Shown: piece by piece, positions 1-61,748 of the stretch
Position numbering within the stretch: the first letter of the stretch is position 1
Layout of the letters: every line of letters begins with the position of its first letter
NCBI GenBank assembly: GCA_903945175.1
Contig: CAJAUM010000062.1
Coordinates: forward strand, 1-61,748
Reading direction: 5' to 3'
Length of the DNA stretch: 61,748 nt
DNA from: an uncultured Bacteroidales bacterium
GTDB lineage: Bacteria > Bacteroidota > Bacteroidia > Bacteroidales > FEN-979
Notes under the pieces: model-generated
Told to the model about the DNA's origin: nothing
The model's input: only the letters and a program-made list of their open reading frames with translations
Databases searched by the model: none
Program-made: the position numbers and the translations under genes

Positions 1-2696
1 ACATACGATCCGTCTTCCACAAACCGTGTTGAATTCCGCACATTGTCCACATTCCCGCCGCCAACAGCCCGGGGGATGTCGGTGATGGTATTTGTCGGGG
101 TCCAGCGGTTCAAAACAGACACCGATTGGTTTTTGCTGTCAAACATCCCCTCCAGGTCGATGCGGGTGGCGTTGAAAATATCGTTGCCATAGCTTCCCTG
201 GACGAACAAATTGAGATCGAACTTCATAAATTTGAAGGTGTTGGTGATCCCAAAGATGTATTTTGGCTGGGCATTCCCGATCACGGTGCGGTCGCCGGGG
301 TCAAGGATCCCGTTGTTGTTCACATCCTTGTACATCAAATCCCCTGTTTTCGGATTAACTCCTTCGGAGATATAGCCGAAGAAGGAGCCCAGGGGCAGGC
401 CGGCCTTCACGATGGAAACATCCTGGTTGTTGCTGTAGATCCGCCCAAAATAGTACACATCGGTATATTGGAGGCCGGTAACTTTATTGCGGTTGAAGGA
501 CATGTTAAAACTGGTCTCCCACCTCAACTTTTTATTGAGGTTCACCGAGTTGATGTTGAATTCAATCCCCTTGTTTTCGATGGTTCCCGCATTGGTCTGG
601 ATGCTGGTAATCGGCAGGGTATTGGGTAACTGGACATTCAGCAGCACGTCGCTGGTCTTTTTCAGGTAGGCATCCACATTCACCGTAATGCGGCTGTTGA
701 ACATGGTAATGTCAATCCCGATATTTGTCTGTGCCGTGGTCTCCCATTTCAGGTCAGGGTTGCCGTAGGTGGTTTGCACCGCGCCGGGACCGGAGAGCGG
801 ATTGGTTGTGGGACGGGTATAGTAGGAGATCAATCCGAAGCGGGCGTAATTGGAGATGCCCTCCTGGTTCCCGTTTTTACCCCAGCCTCCGCGAAGTTTA
901 AGGTCGTCGATGAAGGTCACATTTTTCATGAATTTCTCGGATGAAATTCTCCATCCGGCCGAAAAGGCCGGCATGGTACCCCATTGATTGGCGAGTTTCG
1001 AAGAACCGTCACTGCGCAAGCTTACGGTCAGGTAGTACCTGCTGTTGAAGTCATAGGTCGCCCTCCCGAAAAAGGAGGCCAGGGCCCATTCCTGCTGCGT
1101 GGTGTTCCCTCTCACGCTGTTGGCTGCATTGATGGTTGTAACGGAGGCATTTGCCGGAAAGTCATTCCCCTCCAGGTACGAATCGTTGTATTTGCTTTTT
1201 TGAATACTGGCACCTGCCAGGGCCGACACATTGTGTTTGCCGAATGATCTGGCAAAGTTGAGGGTGTTTTCCCAGAGCCAGGTAAAGGTATTTCCCTTGT
1301 CGGAACGGCCGATCCCATTCTGCTGGCGGCCATAATTGGTGCGGAAGGGATCCAGGTAATAATCCCACTGGTGGCTGTTGAAATCCATGCCGAAGTTGGT
1401 TTTAAAGCTCAGTCCCTTGATGATGGTGGCCTCTGCGGTCATGTTGCCAATGATGTGGTTGTCGATCGACTCCTGGTCGGGGCCCTCCATGTACGCGATC
1501 GGATTTTCCCACGACGGCTGAAAGGGGTTGGGGTCGAACTGGGTTGGATTGGTTTTGCTATAAACACTGAGGAATGGCGGGGTATTGAGGGCGCTCATGA
1601 TCACGCCCCCCCTTCCTGAGCTGGCATTGTCGGGCGTGTCTTTGGTCTGTAACCTGAGAATGTTGATGTTGGTCCCGAATTTAAGCCAGGGGCGCAATTC
1701 ATTGTCGAGGTTGACCCTCACCGAGTACCGGTCAAAGCGCGCGGGCTTCACGATACCCCTGTCGCTGAGATATCCGATGGAAACGAAGTACTGCGATTTC
1801 TGGGAGCCCCCCGAAAAGGAGAGCTGGTAAGATTGATTGTAACCGGTACCGAAAACCGAATCGGGCCAGTTAGAGTATCCTGTGGCACTTGGATCGAGGG
1901 GACCAAGCTTAATCTCATCCATCAGGTCACGATATTTTTTTGTGGAAAGTACCTCTAACTTTCTCCCCAGTTTTGAAAATCCGAAATAGGTGTTAAAGCG
2001 AATGGTCGGGGCGCTCTCTTTTCCACGCTGGGTGGTGATCAAAACGACCCCGTTGGCTGCACGGGCGCCGTAAATGGAGGAGGAAGAGGCATCTTTCAGC
2101 ACACTCATCGAGGCAATATCAGCCGGGTCTAACCCGCGGATATCGGTGGTGGGAACCCCGTCAACCACATACAGGGGGTCGTTGCCTGCCAGAACGGAGG
2201 TTGATCCGCGCACCCGCACTGAAATGCCGGAACCGGGCTTGCCCGAAGGCATCACGACCTGAACGCCCGCCGCCTTGCCCTGCAAAGCCTCCACCGCTGA
2301 AACCATGGGCCTGTCCCTGATCGCCTTCTGGTCGATGGTAGATACTGCCGTGGTTAAATCCTTTTTCATCTGGGTGCCATACCCGATGATCACCACTTCG
2401 TTGAGCGTGGTGGTCTCTTCAAGCAGCACCACATCCATGGTGACCTGGTTCGTCACGGCGATCTCCTGTGTAACATACCCGATACAGCTGAACTTGATCA
2501 CCTCGTTGGTAACCTTGATCTGGTAGGCGCCATTCACATCTGTAACGGTTCCCAGTGAGGTCCCTTTCAACTGAACGGTAACGCCGGGTATTCCAAGCCC
2601 GCCGGCATCAGTAACTTTACCGGTGATCGTCCTGCCCTGCCCGAACACGGAGATGGACAAAATGGTGAAAAAAAACAAAGTAAACAACCTGTTCAT
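1..2696 (-). CDS. SusC/RagA-family TonB-linked outer membrane transporter (C-terminus outside window)
   Basis: Imports oligosaccharides across the outer membrane, normally with a SusD lipoprotein as lid and TonB as energy source. Reading from 2696 the frame stays open to the window edge (about 898 codons). It shows a signal peptide (MNRLFTLFFFTILSISVFGQ), a CarboxypepD_reg-like domain (GRTITGKVTDAGGLGIPGV), a TonB-box-like VVIIGYGTQ segment, the plug motif LQGKAAGVQV, and VLKDASSSSIYGARAANG typical of SusC. The last visible residues, NSTRFVEDGSY, usually lie about 100 residues before the SusC C-terminus, so little is missing. It lies 19 bp behind the GH16 gene and is probably co-transcribed with it. 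SusD would be expected just left of the window. The substrate is inferred from GH16 to be a beta-1,3-type glucan. Confidence 0.95.
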   Translation of the reverse strand, partial: MNRLFTLFFFTILSISVFGQGRTITGKVTDAGGLGIPGVTVQLKGTSLGTVTDVNGAYQIKVTNEVIKFSCIGYVTQEIAVTNQVTMDVVLLEETTTLNEVVIIGYGTQMKKDLTTAVSTIDQKAIRDRPMVSAVEALQGKAAGVQVVMPSGKPGSGISVRVRGSTSVLAGNDPLYVVDGVPTTDIRGLDPADIASMSVLKDASSSSIYGARAANGVVLITTQRGKESAPTIRFNTYFGFSKLGRKLEVLSTKKYRDLMDEIKLGPLDPSATGYSNWPDSVFGTGYNQSYQLSFSGGSQKSQYFVSIGYLSDRGIVKPARFDRYSVRVNLDNELRPWLKFGTNINILRLQTKDTPDNASSGRGGVIMSALNTPPFLSVYSKTNPTQFDPNPFQPSWENPIAYMEGPDQESIDNHIIGNMTAEATIIKGLSFKTNFGMDFNSHQWDYYLDPFRTNYGRQQNGIGRSDKGNTFTWLWENTLNFARSFGKHNVSALAGASIQKSKYNDSYLEGNDFPANASVTTINAANSVRGNTTQQEWALASFFGRATYDFNSRYYLTVSLRSDGSSKLANQWGTMPAFSAGWRISSEKFMKNVTFIDDLKLRGGWGKNGNQEGISNYARFGLISYYTRPTTNPLSGPGAVQTTYGNPDLKWETTAQTNIGIDITMFNSRITVNVDAYLKKTSDVLLNVQLPNTLPITSIQTNAGTIENKGIEFNINSVNLNKKLRWETSFNMSFNRNKVTGLQYTDVYYFGRIYSNNQDVSIVKAGLPLGSFFGYISEGVNPKTGDLMYKDVNNNGILDPGDRTVIGNAQPKYIFGITNTFKFMKFDLNLFVQGSYGNDIFNATRIDLEGMFDSKNQSVSVLNRWTPTNTITDIPRAVGGGNVDNVRNSTRFVEDGSY

Positions 2697-2715
2697 AATG
2701 GATATGTTTTACGAA

Positions 2716-3780
2716 TTACCTGATTATCAGTTTATTTGTAGATATTTTTCCTTCTGAATTCAATGCGATGCAATACATTCCTTTTGCAAGGGCTGAGAGA
2801 TCGATCAGTGTGTTTGGCTTAACGGCGGTAAACTGAAATACACCTATACCATATAGGTTGTACACGGTGCCGGTGGCAGATGTTCCGAAGGGAAGATCGA
2901 TCCGGAGTTTTCCATCGGTAGGATTGGGGAAAAGAAAGGAATGGTCCTTGTCCTGATTGTTGCTGCCATCCTTTGGATCTTCGGTCGATGCCGGGTACTG
3001 GTATACCCTTACATAATCGATCATCATTGTTGCCAGATAGAGCGAAGGGTCGATGCCATTCTTTAACCCGCCGGTTTCATATTGGGGATCGCTTCCCATG
3101 TTTCCACCCATGGCAATGTTCATGATCAGGAAAAAAGGGAGGTCGAAGGGCCAGGTGGAGAGATTGCGCACTGCCGGAGCGTAGGTATAAAAAGGCACGC
3201 TGTCAATCCGGAATTCAATTTTATTGTAGCTCCATTTGATTTCATAGGTGTGAAATTCAGTCTGGCAGGAAGAGATGAATTTTCCCTGGGTATTTACGGT
3301 GGCTCCGTGGCTTGAAGGGGTATGCAGGGCGCTGCGAACCCAGCCCGGATCCTTGCCAACATGCTCCAGGATATCGATTTCGCCGCAGGCGGGCCAGCCC
3401 TTGGTGGCAAAGTTTTCACCAAGCATCCACAGTGCCGGCCAGGTTCCGGATCCAACGGGAAGTTTAGCGCGGAATACCACGCGGCCGTATTTGAATTCGT
3501 GTTTGTTGTTGGTTATCAGCCTGGCCGATGTCCAGGTATATCCCTGCTTTTTGGCATCGATGATCAGCATGCCATTTTCCTGCCGCGAATTCTGAGTGGA
3601 GTTTGTATAGGTCTGTACCTCGTTGTTTCCCCATCCTCCGGCGCCCAGATCGTAGGACCAGTTTGCCGGATCAGGGGCCCCGGTTCCTTCGAATTCATCA
3701 CTCCATACAAGCGTTTCCTGCTGGGCAACGCACAAGAACTGTGCAAATAAGAGGAGGGCGAAAAACATCAGTGATCTCAT
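2716..3780 (-). CDS. GH16 endo-beta-glucanase (laminarinase type) with T9SS type A sorting domain
   Basis: Hydrolyses beta-1,3- or mixed-linkage glucans outside the cell. A signal peptide (to about residue 20, CVAQ) is followed by the GH16 jelly roll (about 25-262). The catalytic motif GEIDILEH holds the nucleophile Glu134, Asp136 and acid/base Glu139. Aromatic substrate-cleft signatures (TWPALWMLG, GGNMGSD) are present. After a linker, residues about 280-354 (FLFPNPTDGKLRIDL to the end) form a type A C-terminal domain, so the enzyme should be exported by T9SS and anchored or released at the surface. It sits 19 bp upstream of SusC. A hairpin terminator separates it from the PKD lipoprotein gene, so it may have its own weak promoter or depend on read-through. 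Confidence 0.95.
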   Translation of the reverse strand: MRSLMFFALLLFAQFLCVAQQETLVWSDEFEGTGAPDPANWSYDLGAGGWGNNEVQTYTNSTQNSRQENGMLIIDAKKQGYTWTSARLITNNKHEFKYGRVVFRAKLPVGSGTWPALWMLGENFATKGWPACGEIDILEHVGKDPGWVRSALHTPSSHGATVNTQGKFISSCQTEFHTYEIKWSYNKIEFRIDSVPFYTYAPAVRNLSTWPFDLPFFLIMNIAMGGNMGSDPQYETGGLKNGIDPSLYLATMMIDYVRVYQYPASTEDPKDGSNNQDKDHSFLFPNPTDGKLRIDLPFGTSATGTVYNLYGIGVFQFTAVKPNTLIDLSALAKGMYCIALNSEGKISTNKLIIR

Positions 3781-3815
3781 GCGGCATGTGTTAAATTAAT
3801 AAGGCAATGATACTG

Positions 3816-3860
3816 AAAAAAAACAGGAGTGAAGCCGGATCTGGCCCACTCCTGTTTTTT
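3816..3860 (-). terminator. Bidirectional-looking intrinsic terminator between PKD lipoprotein and GH16 genes
   Basis: The stem CAGGAGTG/CACTCCTG (3824-3831 with 3847-3854) has a 15-nt loop and is flanked by A-runs on the left and T-runs on the right. On the minus strand it reads as a GC-rich hairpin followed by eight or more Ts directly after the PKD lipoprotein stop codon. It would end or attenuate that transcript before GH16/SusC. Confidence 0.75.
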
Positions 3861-3886
3861 GTCAATCAATTAAATGACAATTACAA

Positions 3887-5677
3887 TTAGCGTTCCAGAA
3901 TCATAGACCAGGCGGCCGATCCGTCATGGGCGCCAGAGATGTCGACTGATACAAACAAATACTCTTTCGTTGCATTTTTTGTATAGGCCATAACCTCATA
4001 GGTATTTGTAGCCGAACCGAAATTTGCAGGGTCGGCACCATTGTTTTCCCCGCCCTTAACGGAACTTGCGATACCGTTGTATCCTTTGTAGAATCCGAGG
4101 AATGCAACACCCGGACCTCCGCCTGTCAGTGTGCCGTTCGTCAGGGTGATCGTAGCCCTGGCGGTTCCGGATTCCGGAGTGAAGGTGTATGCATGCGTTG
4201 CGCTGCCAAAGCCGGAGCCAAGTGCACTTGCTGCAATCTGTGCATCACTGAAACATCCGTTGGGAGTACCCATATATCCGTCATTGCGCGCACTGCCCAT
4301 GGTGTTATACGTGAAAACGCCACCAGCGCCGAAGGTGAACTGATCATCCGGCATGCATGTCCAGTCATCTGCACCGGTGCCACCGGTCAGGAAGGCTTTA
4401 GGCAAAGTCCACCAGTCACCATTGCCCATACCCGGGCCCACGATAACGGTCTTGTTCCCGACGGCCACTTTCCAGGCAGCCCCCTGCAACAAGGCATCTG
4501 TCAACACAGGTGAATTGGTAACCAGGAAATTTGCCTGGGTTGCCGTGGAGGATCCATTGGCATTGGTAGCCGTCAGAACCATTTCATAATAGCCATCTCC
4601 GCTGTAGGTATGGGTTGGGTTCAACTCTGTGGAGGTTGTACCGTCACCAAAATCCCAAAGATAGGTTTGCGCTTCAGTTGAGGTATTGGCACAAACGACC
4701 GTGAGACCGGTGATGGTGGTTGTGAAGGCTGCGATGGGCTTGTTTCCCGGAATGGGGGGTTCATCGGCAGGGTTGTCATAGTGCATGAGAACAAATCGCC
4801 AGTAGGCTGGTTGCGGGGCCGCTCCACCGGTCATGTAATTTGTTTGAATAATCAGGGTGTCGATGGGTCCATCGGTCAGTTTGATGATTTCATATGTAAC
4901 TGATTCCTGTGGAAGCTTTACTTCACTGCTTGTAGCCACCTTTGATAAGCCAAGGTAGGCTCCAAGTCCAACTACCTGTAAGGTGGGTGTCGTTCCGGGA
5001 GTCAGCACAAAGGTATGGCTTCCGCTGCCCCACGCTGAAAGGTCTTCCCCATTGGGTCCCAGCATCTGATCGGTACTTGCACAAATATTTTCAGGCATAA
5101 AAACGCCACCCTCTGCCCAGTAATCTCCCTTGGCATCAAAGTCCATTTTTAAACCTGCACGGGTAAATGTCCACTCATCATTCAACATGCAGGGACGCTT
5201 GGCAAGCTCGTCATTGTCTTTACCCATGGCCCACCAGATGGTCGAATGATCTGCCGGCCCGACTTCGAGCGGATAACGAAGGGTAGCAACACTCCGCAGG
5301 AGTTTCCATGTTTTGGATGTTTCGCCTACGAGCTTGGTAAGCTCAGCATTCGGGTCGCTGATGGAGATCACCTGGCTCAGTACATCTTTAACTCCGCTTG
5401 GAGAAACAGCAGTCAGTTTTACAGTGTACGACTGAACAGCTGCATAGGTATGTACAGGATTGATTTCGGTGGATGTGGTATTGTCACCGAATTCCCAAAA
5501 CAATGAAGCATAGTTTTGTGCTGCGCTTGTAAATGCAACTTTTTTAAAATCAGCAGCATCCACCTTAAAGGTGAAACTGGCAATGACATCCGGTTCTGTG
5601 GTTGTCTTTTTACAGGAGATGATAAGCGGGATGATCAGAAGAAAAAACATCCAACTGAATTTTGAAACATTTTTCAT
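3887..5677 (-). CDS. Surface lipoprotein with two PKD domains, probable glycan-binding protein
   Basis: No catalytic motif is seen; the likely role is binding glycan at the cell surface for the GH16/SusC system. The signal peptide ends in a lipobox (LIISCKK), giving an acylated Cys at about residue 22. PKD domain 1 (about residues 35-110, FWEFGDNTTSTEINPVHTY) and PKD domain 2 (about 315-390, YLWDFGDGTTSTELNPTHTY) each precede a roughly 190-residue beta-rich domain containing similar WTFTR/DDQFTF segments. The protein is therefore an internal duplication of a PKD-plus-beta-sandwich unit. PKD lipoproteins of this kind accompany GH16 and SusC/D in laminarin loci. It is the first gene of the minus-strand group, transcribed away from the NUDIX regulator. 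Confidence 0.85.
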   Translation of the reverse strand: MKNVSKFSWMFFLLIIPLIISCKKTTTEPDVIASFTFKVDAADFKKVAFTSAAQNYASLFWEFGDNTTSTEINPVHTYAAVQSYTVKLTAVSPSGVKDVLSQVISISDPNAELTKLVGETSKTWKLLRSVATLRYPLEVGPADHSTIWWAMGKDNDELAKRPCMLNDEWTFTRAGLKMDFDAKGDYWAEGGVFMPENICASTDQMLGPNGEDLSAWGSGSHTFVLTPGTTPTLQVVGLGAYLGLSKVATSSEVKLPQESVTYEIIKLTDGPIDTLIIQTNYMTGGAAPQPAYWRFVLMHYDNPADEPPIPGNKPIAAFTTTITGLTVVCANTSTEAQTYLWDFGDGTTSTELNPTHTYSGDGYYEMVLTATNANGSSTATQANFLVTNSPVLTDALLQGAAWKVAVGNKTVIVGPGMGNGDWWTLPKAFLTGGTGADDWTCMPDDQFTFGAGGVFTYNTMGSARNDGYMGTPNGCFSDAQIAASALGSGFGSATHAYTFTPESGTARATITLTNGTLTGGGPGVAFLGFYKGYNGIASSVKGGENNGADPANFGSATNTYEVMAYTKNATKEYLFVSVDISGAHDGSAAWSMILER

Positions 5678-5719
5678 CGTTGTTTGAATTTAAATGGTTA
5701 ATAACTAGGTAATCTATCG

Positions 5720-5727
5720 CAAATATA
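5720..5727 (-). promoter_or_regulatory. Bacteroidota -7 promoter box upstream of PKD lipoprotein
   Basis: The minus strand reads TATATTTG, matching the TAnnTTTG -7 consensus of Bacteroidota sigma-A, 43 bp before the start codon at 5677. No convincing -33 TTG is visible at normal spacing, which would fit an activator-dependent promoter. Confidence 0.55.
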
Positions 5728-5776
5728 ATACATTTTTATGCATTTTAGTTCTAGTGAAGCCATAACATAAAATACA

Positions 5777-5795
5777 TAGTGTAATTTCGACACTA
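5777..5795. promoter_or_regulatory. Palindromic operator copy 1 (TAGTGT-N7-ACACTA)
   Basis: A perfect 6-bp inverted repeat, TAGTGT and ACACTA, surrounds AATTTCG. It is identical in arms and spacing to the copy at 6000-6018, and both sit in the intergenic region of a NUDIX-type regulator. NUDIX regulators of the NrtR/AraR group bind GTGT/ACAC-type palindromes, so binding by the adjacent regulator is inferred. It lies about 50 bp upstream of the PKD lipoprotein -7 box. Confidence 0.7.
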
Positions 5796-5999
5796 AGGTA
5801 TGGATATTAAAAATGATTTTCCAAGTACTTTTTCAATTATTTAAAAACTTTTTTTATGCCGTGTGTTTTGTTTTGCCTTATCTGTTGATTGTCTGCCGTT
5901 TACGAAACAACAATTCAGGCGTTCAGGAACACCTGTTTCCGGCAGAGAAGGCATTGGAACAACCATTTTACCAAAATTATGCTGAATTGGAAAAAGAGA

Positions 6000-6018
6000 T
6001 AGTGTAATAAAAACACTA
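6000..6018. promoter_or_regulatory. Palindromic operator copy 2 (TAGTGT-N7-ACACTA)
   Basis: The same arms as copy 1 surround AATAAAA, 64 bp before the regulator start codon. A weak -7-like box (TAATTTAG, 6047-6054) follows 28 bp later, so the site is placed for autoregulation of the NUDIX regulator operon. Confidence 0.7.
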
Positions 6019-6081
6019 AGGTGCAAAGATTAAAAGGATTTTTCTATTAATTTAGCAAAAAATGAAATTTATTATTGAGAG

Positions 6082-6819
6082 ATGGCAAATTCGAATGCGC
6101 TGGAAAATCTCAATCCGCATGTTTCTGTCGATTGCGTTGTGTTTGGATTCGACTTTGGGAAGCTGAACGTGTTGCTGATAGAGCGCAACATGCGCTTTGA
6201 AGGAGCGGAGTACCATGACCTCAAGTTACCGGGCGACCTGGTGCGCAAAGACGAAGATCTGGACACGGCAGCCGCGCGGGTGCTTAAAGAGCTCACCGGC
6301 CTCGATCATATTTACCTCAAGCAATTTTCGGCCATCGGGTCGCCTACACGGCTGGTGAGGCGGTCGCGCGACATGGAATGGCTGCGGAGCATCGGCCATC
6401 CTGAGGAGATCGTGGTCACCGTGGCCTATTATTCACTCATCAACATCGACCAGGACAAGGCCTCCCGTTTTATTCTGCAATCGAATGCACGCTGGTGTGC
6501 TGTTTCAGAATTAAATGAGCTGGCATTTGACCACCTCTCCATATTGCAGCAGGCGCTCGGAGTGCTGCGCACCGACCTCATGTTAAAGCCCATTGCCTAC
6601 GAGCTGTTGCCTAAAAAATTTACCCTGGGGCAGCTTCAGCAGCTCTATGAAGTGATCCTTGGATCCAAACTCGATAAGCGTAATTTCCGCAAGAAGCTGG
6701 CGAATATGCCGTATATTGTGCGCATCAATGAGAAACAGGTTGATGTATCGCACAAGCCTGCCCGCTATTTCACCTTCAGCCGCAAGGGCTACCTGAAGAC
6801 CAGGAAAGATTCCTTCTAA
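6082..6819 (+). CDS. NUDIX-domain transcriptional regulator (NrtR/AraR-like)
   Basis: A one-component regulator with a NUDIX-fold ligand sensor (residues about 10-145) and a C-terminal winged helix (about 175-240, FTLGQLQQLYEVILG then DKRNFRKKL). The NUDIX box is degenerate: the expected RE-U-xEE-x-GU reads RVLKELTGL, so two of the catalytic/metal-binding Glu residues are replaced. This indicates effector binding rather than hydrolysis, as in Bacteroidota NrtR/AraR-type regulators. The length of 245 aa is normal. It is the first gene of a tight operon with an aldo/keto reductase and a CotH-like protein and is divergent from the beta-glucan locus. Twin palindromes in the shared upstream region are its likely operators. 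The effector is unknown; a sugar or sugar-derived nucleotide is plausible. Confidence 0.9.
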   Translation: MANSNALENLNPHVSVDCVVFGFDFGKLNVLLIERNMRFEGAEYHDLKLPGDLVRKDEDLDTAAARVLKELTGLDHIYLKQFSAIGSPTRLVRRSRDMEWLRSIGHPEEIVVTVAYYSLINIDQDKASRFILQSNARWCAVSELNELAFDHLSILQQALGVLRTDLMLKPIAYELLPKKFTLGQLQQLYEVILGSKLDKRNFRKKLANMPYIVRINEKQVDVSHKPARYFTFSRKGYLKTRKDSF

Positions 6820-6829
6820 CCTCAAAACC

Positions 6830-7810
6830 ATGATCATGGAACATCAGATCCCGTTAAGAAACCTGGGTAATTCCGAAGTGAAGATCACCCCCATCGGACT
6901 TGGATGCTGGCAATTCAGCAAGCAGGGCAACATGGCCGGGAAATACTGGCCCGCTCTTGAAGATGATCTTATCAGGGAGGTGGTACGCACCAGCCTGGAG
7001 GGCGGGATCAACTGGTTTGACACGGCTGAAGTTTACGGCCAGGGCGCTTCGGAGCGGATCCTGGCAAAATCGCTGGCCGCGCTGGGGATCAAGCCGGGCG
7101 AGGTGTTTATCGCCACCAAGTGGTGGCCCCTGTTTCGCTGTGCATCCAATATTTTGAAGACGATTGAAACGCGGATGGAGGCACTGAACCCCTACCCCAT
7201 CGATCTTTACCAGGTGCATCAGCCCTTTGGCTTTTCCTCCGATGTGGCCGAGATGGAGGCCATGGCCAGGCTGGTGAAGGCAAAGAAGATCCGGTATGTG
7301 GGCGTCAGCAACTTCTCGGCGAAGAAGATGCGCCGTTCGTGGGAGACCCTGCAGAAACAGGGGATCAGCCTGGTCTCAAACCAGGTGCAGTACAGCCTGC
7401 TTAACCGTAAAATTGAGACCAACGGGATCATGAAGACTGCGAAGGAGCTGGGAATCACCATCATTGCCTATTCTCCCCTGGCGCAGGGCATGGTCACAGG
7501 CAAGTTCCACGATAACCCGGCCTTGCTGAAAAATATCGGCTGGCGGAGGTTCTCATCGCAGTTTAAACCGGAGGGGATGGAGAAAAGCCGTCCCGTGGCG
7601 GAGCTGGTAAAAAAGCTGGCCGTCAAATACGATGTAACCCCTTCGCAGGTCGCCCTGAACTGGCTGATCCATTTCAGCGGCGATACCGTGGTGGCCATTC
7701 CCGGTGCAACCAAGGCGACCCATGCAGCCGAAAACACCGGCGCCATGAAATTCAGCATGACAGCAGAAGAGATGCTCCAGCTCGACAACATTAGCAAAGT
7801 ATACAAATGA
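6830..7810 (+). CDS. Aldo/keto reductase
   Basis: NAD(P)H-dependent reductase of the AKR TIM-barrel superfamily, presumably cytosolic, reducing a sugar or aldehyde carbonyl. Family signatures are visible: NWFDTAEVYGQGASE with the catalytic Asp and Tyr, ATKWWP, DLYQVHQP, YVGVSNFSA, YSPLAQGMVTG and VVAIPGATKA near the cofactor site. The length of 326 aa is typical. It starts 10 bp after the NUDIX regulator. A second ATG two codons in (6836) is an equally good start. Its stop overlaps the start of the CotH-like gene by four bases (ATGA), so the two are translationally coupled. The specific substrate cannot be read from sequence. Confidence 0.92.
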   Translation: MIMEHQIPLRNLGNSEVKITPIGLGCWQFSKQGNMAGKYWPALEDDLIREVVRTSLEGGINWFDTAEVYGQGASERILAKSLAALGIKPGEVFIATKWWPLFRCASNILKTIETRMEALNPYPIDLYQVHQPFGFSSDVAEMEAMARLVKAKKIRYVGVSNFSAKKMRRSWETLQKQGISLVSNQVQYSLLNRKIETNGIMKTAKELGITIIAYSPLAQGMVTGKFHDNPALLKNIGWRRFSSQFKPEGMEKSRPVAELVKKLAVKYDVTPSQVALNWLIHFSGDTVVAIPGATKATHAAENTGAMKFSMTAEEMLQLDNISKVYK

Positions 7811-9342
7811 AACTGTTCACAACATCCATCCTGGCCCTGCTCCTGCTTTCAGGAACAGCCTCGGCGCAAACAAACACCCTTTATGATGATACGCGCCTTT
7901 CAACCATCTATATCACCATCCCGCCCGATTCACTTAAGCTGATCTATGATTCGGTACTCAGTGACCATTATTTCCTTGCCCGGTTCGTGTTCGATGACAA
8001 TATAAAACGCGACACCCTCGAAAACATCGGCTTCCGCCTCAGGGGAAACACCTCCCGCTATTCACAGAAAAAATCGTTCAAGATCAGCTTCAATGAATAT
8101 GTTTCGGGGCGCAAGTACCAGGGGGTGAAAAAGCTGAACCTCAACGGGGAGCACAATGATCCCACCATGATCCGGGAGAAATTGTATTATGATATCTGGA
8201 AGCGGGCGGGGATGGTGGAGCGCCGAACCAACTTCATGAAGCTCTTCATCAACGGCTCCTACTATGGCCTCTATACCAATCTGGAGGAGATGGAGAAGGA
8301 GTGGCTTTCGCTGGTTTACAAGAAGAATGGCGGGAACCTGTACAAGTGCACCTACCCCGCAGACCTGGTGTACCATGGCCCTGACCAGCAGACCTACAAG
8401 GATCTTGAGAATTCAACGGTGACCGGCGGACGGGTGTATGAACTTCAGACCAACAAATCGGCCGATGACTACACCCGCCTGGCGAACCTGATCGGCGCCC
8501 TCAACCAGCAGCCCAATGCGGCCTTTGCCCTGAACATCGCAAAGATCCTGGATGTCAATTATTACCTGAAGGCGCTGGCGCTGGATGTGGCCACCGGCAA
8601 CTGGGATGACTATGCCTACAACAAGAACAACTATTACCTTTACGACAACCCGGCAGATTCCACCTTCGATTTCATCTCCTACGACCCCGACAACACCTTT
8701 GGGGTCGACTGGTTTGGCATCGACTGGGCCACGCGCGACTGCCGCCAATGGATCAACACGGGCATGGCGCTACCCCTGGCGCAGAAGCTGCTGGCCATCC
8801 CCGCCTTTTTCAACACCTACAAGCTGTTCCTCGACACCATTGCCAACACCGTGATCAGCCCCGATTCCATATTTCCGCGCATCGATGCAATGAAACTGCT
8901 GATCCAGCAGGCGGCGGAGGCCGACACCTACCGCACCCTCGACTACGGATACACCGTGGCCGATTTCAACAATGCCTTCACTTCATTCAACAAAGCCCAT
9001 GTGAAATATGGACTGAAGCCATTCCTTGAAAAGCGGAAGGAGAAGATCCTCTCCCAGCTCCATCCGGCGGGCATCGATCCCGGAAACCAGGAAAAGAGAG
9101 GGCTGACCCTCTTCCCAAACCCGGCGGGGGACTTTGTTACCATCTCTTTCGCCCGCGTACCAACGGGTAAAGTGACCATAACGGTTATTGATGTTTTAGG
9201 GAAAACCAATATGACAACAGGAGGTGAGAAGTTAAATGTTGGAAGTATCACCTTGCCTGTGCAGGAGCTTAAAACCGGGATCTACTTCATAACCATCGAA
9301 TCATCTGGAACCATTTACAAGGAAAAGTTCGTGAAATTGTAG
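7807..9342 (+). CDS. Secreted CotH-like protein with T9SS type A sorting domain
   Basis: CotH proteins are atypical protein kinases first known from spore coats; bacterial secreted homologues are mostly uncharacterised. A signal peptide (to about residue 20, GTASAQ) is followed by the CotH-like fold (about 25-410). Typical segments are FRLRGNTSRYSQKKSFKISF, LNGEHNDPTMIREKL, GLYTNLEEMEKEWL and FISYDPDNTFGVDW, the latter resembling the metal-binding DxD region. Residues about 435-511 (LTLFPNPAGDFVTISF to the end) are a type A T9SS sorting domain, so the protein acts at or beyond the cell surface. It is coupled by ATGA overlap to the aldo/keto reductase, an unexpected pairing of a cytosolic and a secreted protein. 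Confidence 0.88.
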   Translation: MKLFTTSILALLLLSGTASAQTNTLYDDTRLSTIYITIPPDSLKLIYDSVLSDHYFLARFVFDDNIKRDTLENIGFRLRGNTSRYSQKKSFKISFNEYVSGRKYQGVKKLNLNGEHNDPTMIREKLYYDIWKRAGMVERRTNFMKLFINGSYYGLYTNLEEMEKEWLSLVYKKNGGNLYKCTYPADLVYHGPDQQTYKDLENSTVTGGRVYELQTNKSADDYTRLANLIGALNQQPNAAFALNIAKILDVNYYLKALALDVATGNWDDYAYNKNNYYLYDNPADSTFDFISYDPDNTFGVDWFGIDWATRDCRQWINTGMALPLAQKLLAIPAFFNTYKLFLDTIANTVISPDSIFPRIDAMKLLIQQAAEADTYRTLDYGYTVADFNNAFTSFNKAHVKYGLKPFLEKRKEKILSQLHPAGIDPGNQEKRGLTLFPNPAGDFVTISFARVPTGKVTITVIDVLGKTNMTTGGEKLNVGSITLPVQELKTGIYFITIESSGTIYKEKFVKL

Positions 9343-9376
9343 AAAAATTTCAATACTTCGCATAGCCTCATCTAGA

Positions 9377-9403
9377 TTGCTTCCAATAAATGTATTACAT
9401 TTG
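9377..9403 (+). promoter_or_regulatory. Promoter upstream of DUF4143 ATPase
   Basis: The -7 box TACATTTG (9396-9403) matches the Bacteroidota consensus TAnnTTTG, with a -33-like TTG at 9377-9379 and 16 bp between them. The start codon lies 39 bp downstream. Confidence 0.65.
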
Positions 9404-9442
9404 CACTTTTAGGAACCTATAAATGTATTTATAACACATAAA

Positions 9443-10741
9443 ATGGAACGAAAGATCCAATCCGTCCTTTATAAATGGAAAGCCGCTTCGAAACGTTTGC
9501 CATTGCTGCTGCAGGGGGCCCGGCAAGTTGGCAAAACGCACAGTTTGCTTAATTTCGGGAAAGAACATTATCGCAATGTAGTCTATCTCAATTTTGAAAG
9601 CAATCCTGAACTGCATGCCATTTTTGATGCAAGCATCTCGCCGGGAAAACTTATACCCCAATTATCAATCCTGTCTGGAACAAACATATTTGAAGAGGAA
9701 ACCCTGATATTTTTTGATGAGATACAAAATTGTGAACGTGCACTCACTTCATTAAAATACTTTGCTGAAGAGGCTCCGGCATATCATGTCGCAGCAGCAG
9801 GCAGTTTACTGGGTGTAGCGTTGAACCGTTCCAAATATTCATTTCCGGTTGGTAAAGTACAGATAGAACATGTTTTTCCATTGGATTTTGAAGAGTTCTT
9901 GTGGGCCTTGGATAAAAAAGAGGCTACATCAATTATCTCTGAATGTTTTCATGAACAGCATGAATGTGCACTGCATAAAAATTTTCTTGATCTTTTTCAG
10001 TTGTACCTCTCTCTTGGTGGAATGCCGCGGGTTGTAAAAGAATTTATAGATTCCAGAGACTGGGATTTTATCACCTCAATCCAGAAAGAGATATTGTTTG
10101 GTTATACAGCTGACATGTCGAAATATGCAGATGCAATGGAATCGTTAAGAATAGCGGCAGTCTATCACAGCATACCTTCTCAATTGGCTAAACCGAACCG
10201 AAAGTTCCAGTACAGTATAATCAAAACGGGAGCTCGGGCCAATACCTACGAAAGTCCGGTTGAATGGTTAGCCGCATCAGGGTTGATCATCAAAGTTCAA
10301 AAATGTCAGATACCCGAATTGCCACTAAAGGCATTTACCGTTTCTGGTTATTTTAAAATCTATATGCACGATACCGGATTGCTCTGCTCAAAATTGGGAT
10401 TGAACAATGAGATGATTTCTTTGGAACCGCTGCAGATAGATGGAATCAAAGGTGTTTTAGCTGAAAATTATGTTGCAACAGCCCTTCAGTTCAATGGTTT
10501 TGAACCCTACTACTGGGAATCAGAGGGAAAAGCAGAAGTAGATTTCATTGTTCAGAATAAAAAAGGTGAAATCATTCCGGTAGAGGTTAAATCCTCTGAA
10601 AATGTACGTTCCAAAAGTCTTACCGAATATAACAAAAAGTTTAAACCAGTAAGATCCTACCGGGTATCGACAAAAAATTTCGGAATAGAAAACAATCTTG
10701 TTTCAATCCCGCTGTATGCCATGTTTTGTCTAAAACCCTGA
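9443..10741 (+). CDS. AAA-type ATPase with DUF4143 C-terminal domain
   Basis: A member of the large ATPase/DUF4143 family found in many copies in Bacteroidota; its biological role is unsettled. The N-terminal P-loop reads GARQVGKTHS (about residues 24-33), the Walker B region is IFFDEIQNC (about residue 93) and a sensor-like AAAGSLLG follows. The C-terminal half contains EVDFIVQ-(x)-IIPVEVKSS, a PD-(D/E)xK nuclease-like signature typical of DUF4143. Length (432 aa) is complete. It has its own promoter and is more AT-rich than its neighbours, which fits independent acquisition. It is unlinked to the kinase gene downstream. Confidence 0.88.
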   Translation: MERKIQSVLYKWKAASKRLPLLLQGARQVGKTHSLLNFGKEHYRNVVYLNFESNPELHAIFDASISPGKLIPQLSILSGTNIFEEETLIFFDEIQNCERALTSLKYFAEEAPAYHVAAAGSLLGVALNRSKYSFPVGKVQIEHVFPLDFEEFLWALDKKEATSIISECFHEQHECALHKNFLDLFQLYLSLGGMPRVVKEFIDSRDWDFITSIQKEILFGYTADMSKYADAMESLRIAAVYHSIPSQLAKPNRKFQYSIIKTGARANTYESPVEWLAASGLIIKVQKCQIPELPLKAFTVSGYFKIYMHDTGLLCSKLGLNNEMISLEPLQIDGIKGVLAENYVATALQFNGFEPYYWESEGKAEVDFIVQNKKGEIIPVEVKSSENVRSKSLTEYNKKFKPVRSYRVSTKNFGIENNLVSIPLYAMFCLKP

Positions 10742-10909
10742 ACACGACAGGCGCTTAAACAAGGCGCCCCGGGATACCTGACGAAAGATACTGATTCGGA
10801 AGATCTGATGATGGCCGTCATTAAATGATGCAGCCTCTTTTTTTGATCATTTAAAAAAGAGAATTATGTACCTTTATTTGCTTGTTTTGTGGAACAGGTA
10901 ACATCGACT

Positions 10910-13900
10910 ATGAAACCGCTGCAAAGAGCCCTGCTTTTGCTGATTTTATCTTTCATGATTCCCGCAGATGGGATCTCTGCAGGGGGGTCGGGTCATGATT
11001 CCCATGCGGAATTTGTGAGCCTCTGCTCCGGAAGTCAAGCCACCATAAGGAATATCTATATCCCCGATTCCAATTGCATTTACCTCCTTGCGGATAAGAT
11101 TTTCATGCAGACAGATACAACCTGGGAAAAAGCCAATCTGCCCGTGACACAGAACATCAGCCTCTTCTGCCCTGTTTCAAAAGAGGATGGCTGGTTTACC
11201 ATCAACACCGAAATCAACACATCGGAACTGTATCATGTCAATCAAAACAGAATTGAAAAGATCAGATCGCCCTTTGCCAACGAGATCAACGCGATGTATT
11301 TTGCCGGAAAAGATTTTGGGATTTTTGCAGGCTGGGGCGAATTGGCGGCCTATGCAGCGGGACAGTTTGTCAAACTCCCTCCCCCTCCCACGTTAAGTGC
11401 GATCATCAAGGTTTACGGCACAAATCAAAACAACATCTGGCTGCTGAGTGGAGCCAAAGAATTGTTTCACTTCAAAAACAACAGGTACGAGCGAATTCTG
11501 CCCCACGAGCAGATAAAGGATTTCTGCTTCTCTGAAAACGACCATGGATTTGTTTTATCTGAATCTTCGGTATTCGAAATCACCGCTCTTCAGACAAAAA
11601 AAATCATTGCACACGATGCATTGTTAAAGGCAAACAGGCTGGCCGCAATGGATCATACCGATCTCTGGCTGATTGGTGAGAACGGATTGATCCTGAATGT
11701 TCACGATGGAGCGCTGCAAAAAATCGACAGCAAACGGAGCGAAAACCTCAAGGCTATCATAGTTTCACCTCAGCGTGAACTATGGATCACCGGGGAGAAG
11801 GGATTGATCCTTTACTCAGGTTTTAAAAAATTTGCCCCGTGCCCTGAAAATAACACCGGATTTACAAAACATCGGATTTATGAATATGGTGGCCAGGCCG
11901 ATGATGAATACGGTGTAGCCATCGCTGATTTCAATTCCGACAACAAAAAGGACATTTATGCCGTCTGCATCTTTAATCCCGATCGCCTGTATATCAATTA
12001 CATGGATTCAGTCAGTGTGGCTTTTCCGGCGCCCATGTTCAAAGATGAAGCTGTAAAAAGAGGCGCCACGGGCTTTTCGAAAAATCTTGCCCTTACCACC
12101 CCCTCTGAACTCCATTTGGGCGTGGCTGCAGGCGATATGGACAACGACGGCGATCAGGATATTTACCTGTGCTCATTGAATGGAAAAAACAAGCTGCTCA
12201 TCAACAATGGGAAGGGCTGGTTCAGGGATGTTTCCGATCAGAAGGCGCGTGGCTGCGAAGAGCTTAAACGATCAAATGCAGCCGCTTTGGCCGATGTTGA
12301 TAACGATGGGGATCTCGACCTCTTTGTGACCAGCGAACATGGATCGAATAAACTCTACCTGAATGATGGCACCGGCCATTTTAAGGATGTGACAACCCTT
12401 GCGGGTCTTTCGTCGGTGAATGGGGGCATGTGTGCCTCGTTTGCCGATATCAACGGGGATGGATTGCCCGATTTGTGTGTTTCATTCTGGTTTTCAAAAA
12501 ATAAACTTTATCTGAACGAAAGCAGAGACGGGCATGTGAGGTTTCGCGATATCACCGCGCTTACCGACCTTTCAAAAGCAGAACCGGCACGAAGCAATGC
12601 CGTGGTATTCGCCGACATCAACAACGATGGCGCTCCCGATCTGTTTATTGCCAACCGGAATTCACCCAACAAATTATATCTGAACGACGGGAAGGGCCTG
12701 TTCAGGGATGTGTCTGACACCTATTTTCCAGAAAAGACCTACCTCAGCAACGGAGCCGTGTTTGCTGATTTCGATCTGGATGGGTACCTGGACCTTTATC
12801 TGGCCAATGTGGGAGAGAATATCCTCTTTAAGAATGTCAACGGAAAATATTTTGTGGATGCAACTGACCGGTTCGGGGCCGAATTGAGCGGATATTGCAC
12901 CGGGTGTGCCACAGGCGACATCGACAACGACGGGGATGTGGATTTGTATGTGAGCAACTACATCAATGGAAACAGTTTGCTGTTTATCAACAACCTGGAA
13001 CAAAAAAATTCGGTTACCTTCATGCTGCAGGGGACCCAATCGAACCGGGATGCGATCGGCGCTCAAATTACCCTGTATGCTGCTGATCCCTCCACCGGCA
13101 CAAAAAAGATAGCGGGATACCGCGAAATCAACGGGGGAGGCGGATATGGATCCATATCGGCTAAAGAGGCCATTTTCGGGTTGGTTCCCGGAGTAACATA
13201 TGCGGCAACCATCCGGTTTCCTGCCTCAGGCAAGACCATTGAAGTCGGACACATGCATGCGGGCGACCGACTGCAAATCGCGGAGGAGGGCGGCTTTGCA
13301 GGGAAGGCATCCCTGGTGTTCAAAGCAATGAACCGATGTTTTATAGACAATGAGAACCAGAAGGAAATTTTTAAATACCTGCTGGTATTGGGATTGATGT
13401 CCCTTTCGCTGTACTTTCAGCGGCAGCGGCAGGTCATCCCTGCGAAAAAACTGTTTTTCGTTTACATCCTGATATTCCTGATGTTTTTTCTTGTAAACCG
13501 CGTGTTTTTGTATCAACCCATGGCCATGTCATTGTCCATTCCCGTCGGGATGGTTCTGGTGAGTCTCGTGCTCCTGCAATTATTTTCAGACAGGATCCTG
13601 TTAAAACGGAAAGCGGTGAAGGAGAAACAGGAGATTCGGGAGAACATTTCGCGCGATCTGCACGACGACCTGGCATCAACCCTGGGAAGTATCTCCATCT
13701 ATGCCAACATGCTGGATTCGCATGTGCCCTCACGGGAATTAAACCGCCCGCAGGTTTCAGGGAAAATAGCTGAACTTTCGCAAAAGGCGCTTCAATCGAT
13801 CACCGACATCATCTGGATGACCGCGCCAAAGCACGATCTGTTGAAAAGTTTGCTGTCAAAAATCAGAAACTATTATTTTGAATTATTCAATGATAACAAC

Positions 13901-14257
13901 ATCCGCTTCTCATCGGAAATTGAACTTGCAGGCAGGGATACTGTACTGGCTGATAAATTCCGTCACAATATCTTTTTGATCCTGAAAGAGGTCGCGAACA
14001 ACATCATCTGTCATTCTAAGGCTGACCGGGTATTGCTTAAAGCCTCGATTGAGGAGGGCCGGTGTTCAATCGAAGTCGCGGATAACGGTTGCGGCTTTGA
14101 TACGGAGATAAAGAGAGAAAACCACGCGCATGGAAACGGCCTGATCAATATCAGCAGGCGGGCCCTCGAATCGGGAATTCAACTGGAGATTCATTCAGCC
14201 GTCGGGTCGGGCACCCGCATTACCCTAACCTTCAAAATAGCACAAACAGGTCATTGA
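10910..14257 (+). CDS. CRTAC1-like sensor histidine kinase: FG-GAP propeller, ASPIC/UnbV domain, membrane segments, HisKA_3/HATPase
   Basis: A membrane sensor kinase of about 1115 aa. An upstream in-frame ATG at 10889 exists, but the ATG at 10910 starts directly on the signal peptide MKPLQRALLLLILSF. Order: signal peptide; first propeller-like region (about 30-310); about seven FG-GAP/VCBS repeats with Ca-binding loops such as DMDNDGDQD, DVDNDGDLD, DINGDGLPD and DIDNDGDVD (about 320-690); ASPIC/UnbV domain (about 705-795, DAIGAQITLY to AGDRLQI); three hydrophobic segments (about 820-900); HisKA_3 dimerisation domain with phospho-acceptor His918 (RDLHDDLAS); HATPase with N box (EVANNIICHSKA), VADNGCGFD and GNGLIN. 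The partner response regulator follows after 42 bp. FG-GAP plus UnbV on one chain is the CRTAC1 arrangement; its fusion to a kinase looks unusual. The ligand is unknown, perhaps Ca2+-dependent surface contact or glycan. Confidence 0.9.
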   Translation: MKPLQRALLLLILSFMIPADGISAGGSGHDSHAEFVSLCSGSQATIRNIYIPDSNCIYLLADKIFMQTDTTWEKANLPVTQNISLFCPVSKEDGWFTINTEINTSELYHVNQNRIEKIRSPFANEINAMYFAGKDFGIFAGWGELAAYAAGQFVKLPPPPTLSAIIKVYGTNQNNIWLLSGAKELFHFKNNRYERILPHEQIKDFCFSENDHGFVLSESSVFEITALQTKKIIAHDALLKANRLAAMDHTDLWLIGENGLILNVHDGALQKIDSKRSENLKAIIVSPQRELWITGEKGLILYSGFKKFAPCPENNTGFTKHRIYEYGGQADDEYGVAIADFNSDNKKDIYAVCIFNPDRLYINYMDSVSVAFPAPMFKDEAVKRGATGFSKNLALTTPSELHLGVAAGDMDNDGDQDIYLCSLNGKNKLLINNGKGWFRDVSDQKARGCEELKRSNAAALADVDNDGDLDLFVTSEHGSNKLYLNDGTGHFKDVTTLAGLSSVNGGMCASFADINGDGLPDLCVSFWFSKNKLYLNESRDGHVRFRDITALTDLSKAEPARSNAVVFADINNDGAPDLFIANRNSPNKLYLNDGKGLFRDVSDTYFPEKTYLSNGAVFADFDLDGYLDLYLANVGENILFKNVNGKYFVDATDRFGAELSGYCTGCATGDIDNDGDVDLYVSNYINGNSLLFINNLEQKNSVTFMLQGTQSNRDAIGAQITLYAADPSTGTKKIAGYREINGGGGYGSISAKEAIFGLVPGVTYAATIRFPASGKTIEVGHMHAGDRLQIAEEGGFAGKASLVFKAMNRCFIDNENQKEIFKYLLVLGLMSLSLYFQRQRQVIPAKKLFFVYILIFLMFFLVNRVFLYQPMAMSLSIPVGMVLVSLVLLQLFSDRILLKRKAVKEKQEIRENISRDLHDDLASTLGSISIYANMLDSHVPSRELNRPQVSGKIAELSQKALQSITDIIWMTAPKHDLLKSLLSKIRNYYFELFNDNNIRFSSEIELAGRDTVLADKFRHNIFLILKEVANNIICHSKADRVLLKASIEEGRCSIEVADNGCGFDTEIKRENHAHGNGLINISRRALESGIQLEIHSAVGSGTRITLTFKIAQTGH

Positions 14258-14258
14258 C
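14214..14258 (+). repeat. Kinase 3' end, copy A of an imperfect repeat (copy B at 14966-15004)
   Basis: The last codons and stop of the kinase gene match 14966-15004 downstream of the response regulator. The shared core ACCTTCAAAAT-nn-CACAAAC-nn-GTCATTGAC (14228-14258) has 4 differences in 31 positions. The similarity extends upstream across a 6-bp gap that keeps the reading frame. Confidence 0.75.
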
Positions 14259-14299
14259 AGTGCCTGGGAGAACCCTTAACTTGCGTTCAAATTGTATTC

Positions 14300-14929
14300 A
14301 TGAAAATTTCGGTCGGCATCGTTGAAGATAACAAGGATTACAGGGAGAGCCTGACCTGGCTTCTGGCATCCGAAGGCGAATTTACTGTTGACTGGACCTT
14401 TGATTCTGCAGAATTGGCGCTGGCACACAGCACCGGGGTCGATGTGATCCTTTTAGACATCAACCTGCCCGACATGCCAGGGATTGAAGCCATTGCGCAT
14501 CTGAAGAAAAAACATCCCGCCGTTCGCATCATCATGCTCACCATCCTTGAGGACGATGTGAATGTGGTAAAATCGATCGAAAATGGCGCCGATGGTTATG
14601 TGCTTAAAAAAACAAACCCCCTGAAAATCATGGAAGCCCTCCGGCAGGTTTACGAAGGGGGTTCGCCGCTGACTCCATCCATTGCAAAACAACTCCTCAA
14701 TATATTCAAATTCAATGCCCCCCTTCCTGAATCAGATTACCGCCTTACCCTCCGCGAGAAAGAGGTTCTGACCCTGATCGTATCTGGCGAAAGCACCGAA
14801 GATATTGCAAACAAGCTGTTTATCAGTGCGGAAACTGTTCGTAACCACTTCCGGCATATCTACGAAAAGCTCCAGGTACACACCCGGTCCCAGGCTGTCT
14901 CAAAAGCCATCAAAGAGCGGATTAAGTAG
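14300..14929 (+). CDS. LuxR/NarL-family response regulator
   Basis: Cytosolic DNA-binding partner of the CRTAC1-like kinase. The receiver domain (residues 1-120) has the acidic pair ED (9-10), phospho-acceptor Asp53 (ILLDINLPDMPG), a conserved Thr/Ser region (IIMLTI) and the KK of VLKKTNP near residue 104. The LuxR helix-turn-helix (about 148-205) reads LTLREKEVLTLIVSGE and SAETVRNHFRHIYEKL. The length of 209 aa is typical. HisKA_3 kinases normally pair with this class of regulator, and the 42-bp gap supports co-expression. Confidence 0.95.
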   Translation: MKISVGIVEDNKDYRESLTWLLASEGEFTVDWTFDSAELALAHSTGVDVILLDINLPDMPGIEAIAHLKKKHPAVRIIMLTILEDDVNVVKSIENGADGYVLKKTNPLKIMEALRQVYEGGSPLTPSIAKQLLNIFKFNAPLPESDYRLTLREKEVLTLIVSGESTEDIANKLFISAETVRNHFRHIYEKLQVHTRSQAVSKAIKERIK

Positions 14930-14931
14930 CG

Positions 14932-14968
14932 CCCTCCCCCCTATCCCCCTTCCCCCATCCCATTTCCC
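14932..14968 (-). other. C-run tract, potential G-quadruplex on minus strand
   Basis: Immediately after the response regulator, the plus strand carries six runs of 3-6 Cs separated by 1-4 bases. The minus strand therefore has six G-runs with short loops, a textbook G-quadruplex motif. Nothing comparable was seen elsewhere in the window. It directly abuts the palindromic repeat copy B. Confidence 0.6.
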
Positions 14969-15004
14969 ACATTACCTTCAAAATGACACAAACGTGTCAT
15001 TGAC
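14966..15004 (+). promoter_or_regulatory. Copy B of kinase-tail repeat, forming a perfect palindrome upstream of the PKD lipoprotein
   Basis: Matches the kinase 3' end (14214-14258), including the in-frame stop. Within it, AATGACAC-AAAC-GTGTCATT (14982-15001) is a perfect 8-bp inverted repeat with a 4-base spacer; copy A is only partly palindromic. A TTG at 15000-15002 followed after 20 bp by TATTTTTA (15023-15030) resembles a -33/-7 promoter for the lipoprotein at 15061. It could be an operator of the neighbouring response regulator, a relic of a second kinase gene end, or both. Confidence 0.5.
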
Positions 15005-15060
15005 TTTTCATTTGTGTTGGTTTATTTTTACATAAATAACCATGGCCAATACATAACACT

Positions 15061-16524
15061 ATGAAAAAATTCATCTTCTTGCTCGTTTTATCGGGCCTGT
15101 TTTTGATTATCCCGGGGTGTAAGAAAACAGAATCGCCTGAACCAGACCCTGTTGTAAAAGATCCCTATGCGATGTTCAAGTACTCCAAAAAAGCGGATGG
15201 CATCGTTTCATTTACCAACACCTCCACAAATGCAACATCCTATCTGTGGAATTTCGGTGATGGAGAAACCTCCACTTCCGCGGCGTTGTCCATCGAACAT
15301 CAATATCTTAAGAACGGAGATTACCATGCCACCCTTACTGCTTATGGAAATGGGAAGTCAGCCGGAGCCTATGCCGATTTGAATATTACCACATCAGTGG
15401 AGCCTCCGCCAACCAATAAACAGCTATTCCTGGTTGCCTGTACGGGCAGTGCGAAAGGAAGTTATTCGGAAGGGCTTTACACGGCAGAGGTCGCCAGTCC
15501 GGCGCCGAAATTTGAATTTATAACCGAATATTATCCCTGGGCGAAATCCATGAATTATGTGGATTATAACAACGGACGAATTGCGTTCAACGTGGATAAT
15601 CCGCCGGAAGGCAAATCCTGTGTTGCCTATATGGATGTTGATAATCTGAAGAATGTTAGGTTCGTGCCCATACCATCCGCTGAACCGGGATGGATCTGCA
15701 CCGTTAGCAAAAGTTCAAGGCCCGCTGTTTTGAACGATGGAAGGATTGCCTACCATGTTGTTTTCAGGCGCGATGTATATGAGGATCACCATGAAGGTCA
15801 GTTGGCCATTTATGACCCTGTAACGGAATCTATAGAACTTTCGGGCGACCCGTCCGCCTTTGTGCTGGCCCAACCGGAACAGGGAAGTGATACCGAAGCG
15901 GGTTCGATGAACGGCCATTTCGCGCTTTCAAAGGATGGTAGATACCTCTATTGCGGAGTGTATGGGTATGGCACGGATTGGGGATCCTATCATGAAGATT
16001 ATAATTTTATTGTCAAATATACGATCGGAGATCCCTTTTCATATGCGCGGATCGCACAGACCGATTACTCGATTACGGGCATCACCGGCGATGGCAACTA
16101 CCTGGTTGTTGGAGGGAAAAACCGGATAAACCTCTCTACCCTGGCTTTAGATGAAGATATTATTAGTTCAGGAGGTCTGGAGATGAGGGAAGGCCAGGCT
16201 GCGCAAAGTTCCTCCAGGGCCATCTCGATCTACAGAGGAGTAGGGCTTGTACTTTACGATGTCAATTCGACTTCGGCCTGGGTGTATGATATCATCTTGC
16301 AGGATAATATGCAACACGATTACAATGGATTAGGGTGGTCAGCCTGTTTTTCAAAAGATGATTCAAAAGTTTATTTTACCGGTTCAACCGATTTTTATAC
16401 AAATTACCGGACTGACCTGGTGCTATTTTCGTCACCGGTAATGGAGAATAATGTAAAACCTGACAGCCTCACCCTTTTCCCTGTGGAGTTTTGCAATAAT
16501 TTTTTCCTGTTGCTATCGGAATAA
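15061..16524 (+). CDS. PKD-domain lipoprotein with beta-propeller-like C-terminal part
   Basis: Envelope lipoprotein of 487 aa. The signal peptide ends in a lipobox (IIPGCKK, Cys about residue 20). A PKD domain lies at about 35-115 (YLWNFGDGETSTSAAL, then GDYHATLTAYGNG). The remainder (about 120-487) is beta-rich with propeller-like motifs such as SKDGRYLYCGVYGYG, GDGNYLVVGGK and SKDDSKVYFTGSTDF. No catalytic motif is recognised. It is the first gene after the CRTAC1-like kinase/regulator pair and is preceded by the palindromic repeat, making it the best candidate target of that system. The final 15 residues look unlike the rest, so a late frameshift cannot be excluded. Confidence 0.8.
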   Translation: MKKFIFLLVLSGLFLIIPGCKKTESPEPDPVVKDPYAMFKYSKKADGIVSFTNTSTNATSYLWNFGDGETSTSAALSIEHQYLKNGDYHATLTAYGNGKSAGAYADLNITTSVEPPPTNKQLFLVACTGSAKGSYSEGLYTAEVASPAPKFEFITEYYPWAKSMNYVDYNNGRIAFNVDNPPEGKSCVAYMDVDNLKNVRFVPIPSAEPGWICTVSKSSRPAVLNDGRIAYHVVFRRDVYEDHHEGQLAIYDPVTESIELSGDPSAFVLAQPEQGSDTEAGSMNGHFALSKDGRYLYCGVYGYGTDWGSYHEDYNFIVKYTIGDPFSYARIAQTDYSITGITGDGNYLVVGGKNRINLSTLALDEDIISSGGLEMREGQAAQSSSRAISIYRGVGLVLYDVNSTSAWVYDIILQDNMQHDYNGLGWSACFSKDDSKVYFTGSTDFYTNYRTDLVLFSSPVMENNVKPDSLTLFPVEFCNNFFLLLSE

Positions 16525-16584
16525 CCGCTCAATAAACGTTGTGCCCGGCCTAAATAATTCGTTTCATTAAAACCAAACCAAACT

Positions 16585-17187
16585 ATGAAAAAAACAGCTC
16601 TTTTCGTTCTTATATTCATTTTGGGCATCGGCGCATCCGCCCAGGATAATAAAACCCAGGCCATCCTCTTTAAGGTAATGCTGAATGGACAGGAACAAGG
16701 CCCCTATAATCTTGAGCAGCTAAAGCCCATGATTCAAAACGGACAGCTATCAAGGAATACCATGGTGTGGCAGCAAGGGATGTCTGGCTGGAGTGAAGCA
16801 GAACTGGTTCCGGAAATAAATGAATTATTTAAAGCCGTTCCCTCTGCTCAGGTTAGTTCATCAGCGGACACTATTAAATCAGTGACTGAAAAAAAAGTCA
16901 AGGTAAAAAATGCCTATTACTACAAGAAGAAGAGTACAATGAATATGAGTTTTGGTGGCGGGGAATTGGCGATTGGGGTCCTTTTTATAGGTATAGCAGC
17001 AATAGGCTCTTCATCTACATCCAATACCGGCATCATGGTCCTTGGTGGAGCAGCCGCCACATTGGGCGCTGTAATGCTTGGCATAGGCATTTCGCAAAGA
17101 ATCAAGGCAAAGAAAATGTCAAAAACAGAGGGGAAAATCACGTTAGGTCCAGCCACTTCAGGGATAGGATTGGCCATTAATTTTTAA
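16585..17187 (+). CDS. Exported protein with GYF_2 domain and C-terminal hydrophobic region
   Basis: 200 aa. An N-terminal signal peptide (MKKTALFVLIFILGIGASAQ) is followed by a GYF_2-type domain (about residues 29-78; GPYNLEQLKPMIQNGQL and TMVWQQGMSGWSEAELV), normally a small peptide-interaction module. A charged lysine-rich linker leads to two hydrophobic segments (about 125-165), then a short basic stretch IKAKKMSK. GYF_2 domains usually occur in cytosolic or membrane-tethered proteins, so a version behind a signal peptide is unusual. It lies 59 bp before the caspase-family gene and is probably co-transcribed with it. Confidence 0.75.
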   Translation: MKKTALFVLIFILGIGASAQDNKTQAILFKVMLNGQEQGPYNLEQLKPMIQNGQLSRNTMVWQQGMSGWSEAELVPEINELFKAVPSAQVSSSADTIKSVTEKKVKVKNAYYYKKKSTMNMSFGGGELAIGVLFIGIAAIGSSSTSNTGIMVLGGAAATLGAVMLGIGISQRIKAKKMSKTEGKITLGPATSGIGLAINF

Positions 17188-17246
17188 TATTCCTGCAGCG
17201 CCCATGCAGGGCTATTAAAAATCGATTTAACGTAATCCCATCTGTT

Positions 17247-19613
17247 ATGAAAAAAATAGTTCGAATCAATCTGCTTATCCTGACGGTCATTTTGGGCTTC
17301 AGCCCTTTCTCTTCTAAATTGAATGGTCAGGCGGTAGCATATCTTGAATCAATAGAAAAAAACACTGATCCACACGCAGGATTACTGGTTACCCCCGATG
17401 GCAAATATGTCATCAAATCATATTATTACAAGGATGATGAGAAACGCGTTGTTGTATCCATCTTTGTTTTTGATATGAAAACTTTCAGGATGATCAGGTC
17501 AATTACTTTGCCGGGAAATGACATGCCACTGAGGCTGACTGAAAACGGGAAGAGCTTGATTTATGCAGCAAAAAGCGGCGGGATCATAACCTATAAATAT
17601 ATTGATGTGATCACCGGAAAGGTAATCAATGAGATATTTCCGTATGTTCAGGAATGGGCGAAGGATATTATGCGCGACAGCACATTTTTATCCTCCCGGC
17701 TGCAATTATATACGGGTCAAACAAGATCCTTGCCCGGGCGGGACTTGTCTGAATCTGTTCCCACAGCAGAGGGGAATACCCGGTTTTGCAACCGCGGTTC
17801 AAATATTCTGACCATTGATGGAGACAAGGTTTATCTATGGGATTTAAAATCAACTGCTCCGATTGATGTATACGATTGCGGATCGAAACTGACAGATCTC
17901 AAAGTTGCCCCCAATTCAATGAATTTTGCGGTATGCTCCAAAATTTTAAAGGTAGAAAAAACAGGAAAGGATCGTAAATCAAAATCATTTTACTTCACCA
18001 TAGAAAATGGAAGAATCAAGTACCTGACCACGTTTAACAGTACGTTTCACGATATCTGTTTTAGTCTCGATTATGTATTTCTGGTTGACAAAACAAATAT
18101 AAAAAAATACCGGGTAAGGGATGGTGAATTGCTGTTTGCCAACCAAACCAAGGATTATATTGTGGGCCGTAAAGTATATTTTTCAAGTGCCTATTATTCT
18201 GTCGCACTCGATCTGTTGCTGGTTGAAAAGCTGCCAGGTACTGAATATTTGCTGATCACAGACATGCAGAATTTAACCCAATTGTTTTCGACCAAAACCA
18301 ATAAAACGGTGGCCTATATGTATACGTGGGGTGAGAAGGACTATGCTTTTGTAACCCCTGACGGCCGGATGGAGGGGACCAAAGGCGCCATTGACCATCT
18401 GCAGTGGGTTGGCAGTTACAACAATATCCCCCTTGCCAATACCTATGATCAGATGTACGCCCCCGGTTTGATGAACCAGGTTTTTGCGAAAACCCTGGAG
18501 ATAAATAGTGTCAACCTCGATGATCTCGTGAAATTTTCTCCTGAGATTAAAATAACCAGCCCTTCACCCGACTTCAAATCTACTAGTCCCATACTTCAGA
18601 TCACCTGTTCACTAAAGGACAATGGGGATGAGATTAAACAGGTGCGAATTTATATCAACGACAAACTGGTGAGTGATGAAACCAGGGGGATGAAAGCAGT
18701 TGGGGCGGGCGTGAATTATTCGGTCACGCTTCTTCCCGGCAACAATACAGTAAAAGCGGTTGCCATTTCCAAAAACGGCTACCAGAGTGCACCGGCTGAG
18801 GTTCAGGTTTCGTACTCCGGAACTGTGGCCGATTCGAGGTTATTTATCCTTGCGATCGGAATTGATAAATACAAGAACACCAGCTATAATTTGAATTATG
18901 CTGTTGCTGATGCATCAGGTATCGTTGAAAAGATTAAAAGTTCATCAAAAGATATTTTCAAATCCATCCATGTTTATTATTATAAAAACGAGCAGGCAAT
19001 CCGCGATTCAATTTTAGCCGGATTTCACAGGATAACAAATGAGTCGAAACCGCAGGATGCATTCCTCTTTTTTTATGCAGGCCATGGTGTGATGAACGAA
19101 GGAAGCCCTGATATCCCGAAAGATTTTTACCTCGCTTTGCCGGATGTAACCCAGCTTTACGGTAAAGATGAACTTTTGAAGGCGAAAGGAATTTCAGCCA
19201 TGGAATTACGGGAACTTTCAAAGAAGGTTCAGGCTCAAAAGCAGGTTATTTTGCTGGATGCATGCCAGAGCGGGGCTGCCGTTGAGACCTTTGCCATGCG
19301 CGGGGCTGCTGAAGAAAAGGCGGTTCTCCAATTGGCCCGTTCAACAGGCTCTTACCTGATTGCTTCGACCGGAAGCGAACAGTATGCTACCGAGTTTAAG
19401 GAACTGGGCCATGGGGTGTTTACCTACGCGCTGCTGCAAGGATTAAATTGTAAAGGAGCGGGCTCACTCACTGGCAGTAAAGTCACCATTAAGGAGCTTG
19501 AATCGTACCTGAACGACTATATTCCTGAATTGACTGAAAAATACCACGGTACTTCCCAATATCCTAAATCGTGGTCAAAGGGGATGGATTTCCCGCTGAC
19601 TGTATGTAAATAA
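17247..19613 (+). CDS. Exported caspase-family (peptidase C14) protein with WD40-like propeller
   Basis: 788 aa, likely a periplasmic or surface cysteine protease of the metacaspase/C14 clan. The signal peptide runs to about residue 28 (LNGQA). Residues about 30-420 are a beta-propeller (LLVTPDGKYVIKS, LTENGKSLIYAAK). An Ig-like bacterial surface domain follows at about 430-525. The caspase domain occupies about 528-788: ILAIGIDKYKN, then the catalytic His613 in FFYAGHGVM and Cys673 in LLDACQSGA. Both dyad residues are present, so activity is expected. The end reads CK without a T9SS domain. Propeller/caspase fusions occur in bacteria, but the substrate and trigger are unknown. Its neighbour is the exported GYF_2 protein. 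Confidence 0.88.
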   Translation: MKKIVRINLLILTVILGFSPFSSKLNGQAVAYLESIEKNTDPHAGLLVTPDGKYVIKSYYYKDDEKRVVVSIFVFDMKTFRMIRSITLPGNDMPLRLTENGKSLIYAAKSGGIITYKYIDVITGKVINEIFPYVQEWAKDIMRDSTFLSSRLQLYTGQTRSLPGRDLSESVPTAEGNTRFCNRGSNILTIDGDKVYLWDLKSTAPIDVYDCGSKLTDLKVAPNSMNFAVCSKILKVEKTGKDRKSKSFYFTIENGRIKYLTTFNSTFHDICFSLDYVFLVDKTNIKKYRVRDGELLFANQTKDYIVGRKVYFSSAYYSVALDLLLVEKLPGTEYLLITDMQNLTQLFSTKTNKTVAYMYTWGEKDYAFVTPDGRMEGTKGAIDHLQWVGSYNNIPLANTYDQMYAPGLMNQVFAKTLEINSVNLDDLVKFSPEIKITSPSPDFKSTSPILQITCSLKDNGDEIKQVRIYINDKLVSDETRGMKAVGAGVNYSVTLLPGNNTVKAVAISKNGYQSAPAEVQVSYSGTVADSRLFILAIGIDKYKNTSYNLNYAVADASGIVEKIKSSSKDIFKSIHVYYYKNEQAIRDSILAGFHRITNESKPQDAFLFFYAGHGVMNEGSPDIPKDFYLALPDVTQLYGKDELLKAKGISAMELRELSKKVQAQKQVILLDACQSGAAVETFAMRGAAEEKAVLQLARSTGSYLIASTGSEQYATEFKELGHGVFTYALLQGLNCKGAGSLTGSKVTIKELESYLNDYIPELTEKYHGTSQYPKSWSKGMDFPLTVCK

Positions 19614-19687
19614 CCCCGCAGCGTGATTTTCCGCAATGGGAAACAACTTTTATTGCTTCAACAAAATCATCAGTAACTTATCATTAA

Positions 19688-19695
19688 AAGGAGGT
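19688..19695 (+). promoter_or_regulatory. Strong Shine-Dalgarno sequence (AAGGAGGT)
   Basis: A perfect anti-SD complement 4 bp before the ATG at 19700. Other genes in this window lack such a site, as usual for Bacteroidota, so this one is exceptional. It fixes the start of the small lipoprotein gene. Confidence 0.7.
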
Positions 19696-19699
19696 AAAA

Positions 19700-20110
19700 A
19701 TGAAAAAAGTAAGATTTTCCGGTTTGGCATTTCTCTCTGCTCTTTTATTATTGTCCATATTTTGCGGCTGTAAAAAAGAAGAAACGTGGCCACAAGAAAA
19801 TGATGTAACGGTATATATGACAAACAGCACCGATGAATATACGCATATGTGGACTACGGGTGAAACAATGAATGGAGGCAATAAATTGGTTCCCTGGCTT
19901 TCGAGAGAAAAATACGTAACCCTGACTTATGAAAGTGCAGAATCAACGCCAACCTTATCTGTTGCAGCAGGAAGGGAAGGGCAGGAGTTAAAGAGGATTT
20001 CAACAACAGTTCCATATAAACAGGATAACCCACAACGCTGTTATTATGCTAATTTTCGAAACTCAGGTATCATTGAGTTTGGATCAGTCAATTGCAAACA
20101 ACCCTGGTAA
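19700..20110 (+). CDS. Small lipoprotein of unknown function
   Basis: 136 aa. The signal peptide ends in a lipobox (SIFCGCKKE, lipidated Cys about residue 25). The mature part (about 110 aa) has no recognised domain, is predicted mostly beta, and has two late cysteines (RCYYAN and NCKQPW) that could form a disulfide. Its start is set by an unusually strong Shine-Dalgarno sequence. It lies 86 bp after the caspase-family gene on the same strand and could belong to the same envelope group. No function is proposed. Confidence 0.7.
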   Translation: MKKVRFSGLAFLSALLLLSIFCGCKKEETWPQENDVTVYMTNSTDEYTHMWTTGETMNGGNKLVPWLSREKYVTLTYESAESTPTLSVAAGREGQELKRISTTVPYKQDNPQRCYYANFRNSGIIEFGSVNCKQPW

Positions 20111-20179
20111 TGTTCCTGCCTCTCTCTTCCTGTTGCCATGAGAAGCTTGTGAAACTGTAGCGGCTTCGCTGATATTTTG

Positions 20180-20187
20180 TATTTTTG
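20180..20187 (+). promoter_or_regulatory. -7 promoter box for DUF5674 gene
   Basis: TATTTTTG matches TAnnTTTG, 26 bp before the ATG at 20213. No clear -33 element is visible. A TTG start at 20192 would lie within about five bases of this box and is therefore unlikely. Confidence 0.5.
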
Positions 20188-20212
20188 ACCATTGAAATCA
20201 AATAATCAGCCA

Positions 20213-20554
20213 ATGAAAGAGGTCGGATTGATTACCCTTGCGGAACTGAACGAAATGACGGCATCCATGTACGGAAACATGGTGAAAGCCGTGGTTGATA
20301 TTGAACGTGGCATCCTGGTAGTTGATTCGGAGTTACATGTTGACCAGGAGCAATTGCTGCTTGAACAGGGCTCCAATCAAAACGATCTGTGGGGCATCAA
20401 CCTCTATCCGCAAAAATTCGGATCGGATGACTTTATTGAATTTGATTCGATGATCAACATCCGCCCACGGCAACTAAACATGTCGCGGGGTGTTGAAAAC
20501 GAGGAGATTAAACAACGCATTATCCGTCTTGTCATGTGTAAAGTGAGCAAATAA
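20213..20554 (+). CDS. DUF5674-family protein
   Basis: About 113 aa from the ATG at 20213. The sequence has the signature I associate with DUF5674: MVKAVVDIERGILVVDSELH, LLLEQGSNQNDLWGINLYP, and DFIEFDSMINIRPRQLN followed by SRGVENEEIKQRI. It is cytosolic with no signal peptide. The family has no assigned function; the conserved acidic/His residues and the small size suggest a metal- or nucleic-acid-interacting enzyme fold, but this is speculation. It is followed after 9 bp by a small helical protein, so the two form a two-gene unit with its own promoter, a layout reminiscent of toxin-antitoxin pairs. Confidence 0.75.
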   Translation: MKEVGLITLAELNEMTASMYGNMVKAVVDIERGILVVDSELHVDQEQLLLEQGSNQNDLWGINLYPQKFGSDDFIEFDSMINIRPRQLNMSRGVENEEIKQRIIRLVMCKVSK

Positions 20555-20563
20555 CCCACCTCC

Positions 20564-20890
20564 ATGGAAACCGTTAAAAAACCGATGTACGCCATTGATC
20601 GTGCGCGATGGAAACAATTATCGATCCTCGACCAGATGGGTAATATCGGAACTGAAGCAGGACGGACGCTGAAATTAAAACGGAATGGCGAAGATTTTGA
20701 GGCAGCTTTAATCAGGGCATTGGATCTATTTGATGCAACCGTTGAATTGCTTGTCTCAGTCAAATCGCACCGGACGAAAGAGGTATTGCGAGCCAGGGAC
20801 CAATTCCTTCAGGCGCTTTTCGTATCCGATGATCCAACCATTGAAACCTATTTTATGCAATTTGCCATTGCAGCCAGGATTAACCGGTAA
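20564..20890 (+). CDS. Small helical protein paired with DUF5674
   Basis: 108 aa, cytosolic and predicted mostly alpha-helical. Conserved-looking features are RARWKQLSILDQMGNIGTE near the N-terminus, RALDLFDATVELL in the middle and KEVLRARDQFLQALF later. I recognise this as a small uncharacterised family seen in many bacterial genomes, without a function. The gene begins 9 bp after the DUF5674 stop codon, so the two are surely co-transcribed. An alternative Met at codon 8 exists. A partner or antitoxin-like role to DUF5674 is only an inference. Confidence 0.65.
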   Translation: METVKKPMYAIDRARWKQLSILDQMGNIGTEAGRTLKLKRNGEDFEAALIRALDLFDATVELLVSVKSHRTKEVLRARDQFLQALFVSDDPTIETYFMQFAIAARINR

Positions 20891-20920
20891 AAACGATATC
20901 TTCGCTCCTCAAAATGTCTC

Positions 20921-21730
20921 ATGATGAAAAATTTGGTTCTGGCTGCCATGATGGCCTCAATCCTGCTGTGGAGCTGTAAAAAGGATAATCAGCCCGATTA
21001 TGCGCCGCTCATTCTTGGCACCTGGATCAATACCCATGTTGACAACAGGGCGGTCCTTACCGATGGCTCTTTTACTTTTGAGTTCAGATCGGACAATGTA
21101 CAGCGGTTTGCCAGCGGATATACCCTGGATGAGAACAACAAGAGCTGGATCAGCAACGAAAAATACAGCTACAATGTCAGCGGAAACAGCATCATCATCG
21201 ATGGAGTCGGTGCGCTGGGTAGCACTTTTCATTTGGAGTTTGAAATAGTGTCTGCCGATGAGAACACGCTGATCTATTCTGTCAGTAAATTCCTGGTTGA
21301 CAATGTTGCATATCCTGATACCAAGACATACACCAACAGGAAGGTAAAGGCCGATCTCAGGAATCAGTTTACTGGTACATGGTACGGAAAATCAACCACG
21401 CCCGGCAGTGCCGATACCAGTTATCACTACTGGGATTATTTTGAAGATGGTCATTTTGATTACCTGTACCGGGATAAAGAGGGAAGGTGGATCAGGAAGC
21501 AGGACAATGAGGGCAGTTATTTCCTTTATGGTGATCTGCTGGCTTCAAATTACACCAACGATCTTATCTTGGGAGTTACCGGCAAGGCTTTTGAATGCTG
21601 GAACATCCGCATAGAGGGGAACACCATGTACTGGACAGGCTTAAGAGAAAACGGCCAGGTTACCAGCTTCCGGATGGAAAGAGCAGTTGCCCCTGGTAGG
21701 AAGAAGAAATCAACAGCGTCTGTGAAGTAA
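20921..21730 (+). CDS. Lipoprotein with lipocalin-like repeats
   Basis: 269 aa. The signal peptide ends at LLWSCKKD (lipidated Cys about residue 19). Two halves each begin with a lipocalin-type segment (ILGTWINTHVDN at about 31 and FTGTWYGKSTTPG at about 150) and continue as beta strands, suggesting two tandem lipocalin-like domains. The C-terminus is basic (GRKKKSTASVK). This type of lipoprotein is common in Bacteroidota and generally uncharacterised. It begins 30 bp after the DUF5674 partner gene. A start one codon later (second ATG) is equally possible. Confidence 0.7.
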   Translation: MMKNLVLAAMMASILLWSCKKDNQPDYAPLILGTWINTHVDNRAVLTDGSFTFEFRSDNVQRFASGYTLDENNKSWISNEKYSYNVSGNSIIIDGVGALGSTFHLEFEIVSADENTLIYSVSKFLVDNVAYPDTKTYTNRKVKADLRNQFTGTWYGKSTTPGSADTSYHYWDYFEDGHFDYLYRDKEGRWIRKQDNEGSYFLYGDLLASNYTNDLILGVTGKAFECWNIRIEGNTMYWTGLRENGQVTSFRMERAVAPGRKKKSTASVK

Positions 21731-21760
21731 TTAAAAAAGGTAGCACCCAAATGCTACCTT
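21731..21760 (-). terminator. Intrinsic terminator of the GH144-GH94-tRNA-Arg operon
   Basis: A 9-bp perfect stem AAGGTAGCA/TGCTACCTT (21737-21745 with 21752-21760) with a 6-base loop is followed on the minus strand by a T-run. It lies downstream of tRNA-Arg and also just after the plus-strand lipoprotein stop, so it may serve both directions, but the T-run favours the minus strand. Confidence 0.8.
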
Positions 21761-21836
21761 ATAATTCTAATGATCAATTCAAAGTTCAAAAACGGTTCAA
21801 AACTTTTCTAACACGCTGATAATCATTAGGTATTTG

Positions 21837-21910
21837 TGACTCCGAAGGGATTCGAACCCCCAACCAACAGAACCGGAATCTGCCATTCTATCCAGTTGAA
21901 CTACGGAGCC
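21837..21910 (-). tRNA. tRNA-Arg (anticodon CCG)
   Basis: A cloverleaf is readable on the minus strand: acceptor GGCTCCG pairs with CGGAGTC (one G-T), D arm GTTC/GAAT, anticodon stem GCAGA/TCTGT with loop TTCCGGT, and T loop TTCGAAT. The anticodon CCG corresponds to plus-strand 21874-21876 and reads CGG codons. CCA is not encoded. It lies 33 bp downstream of the GH94 gene on the same strand, before the terminator. Confidence 0.93.
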
Positions 21911-21943
21911 AATAGATGTGCAAAGGTAAGAAAAAAATCCGCT

Positions 21944-24900
21944 TTATAACGTTACCTCAATGGTGTTTTCCAGTTTATCGAGCATGGCTGAAAATTGGCC
22001 GGCCGGGATCACAGCACCTCCTTTGCGATATGTGTTCTTTTCATGCGTGAAGGTTACCGGCTTACCGTTGATGGTGATGACGCTGGGAGCGAAATTTCCC
22101 TCTTTCACTGCATACCTGAAGGTCACCGGGTGGCCCATCAGCGTTAATGAAGCAGTAAGACCATCCATTGACCTGGGCATAACCGGATCAATGATCACCA
22201 TCCCGGATTCAACACGCAGACCCAGCAGCCTTGAAACAATCAGGGCGACATAGATCCCCGGCCCGCTGGAATAGACCCGCCATCCGCCCCGAAGCGTGAT
22301 ACTGCCGGTGCTGATCTCATCGTACAGTTCATCGGCCTCATAACGGTTCCTGAATGCAACATCTGAGCTGCTGTAGTAACAATTCGCCTGGCGGATATCC
22401 CCGCAGGGCACAATCTCCCTGTAGGCAACCGGGTTGGCCTGGCGAAGCGCCTTCACAAAGGCCCCGGCCCTCCCCGTGCGCGCCTGGGCTTCGGCATAGC
22501 GGATATGTTCATGCACGTACATCAGCCCGATCTCCCGGCCAAAGAATGTGCTGCTTTCGGCCCGCTGGAAGATCGTTTGAATGCCTCCCCTGTATTTGAG
22601 CGGACGGTCCATCAAACGGGCGCCATCGGGACCCTTCAGGTGCTGTTCTATCAAATCCTGATGATACAGGGCCTGCTCTTTGGTAAAGATTTCACTGATA
22701 ATCCCACGGTTCATCGGGAGGATGCTGTAGTGGATGTTGGTTTTATCGTCGCCCGGATGGAGCAACACGCTGATGTTGCCCTTTTCCTCCACCAATCCAT
22801 ATCCGGCAACAATTCCATCCTTCATCAGGTATTGGTTAAAATCAGATTTTATCCGTTCGCAGATATCCTTCAGTTCGTTGGCTTTTGCACTGTTTCCGGC
22901 CTGTTCATAAACAACCTGGTACTGCTTAAAGGCCTGATAATTCATTTCAACCGTCCAACTGGAGATCATCCGCCTTGCCAGCTCCTTGCTGACCGGCTGC
23001 AGGGAATCATTCCAGTCGCCGCCGCCAAAGGGAACCAGCGCCGTTCCCGGAATAAATGAGTCAACGATCATTTTGATGAGCCGGGAGAGATGTTCGCTCA
23101 ATGGTGTTTTCTCGGCATGGTCAGGCCCCGCTTCATGGAAGTATGGCAATACCTCATCCAGGATCTTCAGATCGCCGGTGACTTTGATGTAGCTGCTTAG
23201 GGCGATGATGGTCCAGTAAACAACATCTCCGTGTGAATCGTCCGCCCGGATGTTTGCATAGCTGTCGAACATCCACCATTGCGGCCATCCGCCATCCCGA
23301 TTCTGATTTGAAAAGATGATGCGCAGGATCTGCCTGGCCTCATCATATTTCTCCATCCCCAGAAGCAGGTCGATCGGCCCCTGCGATACATCGCGCGTTC
23401 CCCAGGCTGCACCGCTGAACTGCTCCAGGCCGTATGGCGTCAGGTAATGGGTCAGGGCATTCATCCCAAACCAGGGAAGAATTTCATGAATGGCTGCGAA
23501 GTCAGCATGATCTCCTTTCAGCGACAGATTTGAACACAAGTTTTTCCAAACAGTTTGTCCATCCTGGCCATCAGAAAGCCATTGAACATCAGAATCTTTA
23601 ATTTCTACAGTTTTGGCGACGGAGCAAACTTCGCCAATGAAACTCATACAGAAATCAGATGGTTCCCGCACTTCGAGGAGGAACAAAGATGACCCACCGC
23701 TTTGATAATCGGGATACAGCGCCTCTTTTCCGCAGGGTTTATAATCAGAATTAAGCTGTTGAACGATCATTCTGAATTGTGCCCCGGGAAACTTTTCCGC
23801 GATCATGCTGCCTGCTTTTGGTCTGGCAACAAACTCCCTGTCTGTATTGCCCGCGGCTATCGTCCAGCCATTGAGACGATCAAAATCATGGGTGATCAAC
23901 AGGTTCACCTTGCTTCCTTTGATCACTTTGAAATCCATGTTTACCTGGGGCGCTGCGACAGATGTCCAGGTACGAATCTGGAAGCAATGATCACCGGATT
24001 TGTAAATCCATCTGCAATGATTCAACCCCATCTCAAAAGCCGAAGGAACCCCAAGTAAATATTGTTTACCATCGATCTCAACAAAGATTCGTTGCCCTGT
24101 TTCAGGTTCGAGGTTAAACTGGCTGGTGCAGATGGAGAGGAACACATTGAAGTTGGTATTGCCCTGCGACAGATGCGAATTAAACACGCCGAAGGCAAAG
24201 GCGGTGGTGGAGACGATATTTTCATCGGGGACGAATCCTGCTTTGGCTTGCATAATATGGGCATGGGGGCGGGCGGCCAGGATCTCCTTTGTACGTACGA
24301 TTACATGGTCATTCTCCTTGCAGAAAAACGACAAAAGCTGGCCATTTTCCTCCTCACAATGGCGCCTTTCATTTCCGAAAAACTGCGTCAACTCTTCATC
24401 ATCTAAATCTTCAACAGGAAAAAAAGCGGCGGTGCTGAACAGGTTTCTGACCGGGGTGATCGACTCATCTTCCATTGTAAGAGGAGCTTCAATTCCAAAT
24501 TCAAGCAGGAGGCCTTTCAGGGTGTCTAAATCCTCGTTTGAAGTGGCCTGGGGATGATCAGGTAAACAGGTCGCAAAAAAAACACTGTGATGATCCTCCC
24601 CTTTTGAGAGGATGAAGGATTTTTCCTGAAGTGCAATGATGGAGGATTCTCCGGCATATTCGCCTCCCAGCTGCGCTGTGAGCAACCCTTCCGGGATTCC
24701 GGTTTCCCGGCATGTTTTGCCATAAAACTGCATGCCATCCGTGCTGGCTGCAACAGCGCTGTTCTTACTGGCCACCATCAGCCATGGATAACCGGAAGGT
24801 TCCTTCATGTTCTGGCGGCAGCATATGACGGAACCATGGTCTTTATCTTCAAGGATGCGCCGCTCAAGGTATTGGCTCACATAATATTCATTGACCAGCC

Positions 24901-25306
24901 CGTCCGATATTTGCTTCAGCCCGACATCCTGGACATAGAACAGCTCGAGTTCCACCGCTTCACCCGAGGTGTTGGTGATATCAACGAGCCACTGCCAGCT
25001 CAGGCTTTTCATTGAAATCTGCAGCGTGCAGGTATAATCGAGCCCGGCCCAGCCTCCTTTCGCAATAAACGAATCTTCGTTTACTATAAAACTGCTGTTG
25101 CTTCCCGGACCAATCAATGCGGTGTATTCAACGGGGTTTGATCTTTTCCGCAGGTAAAGGTTGGCTCCTGATTTTGAAAAAGGGGTTGACGGTTTCAGGC
25201 TGATCCTGACCTGACCAGCTTCAATCCTTTGAACGGAGCCGTTTTCAAGGAAATCAAACGAAAGACCATGGGAATTTTTAATATTCAATATCTTTTTTGC
25301 AGCCAT
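21944..25306 (-). CDS. GH94 phosphorylase, probably 1,2-beta-oligoglucan (sophorooligosaccharide) phosphorylase
   Basis: Cytosolic phosphorolysis of beta-glucosides to alpha-glucose 1-phosphate. The 1120-aa protein has N-terminal beta-sandwich domains (about 1-560) and an (alpha/alpha)6 barrel (about 600-1010), then a C-terminal beta region. The signature GGGDWNDS (Asp764 and Asp767) contains the GH94 general acid; WGTRDVSQGPID and GGWPQWWMFD also fit. The length near 1100 aa matches 1,2-beta-oligoglucan phosphorylases rather than cellobiose phosphorylases (about 800 aa). The start lies 9 bp after the GH35-like gene. The pairing with a GH144-type module upstream supports a beta-1,2-glucan substrate; specificity remains an inference. 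Confidence 0.85.
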   Translation of the reverse strand: MAAKKILNIKNSHGLSFDFLENGSVQRIEAGQVRISLKPSTPFSKSGANLYLRKRSNPVEYTALIGPGSNSSFIVNEDSFIAKGGWAGLDYTCTLQISMKSLSWQWLVDITNTSGEAVELELFYVQDVGLKQISDGLVNEYYVSQYLERRILEDKDHGSVICCRQNMKEPSGYPWLMVASKNSAVAASTDGMQFYGKTCRETGIPEGLLTAQLGGEYAGESSIIALQEKSFILSKGEDHHSVFFATCLPDHPQATSNEDLDTLKGLLLEFGIEAPLTMEDESITPVRNLFSTAAFFPVEDLDDEELTQFFGNERRHCEEENGQLLSFFCKENDHVIVRTKEILAARPHAHIMQAKAGFVPDENIVSTTAFAFGVFNSHLSQGNTNFNVFLSICTSQFNLEPETGQRIFVEIDGKQYLLGVPSAFEMGLNHCRWIYKSGDHCFQIRTWTSVAAPQVNMDFKVIKGSKVNLLITHDFDRLNGWTIAAGNTDREFVARPKAGSMIAEKFPGAQFRMIVQQLNSDYKPCGKEALYPDYQSGGSSLFLLEVREPSDFCMSFIGEVCSVAKTVEIKDSDVQWLSDGQDGQTVWKNLCSNLSLKGDHADFAAIHEILPWFGMNALTHYLTPYGLEQFSGAAWGTRDVSQGPIDLLLGMEKYDEARQILRIIFSNQNRDGGWPQWWMFDSYANIRADDSHGDVVYWTIIALSSYIKVTGDLKILDEVLPYFHEAGPDHAEKTPLSEHLSRLIKMIVDSFIPGTALVPFGGGDWNDSLQPVSKELARRMISSWTVEMNYQAFKQYQVVYEQAGNSAKANELKDICERIKSDFNQYLMKDGIVAGYGLVEEKGNISVLLHPGDDKTNIHYSILPMNRGIISEIFTKEQALYHQDLIEQHLKGPDGARLMDRPLKYRGGIQTIFQRAESSTFFGREIGLMYVHEHIRYAEAQARTGRAGAFVKALRQANPVAYREIVPCGDIRQANCYYSSSDVAFRNRYEADELYDEISTGSITLRGGWRVYSSGPGIYVALIVSRLLGLRVESGMVIIDPVMPRSMDGLTASLTLMGHPVTFRYAVKEGNFAPSVITINGKPVTFTHEKNTYRKGGAVIPAGQFSAMLDKLENTIEVTL

Positions 25307-25315
25307 AGGTAATCG

Positions 25316-27793
25316 TTATTTACTTTTCAATTCAACAAGAAGGGTCTGCTCCTTTTTGTGGTGGTGGATGTACCTGCACACGACACGCTGACCGTCACGA
25401 ACCATGTTAACAACTTCCCCATCGAGTGCTGCAGATTTGAGGTTCTGCGCATCTTCACCTTCGAACACGATCTCGCCGGCCAGGTCACGGTCGCCGGAGA
25501 GGGTAATCTTCAAACAACCGTCAGAAAATTCAATCCCCAATAAATCAGAGGTGCTGTGCAGGATCTTGAGTCCGCCGGAAACCTGCAGGCACAGCGGGGT
25601 TAACACACCGTACAACGGCGGCCATACGATCTCCTCCTGCATAGAGGGAATCGTAATGGCTTCGCCACTTTCGGGATGGGTGTATGGAATCGTGATGTTT
25701 TCGCCACTTTCGGGATGGGTGTAGGTCACTTTACCGGTTTGCTCTTCGTTGTAGTAATTGCCGATGAAAAGCATGCCTGACCCGTCGCTTGTGAAACGCT
25801 CCCTTACAGCAATCCAATCGCTGCCGGCTGATGCCTGCCTGAGTTTCGCACCCGATCTCTCCAGAATGGTCTCATACACCGGTTTGTGTCCTTCGGTGTC
25901 GAACCCGATCCATGTGCCCAGGTGAATCACCGATCCGCTCCCAAGGGTTTTTGCGAATCCGCAAGGGGTGCCATACAGCGTGCGGGCAATCACCTCCGCC
26001 CCGGCGAGCGACTCTTCAGAATAGGTAACCAGCGGATTGGCACACTTGATATCTTTCAGATCATATATATCGATCAGTGGAGAATCAATGATTTCATTTC
26101 CGGATGGGGATATGGATAAGGCGTCACGAATAAGGGTGCATGGCTTTTGCGACATTTCACGATCGGGCAGGTATGGAAAAATAACACAATTGCCGCCGGC
26201 TTTGGTATAATCAACGATGGTTTGCTGATCGCGGCCATTCATCTCGTCGGTGCAGAAGGCCCAGACTTGTTTATATGTTTTCAATGTATCCGCAGAAGCT
26301 TTGCTCAGGTCGATCATGTCATAATCAATATTCAGCACCTGGAGCGCTTTCAGCAATCCGTCGAAATATGCAGGCCGGCGGATGGCAGAAGGTGTGAACA
26401 TCAATTCAATTGCCCCGTCAACCGGTCGTTCCAGCTCCGTTGCATAATAGGGCGGATAGAACAGGACACACACCTCCGCTTTGCGTTTTGCATTTACGAT
26501 CAGACTTTCGGAGGTTCTGATGACCCTATTCATCCGTTTGACAAGGGGGAAAGCACTGGTGCGCTCCCCTTCAGCCGTAAGCGGGTTGAACCAGTAAAAG
26601 GTTTCCCCGGAATAGCCCTTGCGGCGCGGGTTGCGACCCTGCGAGAACATGTAGTAGTTCCAGCCGGTAAGGCCGTTGGCTACGCTGGCCTTATAGAAGA
26701 GTTCCATCTCCCGTGGATTCGTCACCACGTGATATTCACGGGAGCCGCACTGGAATTCAGCTGCAAAAAGCGGCTTGTTCCCCTGCATGGCATGGGTTAT
26801 GTCATTGATGATCCGGTCGTCGTGCAAATTACGGTACGAAAGGAATTCCGGAATATGGTCGACGCCGAACATGATCTCACTTTTATCCCCAAAAAGATCA
26901 TCATACATGGTGATGTTGACCGGAAATTCATAGCCGTTTCCATAGATCCATCCGGGGAGGTTATGATAGAGCGGAACGGTTACCCCCCTTTCCCTGGCCT
27001 TGGCGGTGAGCAATCGCAGGTAGTCGCCGTAATAGCTTCTCCAGAAACAGTGCCATTCATAATCACGGCCACGGTCGGCCCTGGATGCATAGGGAAGTCT
27101 GCCGTCGGGGGGTAATTCCACCTGGTCAAAACCACGGAAATTTGTTCCCCACAAGCTGTTTACCTCTGCAATCGTTGTGAATTTACGCATGAGGCAGGCA
27201 ATGAAGTGATCCTTTACCGCATTGCTGTAATCGGCCTGCCTGGCAAGCCAGGAAAATACGCCGATTTCATTGCATATCTGCATCATGATGATGGGACCGC
27301 CTGCTGATATTTCGTGTGCCCTGATGAACGGCATAACCTGATCGTACCAAAGGGTTACCTTTTCCAGGTATTTCTGATTAAACAGGCTCACGCCGTCACT
27401 CGGCACTATTTCGCCTTTGCTGTTGCGCATTTTGACCTCTTCACGATGCCGATCCATAAACCAGTCGGGCAGTCCGGCCCCCCGGAACTCGGCCAGAATA
27501 AATGGTCCCGGTTTCAGGATGCAATGTAATCCCAGAGCCTGGCATCGCTGGAGCCACCCCTTCAGATCGCGTTCGGGGCAGGATGAGCCGTCAAAATCAA
27601 ACTTCCCCTCCTCCGGTTCGTGCCATGCCCATGGAACGTAGGCGCTAATGGTTGTCAACCCGGCTTCTTTGGCTGCTTCCAGGTGTTTGTCCCACAGTTC
27701 GCGCTTTATCCTGAAATAATGAATCTCCCCCGACAGGAGAAAAACCTTTTTGTCGTCAAGATAAAAGTTATCGTCTTTAATACTGAATTTCAT
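25316..27793 (-). CDS. GH35-like beta-glycosidase
   Basis: 825 aa with no signal peptide, so cytosolic. The N-terminal TIM barrel (about 1-400) has GH35 features: LLSGEIHYFRIKRELW, ISAYVPWAWHEPEEGKFDF and LKPGPFI. Likely acid/base Glu176 is in QICNEIG and likely nucleophile Glu346 in FAAEFQCG. A Rossmann-like domain (about 455-640, glutaminase-amidotransferase-like as in GH42) and C-terminal beta domains follow. The C-terminal part contains a 13-residue tandem duplication. The start codon is part of a 7-bp tandem array shared with the transporter 3' end. Between a GPH transporter and a GH94 phosphorylase it should trim imported glucosides or galactosides; the exact linkage is unknown. Confidence 0.82.
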   Translation of the reverse strand: MKFSIKDDNFYLDDKKVFLLSGEIHYFRIKRELWDKHLEAAKEAGLTTISAYVPWAWHEPEEGKFDFDGSSCPERDLKGWLQRCQALGLHCILKPGPFILAEFRGAGLPDWFMDRHREEVKMRNSKGEIVPSDGVSLFNQKYLEKVTLWYDQVMPFIRAHEISAGGPIIMMQICNEIGVFSWLARQADYSNAVKDHFIACLMRKFTTIAEVNSLWGTNFRGFDQVELPPDGRLPYASRADRGRDYEWHCFWRSYYGDYLRLLTAKARERGVTVPLYHNLPGWIYGNGYEFPVNITMYDDLFGDKSEIMFGVDHIPEFLSYRNLHDDRIINDITHAMQGNKPLFAAEFQCGSREYHVVTNPREMELFYKASVANGLTGWNYYMFSQGRNPRRKGYSGETFYWFNPLTAEGERTSAFPLVKRMNRVIRTSESLIVNAKRKAEVCVLFYPPYYATELERPVDGAIELMFTPSAIRRPAYFDGLLKALQVLNIDYDMIDLSKASADTLKTYKQVWAFCTDEMNGRDQQTIVDYTKAGGNCVIFPYLPDREMSQKPCTLIRDALSISPSGNEIIDSPLIDIYDLKDIKCANPLVTYSEESLAGAEVIARTLYGTPCGFAKTLGSGSVIHLGTWIGFDTEGHKPVYETILERSGAKLRQASAGSDWIAVRERFTSDGSGMLFIGNYYNEEQTGKVTYTHPESGENITIPYTHPESGEAITIPSMQEEIVWPPLYGVLTPLCLQVSGGLKILHSTSDLLGIEFSDGCLKITLSGDRDLAGEIVFEGEDAQNLKSAALDGEVVNMVRDGQRVVCRYIHHHKKEQTLLVELKSK
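25647..25724 (-). repeat. 39-bp in-frame tandem duplication in the GH35-like gene
   Basis: Copies 25647-25685 and 25686-25724 differ at only four positions and encode the 13-residue units YTHPESGENITIP and YTHPESGEAITIP. The unit is a multiple of three, so the frame is kept. The near identity indicates a recent duplication. Confidence 0.9.
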
Positions 27794-27860
27794 TGGTCAT
27801 TGGTCATTGGTCATTGGTCATTGGTCATTGGTCATTGGTCATTGGTCTTTGGTCATTGGT
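27791..27860. repeat. Short tandem array, ten 7-bp units (CATTGGT), transporter/GH35 junction
   Basis: Ten consecutive units of CATTGGT, only the ninth (CTTTGGT) deviating. On the coding strand each unit contains both ATG and TGA. The transporter stop codon (27825-27827) and the GH35-like start codon (27791-27793) both lie inside the array. Unit length 7 makes the frame rotate with each copy. Confidence 0.97.
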
Positions 27861-29939
27861 CACGTTTCTTTGCCTGAGCAAATCCTTAATCTCGTGGCTT
27901 CGTTTCTCTGTCAGCGAGTACTTCAGAACAAAGAAGATTGAAAAAAGGCTCAACAGCAAGGGCAATCCGATTTCAACTACACGCATCATTAAAAGTGTAT
28001 AAGGAGTTTGCTGGGTGAGCGGCATGATGCTGTTTTCGATGGATCCAAGTTCTTTATCCAGAAAATCCGGTGACATTGTCATATTCAGGTTTGCAATCCG
28101 TTCATTCACCCCGGTTACCTCCCCGATAAGCTTTTGATAGTGCTCCCTGCTGTTTTTGGTTTCCCGGGATCTATTTTCCAGGCGCGACATGAGTTCAAAA
28201 GAATTCATCCTTGCTTTTACAATCTTCGTATGAAGTGTAAGGGTGATCGCTCCTTTGATGATGCTGTCAATACCTGAAGGCTGGGTCTCAGACTTTGCTT
28301 GTTCAAGTCGCGACTGCAACTGTTCCAGTTCCGCCAGGGTAGTTTGAGTCGTTGACGAAGCGTTTAACAGGGCATCTTTCTTCTGCTTTGGATAATCAGG
28401 AAGGCTTATGTTTGTCTCGTCCTGGTTCTTCAGAGTCTCTTTTCCAAGATATGTCAAATATTCTTTTGCTTCCGTGATTGCTTCAGCGGTTTGAGTTTTT
28501 GTGTTTTCAACCCACTCCCTGTTGGCGGTGGCAATACCCTTATAGCCTTCCCAGTACTGAACCTTACTGCGCATTTCCCGAACACTTCCTTGTATCTTAT
28601 CGACTTTTGTTACCTGGGTTTCGTCGAACATGGTAAAAACAATCAACGCACCTGCGACAAAGCTGGCCAGGGCAGATCCCATTTTGATGAACCACCAGAA
28701 TACGGAATAATAACTGCCCTCTACCCGATAGCCGGTCTTTAACTCTTCTTCGTCACAGATATCGCCCACCATGGAGGATCCCAGGGTAAAGAAAAACAGC
28801 ATTCCGGCAGAAAGCAGAAATGTTGGGATGATGATCAGGTAGGGATATGAAGGGTTATAGCATACAATTTTAGATAGTTGCGCAAGGCACATGAGTAAAA
28901 TAGCAATGGTGAGTGTGTTTCTTTTCCCCAGTTTCGGACTGATCCAGTTGAGGGGGAATACCGCCAGTACCCCGGTGATGGCCCATATTGTGCCGTTGAT
29001 TGCAAGCATGTAAGCTCCGGCAACTTTATCTCCCCCGAAAACATAAAAAATAGGAATGTATGACCCGAGCAGCTGGACAAAAGCAAAGCCCATGTTCAAC
29101 GTGAAAATTGTCAGCGTCAACATGATAAAATTTCTGTTGCTGGCAGTACGTTTCATGTCTTTCCAGAAGGGTGTTTTTTCATGCTTGGCAGCTTTTACAA
29201 AACCCGGCTCACGCAATTTGAAAAACCACCAGAACGAAAGCGGGATCAGGAAGGCAGCGATCATGAGGGAAACGTAGCGCATCCCGTCAGCCTCATTTCC
29301 TCCGGGACCTTTGAAAATTTCCATGCTGGCGAGGACCAAAAGCCAGGGTGTGCTCATCGCAAAAAGATTGCCGACAAAACTCTTGGCGCTGAACAGGCGG
29401 GTACGTTCGTGGTAATCGGTGGTCATCTCCATTCCAAGAGCGCCGTGAGGGATCTCGAAAAGATTAACGGCAGTAAAAAACAGCAGCAGGGAAAAAAGAA
29501 TATAGCCAAGCTGAAACCATTGGAAGCCCGCATCCGACGGGAACCAGGTGCGCACCATGTCGCCCTTTGGGATCCACCAGATGACGACAAAAAATACAGC
29601 CACGAGTAATCCGCCAATCAGCAGATAGGGGCGCCGGCGTCCCCAGCGGGTCCGGGTATTATCGGAAAGATGACCGATAAAGGGATCAGAGAGGGCATCC
29701 CACAAACGGGGGACGATGAGAATGGCTCCAAGCCAGAATGCGCTCAGCCCGAGACTTATATTGCCCATTAGGCCCACGAGTATTCCGGCTATGTTGAAAA
29801 GGGCAATGGGAATGATCCCCCCGGCCCCATAGGCAGCCAACTGTGTAAATCGAATCCGGTCTTCCGGTTTTGTGGCGTGATCCGTGCGTTTTTCCTGGTC
29901 TTTCATTTGGTTCCCAATTGATTTACGTGCTGCCTGCAC
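27825..29939 (-). CDS. GPH/MFS-type sugar transporter with ~200-residue insertion before the last membrane segment
   Basis: Inner-membrane sugar:cation symporter of the glycoside-pentoside-hexuronide type. Family motifs include LGAILIVPRLWDALSDPFIG, GHLSDNTRTRWGRRRPY and VGDICDEEELKTGYR. The usual length is about 450-500 aa; this one has 704. About 200 extra residues (roughly 440-644) rich in Glu, Lys and Gln with coiled-coil character (TLAELEQLQSRLEQAKSE) lie between the penultimate and final membrane helices. The true start may be the Met at codon 12 (29906, MKDQEKRTDHATKPED). The last residues (VTNDQRPMTNDQ) are encoded by the 7-bp tandem array. It is expected to import oligosaccharides released by the GH144-type protein. 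Confidence 0.85.
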   Translation of the reverse strand: MQAARKSIGNQMKDQEKRTDHATKPEDRIRFTQLAAYGAGGIIPIALFNIAGILVGLMGNISLGLSAFWLGAILIVPRLWDALSDPFIGHLSDNTRTRWGRRRPYLLIGGLLVAVFFVVIWWIPKGDMVRTWFPSDAGFQWFQLGYILFSLLLFFTAVNLFEIPHGALGMEMTTDYHERTRLFSAKSFVGNLFAMSTPWLLVLASMEIFKGPGGNEADGMRYVSLMIAAFLIPLSFWWFFKLREPGFVKAAKHEKTPFWKDMKRTASNRNFIMLTLTIFTLNMGFAFVQLLGSYIPIFYVFGGDKVAGAYMLAINGTIWAITGVLAVFPLNWISPKLGKRNTLTIAILLMCLAQLSKIVCYNPSYPYLIIIPTFLLSAGMLFFFTLGSSMVGDICDEEELKTGYRVEGSYYSVFWWFIKMGSALASFVAGALIVFTMFDETQVTKVDKIQGSVREMRSKVQYWEGYKGIATANREWVENTKTQTAEAITEAKEYLTYLGKETLKNQDETNISLPDYPKQKKDALLNASSTTQTTLAELEQLQSRLEQAKSETQPSGIDSIIKGAITLTLHTKIVKARMNSFELMSRLENRSRETKNSREHYQKLIGEVTGVNERIANLNMTMSPDFLDKELGSIENSIMPLTQQTPYTLLMMRVVEIGLPLLLSLFSIFFVLKYSLTEKRSHEIKDLLRQRNVTNDQRPMTNDQ

Positions 29940-29961
29940 TTTTTTATTTGTGACAAGTATA

Positions 29962-30783
29962 TTACTTTAGTTTTCTTAAAGTTTTGTTACCAAGTAACGA
30001 TTTCATTTGATTAATGGCAATTTTATTGAGTTGCAACAATCTTTCGCTTTGTGATAATCCCTGATGAATCAACACAGCATTGATACTTTCCATATTTGAA
30101 AGGACAACCAGTTGTTCGATAGTTGCCATATCCCTGATGTTCCCCTCTGCATCCGGATTTTCGTTTCTCCAATCCATTGCCGTTTTCCCAAATAAAGCCA
30201 TATTCAGCATATCCGCTTCATTGGCATATACAAACGATATTTGATTTTTAGTAAGTTCTACAGGAATGAGTTTTTCCTTAATGGCATCGGTATGAATATG
30301 ATAATTTACTTTGGCAAGGGTTCGTTGTAGGTTCCAATCTAATTTCAGGCGGTCGTTTTCATCCTCTTTAAGGCGTTGAAATTCTTTGATTATATATAAT
30401 TTGAATTCTATGGAAATCCATGAAGCAAACTCAAAAGCTATATCCTTGTGGGCAAAAGTACCCCCATAACGCCCAGATTTAGAAATAATGCCAATGGCAT
30501 TTGTTGCTTCTATCCATTTTTTTGGTGTTAATACAAAACTGTTAAGGCCAGCTTGTTTTCTAAACCCCTCGAATTCGAGGGGTTTAAAATTTGGGTTGTA
30601 CATCAACTCCCAAAAACCTAATAATTCAACCGTGTTTCGGTTTCGGAGCCAATTTTGAATAATAGAATCTGTATTACTTACATCTTTATGACGTGCAATG
30701 TCAGTAAGGGAAAAAAAATCTTCTTTTTCTAGCTTTAAAAGAACTATTTCAATTCCATTCACATTTATTTTTTGATTTTTCAT
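29962..30783 (-). CDS. KilA-N domain protein
   Basis: 273 aa from the ATG at 30783; a TTG start at 30801 would overlap the upstream stop and is less likely. KilA-N domains are DNA-binding modules of phage and mobile-element proteins. Family segments seen are FSLTDIARHKD, IIQNWLRNRNTVELLGFWE, GLNSFVLTPKKWIEATNAIGI and SKSGRYGGTFAHKDIAFEFASWIS. Residues about 150-270 are helical and lack a recognised domain. It sits 14 bp after the GH144-containing gene and 22 bp before the transporter, so it is embedded in a sugar operon. It is more AT-rich than its neighbours, which suggests acquisition. No function in sugar use is known. Confidence 0.88.
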   Translation of the reverse strand: MKNQKINVNGIEIVLLKLEKEDFFSLTDIARHKDVSNTDSIIQNWLRNRNTVELLGFWELMYNPNFKPLEFEGFRKQAGLNSFVLTPKKWIEATNAIGIISKSGRYGGTFAHKDIAFEFASWISIEFKLYIIKEFQRLKEDENDRLKLDWNLQRTLAKVNYHIHTDAIKEKLIPVELTKNQISFVYANEADMLNMALFGKTAMDWRNENPDAEGNIRDMATIEQLVVLSNMESINAVLIHQGLSQSERLLQLNKIAINQMKSLLGNKTLRKLK

Positions 30784-30797
30784 AAATTCAATAGCCT

Positions 30798-33700
30798 TCA
30801 ATAATAAATGACTACCTCTGCCGGCATCACGTTAACTGATATTTCCTTGTCATTGAAATCTTTGCTCTCAATGCCATTTACGGTTACTTTTAACGGAGGT
30901 TTCGATCCGTTAAAGTTCCTGATTTTGATCCCGTTGGCCGGAAGTGTTACATCACCGGAAATTGAAAAATGATAGTTGTTGCCCTCCTTTTTTATGGCGT
31001 AGGATATTTCACCATAATAGGTAGGCAGATGTTCGACAGACATTCCTGCAGGCGAATCAATCCAGTCCTGGTATAACGCAGCGGCCAGAACGAGCGATTG
31101 ATCATACTCATTTTCGTACACGAACATGGCGCGGATCGCATTGATAAAATCGCTGCCGACCCAGGTATGGGGCATATCCCCGATATAACGCGGAATGCGG
31201 TAATCTTTCCAGACCACTTCAGCCCAGTGATTCCATCCCTGCGGACGCTGATCATCGAGGAAAAATTTGATCAGCTCGTGCGCTCTGTCAGGCTGATCCA
31301 AAATGATATAGGAGCCGATCAATCGGTTTTCATAGGGTGTGTAGTTCATCCAGTTAAGTTTCCCGTCTCTCCTGTTTTTGAAAAATTCATAGTACTTTTC
31401 AAAGGTGTTGTACACCTGCGGCCTGGGTAGGTTGTTCAGTTCGTTGCAGGGTGTCAGGGCGATGGTGGTGGATGTTGCATCAAAATCACCCAGCTCGACG
31501 CAGCCGGGGATGTAGTTTATTTTCCGCGTTTTCATCGCAAGCTGAAGCGAGTTGTAGAGATTTTCCTTAAAGGTGTCGCGCACCTTTGCTATTCGTTCAT
31601 AGGCCTCTTTTTCACCAAGGATCTTCTGGATCTCGGCGGCATCTTTCAACCCCTTCATGGTAAAGAAGTTGTCCCAGTAGGAGTGCATCGGTTTAGCGGA
31701 ATAGCCTTCGTGGCTGATCGATTCCGTAACCAGTCCGTAGTAGGCGCGTACACTGTCATTCCCGTTTTTAAAATGGGCCGTTGATCTTTCTGCAATCAGC
31801 GATTCGAGGTATTCAACCGCTTTTAAAACATTCCTGTTTTTTGATCTGAGGAAGATTGTATCCTTCGTGAAGTTAAAATATTCGCGGATCAGGTAGATCA
31901 TCTCCCCGTGGCTGTCGTGTTCGGGAACCGGGTCGGGTCCCCTTAAATCAACCACGCAGGGGGCTTTGCCGTTTTCGTATTGATAACTGGTATACCATTC
32001 GATAAACTCTTTCACCTCCTGCACGATGCCCGATTTCAGCAGGGCGGATGAAGTCAGGGCGCCGTCGCGGATCCAGCTTCGTTCGTACGAACGCGAACCG
32101 GGCTGAATGCCTGCTTTATCCCTGTTGATCAGGATGTAGGCGAGATTTGATTTATAGGTATTTACAATCCTGTTGGCCGATGCAGGCAGGTTGAATTTGA
32201 TATGCCCTGTTTTCGATTTCCAGAATTCCGTTGCTTTATCGACCTCCTGCGTGACATTTTCAGTGACTGGATTTTCGGCCGTTAATTTTTCAGGATAAAA
32301 CGGAACTACCGCGAAGAATTCAGTACGTTCACCCGGGTTCAGGTGAAACCTATATTTGATCAGTCCACTTGCCAGGCCGCTTTGATCTAATGCAGATTTA
32401 TTTTGAGGAATATTTCCGCTACGAATAAAGTCCACTATGTTTCCATCATCAAAGGTACCGGCCGTGAAGAAATCCGGCTTTTTCTGAAACAGCACGACTT
32501 TGTCATCCACTACCACAACAGGGCCATCTTCTTTGATGGCATGAATTTTACCTGCGCCGCCGGTCAGGTTCAGGAACTGATAGTATGGATTAACCTGGTA
32601 CGGGCGGACCAGAAGATAAAACTCAAAATCTTTCGGCTCTCCCGAAAGGTTCGCAAATGCATAGCTGATATCCAGCCTGGAATTTTTATTTGCCTCGCCG
32701 CTTGCCGTCACGCCTGTCGAAAATTTCAGATCCTGACAATGCCAGGTCACCGACGGAACAAAGTTAAATTCGCTTTTATCTTCAGATAGTCCCATCGATT
32801 GAACGGATTTGACATTGCTCCAGTTATACAGCGAATCGCCTATCCTGATCATCGGCTCAATCGAAAATCGGGCCTTTTCCGCCTCAACCAGGCCATCTTC
32901 ATTGATCAGGGCCTCCTTCACATCATTGTTGACCCCGGTGATGGTCCAGTAGGATGCCTGTTCAAGAAAGTACCTCGGGTAATTTCCAACCGGTGAATTT
33001 TTAGCAGTATAGATCAAAAAATCATTCAGAGAAAGGGAGCTTTTAATATCCAAAAATTTCAACTCCCCTATGCCGAAGCCTTTATCAGAAGCGCTTTGTG
33101 CAAGATCAATCTTTACAAACCTGGCCTCCGCTTCGGGCAGCCTGATAAAACTGACCTCTCCCCGATTTGACTGAACGGAATAGACCTTCTCCCAACGCTG
33201 TCCATCCTCCGACAGGAGCACATCAAAATTTTTCGCATAATGACCCTTCAGCCAGTTGATTTGTAAGCCGCCGAACTCCCTCCGGGTTGTAAAGTCAATG
33301 ATCACCTGCTGATCCTTTACCTCCCTGCTCTGCCAGTATGATACATTCGAATGATCGACCATGAATTCCGGCGAATGACTTTGTACAGATGACGAAGCGG
33401 TGACAGATGGCACAGGGTAGGATTGTGTTTCGGGCTGAAGCGGTTCAAACTTCAGATCGTCAAGCCAGATGGTTCCCTTGCCGCCGACAAACGATGCAAT
33501 GGTGAATTCAATCCGGTCGACCCGCGTTAAACTTTGATCAGTCGTCGGCCCCCAGGCGAAATTGATATGCCGTTTCTTAATGCGGATCTTTTTCCATTCT
33601 GTTGGAAAATCATAATTGCGGTTATTCACCCACCAAACATTGTTTCCGGTGCTGTCAATGAATTTTATCTCGAAATTATTGGCCGGTGATTCGGCTTTGA

Positions 33701-35285
33701 CATAAAAGGTAAATTCGTAATTATCGGGAAGGTCGATCGGGAACAGTTTCTGAATTCCGCCGTAGCCGGTACCTTTGGTAAAATCGTAATCGAAACGGAT
33801 GGCCTTGCCTGTCAATCCTTTTTCATTGGAGAGCTTCAGGTTTACCCCATCGGATTTGATAAACGTCCATCCCGTTGTGTTTTCAAATTCATCCAGGGTT
33901 TTGGTTAGAGGCTTGTACCCGAGTGTGGTTAAACCTTTTTGGATGATCGGATCCTTCATCACATAATTCCAGACCAGCCCCGTTCTGAAATTTTCGATCA
34001 TGATCAGCATCGGGCCTTCATCAATACCGATAAAATCATCGTTGAACCATTTGGCGGTGGGGTTGAAGGAATCATAATAGCCGTATTTGCCCCATAACCG
34101 CTGGCCATACTTCTTATTGATTGATTTGATGGTCGGCAAAACGATCTCAGGAGCAAATGGCAGCGATGAGAGGGGACCATAGGGTGCGATGGTTCCGTCG
34201 TCAAAATAGTTGTAATCGGGCCCGCTGGTTCCTCTTCCGGCATAACCCAGGAACTTCTTATCCCCGGAATTGTACCTCTCCGTAGGTCCGTCGCTGGCAG
34301 TGACACCCCAGCAAAGCGAATCATACCCGATCCACCCTTTGGGATTATCGATGGCATACTGCCGCTGAACGTAGGTTGCGCGACGGGAGTTCTCAAAGTA
34401 ATCGATTCCCTTGTCCTTCATGTATTCATCAACAATGCCGCGGTAATCAATAAATGCCTGTGAAAACTGATGGCCAAACAAAGGAGGAAAAGCTACGTGC
34501 GAAAGTCCTTTGTACGGGGTGTTCCATTGGTACGATTTCAGCCATGCCTTGTAACTTTCTCCGGCATTTTCCATCCCGCTGCCGGCTGCCAATACATAAA
34601 GGAAAAGCCCCTCGTTATAACCGCTCCATCCGTAGGTATGCAATCCGTTTTCGGGCGACCAGCCCATGGAGATCGTGTTGGCGAATTTACCCGAATCGGG
34701 CATGCGCATAAAATCCCAGTCAATCCTGCCAAGGATCATGGCTGCAAGCAAACGGATCTGTTTTTCAACTTCATTGTCCAGGGTGTAGTAGTTCCGGGCG
34801 AAGATGATCCCCATCATCAGCAGGCCGGTATCGATGGAGGAAAGTTCACACTTCCATTCACGTGTTCCGGAATTCATCCTGAGGAAATGGTAGTAAAATC
34901 CCTTGTATCCCGTAACATTTGTATCGGCGCTTTGAACTGAACCGGCAAAGAATTTCAGAATCCGGAGGGTAATCTGCGCTGCCTGGTCGCGGGTGATCCA
35001 TTTTCTTTCGGCACCGATGGCGAAGGCAGGCAATCCGAAACCGGTTGAGGCAATGCTGGCAGGAGCCCATTTTGCGGTACGGTCTTTAACAATGCCCATT
35101 TCAGGATGATGTTCTTTTAGAAAGAAAAGAAAGGTTTTACGCTGGATTGTATCGAGCATGGTCTCCTCATCATGGGTTAACGGGTAGTTGACCTTTCCTT
35201 TGGATTTAAATACTGGCTGAGGTGGCTGTGCAGCAGCTATGGCAAAAGGAAAAACCACAAACAAAATAACTGTGCTGATTTTCAT
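30798..35285 (-). CDS. Giant multidomain glycosidase: GH144-like glycoamylase domain, carbohydrate-binding domain, F5/8-type C domain, second (alpha/alpha)6 catalytic-like module
   Basis: 1495 aa from the ATG at 35285, which begins a signal peptide (MKISTVILFVVFPFAIAAAQ); the in-frame upstream ATG at 35348 is unlikely because the -7 box lies between. Order: PF10091 glycoamylase/GH144 domain (about 30-455; RKTFLFFLKEHHPEMGIVKD, STGFGLPAFAIGAERKW, YHFLRMNSGTREWKCELSS); carbohydrate-binding jelly roll (about 465-620); F5/8 type C domain (about 623-745); beta-sandwich plus (alpha/alpha)6 toroid (about 760-1420; SYERSWIRDGALTSSALL near 1068, HDSHGEMIYLIREYF); short beta C-terminus. GH144 members are endo-beta-1,2-glucanases. 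No T9SS domain is seen, so it is probably periplasmic or released by another route. It is first in the operon with transporter, GH35-like and GH94 enzymes. Confidence 0.85.
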   Translation of the reverse strand: MKISTVILFVVFPFAIAAAQPPQPVFKSKGKVNYPLTHDEETMLDTIQRKTFLFFLKEHHPEMGIVKDRTAKWAPASIASTGFGLPAFAIGAERKWITRDQAAQITLRILKFFAGSVQSADTNVTGYKGFYYHFLRMNSGTREWKCELSSIDTGLLMMGIIFARNYYTLDNEVEKQIRLLAAMILGRIDWDFMRMPDSGKFANTISMGWSPENGLHTYGWSGYNEGLFLYVLAAGSGMENAGESYKAWLKSYQWNTPYKGLSHVAFPPLFGHQFSQAFIDYRGIVDEYMKDKGIDYFENSRRATYVQRQYAIDNPKGWIGYDSLCWGVTASDGPTERYNSGDKKFLGYAGRGTSGPDYNYFDDGTIAPYGPLSSLPFAPEIVLPTIKSINKKYGQRLWGKYGYYDSFNPTAKWFNDDFIGIDEGPMLIMIENFRTGLVWNYVMKDPIIQKGLTTLGYKPLTKTLDEFENTTGWTFIKSDGVNLKLSNEKGLTGKAIRFDYDFTKGTGYGGIQKLFPIDLPDNYEFTFYVKAESPANNFEIKFIDSTGNNVWWVNNRNYDFPTEWKKIRIKKRHINFAWGPTTDQSLTRVDRIEFTIASFVGGKGTIWLDDLKFEPLQPETQSYPVPSVTASSSVQSHSPEFMVDHSNVSYWQSREVKDQQVIIDFTTRREFGGLQINWLKGHYAKNFDVLLSEDGQRWEKVYSVQSNRGEVSFIRLPEAEARFVKIDLAQSASDKGFGIGELKFLDIKSSLSLNDFLIYTAKNSPVGNYPRYFLEQASYWTITGVNNDVKEALINEDGLVEAEKARFSIEPMIRIGDSLYNWSNVKSVQSMGLSEDKSEFNFVPSVTWHCQDLKFSTGVTASGEANKNSRLDISYAFANLSGEPKDFEFYLLVRPYQVNPYYQFLNLTGGAGKIHAIKEDGPVVVVDDKVVLFQKKPDFFTAGTFDDGNIVDFIRSGNIPQNKSALDQSGLASGLIKYRFHLNPGERTEFFAVVPFYPEKLTAENPVTENVTQEVDKATEFWKSKTGHIKFNLPASANRIVNTYKSNLAYILINRDKAGIQPGSRSYERSWIRDGALTSSALLKSGIVQEVKEFIEWYTSYQYENGKAPCVVDLRGPDPVPEHDSHGEMIYLIREYFNFTKDTIFLRSKNRNVLKAVEYLESLIAERSTAHFKNGNDSVRAYYGLVTESISHEGYSAKPMHSYWDNFFTMKGLKDAAEIQKILGEKEAYERIAKVRDTFKENLYNSLQLAMKTRKINYIPGCVELGDFDATSTTIALTPCNELNNLPRPQVYNTFEKYYEFFKNRRDGKLNWMNYTPYENRLIGSYIILDQPDRAHELIKFFLDDQRPQGWNHWAEVVWKDYRIPRYIGDMPHTWVGSDFINAIRAMFVYENEYDQSLVLAAALYQDWIDSPAGMSVEHLPTYYGEISYAIKKEGNNYHFSISGDVTLPANGIKIRNFNGSKPPLKVTVNGIESKDFNDKEISVNVMPAEVVIYY

Positions 35286-35311
35286 CTGTTTTTGTGTGGA
35301 ATGTTGAAAAA

Positions 35312-35319
35312 CAAAAATA
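35312..35319 (-). promoter_or_regulatory. -7 promoter box of the GH144-GH94 operon
   Basis: The minus strand reads TATTTTTG, matching TAnnTTTG, 27 bp before the ATG at 35285. This supports 35285 over 35348 as the start of the GH144-like gene. Confidence 0.6.
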
Positions 35320-35358
35320 GCTAAATTGGCGGAAACGAAGCTAAACAATTATTTTTCA

Positions 35359-35366
35359 TACCTTTG
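35359..35366 (+). promoter_or_regulatory. -7 promoter box of fbaA
   Basis: TACCTTTG is a perfect TAnnTTTG match, 26 bp before the fbaA start codon and back to back with the divergent operon promoter. Confidence 0.65.
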
Positions 35367-35391
35367 AACACGTCAATTAAAACAAACGATT

Positions 35392-36471
35392 ATGTCAGAA
35401 AAAATAAAAGATAAAGTTGCTCCGGGAGTTGCAACCGGACAGGCTGTTCAGGAAATTTTTCGTATTGCAAAGGCCAACCGCTTTGCCTTGCCGGCGGTGA
35501 ACGTGATTGGTACCGATTCGGTCAATGCTGTTATGGAGGCTGCAAAAAGTGTGAACTCACCGGTGATCATCCAGTTTTCGAATGGCGGAGGTGTCTTCTA
35601 CGCCGGAAAATCTCTGAAAAATGAGCATGAATCCGTTGCCATCAAAGGCAGCATCTCAGGTGCACAGCATGTGCATGAGATAGCAGCCATGTATGGCATC
35701 CCGGTGATCCTGCATACCGATCATGCTGCAAAAAAGCTGCTGCCATGGATCGACGGTCTGCTGGATGCAGGTGAAACATACTTTAAAACATATGGAAAGC
35801 CGCTGTTCAGTTCACACATGCTTGATCTATCGGAAGAATCGCTGGAGGAGAATATTGAGATATGCAAGCGCTACCTCGAACGCATGAGCAAGATGGGGAT
35901 GACCCTGGAGATCGAGCTGGGTGTAACCGGCGGTGAGGAAGACGGGGTTGACAACACAGGCATCGACAGTTCACGGCTTTATACGCAGCCCGAACATGTG
36001 GCCCATGCCTATGAGTCGTTGTCAAGCGTGAGTCCCAACTTCACGATCGCTGCCTCCTTTGGCAATGTTCATGGGGTTTACAAACCGGGAAATGTAAAAC
36101 TTGAACCTGTCATCCTTCATAATTCACAGGTATATATCCAGCAAAAATTCAATACGGCCCCAAATCCGGTCAATTTTGTTTTTCATGGCGGATCGGGATC
36201 AGAGCCCGAAAAAATTGCTGAAGCGCTCGGCTATGGCGTCGTGAAAATGAACATCGACACCGATACCCAATGGGCATTCTGGGAAGGGGTTCTGAACTTC
36301 TACAAAAAGAACAGCGGATACCTGCAGGGGCAGATTGGCAATCCCGAGGGAGAAGACAAGCCCAACAAGAAGTTTTATGATCCGCGTGCCTGGCTGCGTG
36401 AGGGTGAAAAATCGGTGGTTGAACGGCTGAAGACCGCGTTCAAGGATCTGAATTGCATTGACAGGTATTAA
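35392..36471 (+). CDS. fbaA: Class II fructose-bisphosphate aldolase
   Basis: Zinc-dependent cleavage of fructose 1,6-bisphosphate to DHAP and glyceraldehyde 3-phosphate in glycolysis and the reverse in gluconeogenesis. At 359 aa it matches the class IIA (FbaA) length. Motifs are FALPAVNVIGTDSVNAVMEAA, IILQFSN-like IIQFSNGGG, VILHTDHAAKK with Zn-binding His, the Glu-rich ELGVTGGEEDGVDN loop, FGNVHGVYKPGNV and VFHGGSGS (phosphate and Zn binding). It ends in a 4-bp overlap with the convergent universal stress protein gene. Confidence 0.97.
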   Translation: MSEKIKDKVAPGVATGQAVQEIFRIAKANRFALPAVNVIGTDSVNAVMEAAKSVNSPVIIQFSNGGGVFYAGKSLKNEHESVAIKGSISGAQHVHEIAAMYGIPVILHTDHAAKKLLPWIDGLLDAGETYFKTYGKPLFSSHMLDLSEESLEENIEICKRYLERMSKMGMTLEIELGVTGGEEDGVDNTGIDSSRLYTQPEHVAHAYESLSSVSPNFTIAASFGNVHGVYKPGNVKLEPVILHNSQVYIQQKFNTAPNPVNFVFHGGSGSEPEKIAEALGYGVVKMNIDTDTQWAFWEGVLNFYKKNSGYLQGQIGNPEGEDKPNKKFYDPRAWLREGEKSVVERLKTAFKDLNCIDRY

Positions 36472-37319
36472 AACCCTTGTCCCGCTGCCAGTGTGTCTTT
36501 TGGGCGGATGCTCAGTACGGGTATGGGTGAATTATTCACCATCTGGTGTGCATAGGAACCGAGAAAGATATTTGACGTTTTGGTTTCCTGTGCCGTCATG
36601 ATGGCAATGAGGTTGGCGTCGATTTTTTTGGCGTATACAACCGTTGCATCGGATATATTCATACAATCAACCTGGTCAACATGGAAGGGAATCTTTTCCT
36701 CTTCACAATGCCTGATTACCTGCGCCGCATAGAGGTCGACCTTTTGTCTCATCGCCTTGAGCATAGAGGTATTCAATTTAAGAATATAGATTGTGGCATG
36801 GTGCTTTTTGGCAAGATAGCCCACAAATGAAGCTTTTTGTCTCGTCTCTTCTGCACTGTCGATGGGCAGAACAATTTTTGTCAGTGGTCGTTTGATATTG
36901 ATTCCTCCCCTGATGGTGATGACAGGACATATACTGGCTGAGATGATTTTGTTGGCATTGCTTCCGATCCAGAATTCTTCGAAGCCCGACGCACCATGGG
37001 TTCCGGTGACAATTAGCATGGCTTTTATCGCCTTGGCTTCATCCGTGACCTCTTTATAAATTTTCCCCTTCCTGATTTTCCAGTACATTTTCAGTTCGGG
37101 ATGGTCCGGCTGATGTTTGGCGATCAGGTTTTCCATGGCTTGCTGCACCTCTTTCTGGGGATCCTTTGACTTGTCAATGTATTTGTACTTCTCCGAAGAT
37201 GCTTTTTCAACCCATAAAAGGATCAGTTCCGCTCCACAGGCATCCCCGATGGAGAGTGCATGGAGGAATGCATTGATGGAGCATTCAGAAAAATCGATGG
37301 CCACAATAATTTTATTCAT
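36468..37319 (-). CDS. Tandem universal stress protein
   Basis: 283 aa made of two UspA domains (about 1-145 and 150-280). Each begins with the usual hydrophobic strand and Asp (MNKIIVAIDFSECS, KIVLPIDSAEETR) and ends with an ATP-loop-like segment (GTHGASGFEEFWIGSNANKI; LGSYAHQMVNNSPIPVLSI). USPs are cytosolic nucleotide-binding stress proteins. It is the last of three minus-strand genes (USP, SPOR protein, USP), 17 bp after the SPOR gene. Confidence 0.92.
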   Translation of the reverse strand: MNKIIVAIDFSECSINAFLHALSIGDACGAELILLWVEKASSEKYKYIDKSKDPQKEVQQAMENLIAKHQPDHPELKMYWKIRKGKIYKEVTDEAKAIKAMLIVTGTHGASGFEEFWIGSNANKIISASICPVITIRGGINIKRPLTKIVLPIDSAEETRQKASFVGYLAKKHHATIYILKLNTSMLKAMRQKVDLYAAQVIRHCEEEKIPFHVDQVDCMNISDATVVYAKKIDANLIAIMTAQETKTSNIFLGSYAHQMVNNSPIPVLSIRPKDTLAAGQGF

Positions 37320-37336
37320 ATCCTTTGGATGTTAGG

Positions 37337-37765
37337 TCAATCTACTTTGGGTAAATTAATTTGATCAGTTATGATAAATGCATTGGGATAATCGCCGGAC
37401 AATTCATTTAAAAACCGCTGGGCATCAAGTTTGGTCCTGAAATCGCCAACCCGCACTTTGTAATTGGGGGACTTAAAGGTAAGATAAACGCCTGTTTCAG
37501 GAAATCGAGCCATGAATTCATCATACACCACCTGCGCCCTGGTTTTTGAATTATTTCCGGAATCAGAGAATAGCTGTATCCTGAATCCATCCATGGTTTT
37601 TATGGCCTGGCTGGCCTGGATGTGTTTATTCACCAGCTGTTCGATCCTTGGATCCTGTACAATCCCGGCTTCTCCTCCCGGCATGACCGATTCCTGGGCC
37701 ATGGTAAAGGGGGGGCGAATCAGCAGGATTAAAAGAACGGCGCCAGATAGGATCAGGTATCTCAT
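37337..37765 (-). CDS. Exported SPOR-domain protein
   Basis: 142 aa. A signal peptide (MRYLILSGAVLLILLIRPPFTMAQ) is followed by a SPOR domain (about 62-140; GFRIQLFSDSGNNSKTRAQ, YLTFKSPNYKVRVGDFRTKLDAQRF shortened here as NYKVRVGDFRTKLDA). SPOR domains bind denuded peptidoglycan, typically at division sites. The start overlaps the stop of the upstream universal stress protein by ATGA, so the two are translationally coupled. Confidence 0.9.
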   Translation of the reverse strand: MRYLILSGAVLLILLIRPPFTMAQESVMPGGEAGIVQDPRIEQLVNKHIQASQAIKTMDGFRIQLFSDSGNNSKTRAQVVYDEFMARFPETGVYLTFKSPNYKVRVGDFRTKLDAQRFLNELSGDYPNAFIITDQINLPKVD

Positions 37766-38607
37766 GGGGTATGGTTCTGCTTTTCCGTTGGGTGAATACT
37801 CAATACCGGGATGGGAGACTGGTTGATCAGTTGCTGTGCCTGCGCGCCAAGTAAAATATTTACGGGTGTTTCCTGTTCGGTCATGATGGCTATTAAATCA
37901 GCCTGTACATTGATTGCATATGAAAGAACGGCCTTGGTAAGATCATTGGACACAATGCTGTCCTCGATAAAACGAACCTGCTGCTGCTGCAGGTATGAAG
38001 CGGCTGACTGCGTTATTTTCTCTGTTATCCGCTGGATGGACTTTAAATGGCTGCTATGGGTGGCTACCAGATGTACCTCTGACTTGAACAGTGTCGCAAG
38101 TTTTACAATGAACGGAATCTTCTGAAGCGATTCATTGGAGCCATCCATCGGGGCCAGGATCCGTTCGATTTTCGGTTTGATGTTGAAGTCATGCCGTACG
38201 GTAATGACGGGGCAGGCGGTGTAGGTCACAATTTTATAGGCGTTGCTTCCAATCCAGTACTCCTCATATCCTGAAATACCATGGGCTCCTGTAACGATTA
38301 ACTCTGCTTCATTCGACCGGGCCAGGTTATCCACTTCACGGTAAATCCTTCCCTTTTTGAGTTTATACTCCATGGATAGACCCTTTGCAAGTTTACTGCT
38401 GTACTGGGCGATTAATTCGTCGAATCGTTTTTTGGCCTCATTCCGGTTTTCATTCGATGTATCGGGATATACCGACTCCTGCGTACTGATCTTGTCAACC
38501 CATATCAAATGGATATCCGATTTCATTTTATTAGCGAGTGAAATGGCATACTCGACAGCGTGAATGGAAGTATTCGAAAAATCGACCGCAACAACAATGG
38601 GATGCAT
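37762..38607 (-). CDS. Tandem universal stress protein
   Basis: 281 aa, paralogue of the USP gene at 36468-37319. Two UspA domains: MHPIVVAVDFSNTS and GAHGISGYEEYWIGSNAYKI in the first, RILAPMDGSNES and LGAQAQQLINQSPIPVLSI in the second. The near-identical architecture indicates a gene duplication around the SPOR gene. It is first of the three-gene minus-strand unit and is divergent from ruvB. Confidence 0.92.
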   Translation of the reverse strand: MHPIVVAVDFSNTSIHAVEYAISLANKMKSDIHLIWVDKISTQESVYPDTSNENRNEAKKRFDELIAQYSSKLAKGLSMEYKLKKGRIYREVDNLARSNEAELIVTGAHGISGYEEYWIGSNAYKIVTYTACPVITVRHDFNIKPKIERILAPMDGSNESLQKIPFIVKLATLFKSEVHLVATHSSHLKSIQRITEKITQSAASYLQQQQVRFIEDSIVSNDLTKAVLSYAINVQADLIAIMTEQETPVNILLGAQAQQLINQSPIPVLSIHPTEKQNHTP

Positions 38608-38678
38608 AGCAAGGGGTTTAAAAAATAATAACGTAAAGATAGCATAAATAATTACAAAGGAAATAGATAGAATTAATT

Positions 38679-38686
38679 TACTTTTG
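38679..38686 (+). promoter_or_regulatory. -7 promoter box directly before ruvB
   Basis: TACTTTTG matches TAnnTTTG and ends only 2-5 bp before the candidate ATG codons (38689, 38692). Transcription would start about at the ATG, suggesting a leaderless mRNA and excluding a GTG start at 38686. Confidence 0.55.
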
Positions 38687-38688
38687 TG

Positions 38689-39714
38689 ATGATGAATGAA
38701 AACCTTGATCCTTCCGGAAATTTGTTAAATCCGGCAGAAAAAGAGATAGAAAAAGCTTTAAGACCCAGCGGGTTTATCGAATTTTCAGGTCAGGAAGCCA
38801 TCGTTGAAAACCTGAAGATTTTCGTACTTGCCGCCAGGCAGCGGAATGAAGCGCTTGACCATGTTTTGCTTCACGGTCCACCGGGTCTTGGAAAGACTAC
38901 GCTGGCCCATATCATTGCGAATGAACTGCAGGTGAATATCCGGGTGACCTCGGGGCCGGTGATTGACAAGCCCGGGGATCTTGCGGGATTGCTGACCGGT
39001 CTGGAGCCGAACGATGTGCTGTTTATTGACGAGATTCACCGGTTATCCCCTGTGGTGGAGGAATATCTTTATTCAGCCATGGAGGATTACAAGATTGACA
39101 TCATGATCGAAAGCGGTCCGAATGCCCGGAGCATCCAGATCAAACTGAACCCCTTCACCCTGGTCGGGGCTACCACACGGTCAGGATTGCTTACAGCGCC
39201 GCTTCGTTCGCGTTTCGGGATCAATTCACGGCTAAACTATTACCAGGCCGGCACCCTCGACCAGATCATTCACCGCTCTGCTGAGATCCTGGATGTTCCC
39301 ATCGACAAGGCGGCCGCTTCCGAAATTGCACGCCGCAGCCGGGGTACACCCCGCATTGCCAACCTGCTGCTGCGCAGGGTTCGCGATTTTGCCCAGATCA
39401 AAGGCGACGGTAAAATCGACCTGAAGATCAGCCAGTATGCACTCAGCGCCCTGAATGTGGATAAAAATGGTCTTGATGAGATGGACAACAAGATCCTGAT
39501 GACCATCATTGAAAAATTCAAAGGAGGGCCTGTCGGACTGGGGACCATTTCAACCGCAGTTTCTGAAGATGCCGGAACCATCGAGGAGGTGTACGAACCA
39601 TTCCTCATCCAGGAGGGCTACCTCATGCGTACGCCGCGCGGACGCGAAGTGACGGAACTGGCATACCGGCATCTTGGGAAGATGAAAGCTGGGACGCAGG
39701 ACAGACTGTTTTGA
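38689..39714 (+). CDS. ruvB: Holliday junction branch migration helicase RuvB
   Basis: AAA+ motor of the RuvAB complex that drives branch migration at Holliday junctions. The AAA+ core carries Walker [13 protein letters not shown], Walker [11 protein letters not shown], sensor 1 [11 protein letters not shown] and the arginine finger region LRSRFGI. A winged helix follows ([10 protein letters not shown] and [15 protein letters not shown]). Length about 341 aa is normal. The ATG at 38692 is an equally good start; the -7 box makes the GTG at 38686 implausible. The stop codon overlaps the first unit of a 7-bp tandem array, with queG next. Confidence 0.98.
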
Positions 39715-39741
39715 ATTACCAATTACCAATTACCAATTACC
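39714..39741. repeat. Short tandem array, four 7-bp units (AATTACC), ruvB/queG junction
   Basis: Four perfect AATTACC units, starting on the last base of the ruvB stop codon, then a degenerate fifth (AATGACG). The queG start follows at 39765. Unlike the other arrays, the unit has no stop codon on the sense strand. Confidence 0.93.
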
Positions 39742-39764
39742 AATGACGAATTTTTGATTTTCTG

Positions 39765-40751
39765 ATGTCGGGATCCGGAGGTAAAAAATCAACAGGAATT
39801 AATGGAGCGCAGATTCGTGCCGAGGCGCGGCGGCTTGGGTTTTCGTTCTGCGGGATGGCGCGAAATGAGCCGCTGGAGGACCTAAGAGCGTTATATACCC
39901 GCCTAATCCAACGGAAAGGCCCGGCTGGATTGAAATATCTTGAGACCTATCTTGAGAAGCGTTTAAATCCGGAGCTTATACTGAAGGGAGCCCGGTCTGT
40001 TATCGCAGTTATGATGAATTATTATCCGCAGGATGAAATCCCCGGAACCGGCAATTTTATCATCTCAAAATATGCCTATGGCCGCGATTATCACCTGTTG
40101 ATGCGTGAACGGCTTGGATTGCTTATAGCATTTTTGAAATCCATCACTGCGGATCTGAGTGGCAGGGAATCCGAGGATTCGGGTCCGGTCTATGATCTGC
40201 ATGCCAGGGCATTCGTGGATTCAGGTCCGGTTTTGGAGAAAGCCTGGGCTCAGCGATGCGGGCTGGGGTGGCAGGGAAAAAACACCCTGGTCATCCATCC
40301 GTTGGCAGGTTCGTTTTTTTTTATCGGGATCATCCTTACAACCCTGGAGCTTGAACCCGATGCGCCGGAATCAGACCATTGCGGCTCATGCGAAAAATGC
40401 ATCAAAGCCTGTCCGACCGGGGCGCTTGATACACCCTACCAGCTCGATATCCGGCGCTGCATCTCATACCTGACCATTGAAAGCAAGGAAGAGATACCAG
40501 TTGAATTAAAAGGAAAGCTGAAGGATCGCATTTACGGTTGCGACATTTGCCAGGATGTTTGCCCCTACAACCGTTTCGCGGTGCCTAACGGGATTCCTGA
40601 ATTCGACCCGTCTGAACCCTTGATGCAGATGAGAAAAAAGGAGTGGCTTTCCCTGACGGAAGCTGATTTCGACAGGATGTTCGCAGCCACGCCTGTTAAA
40701 AGAATGGGATACGCGCGATTGATGAGAAACATTCGTGCGGCTTCACAGTGA
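39765..40751 (+). CDS. queG: Epoxyqueuosine reductase
   Basis: Cobalamin- and Fe-S-dependent reduction of epoxyqueuosine to queuosine in tRNA, the last step of queuosine biosynthesis. Two [4Fe-4S] motifs are visible: CGSCEKCIKACPTGAL and CDICQDVCPYN. The QueG N-terminal domain has YAYGRDYH, DLHARAFVDSGPVLEK and GLGWQGKNTL. The length of 328 aa is typical; the C-terminal HEAT-like extension of some QueG proteins is absent. It follows ruvB across a 7-bp tandem array and overlaps the convergent ubiX gene by 9 bp at the 3' ends. Confidence 0.96.
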   Translation: MSGSGGKKSTGINGAQIRAEARRLGFSFCGMARNEPLEDLRALYTRLIQRKGPAGLKYLETYLEKRLNPELILKGARSVIAVMMNYYPQDEIPGTGNFIISKYAYGRDYHLLMRERLGLLIAFLKSITADLSGRESEDSGPVYDLHARAFVDSGPVLEKAWAQRCGLGWQGKNTLVIHPLAGSFFFIGIILTTLELEPDAPESDHCGSCEKCIKACPTGALDTPYQLDIRRCISYLTIESKEEIPVELKGKLKDRIYGCDICQDVCPYNRFAVPNGIPEFDPSEPLMQMRKKEWLSLTEADFDRMFAATPVKRMGYARLMRNIRAASQ

Positions 40752-41336
40752 TGATCCCCATGCATAGCTATCCACGTCAAATCCGGCAAGGTTGAGCACC
40801 CTGTCAACGACCGTCAGAACCAGGGCTTCGATGGTGGCAGGGTGACTGTAAAATGAAGGTGATGCAGGGCAGATGACGGCGCCGGCTTCGGTAAGCAGTT
40901 TCATGTTGTTCAGGTGAATCAGGCTGAGCGGGGCTTCACGGGAAACGAGAATGAGTTTTCTCCGTTCCTTCAGCATGACATCTGCTGCGCGGGTAAGCAA
41001 ATCTGATGACACGCCCGATGCGATTCTCCCAAGCGTCCCCATCGTACAAGGGCATATGATCATCACATCATACCCTGCCGACCCCGATGCCACAGGTGCA
41101 AAAAAATTATCGGGTTTATAAAATGTAAACTTCCCCGCCCCCATCCTCCGAGGGTCTTCAATCCTTTCAGGCTCCTCACCGAGTTCAAATTTCCAGACGG
41201 CTCTGGCGTTTTCGGAAAAGATCACCCCGCAGGTCTCTATCTGATCCTGCAATCCCTGAAGGCGTTCCAGCAGCATTTTGCCGTAGATGGCGCCGCTGGC
41301 ACCCGTGATTCCTATGATAATCTTATGTTTTGACAT
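40743..41336 (-). CDS. ubiX: Flavin prenyltransferase UbiX
   Basis: Makes prenylated FMN, the cofactor of UbiD-type decarboxylases. Motifs are IIIGITGASGAIYGKMLLE (flavin-binding), ASGSAGYDVMIICPCTMGTLGRIASG and the LVSREAPLSLIHLNNM loop; the late PSFYSHPATIEALV segment is also typical. The length of 197 aa is normal. No ubiD gene is present in this window. It lies 6 bp after the start-proximal outer-membrane protein gene on the same strand and is convergent with queG. Confidence 0.96.
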   Translation of the reverse strand: MSKHKIIIGITGASGAIYGKMLLERLQGLQDQIETCGVIFSENARAVWKFELGEEPERIEDPRRMGAGKFTFYKPDNFFAPVASGSAGYDVMIICPCTMGTLGRIASGVSSDLLTRAADVMLKERRKLILVSREAPLSLIHLNNMKLLTEAGAVICPASPSFYSHPATIEALVLTVVDRVLNLAGFDVDSYAWGSSL

Positions 41337-41342
41337 ATCCTT

Positions 41343-41960
41343 TTACAGTTCTCTTGGTTTGAAATCCCAGATCAATCCAAATGATAAAACATTGTTATAC
41401 TGACCCACCTCAAACAGGATGCGCCGGTAACCATTGGCCACACCGTTCCGTATGGACAGGATCGAATAGTTAAAGCGCACATTCACCCTCAGATGGCTGG
41501 TGATATACCCGTTAAATCCAAGGATCCCGGCTAAAGTTACCGGCCTTAACGGAACTGTTGAAGGAGGGTCGAAGCCATTGACAAGCTCTTCTGATCCGAT
41601 CAGGATATCCATGGCGGGACCTATTTCGGCAGAAAACCGTTTATGAAAAGAAAACTGGTAAAGGATGGGTATTTCGAGGTAATGTAGCCGGAGCAGATAG
41701 GTCATTCCGGTATTGGTGATGGTATCTCCATTCTGCCTGCTTCCTTTCTGAATATACTCCATCTCCATCTGGAAGGCGGAGCGCCGGGATACCTGCAAAC
41801 CGACAAATGCACCACCATAAAAACCAAATTTATGATATCCTCCCCACGTGTCACCATCAACCTGGCTCACCAAACCACCAGCCAATAAACCTCCGTTGAA
41901 TTTCTGGGAAAATCCAAAAAGCGGGAGAATAAACAACAGGGAAAAAATAATCTTGCGCAT
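41343..41960 (-). CDS. Outer-membrane beta-barrel protein (PorT-like)
   Basis: 205 aa. A signal peptide (MRKIIFSLLFILPLFGFSQ) is followed by an eight-strand-type beta-barrel pattern: alternating strands such as NGGLLAGGLVSQVDGD, GFYGGAFVGLQVSRR, FQMEMEYIQKGSRQ and LEIPILYQFSFHKR, with a final aromatic strand (LSFGLIWDF). This is typical of the PorT/OMP_b-brl_2 family common in Bacteroidota. It is upstream of ubiX and divergent from the PhoB-like regulator. No specific function can be assigned. Confidence 0.85.
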   Translation of the reverse strand: MRKIIFSLLFILPLFGFSQKFNGGLLAGGLVSQVDGDTWGGYHKFGFYGGAFVGLQVSRRSAFQMEMEYIQKGSRQNGDTITNTGMTYLLRLHYLEIPILYQFSFHKRFSAEIGPAMDILIGSEELVNGFDPPSTVPLRPVTLAGILGFNGYITSHLRVNVRFNYSILSIRNGVANGYRRILFEVGQYNNVLSFGLIWDFKPREL

Positions 41961-42089
41961 CTCAAATTTTCAATAAAAGTATAAAAAATCTGCGATCCCG
42001 TCTAACAAAGCGCATTTTTGCGCGGGGGGCTTGCATGTCTCACAACATAACTTGAAGTTTTATACCTTTACACCACATTTGCAAGCGCC

Positions 42090-42776
42090 ATGGAGAATAG
42101 TGAGATTACGATCCTTTTGGTCGATGATGAGTCCGATATTCTTGAATTCCTCGGATACAACCTGGAAAGGGAGGGATACCGGGTTTTAAAAGCAAAAAAC
42201 GGGCTGAAAGGGCTGAAGCTGGCCATGGAACACAAGCCCCAGCTGGTCATTCTCGATGTGATGATGCCGGTAATGGACGGGATGGAGACCTGCAATGAGA
42301 TCAGGAAAATTCCCGAACTGGCCGGTACGCTGATTGCCTTTCTGACGGCCCGCGGGGAGGATTATTCCCAAATAGCCGGGTTTGAAGCAGGCGCCGATGA
42401 TTACATCACCAAGCCCATCAAGCCGAAATTGTTTATCAGCCGCATCCAGGCCTTGCTGCGAAGATACAAGCATTTTAAGGAGGATGACGCGATAATCCAG
42501 CTCAAGGGTTTTACCATTGACAAAGACCGCTATTTGGTGGTGAAGGATGATGCAGAGATCACGCTGGTGCGCAAGGAGTTTGAACTCCTGCAGTTCCTTG
42601 TTTCCCGACCGGATAAGGTGGTGTCCCGGGAAGAGATTTTTTCGAATGTATGGGGTGAAGATGTGGTTGTGGGTGACCGGACCATTGATGTTCACATCCG
42701 CCGGATCCGCGAAAAATTGAACATCGACAGCATCAAAACCATCAAAGGGGTCGGCTATAAATTCGAAGAGGAATGA
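42090..42776 (+). CDS. OmpR/PhoB-family response regulator
   Basis: 228 aa. The receiver domain (1-120) has VDDE, phospho-acceptor Asp56 (LVILDVMMPVMDG), FLTARGED and the conserved Lys in DDYITKPIKP. The winged-helix DNA-binding domain (about 130-228) ends RTIDVHIRRIREKL and TIKGVGYKFEEE. The stop overlaps the start of the kinase gene by ATGA, so they are translationally coupled. The pair resembles PhoBR but lacks visible phosphate genes nearby, so the signal is unassigned. Confidence 0.95.
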   Translation: MENSEITILLVDDESDILEFLGYNLEREGYRVLKAKNGLKGLKLAMEHKPQLVILDVMMPVMDGMETCNEIRKIPELAGTLIAFLTARGEDYSQIAGFEAGADDYITKPIKPKLFISRIQALLRRYKHFKEDDAIIQLKGFTIDKDRYLVVKDDAEITLVRKEFELLQFLVSRPDKVVSREEIFSNVWGEDVVVGDRTIDVHIRRIREKLNIDSIKTIKGVGYKFEEE

Positions 42777-43834
42777 AATTTCACGAACCGAAAAACCTGG
42801 CCTTGCTGAACTCCCTGATCATCACAGGAAGTTACATCATGCTGTTTTTTCTTTCTGTCGGAATCATTTTCACAGGCGCCCTTTCTAATATTTATGCCTA
42901 CATCACCCTGATCATCACTTCGATCGTACTTTTCATCATAACCTTTTTCATTTTCCGGTATACCCTTGAAAAATTTATTTACAGCAAGATCCGGTTGATC
43001 TATAAATCAATTCATTCGGTAAAGACGGGAAAAAAGGAGCAGCCCTATAATCAGCAGGCAGGCAACCTCATGGACCATGTTCAGAAAGAGGTTGAAAACT
43101 GGGAATCGGAGAAGCAGCGTGAGATTGAACAACTCAACCTGCTGAGCCAGTATCGCCGTGATTTTGTAGGGAATGTAGCCCATGAGCTGAAAACACCCCT
43201 GTTCAACATCCAGGGTTACGTTTCCACTCTGCTTGACGGCGGATTGGAGGATCCGACCATCAACCGGGAATACCTGAAACGGACTGAAAAAAGCATTGAG
43301 CGGCTGGCAAAGATCCTTGAAGATCTGGATGAGATTTCACAGCTGGAGTCCGGTCATATGAAATTGAAAATTACCCGCTTCAATATCGTCAGCCTCACCC
43401 GTGAAGTAACAGAATCACTGGAGATGAAGGCGCAAAAGCATGAAATCCAGTTTGTCCTGAATGATCCGGGCAAGCCGCTGATGGTCGAAGGGGACAAAGA
43501 TAAAATCAGGCAGGTGCTCACCAACATCATTGATAACTCCATCCGCTATGGAAATCAGGAAATCGGACGAACCAAAATCAGCTTTTATGACATGGGCGAA
43601 AATTTCCTTGTTGAAGTTACAGACAACGGGATTGGCATCGATTCCGGCGACCTGGTTCGGGTATTTGATCGTTTTTACCGTACCGACCGGGGAAGGAACG
43701 CCACCAAAAAGGGGAAAGGCCTTGGCCTGGCCATTGTAAAGCACATCGTTGAAGCCCATCAGCAAACGATCAATGTGCGCAGCACCATCGGGGTGGGAAC
43801 CACGTTTGGGTTCACCCTGAAGAAAGCTTCCTGA
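42773..43834 (+). CDS. Sensor histidine kinase (PhoR-like)
   Basis: 353 aa with two N-terminal membrane helices (about 15-36 and 42-64) and almost no periplasmic loop, then a cytosolic linker. The HisKA domain has phospho-acceptor His137 (GNVAHELKTPLFNIQG). The HATPase domain shows the N box (IRQVLTNIIDNSIRYG), the G1 box VTDNGIGID and the G2 box GKGLGLAIVKHIV. The lack of a sensory domain suggests sensing through membrane or cytosolic partners. It is coupled to the upstream PhoB-like regulator and convergent with the polyprenyl synthetase gene. Confidence 0.95.
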   Translation: MKFHEPKNLALLNSLIITGSYIMLFFLSVGIIFTGALSNIYAYITLIITSIVLFIITFFIFRYTLEKFIYSKIRLIYKSIHSVKTGKKEQPYNQQAGNLMDHVQKEVENWESEKQREIEQLNLLSQYRRDFVGNVAHELKTPLFNIQGYVSTLLDGGLEDPTINREYLKRTEKSIERLAKILEDLDEISQLESGHMKLKITRFNIVSLTREVTESLEMKAQKHEIQFVLNDPGKPLMVEGDKDKIRQVLTNIIDNSIRYGNQEIGRTKISFYDMGENFLVEVTDNGIGIDSGDLVRVFDRFYRTDRGRNATKKGKGLGLAIVKHIVEAHQQTINVRSTIGVGTTFGFTLKKAS

Positions 43835-43846
43835 AGGAGGGTGAAA

Positions 43847-44833
43847 TCAGGTATTGCGCTCCGTAGTAAAAATCACCAGCTGCTCCAGTGATTTACGGCA
43901 GGGATTTTCGGGGAATGACTGCAGGATATCCAAAGACTTCTGCCGGTATTCAAGCATCTTTTCATGGGCATAGCTGATCCCGCCGCGTTCGACCACTTTT
44001 TCAATCAGTCTGGAGACTTTTTCCGGGTCGTTGTGGTGATTTTTCACCGTGTTGATGATCCAGCGCTTTTCCAAAAAATCAGCATGGTTCAGCAGGTAGA
44101 TCAGGGGAAGCGTCATTTTCTGATCGCGGATATCCGTCCCATTGGGCTTTCCCGTGGCATTGTTGCGTTCGTAATCAAACAGGTCATCCTTTATCTGGAA
44201 GGCGATCCCAACATGTTCACCAAAACTCCACATCAACCGGATAAGCTCTTCAGAGACATTGACCGATGAGGCGCCGCAGGCACAGCAGGAGGCGATGAGC
44301 GTAGCCGTTTTCTTGCGGATAATCTCAAAATAAATATCTTCCCGGATGTCGAGTTTCCTTGCTTTTTCTATTTGAAGCAGCTCGCCTTCGCTCATTTCAC
44401 GTACCGCATTGGATACAATTTTCAGAAGCTTGAATTCATCCTGTTCCAGTGCCAATAGCAATCCACGGGATAAAAGATAATCGCCTACCAGCACGGCAAT
44501 TTTATTTTTCCACAGGGCATTGATGGAAAAAAATCCGCGGCGGAGATTCGAATCGTCCACCACATCATCGTGAACCAGGGTAGCCGTATGCAGAAGCTCA
44601 ATGAGTGAAGCACCCCTGTAAGTACTTTCATTCACCGTACCGCAGAGTCCGGCGGAAAGGAAGACGAACATCGGCCGCATCTGCTTGCCCTTCCGCTTGA
44701 TAATATAATGCATGATCGTATCCAGTAACGGCACGGAACTCTTCATTGAAGCCCTGAATTTTCCTTCGAAGGTTTCGATGTGTTCCCCGATGGGCGCTTT
44801 AATTTCTTTGAGTGATATCAACGGTTTGCTCAT
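43847..44833 (-). CDS. Polyprenyl synthetase (octaprenyl/solanesyl diphosphate synthase type)
   Basis: Elongates an allylic diphosphate with isopentenyl diphosphate to make the side chain of menaquinone or similar. Both Asp-rich motifs are present: DDVVDDSNLRRG (first DDxxD) and QIKDDLFDYE (second DDxxD), plus GKQMRPMFVFLSAG near the N-terminus and the conserved KTATLIASCC. The length of 328 aa is typical of trans-long-chain synthases. Chain length cannot be read from sequence alone. Monocistronic, minus strand. Confidence 0.93.
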   Translation of the reverse strand: MSKPLISLKEIKAPIGEHIETFEGKFRASMKSSVPLLDTIMHYIIKRKGKQMRPMFVFLSAGLCGTVNESTYRGASLIELLHTATLVHDDVVDDSNLRRGFFSINALWKNKIAVLVGDYLLSRGLLLALEQDEFKLLKIVSNAVREMSEGELLQIEKARKLDIREDIYFEIIRKKTATLIASCCACGASSVNVSEELIRLMWSFGEHVGIAFQIKDDLFDYERNNATGKPNGTDIRDQKMTLPLIYLLNHADFLEKRWIINTVKNHHNDPEKVSRLIEKVVERGGISYAHEKMLEYRQKSLDILQSFPENPCRKSLEQLVIFTTERNT

Positions 44834-44918
44834 TGAAGCCCAAAAGTAAACATTTTTACTCTGACTAATTTAGGATTTGCAGTTGAAAATATGGAATTTT
44901 GCACAATAAACAAACAGG

Positions 44919-45698
44919 ATGTCTGGATTTCTCTTTGATGATGTTGTTTTTGGCCCGGTGCGCAGCAGGCGGCTCGGACTCTCTCTCGGAATTAATTTAC
45001 TTCCGCTTCATTCCAAATACTGCTCTTTTAATTGCATTTACTGTGAATGCGGCTGGACCCCGCCCGAACAGACCCTGCATCCCCAATTTCCATCGCGCGC
45101 TGAGGTGGCCAGCTACCTCGAACAGCGGCTTGAGGAACTGGTCAAAGAGAATCATCTCCCCGATGCCATCACCTATGCCGGAAACGGGGAACCAACCCTG
45201 CATCCCGATTTTTCAGGGATCGTGGATGATACCATTGCCCTGCGGAATAGGTATGCTCCCGGCGCAAAGGTCACTGTGCTCTCAAATGCCAGCATGATCC
45301 ATCATCCCGCTGTTTTTGCAGCGCTGGAAAAACTTGACAACAATATTCTTAAGCTGGATGCCGGGGATGAACCCATGTTTAACCTCATCAACAACCCAGT
45401 TGAACCAGTGAAGCTGGACATGCTGATTGAAAATTTGAAGAAATTCAGGAATAATCTCATCATCCAGAGCATGTTCCTGCGTGGAAAATTCAAGGGGCAG
45501 GTCGTTGATAACACAACTGAAATTGAGGTGGCGGGATGGCTTCAGCGTCTGACAGAGATTAAACCAACGCTGGTCATGATCTATCCCATTGCCCGGGCTA
45601 CACCGGTGCACAACCTTGAGAAAATTGCCCTTGGGGAGCTGGAATCCATTGCCAGAAAAGTTGAAGCGGCCGGGATTCAGGTTCAGGTATACGCGTGA
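44919..45698 (+). CDS. Radical SAM protein
   Basis: 259 aa. The SAM/[4Fe-4S] motif CxxxCxxC is seen as CSFNCIYC (about residues 34-41), with YAGNGEPTLHP as the GGE-like SAM-binding region. It starts SGFLFDDVVFGPVRSRRLG, typical of the MoaA/wyosine-related radical SAM group of short enzymes. The substrate is unknown. The stop codon is the start of a 7-bp tandem array. The small W-L repeat protein follows on the same strand. Confidence 0.88.
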   Translation: MSGFLFDDVVFGPVRSRRLGLSLGINLLPLHSKYCSFNCIYCECGWTPPEQTLHPQFPSRAEVASYLEQRLEELVKENHLPDAITYAGNGEPTLHPDFSGIVDDTIALRNRYAPGAKVTVLSNASMIHHPAVFAALEKLDNNILKLDAGDEPMFNLINNPVEPVKLDMLIENLKKFRNNLIIQSMFLRGKFKGQVVDNTTEIEVAGWLQRLTEIKPTLVMIYPIARATPVHNLEKIALGELESIARKVEAAGIQVQVYA

Positions 45699-45730
45699 CG
45701 AATGACGAGTGACGAGTGACGAATGACGAG
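45696..45730. repeat. Short tandem array, five 7-bp units (TGACGAR), radical SAM gene end
   Basis: Units TGACGAA, TGACGAG, TGACGAG, TGACGAA, TGACGAG run without a gap. The first TGA is the stop codon of the radical SAM gene. Because each unit contains TGA and is 7 bp long, all three forward frames are closed. Confidence 0.95.
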
Positions 45731-45732
45731 TG

Positions 45733-45740
45733 TAAATTTG
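45733..45740 (+). promoter_or_regulatory. -7 promoter box directly before the W-L repeat protein
   Basis: TAAATTTG matches TAnnTTTG and ends 4 bp before the ATG at 45745, suggesting a leaderless transcript. The -33 region would fall inside the tandem array. Confidence 0.55.
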
Positions 45741-45744
45741 CACA

Positions 45745-46149
45745 ATGGAGAGCCTATATTACCCTGCGAAAATCTGGCTTGCTTTTGGTGAAGCGGTCAA
45801 TGGCAACCAGGAGATCGCAGCATGGTTGCTGAACAACGGATTTCCTGAAGTTGCAGCGCTGGCGCATGCCATCAGGGGCGGTGAGGAGGCTACGGCCTGG
45901 CTGTTTAAAAACAAATTTTTTCACCTCGCTGCACTGGATGCGGCCATTGATGAAAACGTTCAGGCCTATCTATGGCTGCAGAAAAACAAACACCCGTTCC
46001 TGGTTGTTTTTGCCGATGCATGCCGCGGAAAGCAGGCGGCCATTGACTGGTTATATAAAAACAACATGCAGGCCTTTGTACTCATAGCCAAACGAATCAA
46101 AGATCTGCGTGACAACACCACCTTTGATTACCACAAAAAGAAGTTTTAG
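45745..46149 (+). CDS. Small helical repeat protein of unknown function (W-L-x2-N repeats)
   Basis: 134 aa, no signal peptide, all-alpha in appearance. Four units of about 25 residues can be aligned by eye on the pattern A-x2-WL-x2-N: AAWLLNNGFPEVAALAHAI, TAWLFKNKFFHLAALDAAI, YLWLQKNKHPFLVVFADAC and IDWLYKNNMQAFVLIAKRI. The regular spacing suggests a helical-hairpin repeat (ankyrin- or TPR-like in shape, not in sequence), a protein-binding scaffold. I recognise no family. It follows the radical SAM gene across a 7-bp tandem array and has a promoter box adjoining its ATG. Confidence 0.7.
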   Translation: MESLYYPAKIWLAFGEAVNGNQEIAAWLLNNGFPEVAALAHAIRGGEEATAWLFKNKFFHLAALDAAIDENVQAYLWLQKNKHPFLVVFADACRGKQAAIDWLYKNNMQAFVLIAKRIKDLRDNTTFDYHKKKF

Positions 46150-46152
46150 CTT

Positions 46153-48828
46153 TTATCCGCACTTCGAGTAGCCGCAGCTCTTGCAAACAAGGCAGCCCTC
46201 CTGGTATACCAATCCATTCTGATCACTGCATTTCGGACAGGCATGTTCGGCTGCCTTGGTTCCATCGGGAATGAATTTTTTCAAGGCCCGCTCCACTCCG
46301 TTTTTCCAGGTATTGATTGAATCGACTTCAAAATGGAGTTTGGAGATGATGTTGACCACAAAAGGCAGGGGCATGCCATGGCGCAGGATGCCGGAGATCA
46401 GTTTGGCATAATTCCAGTATTCCTTATTGAACGAACGGGAAAGTGCTTCAATGGTGATTTTGTATCCCTGGCGGTCTTCAAACTGAAAATCGTAGCGTGA
46501 GCCAACACCATCGGGCCGTGTTTTCACAATCCAGCCCTTTTGAACCCAGGTTGGTATCCAGAAATCTTCGGCTACCCCTGTGAATATCTCATAGGGACGT
46601 CCGTTTAGAATTCCTACAACGGCCACCCATTTCTCGTGATCATTCTGAAAGCGGACGATGTCAGCTTCCAGGCGGTCGGGGCGGTGCGGTGCTTTGGTTT
46701 CATGGAACTCGTCAATCTCGGATTTTTCTTTTTTCTCATTCGGATCGTTATTCACCAATACACCGGAGCGTGAGCCATCGCGATAAACGGTCATCCCTTT
46801 GCAGCCAACCTTCCATGCTGTTTCATAAATGGTGCTGATCATCTCTTCCTTGGCATCGTTGGGAACATTTACAGTGACGCTGATGGAATGATCGACCCAT
46901 TTCTGGACGGCACCCTGCATCTTTACCTTGGCAACCCAATCCACATCATTGGCCGTGGCTTTATAAAACGGCGATTTCTTGATGATTTGTTTAAGATCCT
47001 TTTCCTCCATGCTGGATACCTCTTCCACATTGTACCCATTGACGACGAGCCAGGTAACAAAATTATGGTGGAACACATTGTACTCTTCCCAGGTATCGCC
47101 CACTTCATCTGTAAAGGTGACCTTTACATTCTTATCGTTTGGGTTCACCTTGCGGCGGCGTTTGTAATTGACTGCAAACACGGGTTCGAGACCGGAGGTT
47201 GTTTGTGTGAGTATGCTCACTGAACCCGTTGGAGCGATTGTAAGCATGGCCACATTGCGGCGGCCGTATTTAGCCATATCCTCATATACATCGGGAGCTG
47301 CCTCCTTTATCCTCATGATAAAGGGGTTGTTCTTTTCACGTTCGGTATCATAAATGGGGAACGGGCCGCGCTCCCGGGCCATCATGACGGATGACCTGTA
47401 TGCTTCAAGCGTAAGAATTTTGTGTACCTCAACTGAAAAATCGGTTGCATCGTCAGATCCATAGCGGGTGCCTAAAGCTGCAAGCATGTCGCCTTCTGCC
47501 GTGATGCCAAAACCCGTTCTCCGGCCCTGGATGGCTTTTTTCTTGATATTCAGCCACATGGTACGTTCACGTGCTTTAATATCTTCAGCCTCCGGATCCT
47601 TTTCAATTTTGGCCAGGATACGGTCAATCTTTTCAAGCTCCAGGTCGATGATGTCGTCCATGATACGCTGGGCCTTGTTAACATGGAGGGTAAAGAGTTC
47701 GGAATCGAAACTTGCCTCAGGAGTGAAGGGTTTGTCGACGTAGTTGTAAAGGTTGATGGCCAGCAGCCGGCAGCTGTCGTAGGTGCAAAGGGGAATTTCG
47801 CCGCAGGGGTTGGTCGAAACGGTGCGAAAGCCCAGGTCGGCATAGCAGTCAGGAATAGATTCCCTGATAATGGTATCCCAGAAAAGAATTCCGGGTTCAG
47901 CCGATTTCCATGCATTGTGGACGATCTTGCTCCAGAGTTCCCTGGCGCGGATTGGTCTGGTCACCACCGGTGCATCTGAATCGATGGGAAAATGCTGGAC
48001 AAATTCAGTATCATGCACGACGGCCAGCATGAATTCGTCGGTTAGTTTTACCGAGATATTGGCGCCGGTCACCTTCCCTGTTTCCAGTTTGGCATCGATA
48101 AAATGTTCGGCATCCGGGTGGGCAATGGAGATACTCAGCATCAGCGCCCCGCGTCGCCCTTCCTGAGCCACTTCACGGGTTGAATTCGAATAGCGCTCCA
48201 TGAACGGTACAATTCCTGTGGAGGTCAACGCACTGTTTTTCACTTCGCTGTACTTCGGGCGGATGTGCGAAAGGTCGTGACCCACTCCTCCCCTGCGTTT
48301 CATCAGCTGAACCTGTTCTTCATCGGTTTTCATGATGGCGCCATATGAATCAGAGGCCCCCTCATTGCCAATCACAAAACAGTTGGAGAGTGATCCAATC
48401 TGAAAATCATTTCCGATGCCTGCCATCGGGCTTCCCTGGGGAACGATGTACTTAAAGTTTCGCATGAGTTCAAAGAGCTCATCCTCACTCATCGGGTTTG
48501 GATATTTTTTTTCTACCCGGGCGATTTCACGGGCTATACGCCTGTGCATGTCATCCGGGGTCAACTCGAATAAATGTCCTTCTGAATTTTTCAGGGCATA
48601 TTTATTTGCCCACACGTTGGCGGCCAGGCTATCACCGTTAAAATATGCTGTTGATTTCTCAATTACCTCTGCAAATGAATAAATCGTGCGTTTGTGTTCC
48701 TCTACCTTCTTTTCTTTCATTTCCAATTCTTCAATTGTAACTTTCGGACGGATCCTTTTTGCCAAGACATCTTGATAATAATCAGCTTTATGATCCGTTT
48801 CCTTATTTACCAGGGTATTGTTTTCCAT
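46153..48828 (-). CDS. nrdJ: Adenosylcobalamin-dependent (class II) ribonucleotide reductase
   Basis: Converts ribonucleoside di/triphosphates to deoxyribonucleotides with B12 as radical source, so it works with or without oxygen. The 891-aa protein carries STNPCGEIPLCTYDSC (active-site Cys and Glu), the finger-loop region RRGALMLSISIAHPD, APTGSVSILTQTTSGLEP and WKVGCKGMTVYRDGSRSG. The C-terminus is a zinc-ribbon/redox Cys cluster (CPKCSDQNG, CLVCKSCGYSKCG). No cobalamin riboswitch was recognised in the 230 bp upstream. Its stop lies 3 bp from the convergent W-L repeat gene. Confidence 0.96.
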   Translation of the reverse strand: MENNTLVNKETDHKADYYQDVLAKRIRPKVTIEELEMKEKKVEEHKRTIYSFAEVIEKSTAYFNGDSLAANVWANKYALKNSEGHLFELTPDDMHRRIAREIARVEKKYPNPMSEDELFELMRNFKYIVPQGSPMAGIGNDFQIGSLSNCFVIGNEGASDSYGAIMKTDEEQVQLMKRRGGVGHDLSHIRPKYSEVKNSALTSTGIVPFMERYSNSTREVAQEGRRGALMLSISIAHPDAEHFIDAKLETGKVTGANISVKLTDEFMLAVVHDTEFVQHFPIDSDAPVVTRPIRARELWSKIVHNAWKSAEPGILFWDTIIRESIPDCYADLGFRTVSTNPCGEIPLCTYDSCRLLAINLYNYVDKPFTPEASFDSELFTLHVNKAQRIMDDIIDLELEKIDRILAKIEKDPEAEDIKARERTMWLNIKKKAIQGRRTGFGITAEGDMLAALGTRYGSDDATDFSVEVHKILTLEAYRSSVMMARERGPFPIYDTEREKNNPFIMRIKEAAPDVYEDMAKYGRRNVAMLTIAPTGSVSILTQTTSGLEPVFAVNYKRRRKVNPNDKNVKVTFTDEVGDTWEEYNVFHHNFVTWLVVNGYNVEEVSSMEEKDLKQIIKKSPFYKATANDVDWVAKVKMQGAVQKWVDHSISVTVNVPNDAKEEMISTIYETAWKVGCKGMTVYRDGSRSGVLVNNDPNEKKEKSEIDEFHETKAPHRPDRLEADIVRFQNDHEKWVAVVGILNGRPYEIFTGVAEDFWIPTWVQKGWIVKTRPDGVGSRYDFQFEDRQGYKITIEALSRSFNKEYWNYAKLISGILRHGMPLPFVVNIISKLHFEVDSINTWKNGVERALKKFIPDGTKAAEHACPKCSDQNGLVYQEGCLVCKSCGYSKCG

Positions 48829-49061
48829 GCATGAACAGGATTATCTGTTATGTGATTAATTTTTTCTAACTCCTTGTTCTTACGAACGTTTCAATAAATT
48901 TCGGGGGATTAATTTGAGGGAGCAATATACAACGAAGTGTGGGTTTACCTGAATATAGTTATTAACATCCACAGGGGGTATGAAGGATAACCGCCTGACT
49001 TAAAAAAACATAGACTTTGATAATTCATTTATGGTGCGGCTGATCTTGATTTCAGAGATTT

Positions 49062-49496
49062 TCAAGCCGTCCATATCAGCTTTTTCCCAAAACCAAGGCG
49101 ATTATCCGTCATTTTGATAAAATCGGGCGACAGGATCCAAAGATTCAAAGCCGGCATCAGCCTGGCAATCGGGAAGCGTTTAAGATAGGCCGACCTGGCT
49201 TTTTTCAATTCATCTCCCTCCAGTTCCTGCATCAAGCCAGTAAACTGAATTCCCCTGATCTTACCAACGATTTTTGTCTCCAGGGCAATGGTTCCCGCCA
49301 CGTTGGGATTGCCTCCTTCTAAAACGTCCCGGATATGCCTGGTTTCATGGTCTGAGGTGAAAATAAACTGGTTTTGGGCAGGAAGATAGGCATAAAAACA
49401 GGTTGCACAATAGGGGACATTCTCCCTGGCCACAGCAAGTGTTAGAATATGATGTTCTCCAATAAAATCGACGATGCGTGGTTCAGGAAGGGTCAT
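49062..49496 (-). CDS. Pyridoxamine 5'-phosphate oxidase-related FMN-binding protein
   Basis: 144 aa, split-barrel flavin fold. The pattern FIGEHHILTLAVARENVPYC near the N-terminus, FTSDHETRHIRDVLEGG and FTGLMQELEGDELKKARSAY is typical of the general-stress/HugZ-like PNPOx superfamily rather than true PdxH. Its start lies 2 bp after the large barrel fusion gene on the same strand, indicating co-transcription. A flavin- or heme-related redox or stress role is plausible. Confidence 0.83.
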   Translation of the reverse strand: MTLPEPRIVDFIGEHHILTLAVARENVPYCATCFYAYLPAQNQFIFTSDHETRHIRDVLEGGNPNVAGTIALETKIVGKIRGIQFTGLMQELEGDELKKARSAYLKRFPIARLMPALNLWILSPDFIKMTDNRLGFGKKLIWTA

Positions 49497-49498
49497 GG

Positions 49499-52400
49499 TT
49501 AGAAGTCAAGACTAAGTGAAAAATAAAAGACAGGTCTGCTTACGCGGCCATCTTCAATGCCCCAGGCCAGGTCGCCGCGGAGAAAATAGCCAAACAGCCT
49601 CGTTCGTAAGCCAAAACCGAATCCCTCGACAATGGGATCCTTCTGCATTTCAACTTTGATAAACAGCGGATTCCGGTATATGTACTGGGTAAAGAGCTGG
49701 TTGTCTTCCGACCATGGCGTCGCCCCGGTCCAGGCGGTTCCCACATCACCGAAAACAACAACCTGAAAATTGTTGATAAAATCGGACCTGATCGGGCGAT
49801 TGAACAGATACCGGAATACGGGCCATCTCAATTCGGTATTGTAAACGAAAAAGCTGTTGCCATTCCTGATGTTTTGGTTAAACCCGCGCATGTTGGTAGC
49901 CAGCGTCTGGAACGCATAGTTCTGATCGAAGGCAATCGGCGTATTCATGTTGTATGTCGGGAATAACCAGTTATCGACACCACCCATATAATAGAGGAGC
50001 TTATTGCCGCCAAAGGAGGTGCTTGCAGCAAAACGGTTCGCCCACACCAGGGTACGATGCACCTTCTGGTAATTACGGATATCCATACCCAGCACAATCA
50101 TGTTGGTTCCCGAAGAATTGAGCATCTGGTAATATTCTCCGAAAAATTTATAGCGTGTTCCCTGATAAAGGTTCAGCCCCAGACTGCGGGTGTTGTCATA
50201 GGTAAGTTCTCCTTTGATACTGCCCCAGACATTATGGATGTCGGGTATTTTCAGGTTGTATTGATCAGTTGATAGATAGATGGCGCGGTCGTACCGGATG
50301 GATGCGGTGCCCTTGATATTCAGTACCGGATTGAACGGCCAGGTAGCTACATAATATAATTCATGGATCTTATGCCGTATGAGTGAATAGTACCCCAACT
50401 CCTCTACTGCTTTCCTGTGAAAAACGATCTGATGGTCGAGGCGCCGCTTATAATTCCCAAAACTAAAAAGGTACTCATTGTTGATGAGGCTCACGTTCAG
50501 ACGCACCCCGCCGCTGATCCGGTAATCCTCCATCAGATCAGTGACCCCAACCATAAAGAGGGCATTCAATCCGGGGTTGATAAACTCAGGCGTCATGTTT
50601 CCTGTAAAGGGCTGATAGGCAAAATTAAGATAGGTGAAATCAATTTGTGTGACCATCTGGTCAATGTAGTACTCCACATTGTAATTTAACTGCTTGGCCG
50701 TTTTGTACCTATTCACCGAATCCTTACCTGCAGCGCCGCGCTGGTATCCCTTTCCCTGCAATGCTTTGTAGAGGGCGAGGAGATTGTTTGCGACGGTATC
50801 TGTCACGAATGCATTCTCCCCTCCCGGCTGTAACCCGCCCTTCCCGGATGTATCAACCCGCGAAAGGATCTGTTTCACCACCTCACTTTGCCTGACAACC
50901 GTGAAATGTTTCTTTCCCGAGACTGAAAATGGCTCAGCCAACCTGAGGCTGCTGTCGGGTTTTTGCAGTTCAGGTGGTTTCATCTCCGATGCCGGCTTGA
51001 ATACCTTGAAAAAAGAGGGCTGTACCTCCGCTTTTGGTACTTTGGCAGGCCGGATCAAATCGGAGGTGAACATCTTGTAATTTTGATTCTGAAACACGAT
51101 TTCACCTATTTTGGCTGCCTTCGGAGAGATATCCTGTTCGATGATGTTGCGGGAATAATTGGTAACCGGATAGGAGGTTGTATAATAACGGTAATGGGTG
51201 GTGGTGTCGATGAAGGAGATCGTGCTGTCGTATCTGGCAAGATACCGGTTCACAACGCCATTTTGATCACTCAGAAAAGAAAAATAGTTGTCCCCGTATG
51301 GCTGCGGCTGGGTTTCGTGGGCATCTGGCGAATGGGTCAGGCGCTGCAGGATAACGGATTTCGCACTGTAATTATATAGAAACAGGTCATTGAAATAATG
51401 CAGGTCGCCGATCTTCACAGGGTCATCAAAACGAACGGTGTCATTCACCCGGTTTGAGGAAAAGATAATGTTGCCGGAATGATTGATAAACCTGGGATTC
51501 AGGTCGTCGTATACATCCTTCGTAAGCTGTTCATGTGATCCGGAAGCGATGTTGTATACGAAAATGTCGGACTGCCCTTTCTGAACAGCTGAAAAAACCA
51601 GCAGGGATCCGTCGTCAGAGTAAGAGATATCCAACACCTTCTGAAAATTAGCCATGATCTGGTGTTCAAATTTCCGGTCATCCAGGTTATAGAAATAGAG
51701 CCAGATTTCGCCTTTGCGTTCAACAAGAATGGCAAGCACCCGGCCGCTGGGATGCCAGGCTACGAGTGGGTAGGAATAATCGGGCCGGTCGGCCAGCCGA
51801 TATCCTCCGCGGTAGATCCGCCTCTTTTTCCCGGTCTCCGTATCCTGGATGAATACCTTATAAATGCCCAGGTCATGTGTGGTGTAGGCTATCTTATTGC
51901 CGTCAGGACAGATTTTTAACGTTCGGTAAACCCGGTCGGGTTTTTTCCGTTTGTTGATCATCTCGCCTTGCGGTGTAGTCCGGCCGCTCTCCTGGTTCGT
52001 GTACACCTCCTTATAAAAAGCAAGCCACTCCTGCACCACCGACTGGAAACTGGTACCGACAACAAACTGAAAACCCCGTTCCACATTCCGGCTCATGCGG
52101 GCCATATATACAATATTGGGGACGGAGGCAGCGCCATACTTCATGGCGATGTAATTCCATAAAGAATGGCCGGCATAGGTCGCCTCCAGGCCTGTAAGGC
52201 CATTGAACTTGTCATATTTCTTGTTCAGGATGGCATCCCTGACATGATTTTCGATTTCAGCATCCCATTTCCGGGAGATGAAGGATATGAGTCCGTTCAT
52301 ATACCATTCGGGAACAGTAAAAAGAGCATTGTTTTTTATCTGAGCCCCGATCCCCGTTCCGTAGATCATGTTGTTGAGAATTACCTGCGCGATACCTGCC

Positions 52401-52846
52401 CTGATCTGCTGATCAAAATGTTCATAATTTCCGTCAAAAAAGAGGAGGACCCGGCCGCCGATAATCCGGGTAACCCCCCCGGTATTGTAATAATCCCAGT
52501 CACCGAACAATCCTACATTGCTCTGCTTCAGATCAGAGAGTTTATTAAATATGATGAACTGCACCTTCTCCTCAAGATTCGACTGGAGCGACACCTCTAT
52601 CTCCTTGATGTGCTTATCGGCATATTCACTGGTATAAAGCGCCAGTTCTTTCCCATTGAGATAATAGTAGGTATCGAATTTTTCGAAGCGGAAATAGAGC
52701 CAGAGAAAATCATTGTACTGAACCCGGCTCTTCCCGAAAGTCAACTGTGAACCATTGTAAAACTGAGCCTGTCCGGAGAGTGAAAGCAACAGCACGACAG
52801 CAAGAATGATCCATGATCCAGTCCAGCGATTCATTCTTCTGTTCAT
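49499..52846 (-). CDS. Envelope fusion protein: inactive peptidase MA-like domain, TolB-like propeller, outer-membrane barrel
   Basis: About 1115 aa from the ATG at 52846 (MNRRMNRWTGSWIILAVVLLLSLSGQAQ); longer in-frame starts overlap the divergent gene, and 52834 is also possible. After the signal peptide, residues about 25-300 resemble the peptidase MA-like family (VPEWYMNGLISF), but the expected HExxH is missing (IRAGIAQVI). A TolB/WD40-like propeller follows (about 315-620; AWHPSGRVLAILVE, DDGSLLVFSA). Residues about 720-1115 are beta-barrel strands ending in GFGFGLRTRLFGYFLRGD and a terminal Phe, as in Omp85/TamA-type barrels. It may be an outer-membrane assembly or scaffold protein. It is upstream of the PNPOx-like gene. 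Confidence 0.8.
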   Translation of the reverse strand: MNRRMNRWTGSWIILAVVLLLSLSGQAQFYNGSQLTFGKSRVQYNDFLWLYFRFEKFDTYYYLNGKELALYTSEYADKHIKEIEVSLQSNLEEKVQFIIFNKLSDLKQSNVGLFGDWDYYNTGGVTRIIGGRVLLFFDGNYEHFDQQIRAGIAQVILNNMIYGTGIGAQIKNNALFTVPEWYMNGLISFISRKWDAEIENHVRDAILNKKYDKFNGLTGLEATYAGHSLWNYIAMKYGAASVPNIVYMARMSRNVERGFQFVVGTSFQSVVQEWLAFYKEVYTNQESGRTTPQGEMINKRKKPDRVYRTLKICPDGNKIAYTTHDLGIYKVFIQDTETGKKRRIYRGGYRLADRPDYSYPLVAWHPSGRVLAILVERKGEIWLYFYNLDDRKFEHQIMANFQKVLDISYSDDGSLLVFSAVQKGQSDIFVYNIASGSHEQLTKDVYDDLNPRFINHSGNIIFSSNRVNDTVRFDDPVKIGDLHYFNDLFLYNYSAKSVILQRLTHSPDAHETQPQPYGDNYFSFLSDQNGVVNRYLARYDSTISFIDTTTHYRYYTTSYPVTNYSRNIIEQDISPKAAKIGEIVFQNQNYKMFTSDLIRPAKVPKAEVQPSFFKVFKPASEMKPPELQKPDSSLRLAEPFSVSGKKHFTVVRQSEVVKQILSRVDTSGKGGLQPGGENAFVTDTVANNLLALYKALQGKGYQRGAAGKDSVNRYKTAKQLNYNVEYYIDQMVTQIDFTYLNFAYQPFTGNMTPEFINPGLNALFMVGVTDLMEDYRISGGVRLNVSLINNEYLFSFGNYKRRLDHQIVFHRKAVEELGYYSLIRHKIHELYYVATWPFNPVLNIKGTASIRYDRAIYLSTDQYNLKIPDIHNVWGSIKGELTYDNTRSLGLNLYQGTRYKFFGEYYQMLNSSGTNMIVLGMDIRNYQKVHRTLVWANRFAASTSFGGNKLLYYMGGVDNWLFPTYNMNTPIAFDQNYAFQTLATNMRGFNQNIRNGNSFFVYNTELRWPVFRYLFNRPIRSDFINNFQVVVFGDVGTAWTGATPWSEDNQLFTQYIYRNPLFIKVEMQKDPIVEGFGFGLRTRLFGYFLRGDLAWGIEDGRVSRPVFYFSLSLDF

Positions 52847-52979
52847 GCATGCATCATGCGTCATATCCGGCAGTACAAGGGGATTTTTTGGAGGTGCTAA
52901 AATACGATTATTTTCAATGTACCGGCCACATCGCTGCATTTTCCTATCTTTGCAAATCATGTAAAACACCGCTATCTGA

Positions 52980-53618
52980 ATGATAAATGTAGAAAAATTC
53001 GTCTTCAATACCTTTATGGTCAACACCTGGTTATTATACGATGAAACCGGTGAATGCATCCTCATTGATCCAGCATGTTATGAACCTGAAGAGCAGGAGA
53101 GCCTGAAGGAATTTATCAGCGCGAAAAATCTGAAGCTTGTGCGCAATCTCAATACCCATTGCCATATCGATCATGTGCTGGGAAATGATTATGTCGCGCA
53201 TACCTTCGGGATCTATCCGGAGTACCATAAAAATTCGACCTTTCTTTTTCACGTCCTGAAGGAGATCGGCTCCTCCTTTGGCTTTTCGATCGACCGGATT
53301 CCTCCCCCCAAACGGTTCCTTGAAGACGAAGAGACGGTAAGCTGGGGAAATTCTTCACTCAGGGTGCTTTATACCCCCGGCCATGCCGAGGGCAGCGTAT
53401 GTTTTTACAATGAAAGTCAGGGCTTTGTAGTTACCGGCGATGTGTTATTCAAGGATACCATTGGCCGTACCGATCTGCCATCCGGTAATTTTGAACAACT
53501 GATGCAAAGTATAAAAAACAAACTGCTGACCCTCCCGGCAGAGACGCTGGTTTATCCCGGTCATGGGCCGGAGACCTCGATCGGGTATGAGGAGGAGAAT
53601 AATCCGTTTATTAGGTAA
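52980..53618 (+). CDS. MBL-fold metallohydrolase (glyoxalase II-like)
   Basis: 212 aa. The metal motif THCHIDHVLGN (HxHxDH) is at about residues 58-68, with further ligands in YTPGHAEGSVCF and TGDVLFKDTIGRTDLP and YPGHGPET. This is the classic pattern of the small hydroxyacylglutathione hydrolase-like family, which often has no glutathione dependence in Bacteroidota. It starts 134 bp from the divergent barrel-fusion start. Its TAA stop lies in the first unit of an 8-bp tandem array leading into the GT9 gene. Confidence 0.93.
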   Translation: MINVEKFVFNTFMVNTWLLYDETGECILIDPACYEPEEQESLKEFISAKNLKLVRNLNTHCHIDHVLGNDYVAHTFGIYPEYHKNSTFLFHVLKEIGSSFGFSIDRIPPPKRFLEDEETVSWGNSSLRVLYTPGHAEGSVCFYNESQGFVVTGDVLFKDTIGRTDLPSGNFEQLMQSIKNKLLTLPAETLVYPGHGPETSIGYEEENNPFIR

Positions 53619-53669
53619 CAGGGTAACAAGGTAACAGGGTAACAAGGTAACAGGGTAACAAGGTAACAG
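53614..53669. repeat. Short tandem array, seven 8-bp units (GGTAACAR), MBL/GT9 junction
   Basis: Seven perfect units alternating GGTAACAG and GGTAACAA give a 16-bp higher-order period, then a degenerate eighth (GGTGATAG, 53670-53677). The MBL stop codon TAA is in unit 1, and a GTG start candidate for GT9 is in unit 8. Confidence 0.96.
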
Positions 53670-53679
53670 GGTGATAGGT

Positions 53680-54669
53680 GTGAGAAAAATATTGATAATC
53701 CGGTTTAGCTCCATTGGCGACATTGTGCTCACCAGCGCAGTTGTCCGTTGCCTGAAGCAGCAGCTGGATGGAGCTGAAGTTCATTTCCTTACGAAAACCC
53801 AGTTTGGACCCATCCTCAGTTCAAATCCAAACATCGATAAACTGTGGTTGTACGATCACAACTTCAAAGAACTTATTCCGCAATTGAAATCGCAGGAGTT
53901 TGATTTCATTGTTGATCTGCATAAAAATTATCGTTCCGCCTTTGTAAAAAACAAGCTGGGAGTCAGCCATGCCTCCTTTCCGAAATTGAATCTCCGGAAG
54001 TGGCTTGCGGTTCAGTTAAAGCTGAATTGTCTTCCCGATGTTCATATCGTTGACCGTTATTTCAAGGCAGCGGCATCCCTGGATATAAAAAATGACGGGC
54101 GCGGGCTTGATTATTTTATCCCGACAGCAGATGAGGTGGACCTTTCCATGCTCCCATCGACCCATCGTGCCGGATTCGTGGCCATGGTGATCGGAGGCAA
54201 ACACAACACAAAAATTTTCCCTGCCGAAAAGGTCATTGAAGTTTGCAAGCAGCTTGCCCGGCCGGTCGTCCTGCTGGGCGGGAAAGAGGACCGGGATCGG
54301 GGTGATCAGATCGCCGGATCAACAGGAACAATGGTTTTCAATGTGTGCGGACTTTTTAACATCAACCAGTCCGCTTCACTGATCCGCCAGGCTGATGCTG
54401 TCCTGTCGAATGATACCGGGCTGATGCATGTGGCTGCCGCATTTAAGAAGCCCGTTGTATCCGTTTGGGGAAATACCATCCCGGCATTTGGCATGTACCC
54501 CTATCTTCCGGAGGAGTTCAAATCAGATTCGCTCATTGCTGAAGTCAAAGGGTTATCTTGCCGGCCCTGCAGCAAACTTGGACATCAAACCTGCCCGAAA
54601 AAGCATTTCCGTTGTATGAAAGAGATTGATCTGGCTGAGATCGTCACTTTTCTTAACAAGAAATCCTAA
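53680..54669 (+). CDS. Glycosyltransferase family 9 (heptosyltransferase-like)
   Basis: Adds a heptose-type sugar to the lipopolysaccharide core at the inner face of the membrane. The N-terminus MRKILIIRFSSIGDIVLTS matches the family start; a GTG at 53671 (inside the tandem array) would add three residues. Key C-terminal segments are LLGGKEDRDRGD, the donor site SNDTGLMHVAAAFKKPVVSVWG and the Cys-rich CRPCSKLGHQTCPKKHFRCM. The length (about 330 aa) is normal. There are 11 bp to the TatD gene; likely operon MBL-GT9-TatD. Confidence 0.92.
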   Translation: MRKILIIRFSSIGDIVLTSAVVRCLKQQLDGAEVHFLTKTQFGPILSSNPNIDKLWLYDHNFKELIPQLKSQEFDFIVDLHKNYRSAFVKNKLGVSHASFPKLNLRKWLAVQLKLNCLPDVHIVDRYFKAAASLDIKNDGRGLDYFIPTADEVDLSMLPSTHRAGFVAMVIGGKHNTKIFPAEKVIEVCKQLARPVVLLGGKEDRDRGDQIAGSTGTMVFNVCGLFNINQSASLIRQADAVLSNDTGLMHVAAAFKKPVVSVWGNTIPAFGMYPYLPEEFKSDSLIAEVKGLSCRPCSKLGHQTCPKKHFRCMKEIDLAEIVTFLNKKS

Positions 54670-54680
54670 TCTAAAATTGC

Positions 54681-55472
54681 ATGGTTTTTGCCGATTCCCA
54701 CACCCACCTGTATGCAGAAGAATTCGATGCCGACCGCGAAGCCATGATGCACAGGGCAGAACAGAATAAGGTGCTGCATCTGCTTCTTCCTGCCATTGAT
54801 TCGGCCTATCATGAGAAGATGTTACAGGTCACCGCTGATTTTCCGCATGTGTGTTTCCCGATGATGGGGCTGCATCCCACCTCTGTAAAGCAAAATTATC
54901 GGGATGAGCTGGATATCGTTTCAGAACACCTCTCAAATCCTGCGCTGAAGTTTTGGGCCCTTGGTGAAATTGGCATCGATTTATACTGGGACAAAACATT
55001 TGAGGCGGAACAGCGGATTGCCTTTAGTGATCAGCTCGACCTTTCGTTGAAATATGATCTTCCCGTCGTGATTCACACGCGTAATTCCATGGATATTGTA
55101 CTTGAGATCATGGAAGGCCGCAACGATCAGGCCATCCGCGGGGTATTCCATTGTTTCAGCGGCCATACCGAACAGGCAAAACGGGCCATCGACCTGGGAT
55201 TTATGCTCGGCATCGGCGGGGTGGTAACCTATAAGAATTCGGGCTTGCAAACGGTGGTTGAAAACATCGGGATGGAACACCTGCTGCTTGAGACGGATGC
55301 ACCCTGGCTGACACCTGTTCCGCATCGCGGCCAGCGGAATGAGCCATCCTACATCCCGCTTATTGCACAAAAAGTTGCTGAATTAAAGGCCATCGCTCTG
55401 GAAAAGGTCGCTGAAATTACCACTGCGAATGCACGGAGGCTGTTTGGCCTTGGGGACATGGAGAACACGTGA
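54681..55472 (+). CDS. tatD: TatD-family metal-dependent deoxyribonuclease
   Basis: TIM-barrel hydrolase with 3'-5' nuclease activity in known members. Metal ligands are visible: FADSHTHLY (HxH) at the N-terminus, the Glu in LGEIGIDLYWD, VIHTRNSMD, VFHCFSGHTEQA and the final ETDAPWLTP. 263 aa is typical. The start lies close to a TAAAATTG box. Its TGA stop begins an 8-bp tandem array. A paralogous YcfH/YabD specificity cannot be excluded. Confidence 0.93.
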   Translation: MVFADSHTHLYAEEFDADREAMMHRAEQNKVLHLLLPAIDSAYHEKMLQVTADFPHVCFPMMGLHPTSVKQNYRDELDIVSEHLSNPALKFWALGEIGIDLYWDKTFEAEQRIAFSDQLDLSLKYDLPVVIHTRNSMDIVLEIMEGRNDQAIRGVFHCFSGHTEQAKRAIDLGFMLGIGGVVTYKNSGLQTVVENIGMEHLLLETDAPWLTPVPHRGQRNEPSYIPLIAQKVAELKAIALEKVAEITTANARRLFGLGDMENT

Positions 55473-55518
55473 TTTGAGGATTTGAAGATTTGAGGAATTG
55501 AAGATTTGAGGATTTGAG
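55471..55518. repeat. Short tandem array, six 8-bp units (GATTTGAG), tatD/ansA junction
   Basis: Units GATTTGAG, GATTTGAA, GATTTGAG, GAATTGAA, GATTTGAG, GATTTGAG run in sequence. The tatD stop codon TGA (55470-55472) overlaps the first unit. Every unit carries TGA, which closes all forward frames. Confidence 0.92.
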
Positions 55519-55548
55519 GATGGTTAATCGTAATTTATAAGTTAAAAA

Positions 55549-56577
55549 ATGATTGGACAAACAAATATTTTGGTGATTTATACCGGGGGTACCATCGGCA
55601 TGGTTCAGGACCCGAAGACAATGACGTTAAAACCCCTGACCTTTGATATTTTATACAAATATCTCCCGGTTCTTGAAAATTTCAACTGCCGGATTGAATT
55701 CTTCACCTTTGAGCCATTGCTCGATTCCTCGAATATGAATCCTGCCTTCTGGATTCACCTGGCGGGGGTAATTGAAGAGAAGTATGAAGATTACGACGGA
55801 TTTGTGGTCCTGCATGGTTCCGATACCATGGCCTACACCGCTTCTGCACTGAGTTTCATGCTTGAAAACCTGAACAAACCGGTGATTTTTACCGGGTCAC
55901 AGCTTCCCATCGGGATGGTGCGTACCGATGGCCGCGAAAATTTCATCAATGCGATCGAAATTGCCGCAGCCAAGGAGATTGATACACCGGTTGTGCCTGA
56001 GGTGGCCATCTGCTTCGAGAACAAATTGTACCGGGGCAACCGGACCAGCAAACTCAATGCAGAGAATTTCAAGGCATTCGTCTCCGGGAATTACCCGTTA
56101 CTTGGAGAGGTGGGAGTCCATATCAAATATCACCACAATCTGATTCTAAAACCAAATTTTAAAAAGCTGCGCGTGCACAAGGAGCTTGACGAAAACATTG
56201 CCATCCTGAAACTTTACCCTGGAATTTCACCAAACACCGTAGAGGCGATCCTGAACACCAAAGGGCTGAAGGCTGTCATTCTTGAGACCTTTGGCGCCGG
56301 GAACGCCCCTACCATTCAGTGGTTCCTCGATCAGCTGGAAGATGCCGTATCGAGGGGGATCATTGTTTTTAACGTGACCCAATGCAAGGGCGGCACCGTT
56401 GAGATGGGCAAATATGAAACCAGTGCAGGGCTGGGAAAGATCGGCATCATTGGTGGATATGACATCACCACCGAATCGGCCGTTACCAAGCTGATGTACC
56501 TCCTCGGATGCGGCTATTCATCAGAAAGCGTGAAACAACTGCTGCAATCCTCTCTTCGTGGCGAGATGACAGTTTGA
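55549..56577 (+). CDS. ansA: Type I (cytosolic) L-asparaginase
   Basis: Hydrolyses L-asparagine to aspartate and ammonia. Catalytic motifs are LVIYTGGTIGMV with nucleophile Thr near residue 14, and VLHGSDTMAYTASAL with the second Thr-Asp. Also present are FTGSQLPIGMVRTDGRENF and VFNVTQCKGGTVEMG. There is no signal peptide, so it is cytosolic type I. At 342 aa it has the normal length. It follows the tatD gene across an 8-bp tandem array. Confidence 0.95.
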   Translation: MIGQTNILVIYTGGTIGMVQDPKTMTLKPLTFDILYKYLPVLENFNCRIEFFTFEPLLDSSNMNPAFWIHLAGVIEEKYEDYDGFVVLHGSDTMAYTASALSFMLENLNKPVIFTGSQLPIGMVRTDGRENFINAIEIAAAKEIDTPVVPEVAICFENKLYRGNRTSKLNAENFKAFVSGNYPLLGEVGVHIKYHHNLILKPNFKKLRVHKELDENIAILKLYPGISPNTVEAILNTKGLKAVILETFGAGNAPTIQWFLDQLEDAVSRGIIVFNVTQCKGGTVEMGKYETSAGLGKIGIIGGYDITTESAVTKLMYLLGCGYSSESVKQLLQSSLRGEMTV

Positions 56578-56602
56578 AAATCCAATATTTTTAATACCTT
56601 TG
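56573..56602 (+). promoter_or_regulatory. Promoter of tRNA-Ser
   Basis: -33 TTTG (56573-56576) and -7 TACCTTTG (56595-56602) with 18 bp between them match the Bacteroidota consensus well. The mature tRNA begins 20 bp after the -7 box. Confidence 0.75.
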
Positions 56603-56621
56603 CACTGCAAAACGATATCCT

Positions 56622-56709
56622 GGAGAGGTGTCCGAGTGGTCGAAGGAGCACGCCTGGAAAGTGTGTGTACGCCAAAAGTGTACCCTGGGTTCGAATCCCA
56701 GTCTCTCCG
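56622..56709 (+). tRNA. tRNA-Ser (anticodon GGA)
   Basis: The 88-nt cloverleaf has an extended variable arm, as expected for serine. Acceptor GGAGAGG pairs with TCTCTCC, the anticodon stem is CACGC/GTGTG with loop CTGGAAA (anticodon GGA), and the T arm reads CTGGG-TTCGAAT-CCCAG. The discriminator is G; CCA is not encoded. Confidence 0.95.
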
Positions 56710-56718
56710 CAATAACTA

Positions 56719-58656
56719 TTATTTCTTTTTCCCGGAAAAATAATAGCGGTAGTCAAAAACAAGCCGGATGCCCGCGAACCATATGGTATTTGTTTCAGGC
56801 ATCACAGTATACGTTCCTTCATTGGGGGCCATGAGGATGTCTCGTTTGCCCGGTATATCAAAACCGGCATGCAGCTGAAAAAGAAGACTCCCGGTCTGTC
56901 GTGAAGAGTAGGTACGGAAGGGTCGATATTCCACGATCGGGAATTCAAACCTCGTCGTATACATAGAATAATACCCTACATCATCGGGAATAAGCGGACC
57001 CATGTTTTTAACGATGACCATGTATGGATCCGGTCCCCTTCCCGATCCATACATGCTGATGCCCACCTCTCTTCCGAGCACGAACTGGAATCTTCCGATT
57101 GGGGTTGGCAAACCCGATTGCCATGGAATCAAACCTCCGTTTCCCGCTGCTGCGACCACCTTCTGCATTGCATTGGGAGATGTCAGCGCCAAAATGGGCG
57201 CCAGAAGAATCAAGTCGCCGGGGATCAGGAAAAAGGGTAATCTCAAGCGGACATAATAGGCGTCACGGGTTGGAATGGCAGCAACAAAATCGCCAAACTT
57301 ATGCAATTCCTTGTTGTCATTTTCATCAACCCTCATGGTAGAGCCCAAATCGATGCGGGCGCCCATATCGAGGAAGACCAGTCCATCGCCCGATTCGTTC
57401 AGAACCCCTTCCATTCCCAATCCAATGCGTAGGCCGAGTTCCAGCCCGGAGCTGAAACCATCCCATGTTTGATAGTCAAAAAACCCCCTGCTCAGATAAT
57501 TGAGACTGGTTGCTGCACTGAGGCCGACAAATGGACCTATCTCAGCCCGGAATCTTGGTAATTCGCCCAAGCCGGCCGTTAAACCCGGAATCGGCGTCGC
57601 CATCAATACGGTGTCACACAACATCCTCATTTTGGGATCCACCGTGCATATGGGCATACCCATGGCCTTGCTTACATTAAATGTATCAGGTGTGGCCGGC
57701 ATAAGTTCTTTTTCAACGAATGCCGAATCAAGCCTGATCGTTCCGCTCACTGCATCCAAAATTTGCTCCAGGCTCGCCTTGATCGACTCGGATGTCCATC
57801 CGATATCCTCTTCGCGCATCGTGGCATCGCCCATCAATACCATTTGACTTCCCTGCCAGGTAGTTACATGCACCCCGGCTTCGTTGTAATAATCATGTGT
57901 TCCTTTACGCTTGGCCGCATCACCCCAAATTCCCATGACATGTCCCGATGTAAAACTATCCTCGAGAAAATGCGCTGCAAACGCTTCATCGGCAAGAACC
58001 GACAAGGCCAGGGCTGAACGCTGGCCGGGTGTCAGATCCTTTGAACTCAGACGGGTAGCTTTCGACAGTGCGCTCATGTGCAAATATGTATAGGTCCCAA
58101 CCGTATTCAGCTCTGTGCCCTCCTTGAAACATAAAGCAAAATATTCCTCCGGTTTGATATTTACTCCGGGAAGCGCCAGCATAAAGTGGCCATTGTTCTT
58201 TCCGGCCCTGGTAACATATTCCGGATCGGCACGAAGCAGTTTGATATCCGAATCCCTTACTTCACTTACACGTGCGCTGCGATTATGCGCGTTGTCGAGA
58301 CCAACCTGCAGTTTTGCAGTAATATTGGCCACATTCATGATCCAGTCGCTCTGGAGTACAATATTGATCATATCTGATGCTGAAACAGAGTGGTCGCCCG
58401 CTATTCCACACCATCCCGCAAAATCGAGACACTGTGGTTTTACGCCCTGTTCCGGCTCGATGACACCGGCACACATTCTCGATTCATTCCCCTTCCTGGC
58501 CGATGCCCATATCTGGTCAAGGAGGGCACGGTGGTTGGAATCAAGTTTTTGGATGGCAGCGATCATGATTTTCCTGTGCTCGGGATATACCCATGCTGAG
58601 GCAGTCATCGCAGTGCCGCAAATCAGCAGTAAGGTCAGTAAAATTCTTGTTCTCAT
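56719..58656 (-). CDS. S1/P1 nuclease-phospholipase C fold protein fused to an outer-membrane beta-barrel
   Basis: 645 aa from the ATG at 58656 (MRTRILLTLLLICGTAMTASA, then cleavage before W22). The mature N-terminus WVYPEH gives Trp1 and His6, the zinc ligands of P1 nuclease. His229-Asp233-His239 (AAHFLEDSFTSGH) match the HxxxD-x5-H spacing of P1, and GTHDYY (His254, Asp255) and AGDHS (Asp88, His89) are further candidate ligands. Residues about 380-645 are alternating beta strands ending in an aromatic RLVFDYRYYF, like an outer-membrane barrel. The likely role is a surface or periplasmic zinc phosphodiesterase anchored by its own barrel. The substrate (nucleic acid or phospholipid) is not determined. 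Confidence 0.78.
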   Translation of the reverse strand: MRTRILLTLLLICGTAMTASAWVYPEHRKIMIAAIQKLDSNHRALLDQIWASARKGNESRMCAGVIEPEQGVKPQCLDFAGWCGIAGDHSVSASDMINIVLQSDWIMNVANITAKLQVGLDNAHNRSARVSEVRDSDIKLLRADPEYVTRAGKNNGHFMLALPGVNIKPEEYFALCFKEGTELNTVGTYTYLHMSALSKATRLSSKDLTPGQRSALALSVLADEAFAAHFLEDSFTSGHVMGIWGDAAKRKGTHDYYNEAGVHVTTWQGSQMVLMGDATMREEDIGWTSESIKASLEQILDAVSGTIRLDSAFVEKELMPATPDTFNVSKAMGMPICTVDPKMRMLCDTVLMATPIPGLTAGLGELPRFRAEIGPFVGLSAATSLNYLSRGFFDYQTWDGFSSGLELGLRIGLGMEGVLNESGDGLVFLDMGARIDLGSTMRVDENDNKELHKFGDFVAAIPTRDAYYVRLRLPFFLIPGDLILLAPILALTSPNAMQKVVAAAGNGGLIPWQSGLPTPIGRFQFVLGREVGISMYGSGRGPDPYMVIVKNMGPLIPDDVGYYSMYTTRFEFPIVEYRPFRTYSSRQTGSLLFQLHAGFDIPGKRDILMAPNEGTYTVMPETNTIWFAGIRLVFDYRYYFSGKKK

Positions 58657-58767
58657 GTGAAGTTTGGCTATAATTACAATGATCTCCGGAAAAATTCTAA
58701 AGGCCAAAGGTATCGAAATCGTAATTTCGCTTTACGGTTTTGTAAATTAAATGCTTTGGATTAATCT

Positions 58768-58775
58768 TATCTTTG
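58768..58775 (+). promoter_or_regulatory. -7 promoter box of the T9SS type B protein
   Basis: TATCTTTG is a perfect TAnnTTTG match, 31 bp before the ATG at 58807. It supports 58807 over the upstream in-frame ATG at 58780, which would leave almost no leader. Confidence 0.6.
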
Positions 58776-58806
58776 TGTTTTGTTGTTTGGTAAGCTACAG
58801 TACAGG

Positions 58807-60921
58807 ATGAAAAACACCCTTGCAATCCTGATCATCTTCTTTTCATTCAGAATTGCCAACCAGGCTCAAATTGAAAAGAATCCCGTCGCCCTGGCCGATT
58901 TTTCCGTCACGGATACTGTTTGTCTTGGGAATCCGGTGATTATTCAAAACTATTCGCAGGATGCAACCACATACCATTGGAATTTTTGCAGCGGCAACAC
59001 CTATTATCAGCCTGTTGCGAAAAATATCGGGGATCCTGTCAGTCTCATCAGCAATGCGCATTTTATTGCAGCAGTGAATGACGGAGATAATTACTTCACC
59101 TTTATAACCGATGCGAACAGGGGTAGGCTGATCCGCAATTCCTATGGGTCTTCGTTTGTGAATTATCCGCTCAATTCTGTCAATCTTGGAGGCTTCGGCC
59201 TGCTTGACGAGAGGGTTCGGGGAATCCAGGTAAAAAAAGACAATGCCGGGTGGTATGCGTTTGCCATGAATCATTCGAAACTTGTAATCTTCGATTTTGG
59301 CGGTTCTCTTTTGAATACCCCGGTTGCATCCGCGGTCGAAATACCGGGGATGATGATAGGCTCAGGAATTGCCATTTGCAGCGAGGGTTCTGATTGGTTT
59401 GGCTTTTGCCTTGACGGAAGTCCAAACGGAACCATTCACAGAATTGAATTTGGAAACAGTCTGGGTAATACCCCTCAGTTTACAAACCTGGGAAACATCG
59501 GGAATCTCATCAGTCCGACCAACCTGACCATGGCACAACAGAATGGGATCTGGTATCTTTTCGTGACCAATACAAATATCAACACATTGAGCAAACTGAC
59601 CTTTTCACAGGGGCTTACTGCACCTCCTGTCGGGGTGAATTTGGGAACACTTGCAGGCTTCAATAATATCGCAGGAATTTCGCTGGTATCCGACTGTGAA
59701 CGGGTTCATGGCTATATTGTCGATTGCATCCCTTTCGGGAAACTGGTTCACCTGATATTTGAAAATGGGCTGGCCGGTCCTGTAACGACCTTCGCAACCA
59801 ATCCCATGGGGATCATGAATAATCCTTATGGAATATCTGAGATCATCAGGGACGGGGATTCGTTGTTTGGTTTTGTTGTAAATAATGGCAGTTCAACACT
59901 GACCCGCCTCGATTTTCCTGTCTGTAGCGGTGCCTCCATTGCCTCGTTTTCGGGTCCCGATCCTCCTCCGATTTATTATGCGGCTCCCGGCAACTATAAT
60001 ATTCAGCTGATCATTAACAAGGGAACTCCCCAGCAATCGACCGAATGTAAAAATGTGCGCGTGGTGGATCTGCCCACCATAAATTTAGGTCCCGACCGCA
60101 CAGCATGTACCGGAACCCAGGTTGTACTCGATGCCGGCGCCGGCGACAGCCTCTATGAATGGTCAACGGGAGAGACTACCCGTACTATTTCCGTTGCCTC
60201 TTCAGGCCGCTATTCGGTTCACGTATTGAACTTTTCGCGGTGTGATGCATGGGATACCATTGCAGTAAATATTGTCCCTGAAATAAGAAACCCTGTTGAT
60301 ACGACCATATGTTTTAATCAGCCCTATTTTGCCCAGGGGGCATGGCGGAATGTTTCAGGGGTATATCGTGATACGCTGCCCGCCTCCACCGGATGCGACA
60401 GCATTGTTGAAACCTCGCTGCAGGTTAAACCAAAACCTACGCTGAATCTCGGAAGGGATACCTCCATATGCCCCGGTATGCAGATCATACTCGATGCAAC
60501 TGTTTCAGGTGCCCAATCCTATATTTGGCAGGACGGAAGCAGATCCCCGGTCTATACTGTTTCGCAGCCGGGAATTTATTGGGTGCACCTGCTTTATGAT
60601 GAATGCATGTATGGCGATACAATTACGATTTCCAATTGCCCTTATAAACTATGGTTTCCAAATGCCTTCTCCCCGGATGGCAACGGATTCAACGATTACT
60701 TCATGCCCGTCGGCGTGAGCATTGCCAGCTTCAAAATGCGAATATACGATCGCTGGGGCGCCATGGTGTTCGAAACAGACGACATCAATGTGGGGTGGGA
60801 TGGCCGCGTAAAAAATGGCCCGGCTCCTGCGGATGCATATGTCTTCATTGCCGATTATACCATTGCCGGCGGGCAGGGGGAAAATCAACGGGAAACAGGG
60901 GTCTTTACGTTGGTAAGGTGA
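58807..60921 (+). CDS. T9SS type B secreted protein (gliding-motility-type C-terminus)
   Basis: 704 aa from 58807 (signal peptide MKNTLAILIIFFSFRIANQAQ). Residues about 25-390 contain a propeller-like region with repeated NLGxLxGFNN/NLGNIGNLISPTNL segments after a PKD-like start (YHWNFCSGNTY). Two short adhesion-type segments follow (LGPDRTACTGTQVVLDAG and LGRDTSICPGMQIILDAT are internal homologues, about 430 and 550). The C-terminal type B sorting domain (about 615-704) reads FPNAFSPDGNGFNDYF, MRIYDRWGAMVFE and GWDGRVKNGPAPADAYV. Secreted through T9SS, it is probably an adhesin or surface-associated protein. It overlaps the convergent P-loop gene by 17 bp. Confidence 0.9.
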   Translation: MKNTLAILIIFFSFRIANQAQIEKNPVALADFSVTDTVCLGNPVIIQNYSQDATTYHWNFCSGNTYYQPVAKNIGDPVSLISNAHFIAAVNDGDNYFTFITDANRGRLIRNSYGSSFVNYPLNSVNLGGFGLLDERVRGIQVKKDNAGWYAFAMNHSKLVIFDFGGSLLNTPVASAVEIPGMMIGSGIAICSEGSDWFGFCLDGSPNGTIHRIEFGNSLGNTPQFTNLGNIGNLISPTNLTMAQQNGIWYLFVTNTNINTLSKLTFSQGLTAPPVGVNLGTLAGFNNIAGISLVSDCERVHGYIVDCIPFGKLVHLIFENGLAGPVTTFATNPMGIMNNPYGISEIIRDGDSLFGFVVNNGSSTLTRLDFPVCSGASIASFSGPDPPPIYYAAPGNYNIQLIINKGTPQQSTECKNVRVVDLPTINLGPDRTACTGTQVVLDAGAGDSLYEWSTGETTRTISVASSGRYSVHVLNFSRCDAWDTIAVNIVPEIRNPVDTTICFNQPYFAQGAWRNVSGVYRDTLPASTGCDSIVETSLQVKPKPTLNLGRDTSICPGMQIILDATVSGAQSYIWQDGSRSPVYTVSQPGIYWVHLLYDECMYGDTITISNCPYKLWFPNAFSPDGNGFNDYFMPVGVSIASFKMRIYDRWGAMVFETDDINVGWDGRVKNGPAPADAYVFIADYTIAGGQGENQRETGVFTLVR

Positions 60922-61456
60922 AGCCCCATTTTCCATCAGCACAGGTGATCTGACGCAATATGATTTGGGGATCAAATGACCTTGCCGGTAGCACCATATC
61001 AGCAAGCTCAATCGTTTTCAATTTATCTGCACGCAGCATCTCCGTGGAATCTGAAATAAAGATCAATATGCCGGGACTGATGAGGTTGCCTAAGGCGCCG
61101 GATTCGCAAATTACAGGATAATTCCCCGGGTTGCATTCCTTCATGAAGATGTCAAATGCCTTGGGCAGGTGCTCGTCATCGGTTTCCATGAAAAAGGATT
61201 GAGAAGCACCTGCTTCGAGGAATTGTCCGCTGTTTTTATGATGTGGGCCCAGATCCTGGAAAATCCGGATCCCTTCGGATGTTGCCGTTAATCTGGTATT
61301 TCCGAGTGAATCATGCACATGGGGCGAAACTTTCAGGGCCAGCAGGGGAAACTTCACTGAAAATGCACGTATCAGTGCTGTTGCCATGTGGGTCTTTCCA
61401 ACCCTCTTCCCGGAACCGGAGATGATGATGAACTTTGGACAAGATTTTCGGAACAT
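60905..61456 (-). CDS. P-loop NTPase related to MobB / dethiobiotin synthetase-like fold
   Basis: 183 aa. The Walker A motif is ISGSGKRVGKTHMA (about residues 13-26). The remaining pattern (LLALKVSPHVHDS, EAGASQSFFME, PVICESGALGNLI) fits a small SIMIBI-class GTP/ATP-binding protein like MobB, which helps in molybdopterin cofactor assembly. No molybdenum-cofactor genes are seen next to it, so the assignment is tentative. It is minus strand, 14 bp downstream of the TauE/SafE gene. Confidence 0.65.
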   Translation of the reverse strand: MFRKSCPKFIIISGSGKRVGKTHMATALIRAFSVKFPLLALKVSPHVHDSLGNTRLTATSEGIRIFQDLGPHHKNSGQFLEAGASQSFFMETDDEHLPKAFDIFMKECNPGNYPVICESGALGNLISPGILIFISDSTEMLRADKLKTIELADMVLPARSFDPQIILRQITCADGKWGFTLPT

Positions 61457-61470
61457 GAGGATGAAACGGA

Positions 61471-61748
61471 TCAGGGAATAAGCAGCTTAAAACAGGCAAA
61501 CAGCAACACCATCGCCAGGGAAATTTTAAAATACCTCACCGGAAGAAATTTCGTAGCGGTCATTGACCCCAGGAGCCCTCCTGCAACAACCACGATGATC
61601 CAATAGATAAAGTCCGGGGGGAGCATGATGCCGCTGAAACGAAGTCCGATCAATCCGGCCAGGGAATTACACAGGATGAACAGGGAGGAGTAAACCCCCG
61701 TCTCCTTTACCTGCGACCACCTCATCAGGATGAATATTGGACTGAGGA
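61471..61748 (-). CDS. TauE/SafE-type (TSUP) membrane transporter, N-terminal part outside window
   Basis: The open frame continues to the right edge, giving about 92 C-terminal residues; the ATG at 61725 is internal. The visible sequence SPIFILMRWSQVKETGVYSS, then LFILCNSLAGLIGL and three hydrophobic segments (WIIVVVAGGLLGSMTATKF, ISLAMVLLFACFKLLI) match the C-terminal half of sulfite exporter TauE/SafE family proteins. These move sulfur- or carboxylate-containing anions across the inner membrane. It lies upstream of the MobB-like gene, same strand. Confidence 0.85.
   Translation of the reverse strand, partial: LSPIFILMRWSQVKETGVYSSLFILCNSLAGLIGLRFSGIMLPPDFIYWIIVVVAGGLLGSMTATKFLPVRYFKISLAMVLLFACFKLLIP

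Follow-up and report, generated by a model that had tools for sequence, protein, structure and literature searches.

The window, by which we mean the whole stretch of 61,748 nucleotides analyzed here (contig CAJAUM010000062.1, from an uncultured Bacteroidales bacterium of the GTDB lineage FEN-979), raises the question of why five short tandem arrays, with units of 7 or 8 bp, should each begin at or span the stop codon of one gene and lie before another on the same strand. Proteins encoded in the window bear T9SS type A and type B sorting domains, which are typical of Bacteroidota. On the minus strand, array 1 (positions 27790 to 27862; 10.4 copies of a 7-bp unit, ACCAATG on the coding strand and CATTGGT on the plus strand) follows a gene for a glycoside-pentoside-hexuronide cation symporter-like protein (MFS_2; 27825 to 29939, minus strand) and precedes a gene for a GH35/GH42-like glycosidase (25316 to 27793, minus strand), for which the exo-glucosaminidase cut-off was not reached. 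This array encodes the last residues of the upstream protein, an exception to the sparing of protein ends seen at arrays 2 and 4, and provides both the upstream stop codon and the downstream ATG. The other four arrays and their neighbors all lie on the plus strand. Array 2 (39714 to 39752; 5.6 copies of the 7-bp unit AATTACC, the last part reading AATGACG) starts on the final base of the TGA stop codon of ruvB (38686 to 39714) and is followed by queG, encoding epoxyqueuosine reductase (39765 to 40751). Array 3 (45696 to 45729; 4.9 copies of the 7-bp unit TGACGAR) opens with the TGA that ends a radical SAM protein gene (44919 to 45698) and precedes a gene for a small protein that matches nothing in Pfam or NCBIfam (45745 to 46149). 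To judge from the sequence, the last sense codon of the radical SAM gene may also be array derived; the protein ends in VYA here and in VYQ in 10 of 18 congeners. Array 4 (53614 to 53672; 7.4 copies of the 8-bp unit GGTAACAR) takes in, in register, the TAA stop codon of a gene for a metallo-beta-lactamase-fold (MBL) hydrolase (52980 to 53618), and is followed by a glycosyltransferase family 9 gene (53671 to 54669, with an alternative start at 53692 according to the custom gene caller). Array 5 (55471 to 55521; 6.4 copies of the 8-bp unit GATTTGAG) has the second base of a TGA stop codon as its first base, namely, that of a tatD-family DNase gene (54681 to 55472), and lies upstream of a type I asparaginase gene (55549 to 56577).

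The first-pass annotation of this DNA had described these five arrays as stop-anchored repeats between co-directional genes, and both the sequence and our gene calls agree. The arrays are far above chance: no array arose in any of 10 first-order shuffles of the window, nor in any of 10 of 89 kb of the genome's own intergenic DNA. Also upheld was the statement that four of the five units carry a stop codon on the sense strand, AATTACC being the unit without one. Not upheld was the description of the units as unrelated: in sense orientation, ACCAATG, ACCAATT, and ACGAATG, which make up three of the five, are one-base variants.

Placement was evaluated in a 1.046-Mb sample of the same genome, window included (69 arrays, of which 60 were classifiable as intergenic), and in a pooled genus sample of 1.84 Mb from four species, i.e., the window genome and three congeners (139 arrays, 121 of them intergenic and 93 with a period of 7 bp), with genes called by a custom script rather than a standard program. 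Because many stretches came from contigs in a repeat-match list, the array density of the own-genome sample, 66 per Mb, is biased, and it fell to 30 per Mb in 20 blind-picked contigs (6 arrays in 0.20 Mb). After exclusion of 13 in-gene arrays, 5 contig-edge arrays, and those 16 of 92 co-directional arrays that extended more than 4 nt into a gene, 76 co-directional arrays remained in the pooled sample. Of these, 19 start between 4 nt before and 3 nt after the end of the stop codon, compared with 9.6 expected if arrays were placed at random within the same gaps (p = 0.0008). The proposed anchoring therefore exceeds chance. Among the 32 nonoverlapping co-directional arrays of the window genome, 8 begin at or before the last base of the stop codon (3.0 expected, p = 0.005), 9 begin within 3 nt of it (5.2 expected, p = 0.054), and 16 begin within 12 nt (11.6 expected, p = 0.043). 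With all 44 co-directional arrays of this genome and a null model permitting 23 nt of gene overlap, no excess was found within 3 nt (18 versus 17.7, p = 0.52) or within 12 nt (26 versus 22.4, p = 0.13). The enrichment at stop codons is real but depends on the null model. At start codons no such excess was seen: 7 of the 76 arrays have their last base in the interval that reaches from 4 nt inside the next gene to 3 nt ahead of its start, with 9.5 expected.

The absence of arrays from convergent and divergent junctions, as observed in the window, does not extend to the genome, in the 1.046-Mb sample of which 44 arrays lie at co-directional, 12 at convergent, and 4 at divergent junctions. In the four species together, the counts (92, 19, and 10, respectively) fit the expectation from junction numbers (88, 16, and 17; p = 0.21); weighted by gap length, arrays are overrepresented at convergent and underrepresented at divergent junctions, with 10 of 121 arrays at the latter versus 28.1 expected. 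Moreover, of the 19 arrays at convergent junctions, 17 are no more than 13 nt away from a stop (10.4 expected, p = 0.0006), so no co-directional downstream gene is required, and co-directionality, stressed initially, is not special. Random placement relative to stop codons, or equal use of all junction types, had been named beforehand as grounds for abandoning the idea of stop anchoring; placement turned out to be nonrandom with respect to stops, and arrays turned out to be common at convergent junctions.

The gene ends of RuvB, TatD, the MBL-fold hydrolase, and the radical SAM protein, picked because the window genome bears arrays there, were traced in 19 genus genomes, yielding 18 arrays within 12 nt of the stop. 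At these ends, the period is shared per locus: it is the same in 33 of 33 within-site species pairs (permutation p = 3e-5), whereas the unit is identical in 1 of 33. Presence is patchy, with no array near the stop, by the threshold used, in 13 to 15 of the 17 to 19 readable genomes at each end. In stretches of four genomes, 7 of 189 reciprocal best pairs have arrays at both 3' ends (1.9 expected, p = 6e-4), with the period equal in all 7 and the unit in none, a check that is only partly independent, as these pairs represent five distinct gene ends, three of them from the window itself, and some stretches had been picked for window-gene orthologues or repeat matches. Fresh insertion of a mobile array is disfavored by the agreement of the period at each site. 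Truncation of the coding sequence as a general cause of anchoring was ruled out at the MBL gene, whose product has the same end, (F/Y)IR, in all 19 genomes, and at ruvB, the product of which ends in LF in 4 array-bearing and 8 array-less genomes (being one residue longer in the remaining 7, all array-less); the C terminus of TatD varies among genomes, and there truncation may have occurred. Behind the MBL gene, the close species G006 and G010 have different copy numbers of an imperfect repeat; phase-variable contingency loci are those in which such changes between strains alter expression.

The units themselves are shared within a genome. Most window units are members of genome-wide families: among the 69 arrays of the own-genome sample, AATGACC occurs in 15, AATGACG in 10, AACAGGGT in 6, and AATTACC in 3, with GATTTGAG found once. 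Units at most one mismatch apart make up 33% (7 bp) and 25% (8 bp) of pairs within genomes, 12% and 8% of pairs between genomes, and 8% and 5% of pairs at the same site in different genomes. Near-identical units are thus about three times more common for unlinked arrays of one genome than between genomes, and the within-genome likeness exceeds that in 500 of 500 label shuffles. One example is GAGGGAC, three copies of which give 88 overlapping matches in G015 and none in the 18 other genus genomes.

We favor, at a rough probability of 0.55, the explanation that these are long-standing intergenic satellites that stay in register, take on new spellings through genome-wide homogenization, and are held by purifying selection at the edge of the coding sequence. 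The arrays would be local members of a genome-wide population of intergenic 7- to 8-bp tandem repeats, a bacterial short satellite, with gene end and array inherited together. Slippage would gain or lose whole units, so that the period persists, while unit sequences would be replaced and would converge across unlinked loci of one genome, resulting in species-specific dialects; homogenization would probably proceed by slippage together with copying between arrays, the latter through ectopic conversion or template switching. Arrays would stop at the stop codon because the repeat register spreads until it reaches bases under purifying selection: the stop triplet, with its three interchangeable forms, could be absorbed into the repeat, and the last sense codon usually could not. 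The arrays would need no translational role and might well be neutral.

The stop codon is indeed partly in register with the repeat, most clearly in cyanobacteria. TGACCAA in four tandem copies is present in many cyanobacterial genomes, and in loci chosen for containing it, arrays also hug stop codons, which makes these repeats the close analogue that they had been proposed to be. At 50 abutting arrays in these loci, the stop codon matches the repeat register at 1.48 of 3 bases, versus 0.76 in other registers (p = 3e-6), and the last sense codon does not (0.92 versus 0.83); the stop is TAG in 22 of these 50 genes, compared with 149 of 559 other genes (p = 0.013). Among genus arrays whose first base falls between 2 nt ahead of and 4 nt past the end of the stop, the stop-codon difference is not significant (1.11 versus 0.80, n = 27, p = 0.22); it becomes significant (1.67 versus 0.71, n = 55) when stop-containing arrays, which are in register by construction, are counted too. 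In the genus, only units that carry a sense stop show anchoring (12 of 37 versus 4.6 expected; without a stop, 3 of 35 versus 2.7), so part of it may reflect arrays setting the end of the reading frame; in cyanobacterial units of the stop-carrying type, anchoring is not significant (6 of 77 versus 3.8 expected, p = 0.16). Outside the cyanobacteria, a small sample of 22 loci contained 14 arrays, 1 of them at a stop (0.5 expected).

A selected RNA element at gene 3' ends, be it a terminator, an RNase barrier, or a protein-binding tract, formed by single arrays or inverted pairs, is conceivable but unlikely. Such an element would suit the proximity of arrays to 3' ends in both the genus and the cyanobacterial loci, the RuvB region of G014, where an inverted array is followed by a T run, and the presence of an inverted partner, matching over at least 12 nt in the same gap, for 18 of 121 intergenic arrays (2.1% in the control); in Rehm 2015 (PMC4692102), transcript starts or ends are more frequent at G4-forming than at control repeats. 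Against it stand the near-complete lack of shared units at the same gene end (1 of 33 species pairs), the reversal of the prevailing orientation in the cyanobacterial loci, and some arrays that leave just 10 to 30 nt to the next start codon. Since 103 of the 121 arrays lack an inverted partner of 12 nt, a general hairpin or terminator role was rejected.

Repeated independent birth, in which a duplication of 7 or 8 bp across a stop codon goes unseen by the protein and arrays recur at gene ends, strikes us as quite improbable as a full account. Gene ends identical to the first unit exist in G013, where tatD ends in GCGGGTGA, followed by GCGGGTGA again, and another gene ends in CTTGTAA, followed by CTTGTAA again. 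The shared birth mechanism suggested at first may apply to some arrays, but alone repeated birth explains neither the concordant period at each gene end (33 of 33 pairs) nor the units common to unlinked loci of one genome.

Two translational roles had also been suggested. A backstop, in which stops in all frames catch frameshifted or read-through ribosomes, is very unlikely: co-directional genus arrays near a stop do carry a sense stop in 27 of 36 cases, versus 17 of 43 further off, but only 10 of the 18 arrays at the four orthologous ends have a sense stop, so the feature is not conserved, and among near-stop cyanobacterial arrays 19 of 55 have one and 36 do not. Tuning of re-initiation on the downstream co-directional gene, which would suit array 1 with its stop and ATG, is scarcely plausible: the 17 stop-bound convergent arrays have no such gene and thus constitute evidence against it, and the gaps at four of the five window arrays (46 to 76 nt by our custom gene calls) exceed the distance of about 20 nt at which, according to one report, translational coupling is nearly abolished in E. 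coli and Haloferax (PMC10666635). Hardly more credible is a trans-acting writer, e.g., a telomerase-like reverse transcriptase with a short RNA template that extends gene ends with the repeat of its genome. Such a writer might be suggested by GAGGGAC, which is found at many loci of G015 and in no other genus genome, and by the bacterial reverse transcriptase DRT10, which makes 9-nt tandem repeats from an RNA template (PMC12632851). Three array-bearing congeners, however, namely, G013 (33 arrays in 0.4 Mb; genome 97% complete), G010, and G011, yielded no RVT_1 match, although a diverged enzyme could escape detection. An RVT_1 match was found in 16 of 19 genus genomes; G000 has two reverse transcriptases.

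Returning to the satellite explanation, related species seem to preserve how long the repeat is at a particular gene, with its sequence being rewritten in each genome. We tentatively suggest, with less confidence than in the explanation as a whole, that two properties are inherited separately, the period from the gene end and the spelling from the genome, and that dozens of unlinked short arrays evolve in concert; if so, concerted evolution would need active copying in trans between loci that preserves the register of each. Congeners thereby recast the question as a comparison (one gene end, one period, different sequences) that splits locus-inherited from genome-shared properties. The divergence of units at the same gene ends argues there against sequence-specific explanations such as a binding site, a backstop, or a quadruplex, and unit turnover and copying between loci become measurable in strains and long reads.

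In the heptanucleotide STRR of heterocystous cyanobacteria, tandem 7-bp units are dispersed in intergenic DNA, a resemblance to the short, mostly 7-bp arrays between genes described here (93 of 139 with period 7; 121 of 139 intergenic). The host here is not a cyanobacterium, however, 8-bp families are present, and the orientation at stops is opposite. The LSSR of prokaryotes (Mrazek 2007, as cited in PMC4679880 and PMC4692102), with tandem units of 5 to 11 nt above chance and heptamers the commonest in most genomes, likewise share the excess over chance (here, 69 arrays in the own-genome sample versus none in 10 of 10 intergenic shuffles), but they are a statistical class rather than a family, and their description, as far as those citing papers relay it, contains no pattern of per-locus period and per-genome unit. 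The repeats written by DRT10 differ in depending on a reverse transcriptase, for which G013, G010, and G011 lack an RVT_1 match.

Two published heptamer systems are close as well, neither with an established function (PMC4692102, PMC4679880), be it in Xanthomonas, Nostoc, or Beggiatoaceae. TAACTGA direct repeats (MacGregor 2015; PMC4679880) occur in marine Beggiatoaceae, cyanobacteria, and five Bacteroidetes. Those of the main genome lie mostly immediately 5' of start codons and comprise 2 to 6 copies (up to 43 in other species). TAACTGA repeats share with our arrays the heptamer length, stops in all frames, the occasional overlap with an upstream stop, and a spread over distant phyla that includes Bacteroidetes; unlike them, the genus arrays do not consist of a single unit (TAACTGA itself is in 0 of 139) and begin at stops (19 of 76) rather than being bound to starts (7 of 76, 9.5 expected). 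The G-rich, quadruplex-forming heptamers GGGAATC and GGGGA(C/T)T of Xanthomonas and Nostoc (Rehm 2015; PMC4692102) favor aligned over convergent over divergent junctions and lie close to stops, with one unit type in both xanthomonads. The genus arrays have the same order of junctions (92, 19, and 10, a split that by number alone is as expected, p = 0.21) and the same stop enrichment (p = 0.0008), but GGGAATC, GGGGATT, or GGGGACT is found in 0 of 139, most units are not G-rich (a G3 or C3 tract in 14 of 139), both 7 and 8 occur as periods, and congeners differ in the unit at the same gene end. Our literature search found nothing on separate inheritance of period and spelling for bacterial 7- to 8-bp repeats. 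Stop-adjacent placement of heptamers is thus already published, for Xanthomonas and Nostoc, and the split between period and unit among congeners is, as far as that search shows, the new part.

Five tandem arrays in the window were confirmed both by Tandem Repeats Finder and in the raw sequence, and none of this kind appeared in the shuffled window or in shuffled intergenic DNA (0 in 10/10 runs each). The genes flanking them are ordinary: array 1 (27790 to 27862) follows a sugar symporter gene on the minus strand and precedes a glycosidase gene, array 2 (39714 to 39752) separates ruvB from queG, array 3 (45696 to 45729) follows a radical SAM gene and precedes one for a small protein that matches no family, array 4 (53614 to 53672) lies between genes for an MBL-fold hydrolase and a glycosyltransferase, and array 5 (55471 to 55521) between tatD and an asparaginase gene. 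T9SS sorting domains in window proteins point to Bacteroidota. Array 1 makes up its entire junction: it provides the symporter's C-terminal residues and stop codon and also the ATG at which the glycosidase starts. Within the glycosidase gene (25647 to 25723) and queG (40152 to 40231), segments of 39 bp and 42 bp, respectively, are duplicated to about two copies; both lengths are divisible by three.

The units, initially described as unrelated, proved otherwise: read along the coding strand, the first three arrays consist of near-identical heptamers (ACCAATG, ACCAATT [AATTACC], and ACGAATG [TGACGAA]) that differ by single bases from one another or from a common heptamer, and array 2 terminates in AATGACG. 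A 1.046-Mb sample of G000, the window's own genome (4.41 Mb, 155 contigs), contained 69 arrays with periods of 6 to 10, the most frequent units being AATGACC (15), ACGCGTC (12), AATGACG (10), and AACAGGGT (6). Since their units recur in this sample, four of the five window arrays are members of genome-wide families; the GATTTGAG unit of array 5 occurs there once.

The search for the proteins encoded upstream of arrays 2 to 5 covered the 19 genomes of the genus and yielded 17 readable gene ends for tatD and 19 for each of the other three genes. Counting arrays that start within 12 nucleotides of the stop and leaving out those farther away (for example, one pair in G010, with period 8 at 86 nucleotides after the radical SAM gene), we found four after ruvB, all of period 7 (AATTACC in G000, AATAGTG in G007, GAGGGAC in G015, and GAATGTC in G008); four after tatD, all of period 8 (GATTTGAG in G000, ACAGGCGG in G018, GACAAGGG in G003, and GCGGGTGA in G013); six after the MBL gene, all of period 8 (GGTAACAG in G000 and five other units in G008, G012, G014, G007, and G003); and four after the radical SAM gene, all of period 7 (TGACGAA in G000, AGTGACA in G008, AAGTGAC in G018, and GCCTACT in G014). 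The period was the same in 33/33 within-site pairs (permutation p = 3e-5) and the unit in 1/33. Among 189 reciprocal best pairs from the fetched stretches, both 3' ends carried an array in 7 (1.9 expected, p = 6e-4), with equal periods in 7/7 and equal units in 0/7; these pairs are not independent and come from five different gene ends, of which the window contains three. The C-terminal end of the MBL protein is identical in 19/19 genomes, array present or absent, and RuvB ends in LF wherever an array is present (4 genomes) and in 8 further genomes, being one residue longer in 7 genomes without an array. After ruvB in G014 (stretch L212) and G011 (L206), a repeat followed by its approximate reverse complement forms a long potential hairpin, with a T run in G014.

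The share of array pairs whose units had at most one mismatch was 33% (period 7) and 25% (period 8) inside a single genome, 12% and 8% across genomes, and 8% and 5% for one site compared across genomes; the within-genome likeness exceeded 500/500 label shuffles. Whole-genome counts were consistent with this: GAGGGAC gave 88 overlapping matches in G015 and 0 in the 18 others, and TGACSAA gave 199 in G000 and was patchy elsewhere (14/61 genomes). With up to two mismatches, GGTAACAG was matched in G000 (209), G017 (294), G003 (72), G018 (63), G008 (14), G012 (4), and G016 (1), with zero matches in the remaining 12/19, while ACAGGCGG was present in 4/19 (G018, G008, G013, and G003). The unit dialects are therefore mostly lineage-specific, not strictly private.

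The first-pass annotation had placed the five window arrays at stop codons and exclusively between co-directional genes. With a home-made gene caller, 139 arrays (period 7 in 93, period 8 in 39) were located in 1.836 Mb comprising the G000 sample and stretches of G013, G018, and G003; the exclusivity was lost, with 92 co-directional, 19 convergent, and 10 divergent arrays, 13 within called genes, and 5 at edges. The junction split matches expectation by junction number (p = 0.21); by junction length, divergent junctions are under-used and convergent ones over-used (p = 3e-4). Stop anchoring held in the four genomes pooled: of 76 co-directional arrays fitting their gap, 19 start from 4 nucleotides before to 3 after the stop-codon end (9.6 expected, p = 0.0008), and 33 start at most 13 nucleotides after it (20.2 expected; 0/10,000 placements as high), although in G000 alone the enrichment varies with the null model chosen. 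On the start-codon side, the same 76 arrays showed no significant excess in the narrow (7 versus 9.5 expected) or wider (24 versus 20.3, p = 0.16) range. Convergent arrays lay within 13 nucleotides of a stop in 17/19 cases (10.4 expected, p = 0.0006). All five co-directional arrays of AAATCGT, AAAATCG, or AAATCAT in the G000 sample (contig C110 at 7819, 31656, and 47370; C52 at 75351; C114 at 18682) are within 13 nucleotides of start codons, whereas the TGAC type sits at stops. Some contigs open inside arrays (L023 [G000:C110], 1 to 167; G008:C235, 21 to 202; G008:C524, 2 to 81; G014:C337, 3 to 93); assemblies therefore break there, which probably makes the counts and lengths of arrays too low.

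Four copies of TGACCAA occur in at least 114 stretches of other GTDB genomes; the matches listed comprise, judged by record title, 92 cyanobacterial and 22 other stretches, the latter from Bacteroidota, Planctomycetota, Verrucomicrobiota, Desulfobacteraceae, Campylobacterales, Methylomirabilota, and Marinobacterium. This heptamer thus forms arrays across many phyla, compatible with both convergence and transfer. At the cyanobacterial loci among the matches listed, counting arrays of every unit, 31/154 start from 4 nucleotides before to 3 after a stop (8.6 expected), and 31 lie within 13 nucleotides of starts (19.3 expected, p = 0.003). Arrays thus hug stops in both groups, but the prevailing orientation is opposite: nearer the stop, the listed cyanobacterial loci have 32 GTCA and 14 TGAC, against 3 and 21 in the genus, and nearer the start, 4 GTCA and 47 TGAC, against 7 and 7 (p = 0.02 for the genus). 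Anchoring in the genus is seen for stop-bearing units (12/37 at the stop versus 4.6 expected) but not for those without a stop (3/35 versus 2.7). At the listed cyanobacterial loci, however, anchored units are mainly those without one (18/70 versus 2.6 expected; with a stop, 6/77 versus 3.8). Given the opposite orientation there, the in-unit stop codon is not a general cause of array position.

Slippage together with copying between arrays would fix the period per locus and the spelling per genome, with purifying selection acting as a wall whose mark would be the sharp array boundary. G006 and G010, two genomes with nearly identical tatD flanks, carry different copy numbers of an imperfect 11- to 12-bp repeat downstream of the MBL gene, as slippage predicts. 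In abutting arrays at the cyanobacterial loci among the matches listed, the stop codon partly follows the repeat register (1.48/3 bases versus 0.76), but the last sense codon does not. In the genus, the stop codon shows such a match only when stop-containing arrays are counted, which is partly circular; with these excluded, the match is not significant.

Stop-adjacent arrays as originally noted are largely known in kind, because two studies precede ours: Rehm et al. 2015 (PMC4692102) described other heptamers in Xanthomonas and Nostoc with nearly the same placement, close to stop codons and rare between divergent genes, and MacGregor 2015 (PMC4679880) described TAACTGA repeats, part of which overlap stop codons. 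A search of titles and abstract openings, with most subscription journals outside its range, found no report of repeats at the ends of orthologous bacterial genes whose unit is replaced while the period is kept. The new part is the proposed two-level inheritance, of period by locus and of spelling by genome. Borg repeats (PMC9879509) evolve fast and are rarely conserved at alignable places.
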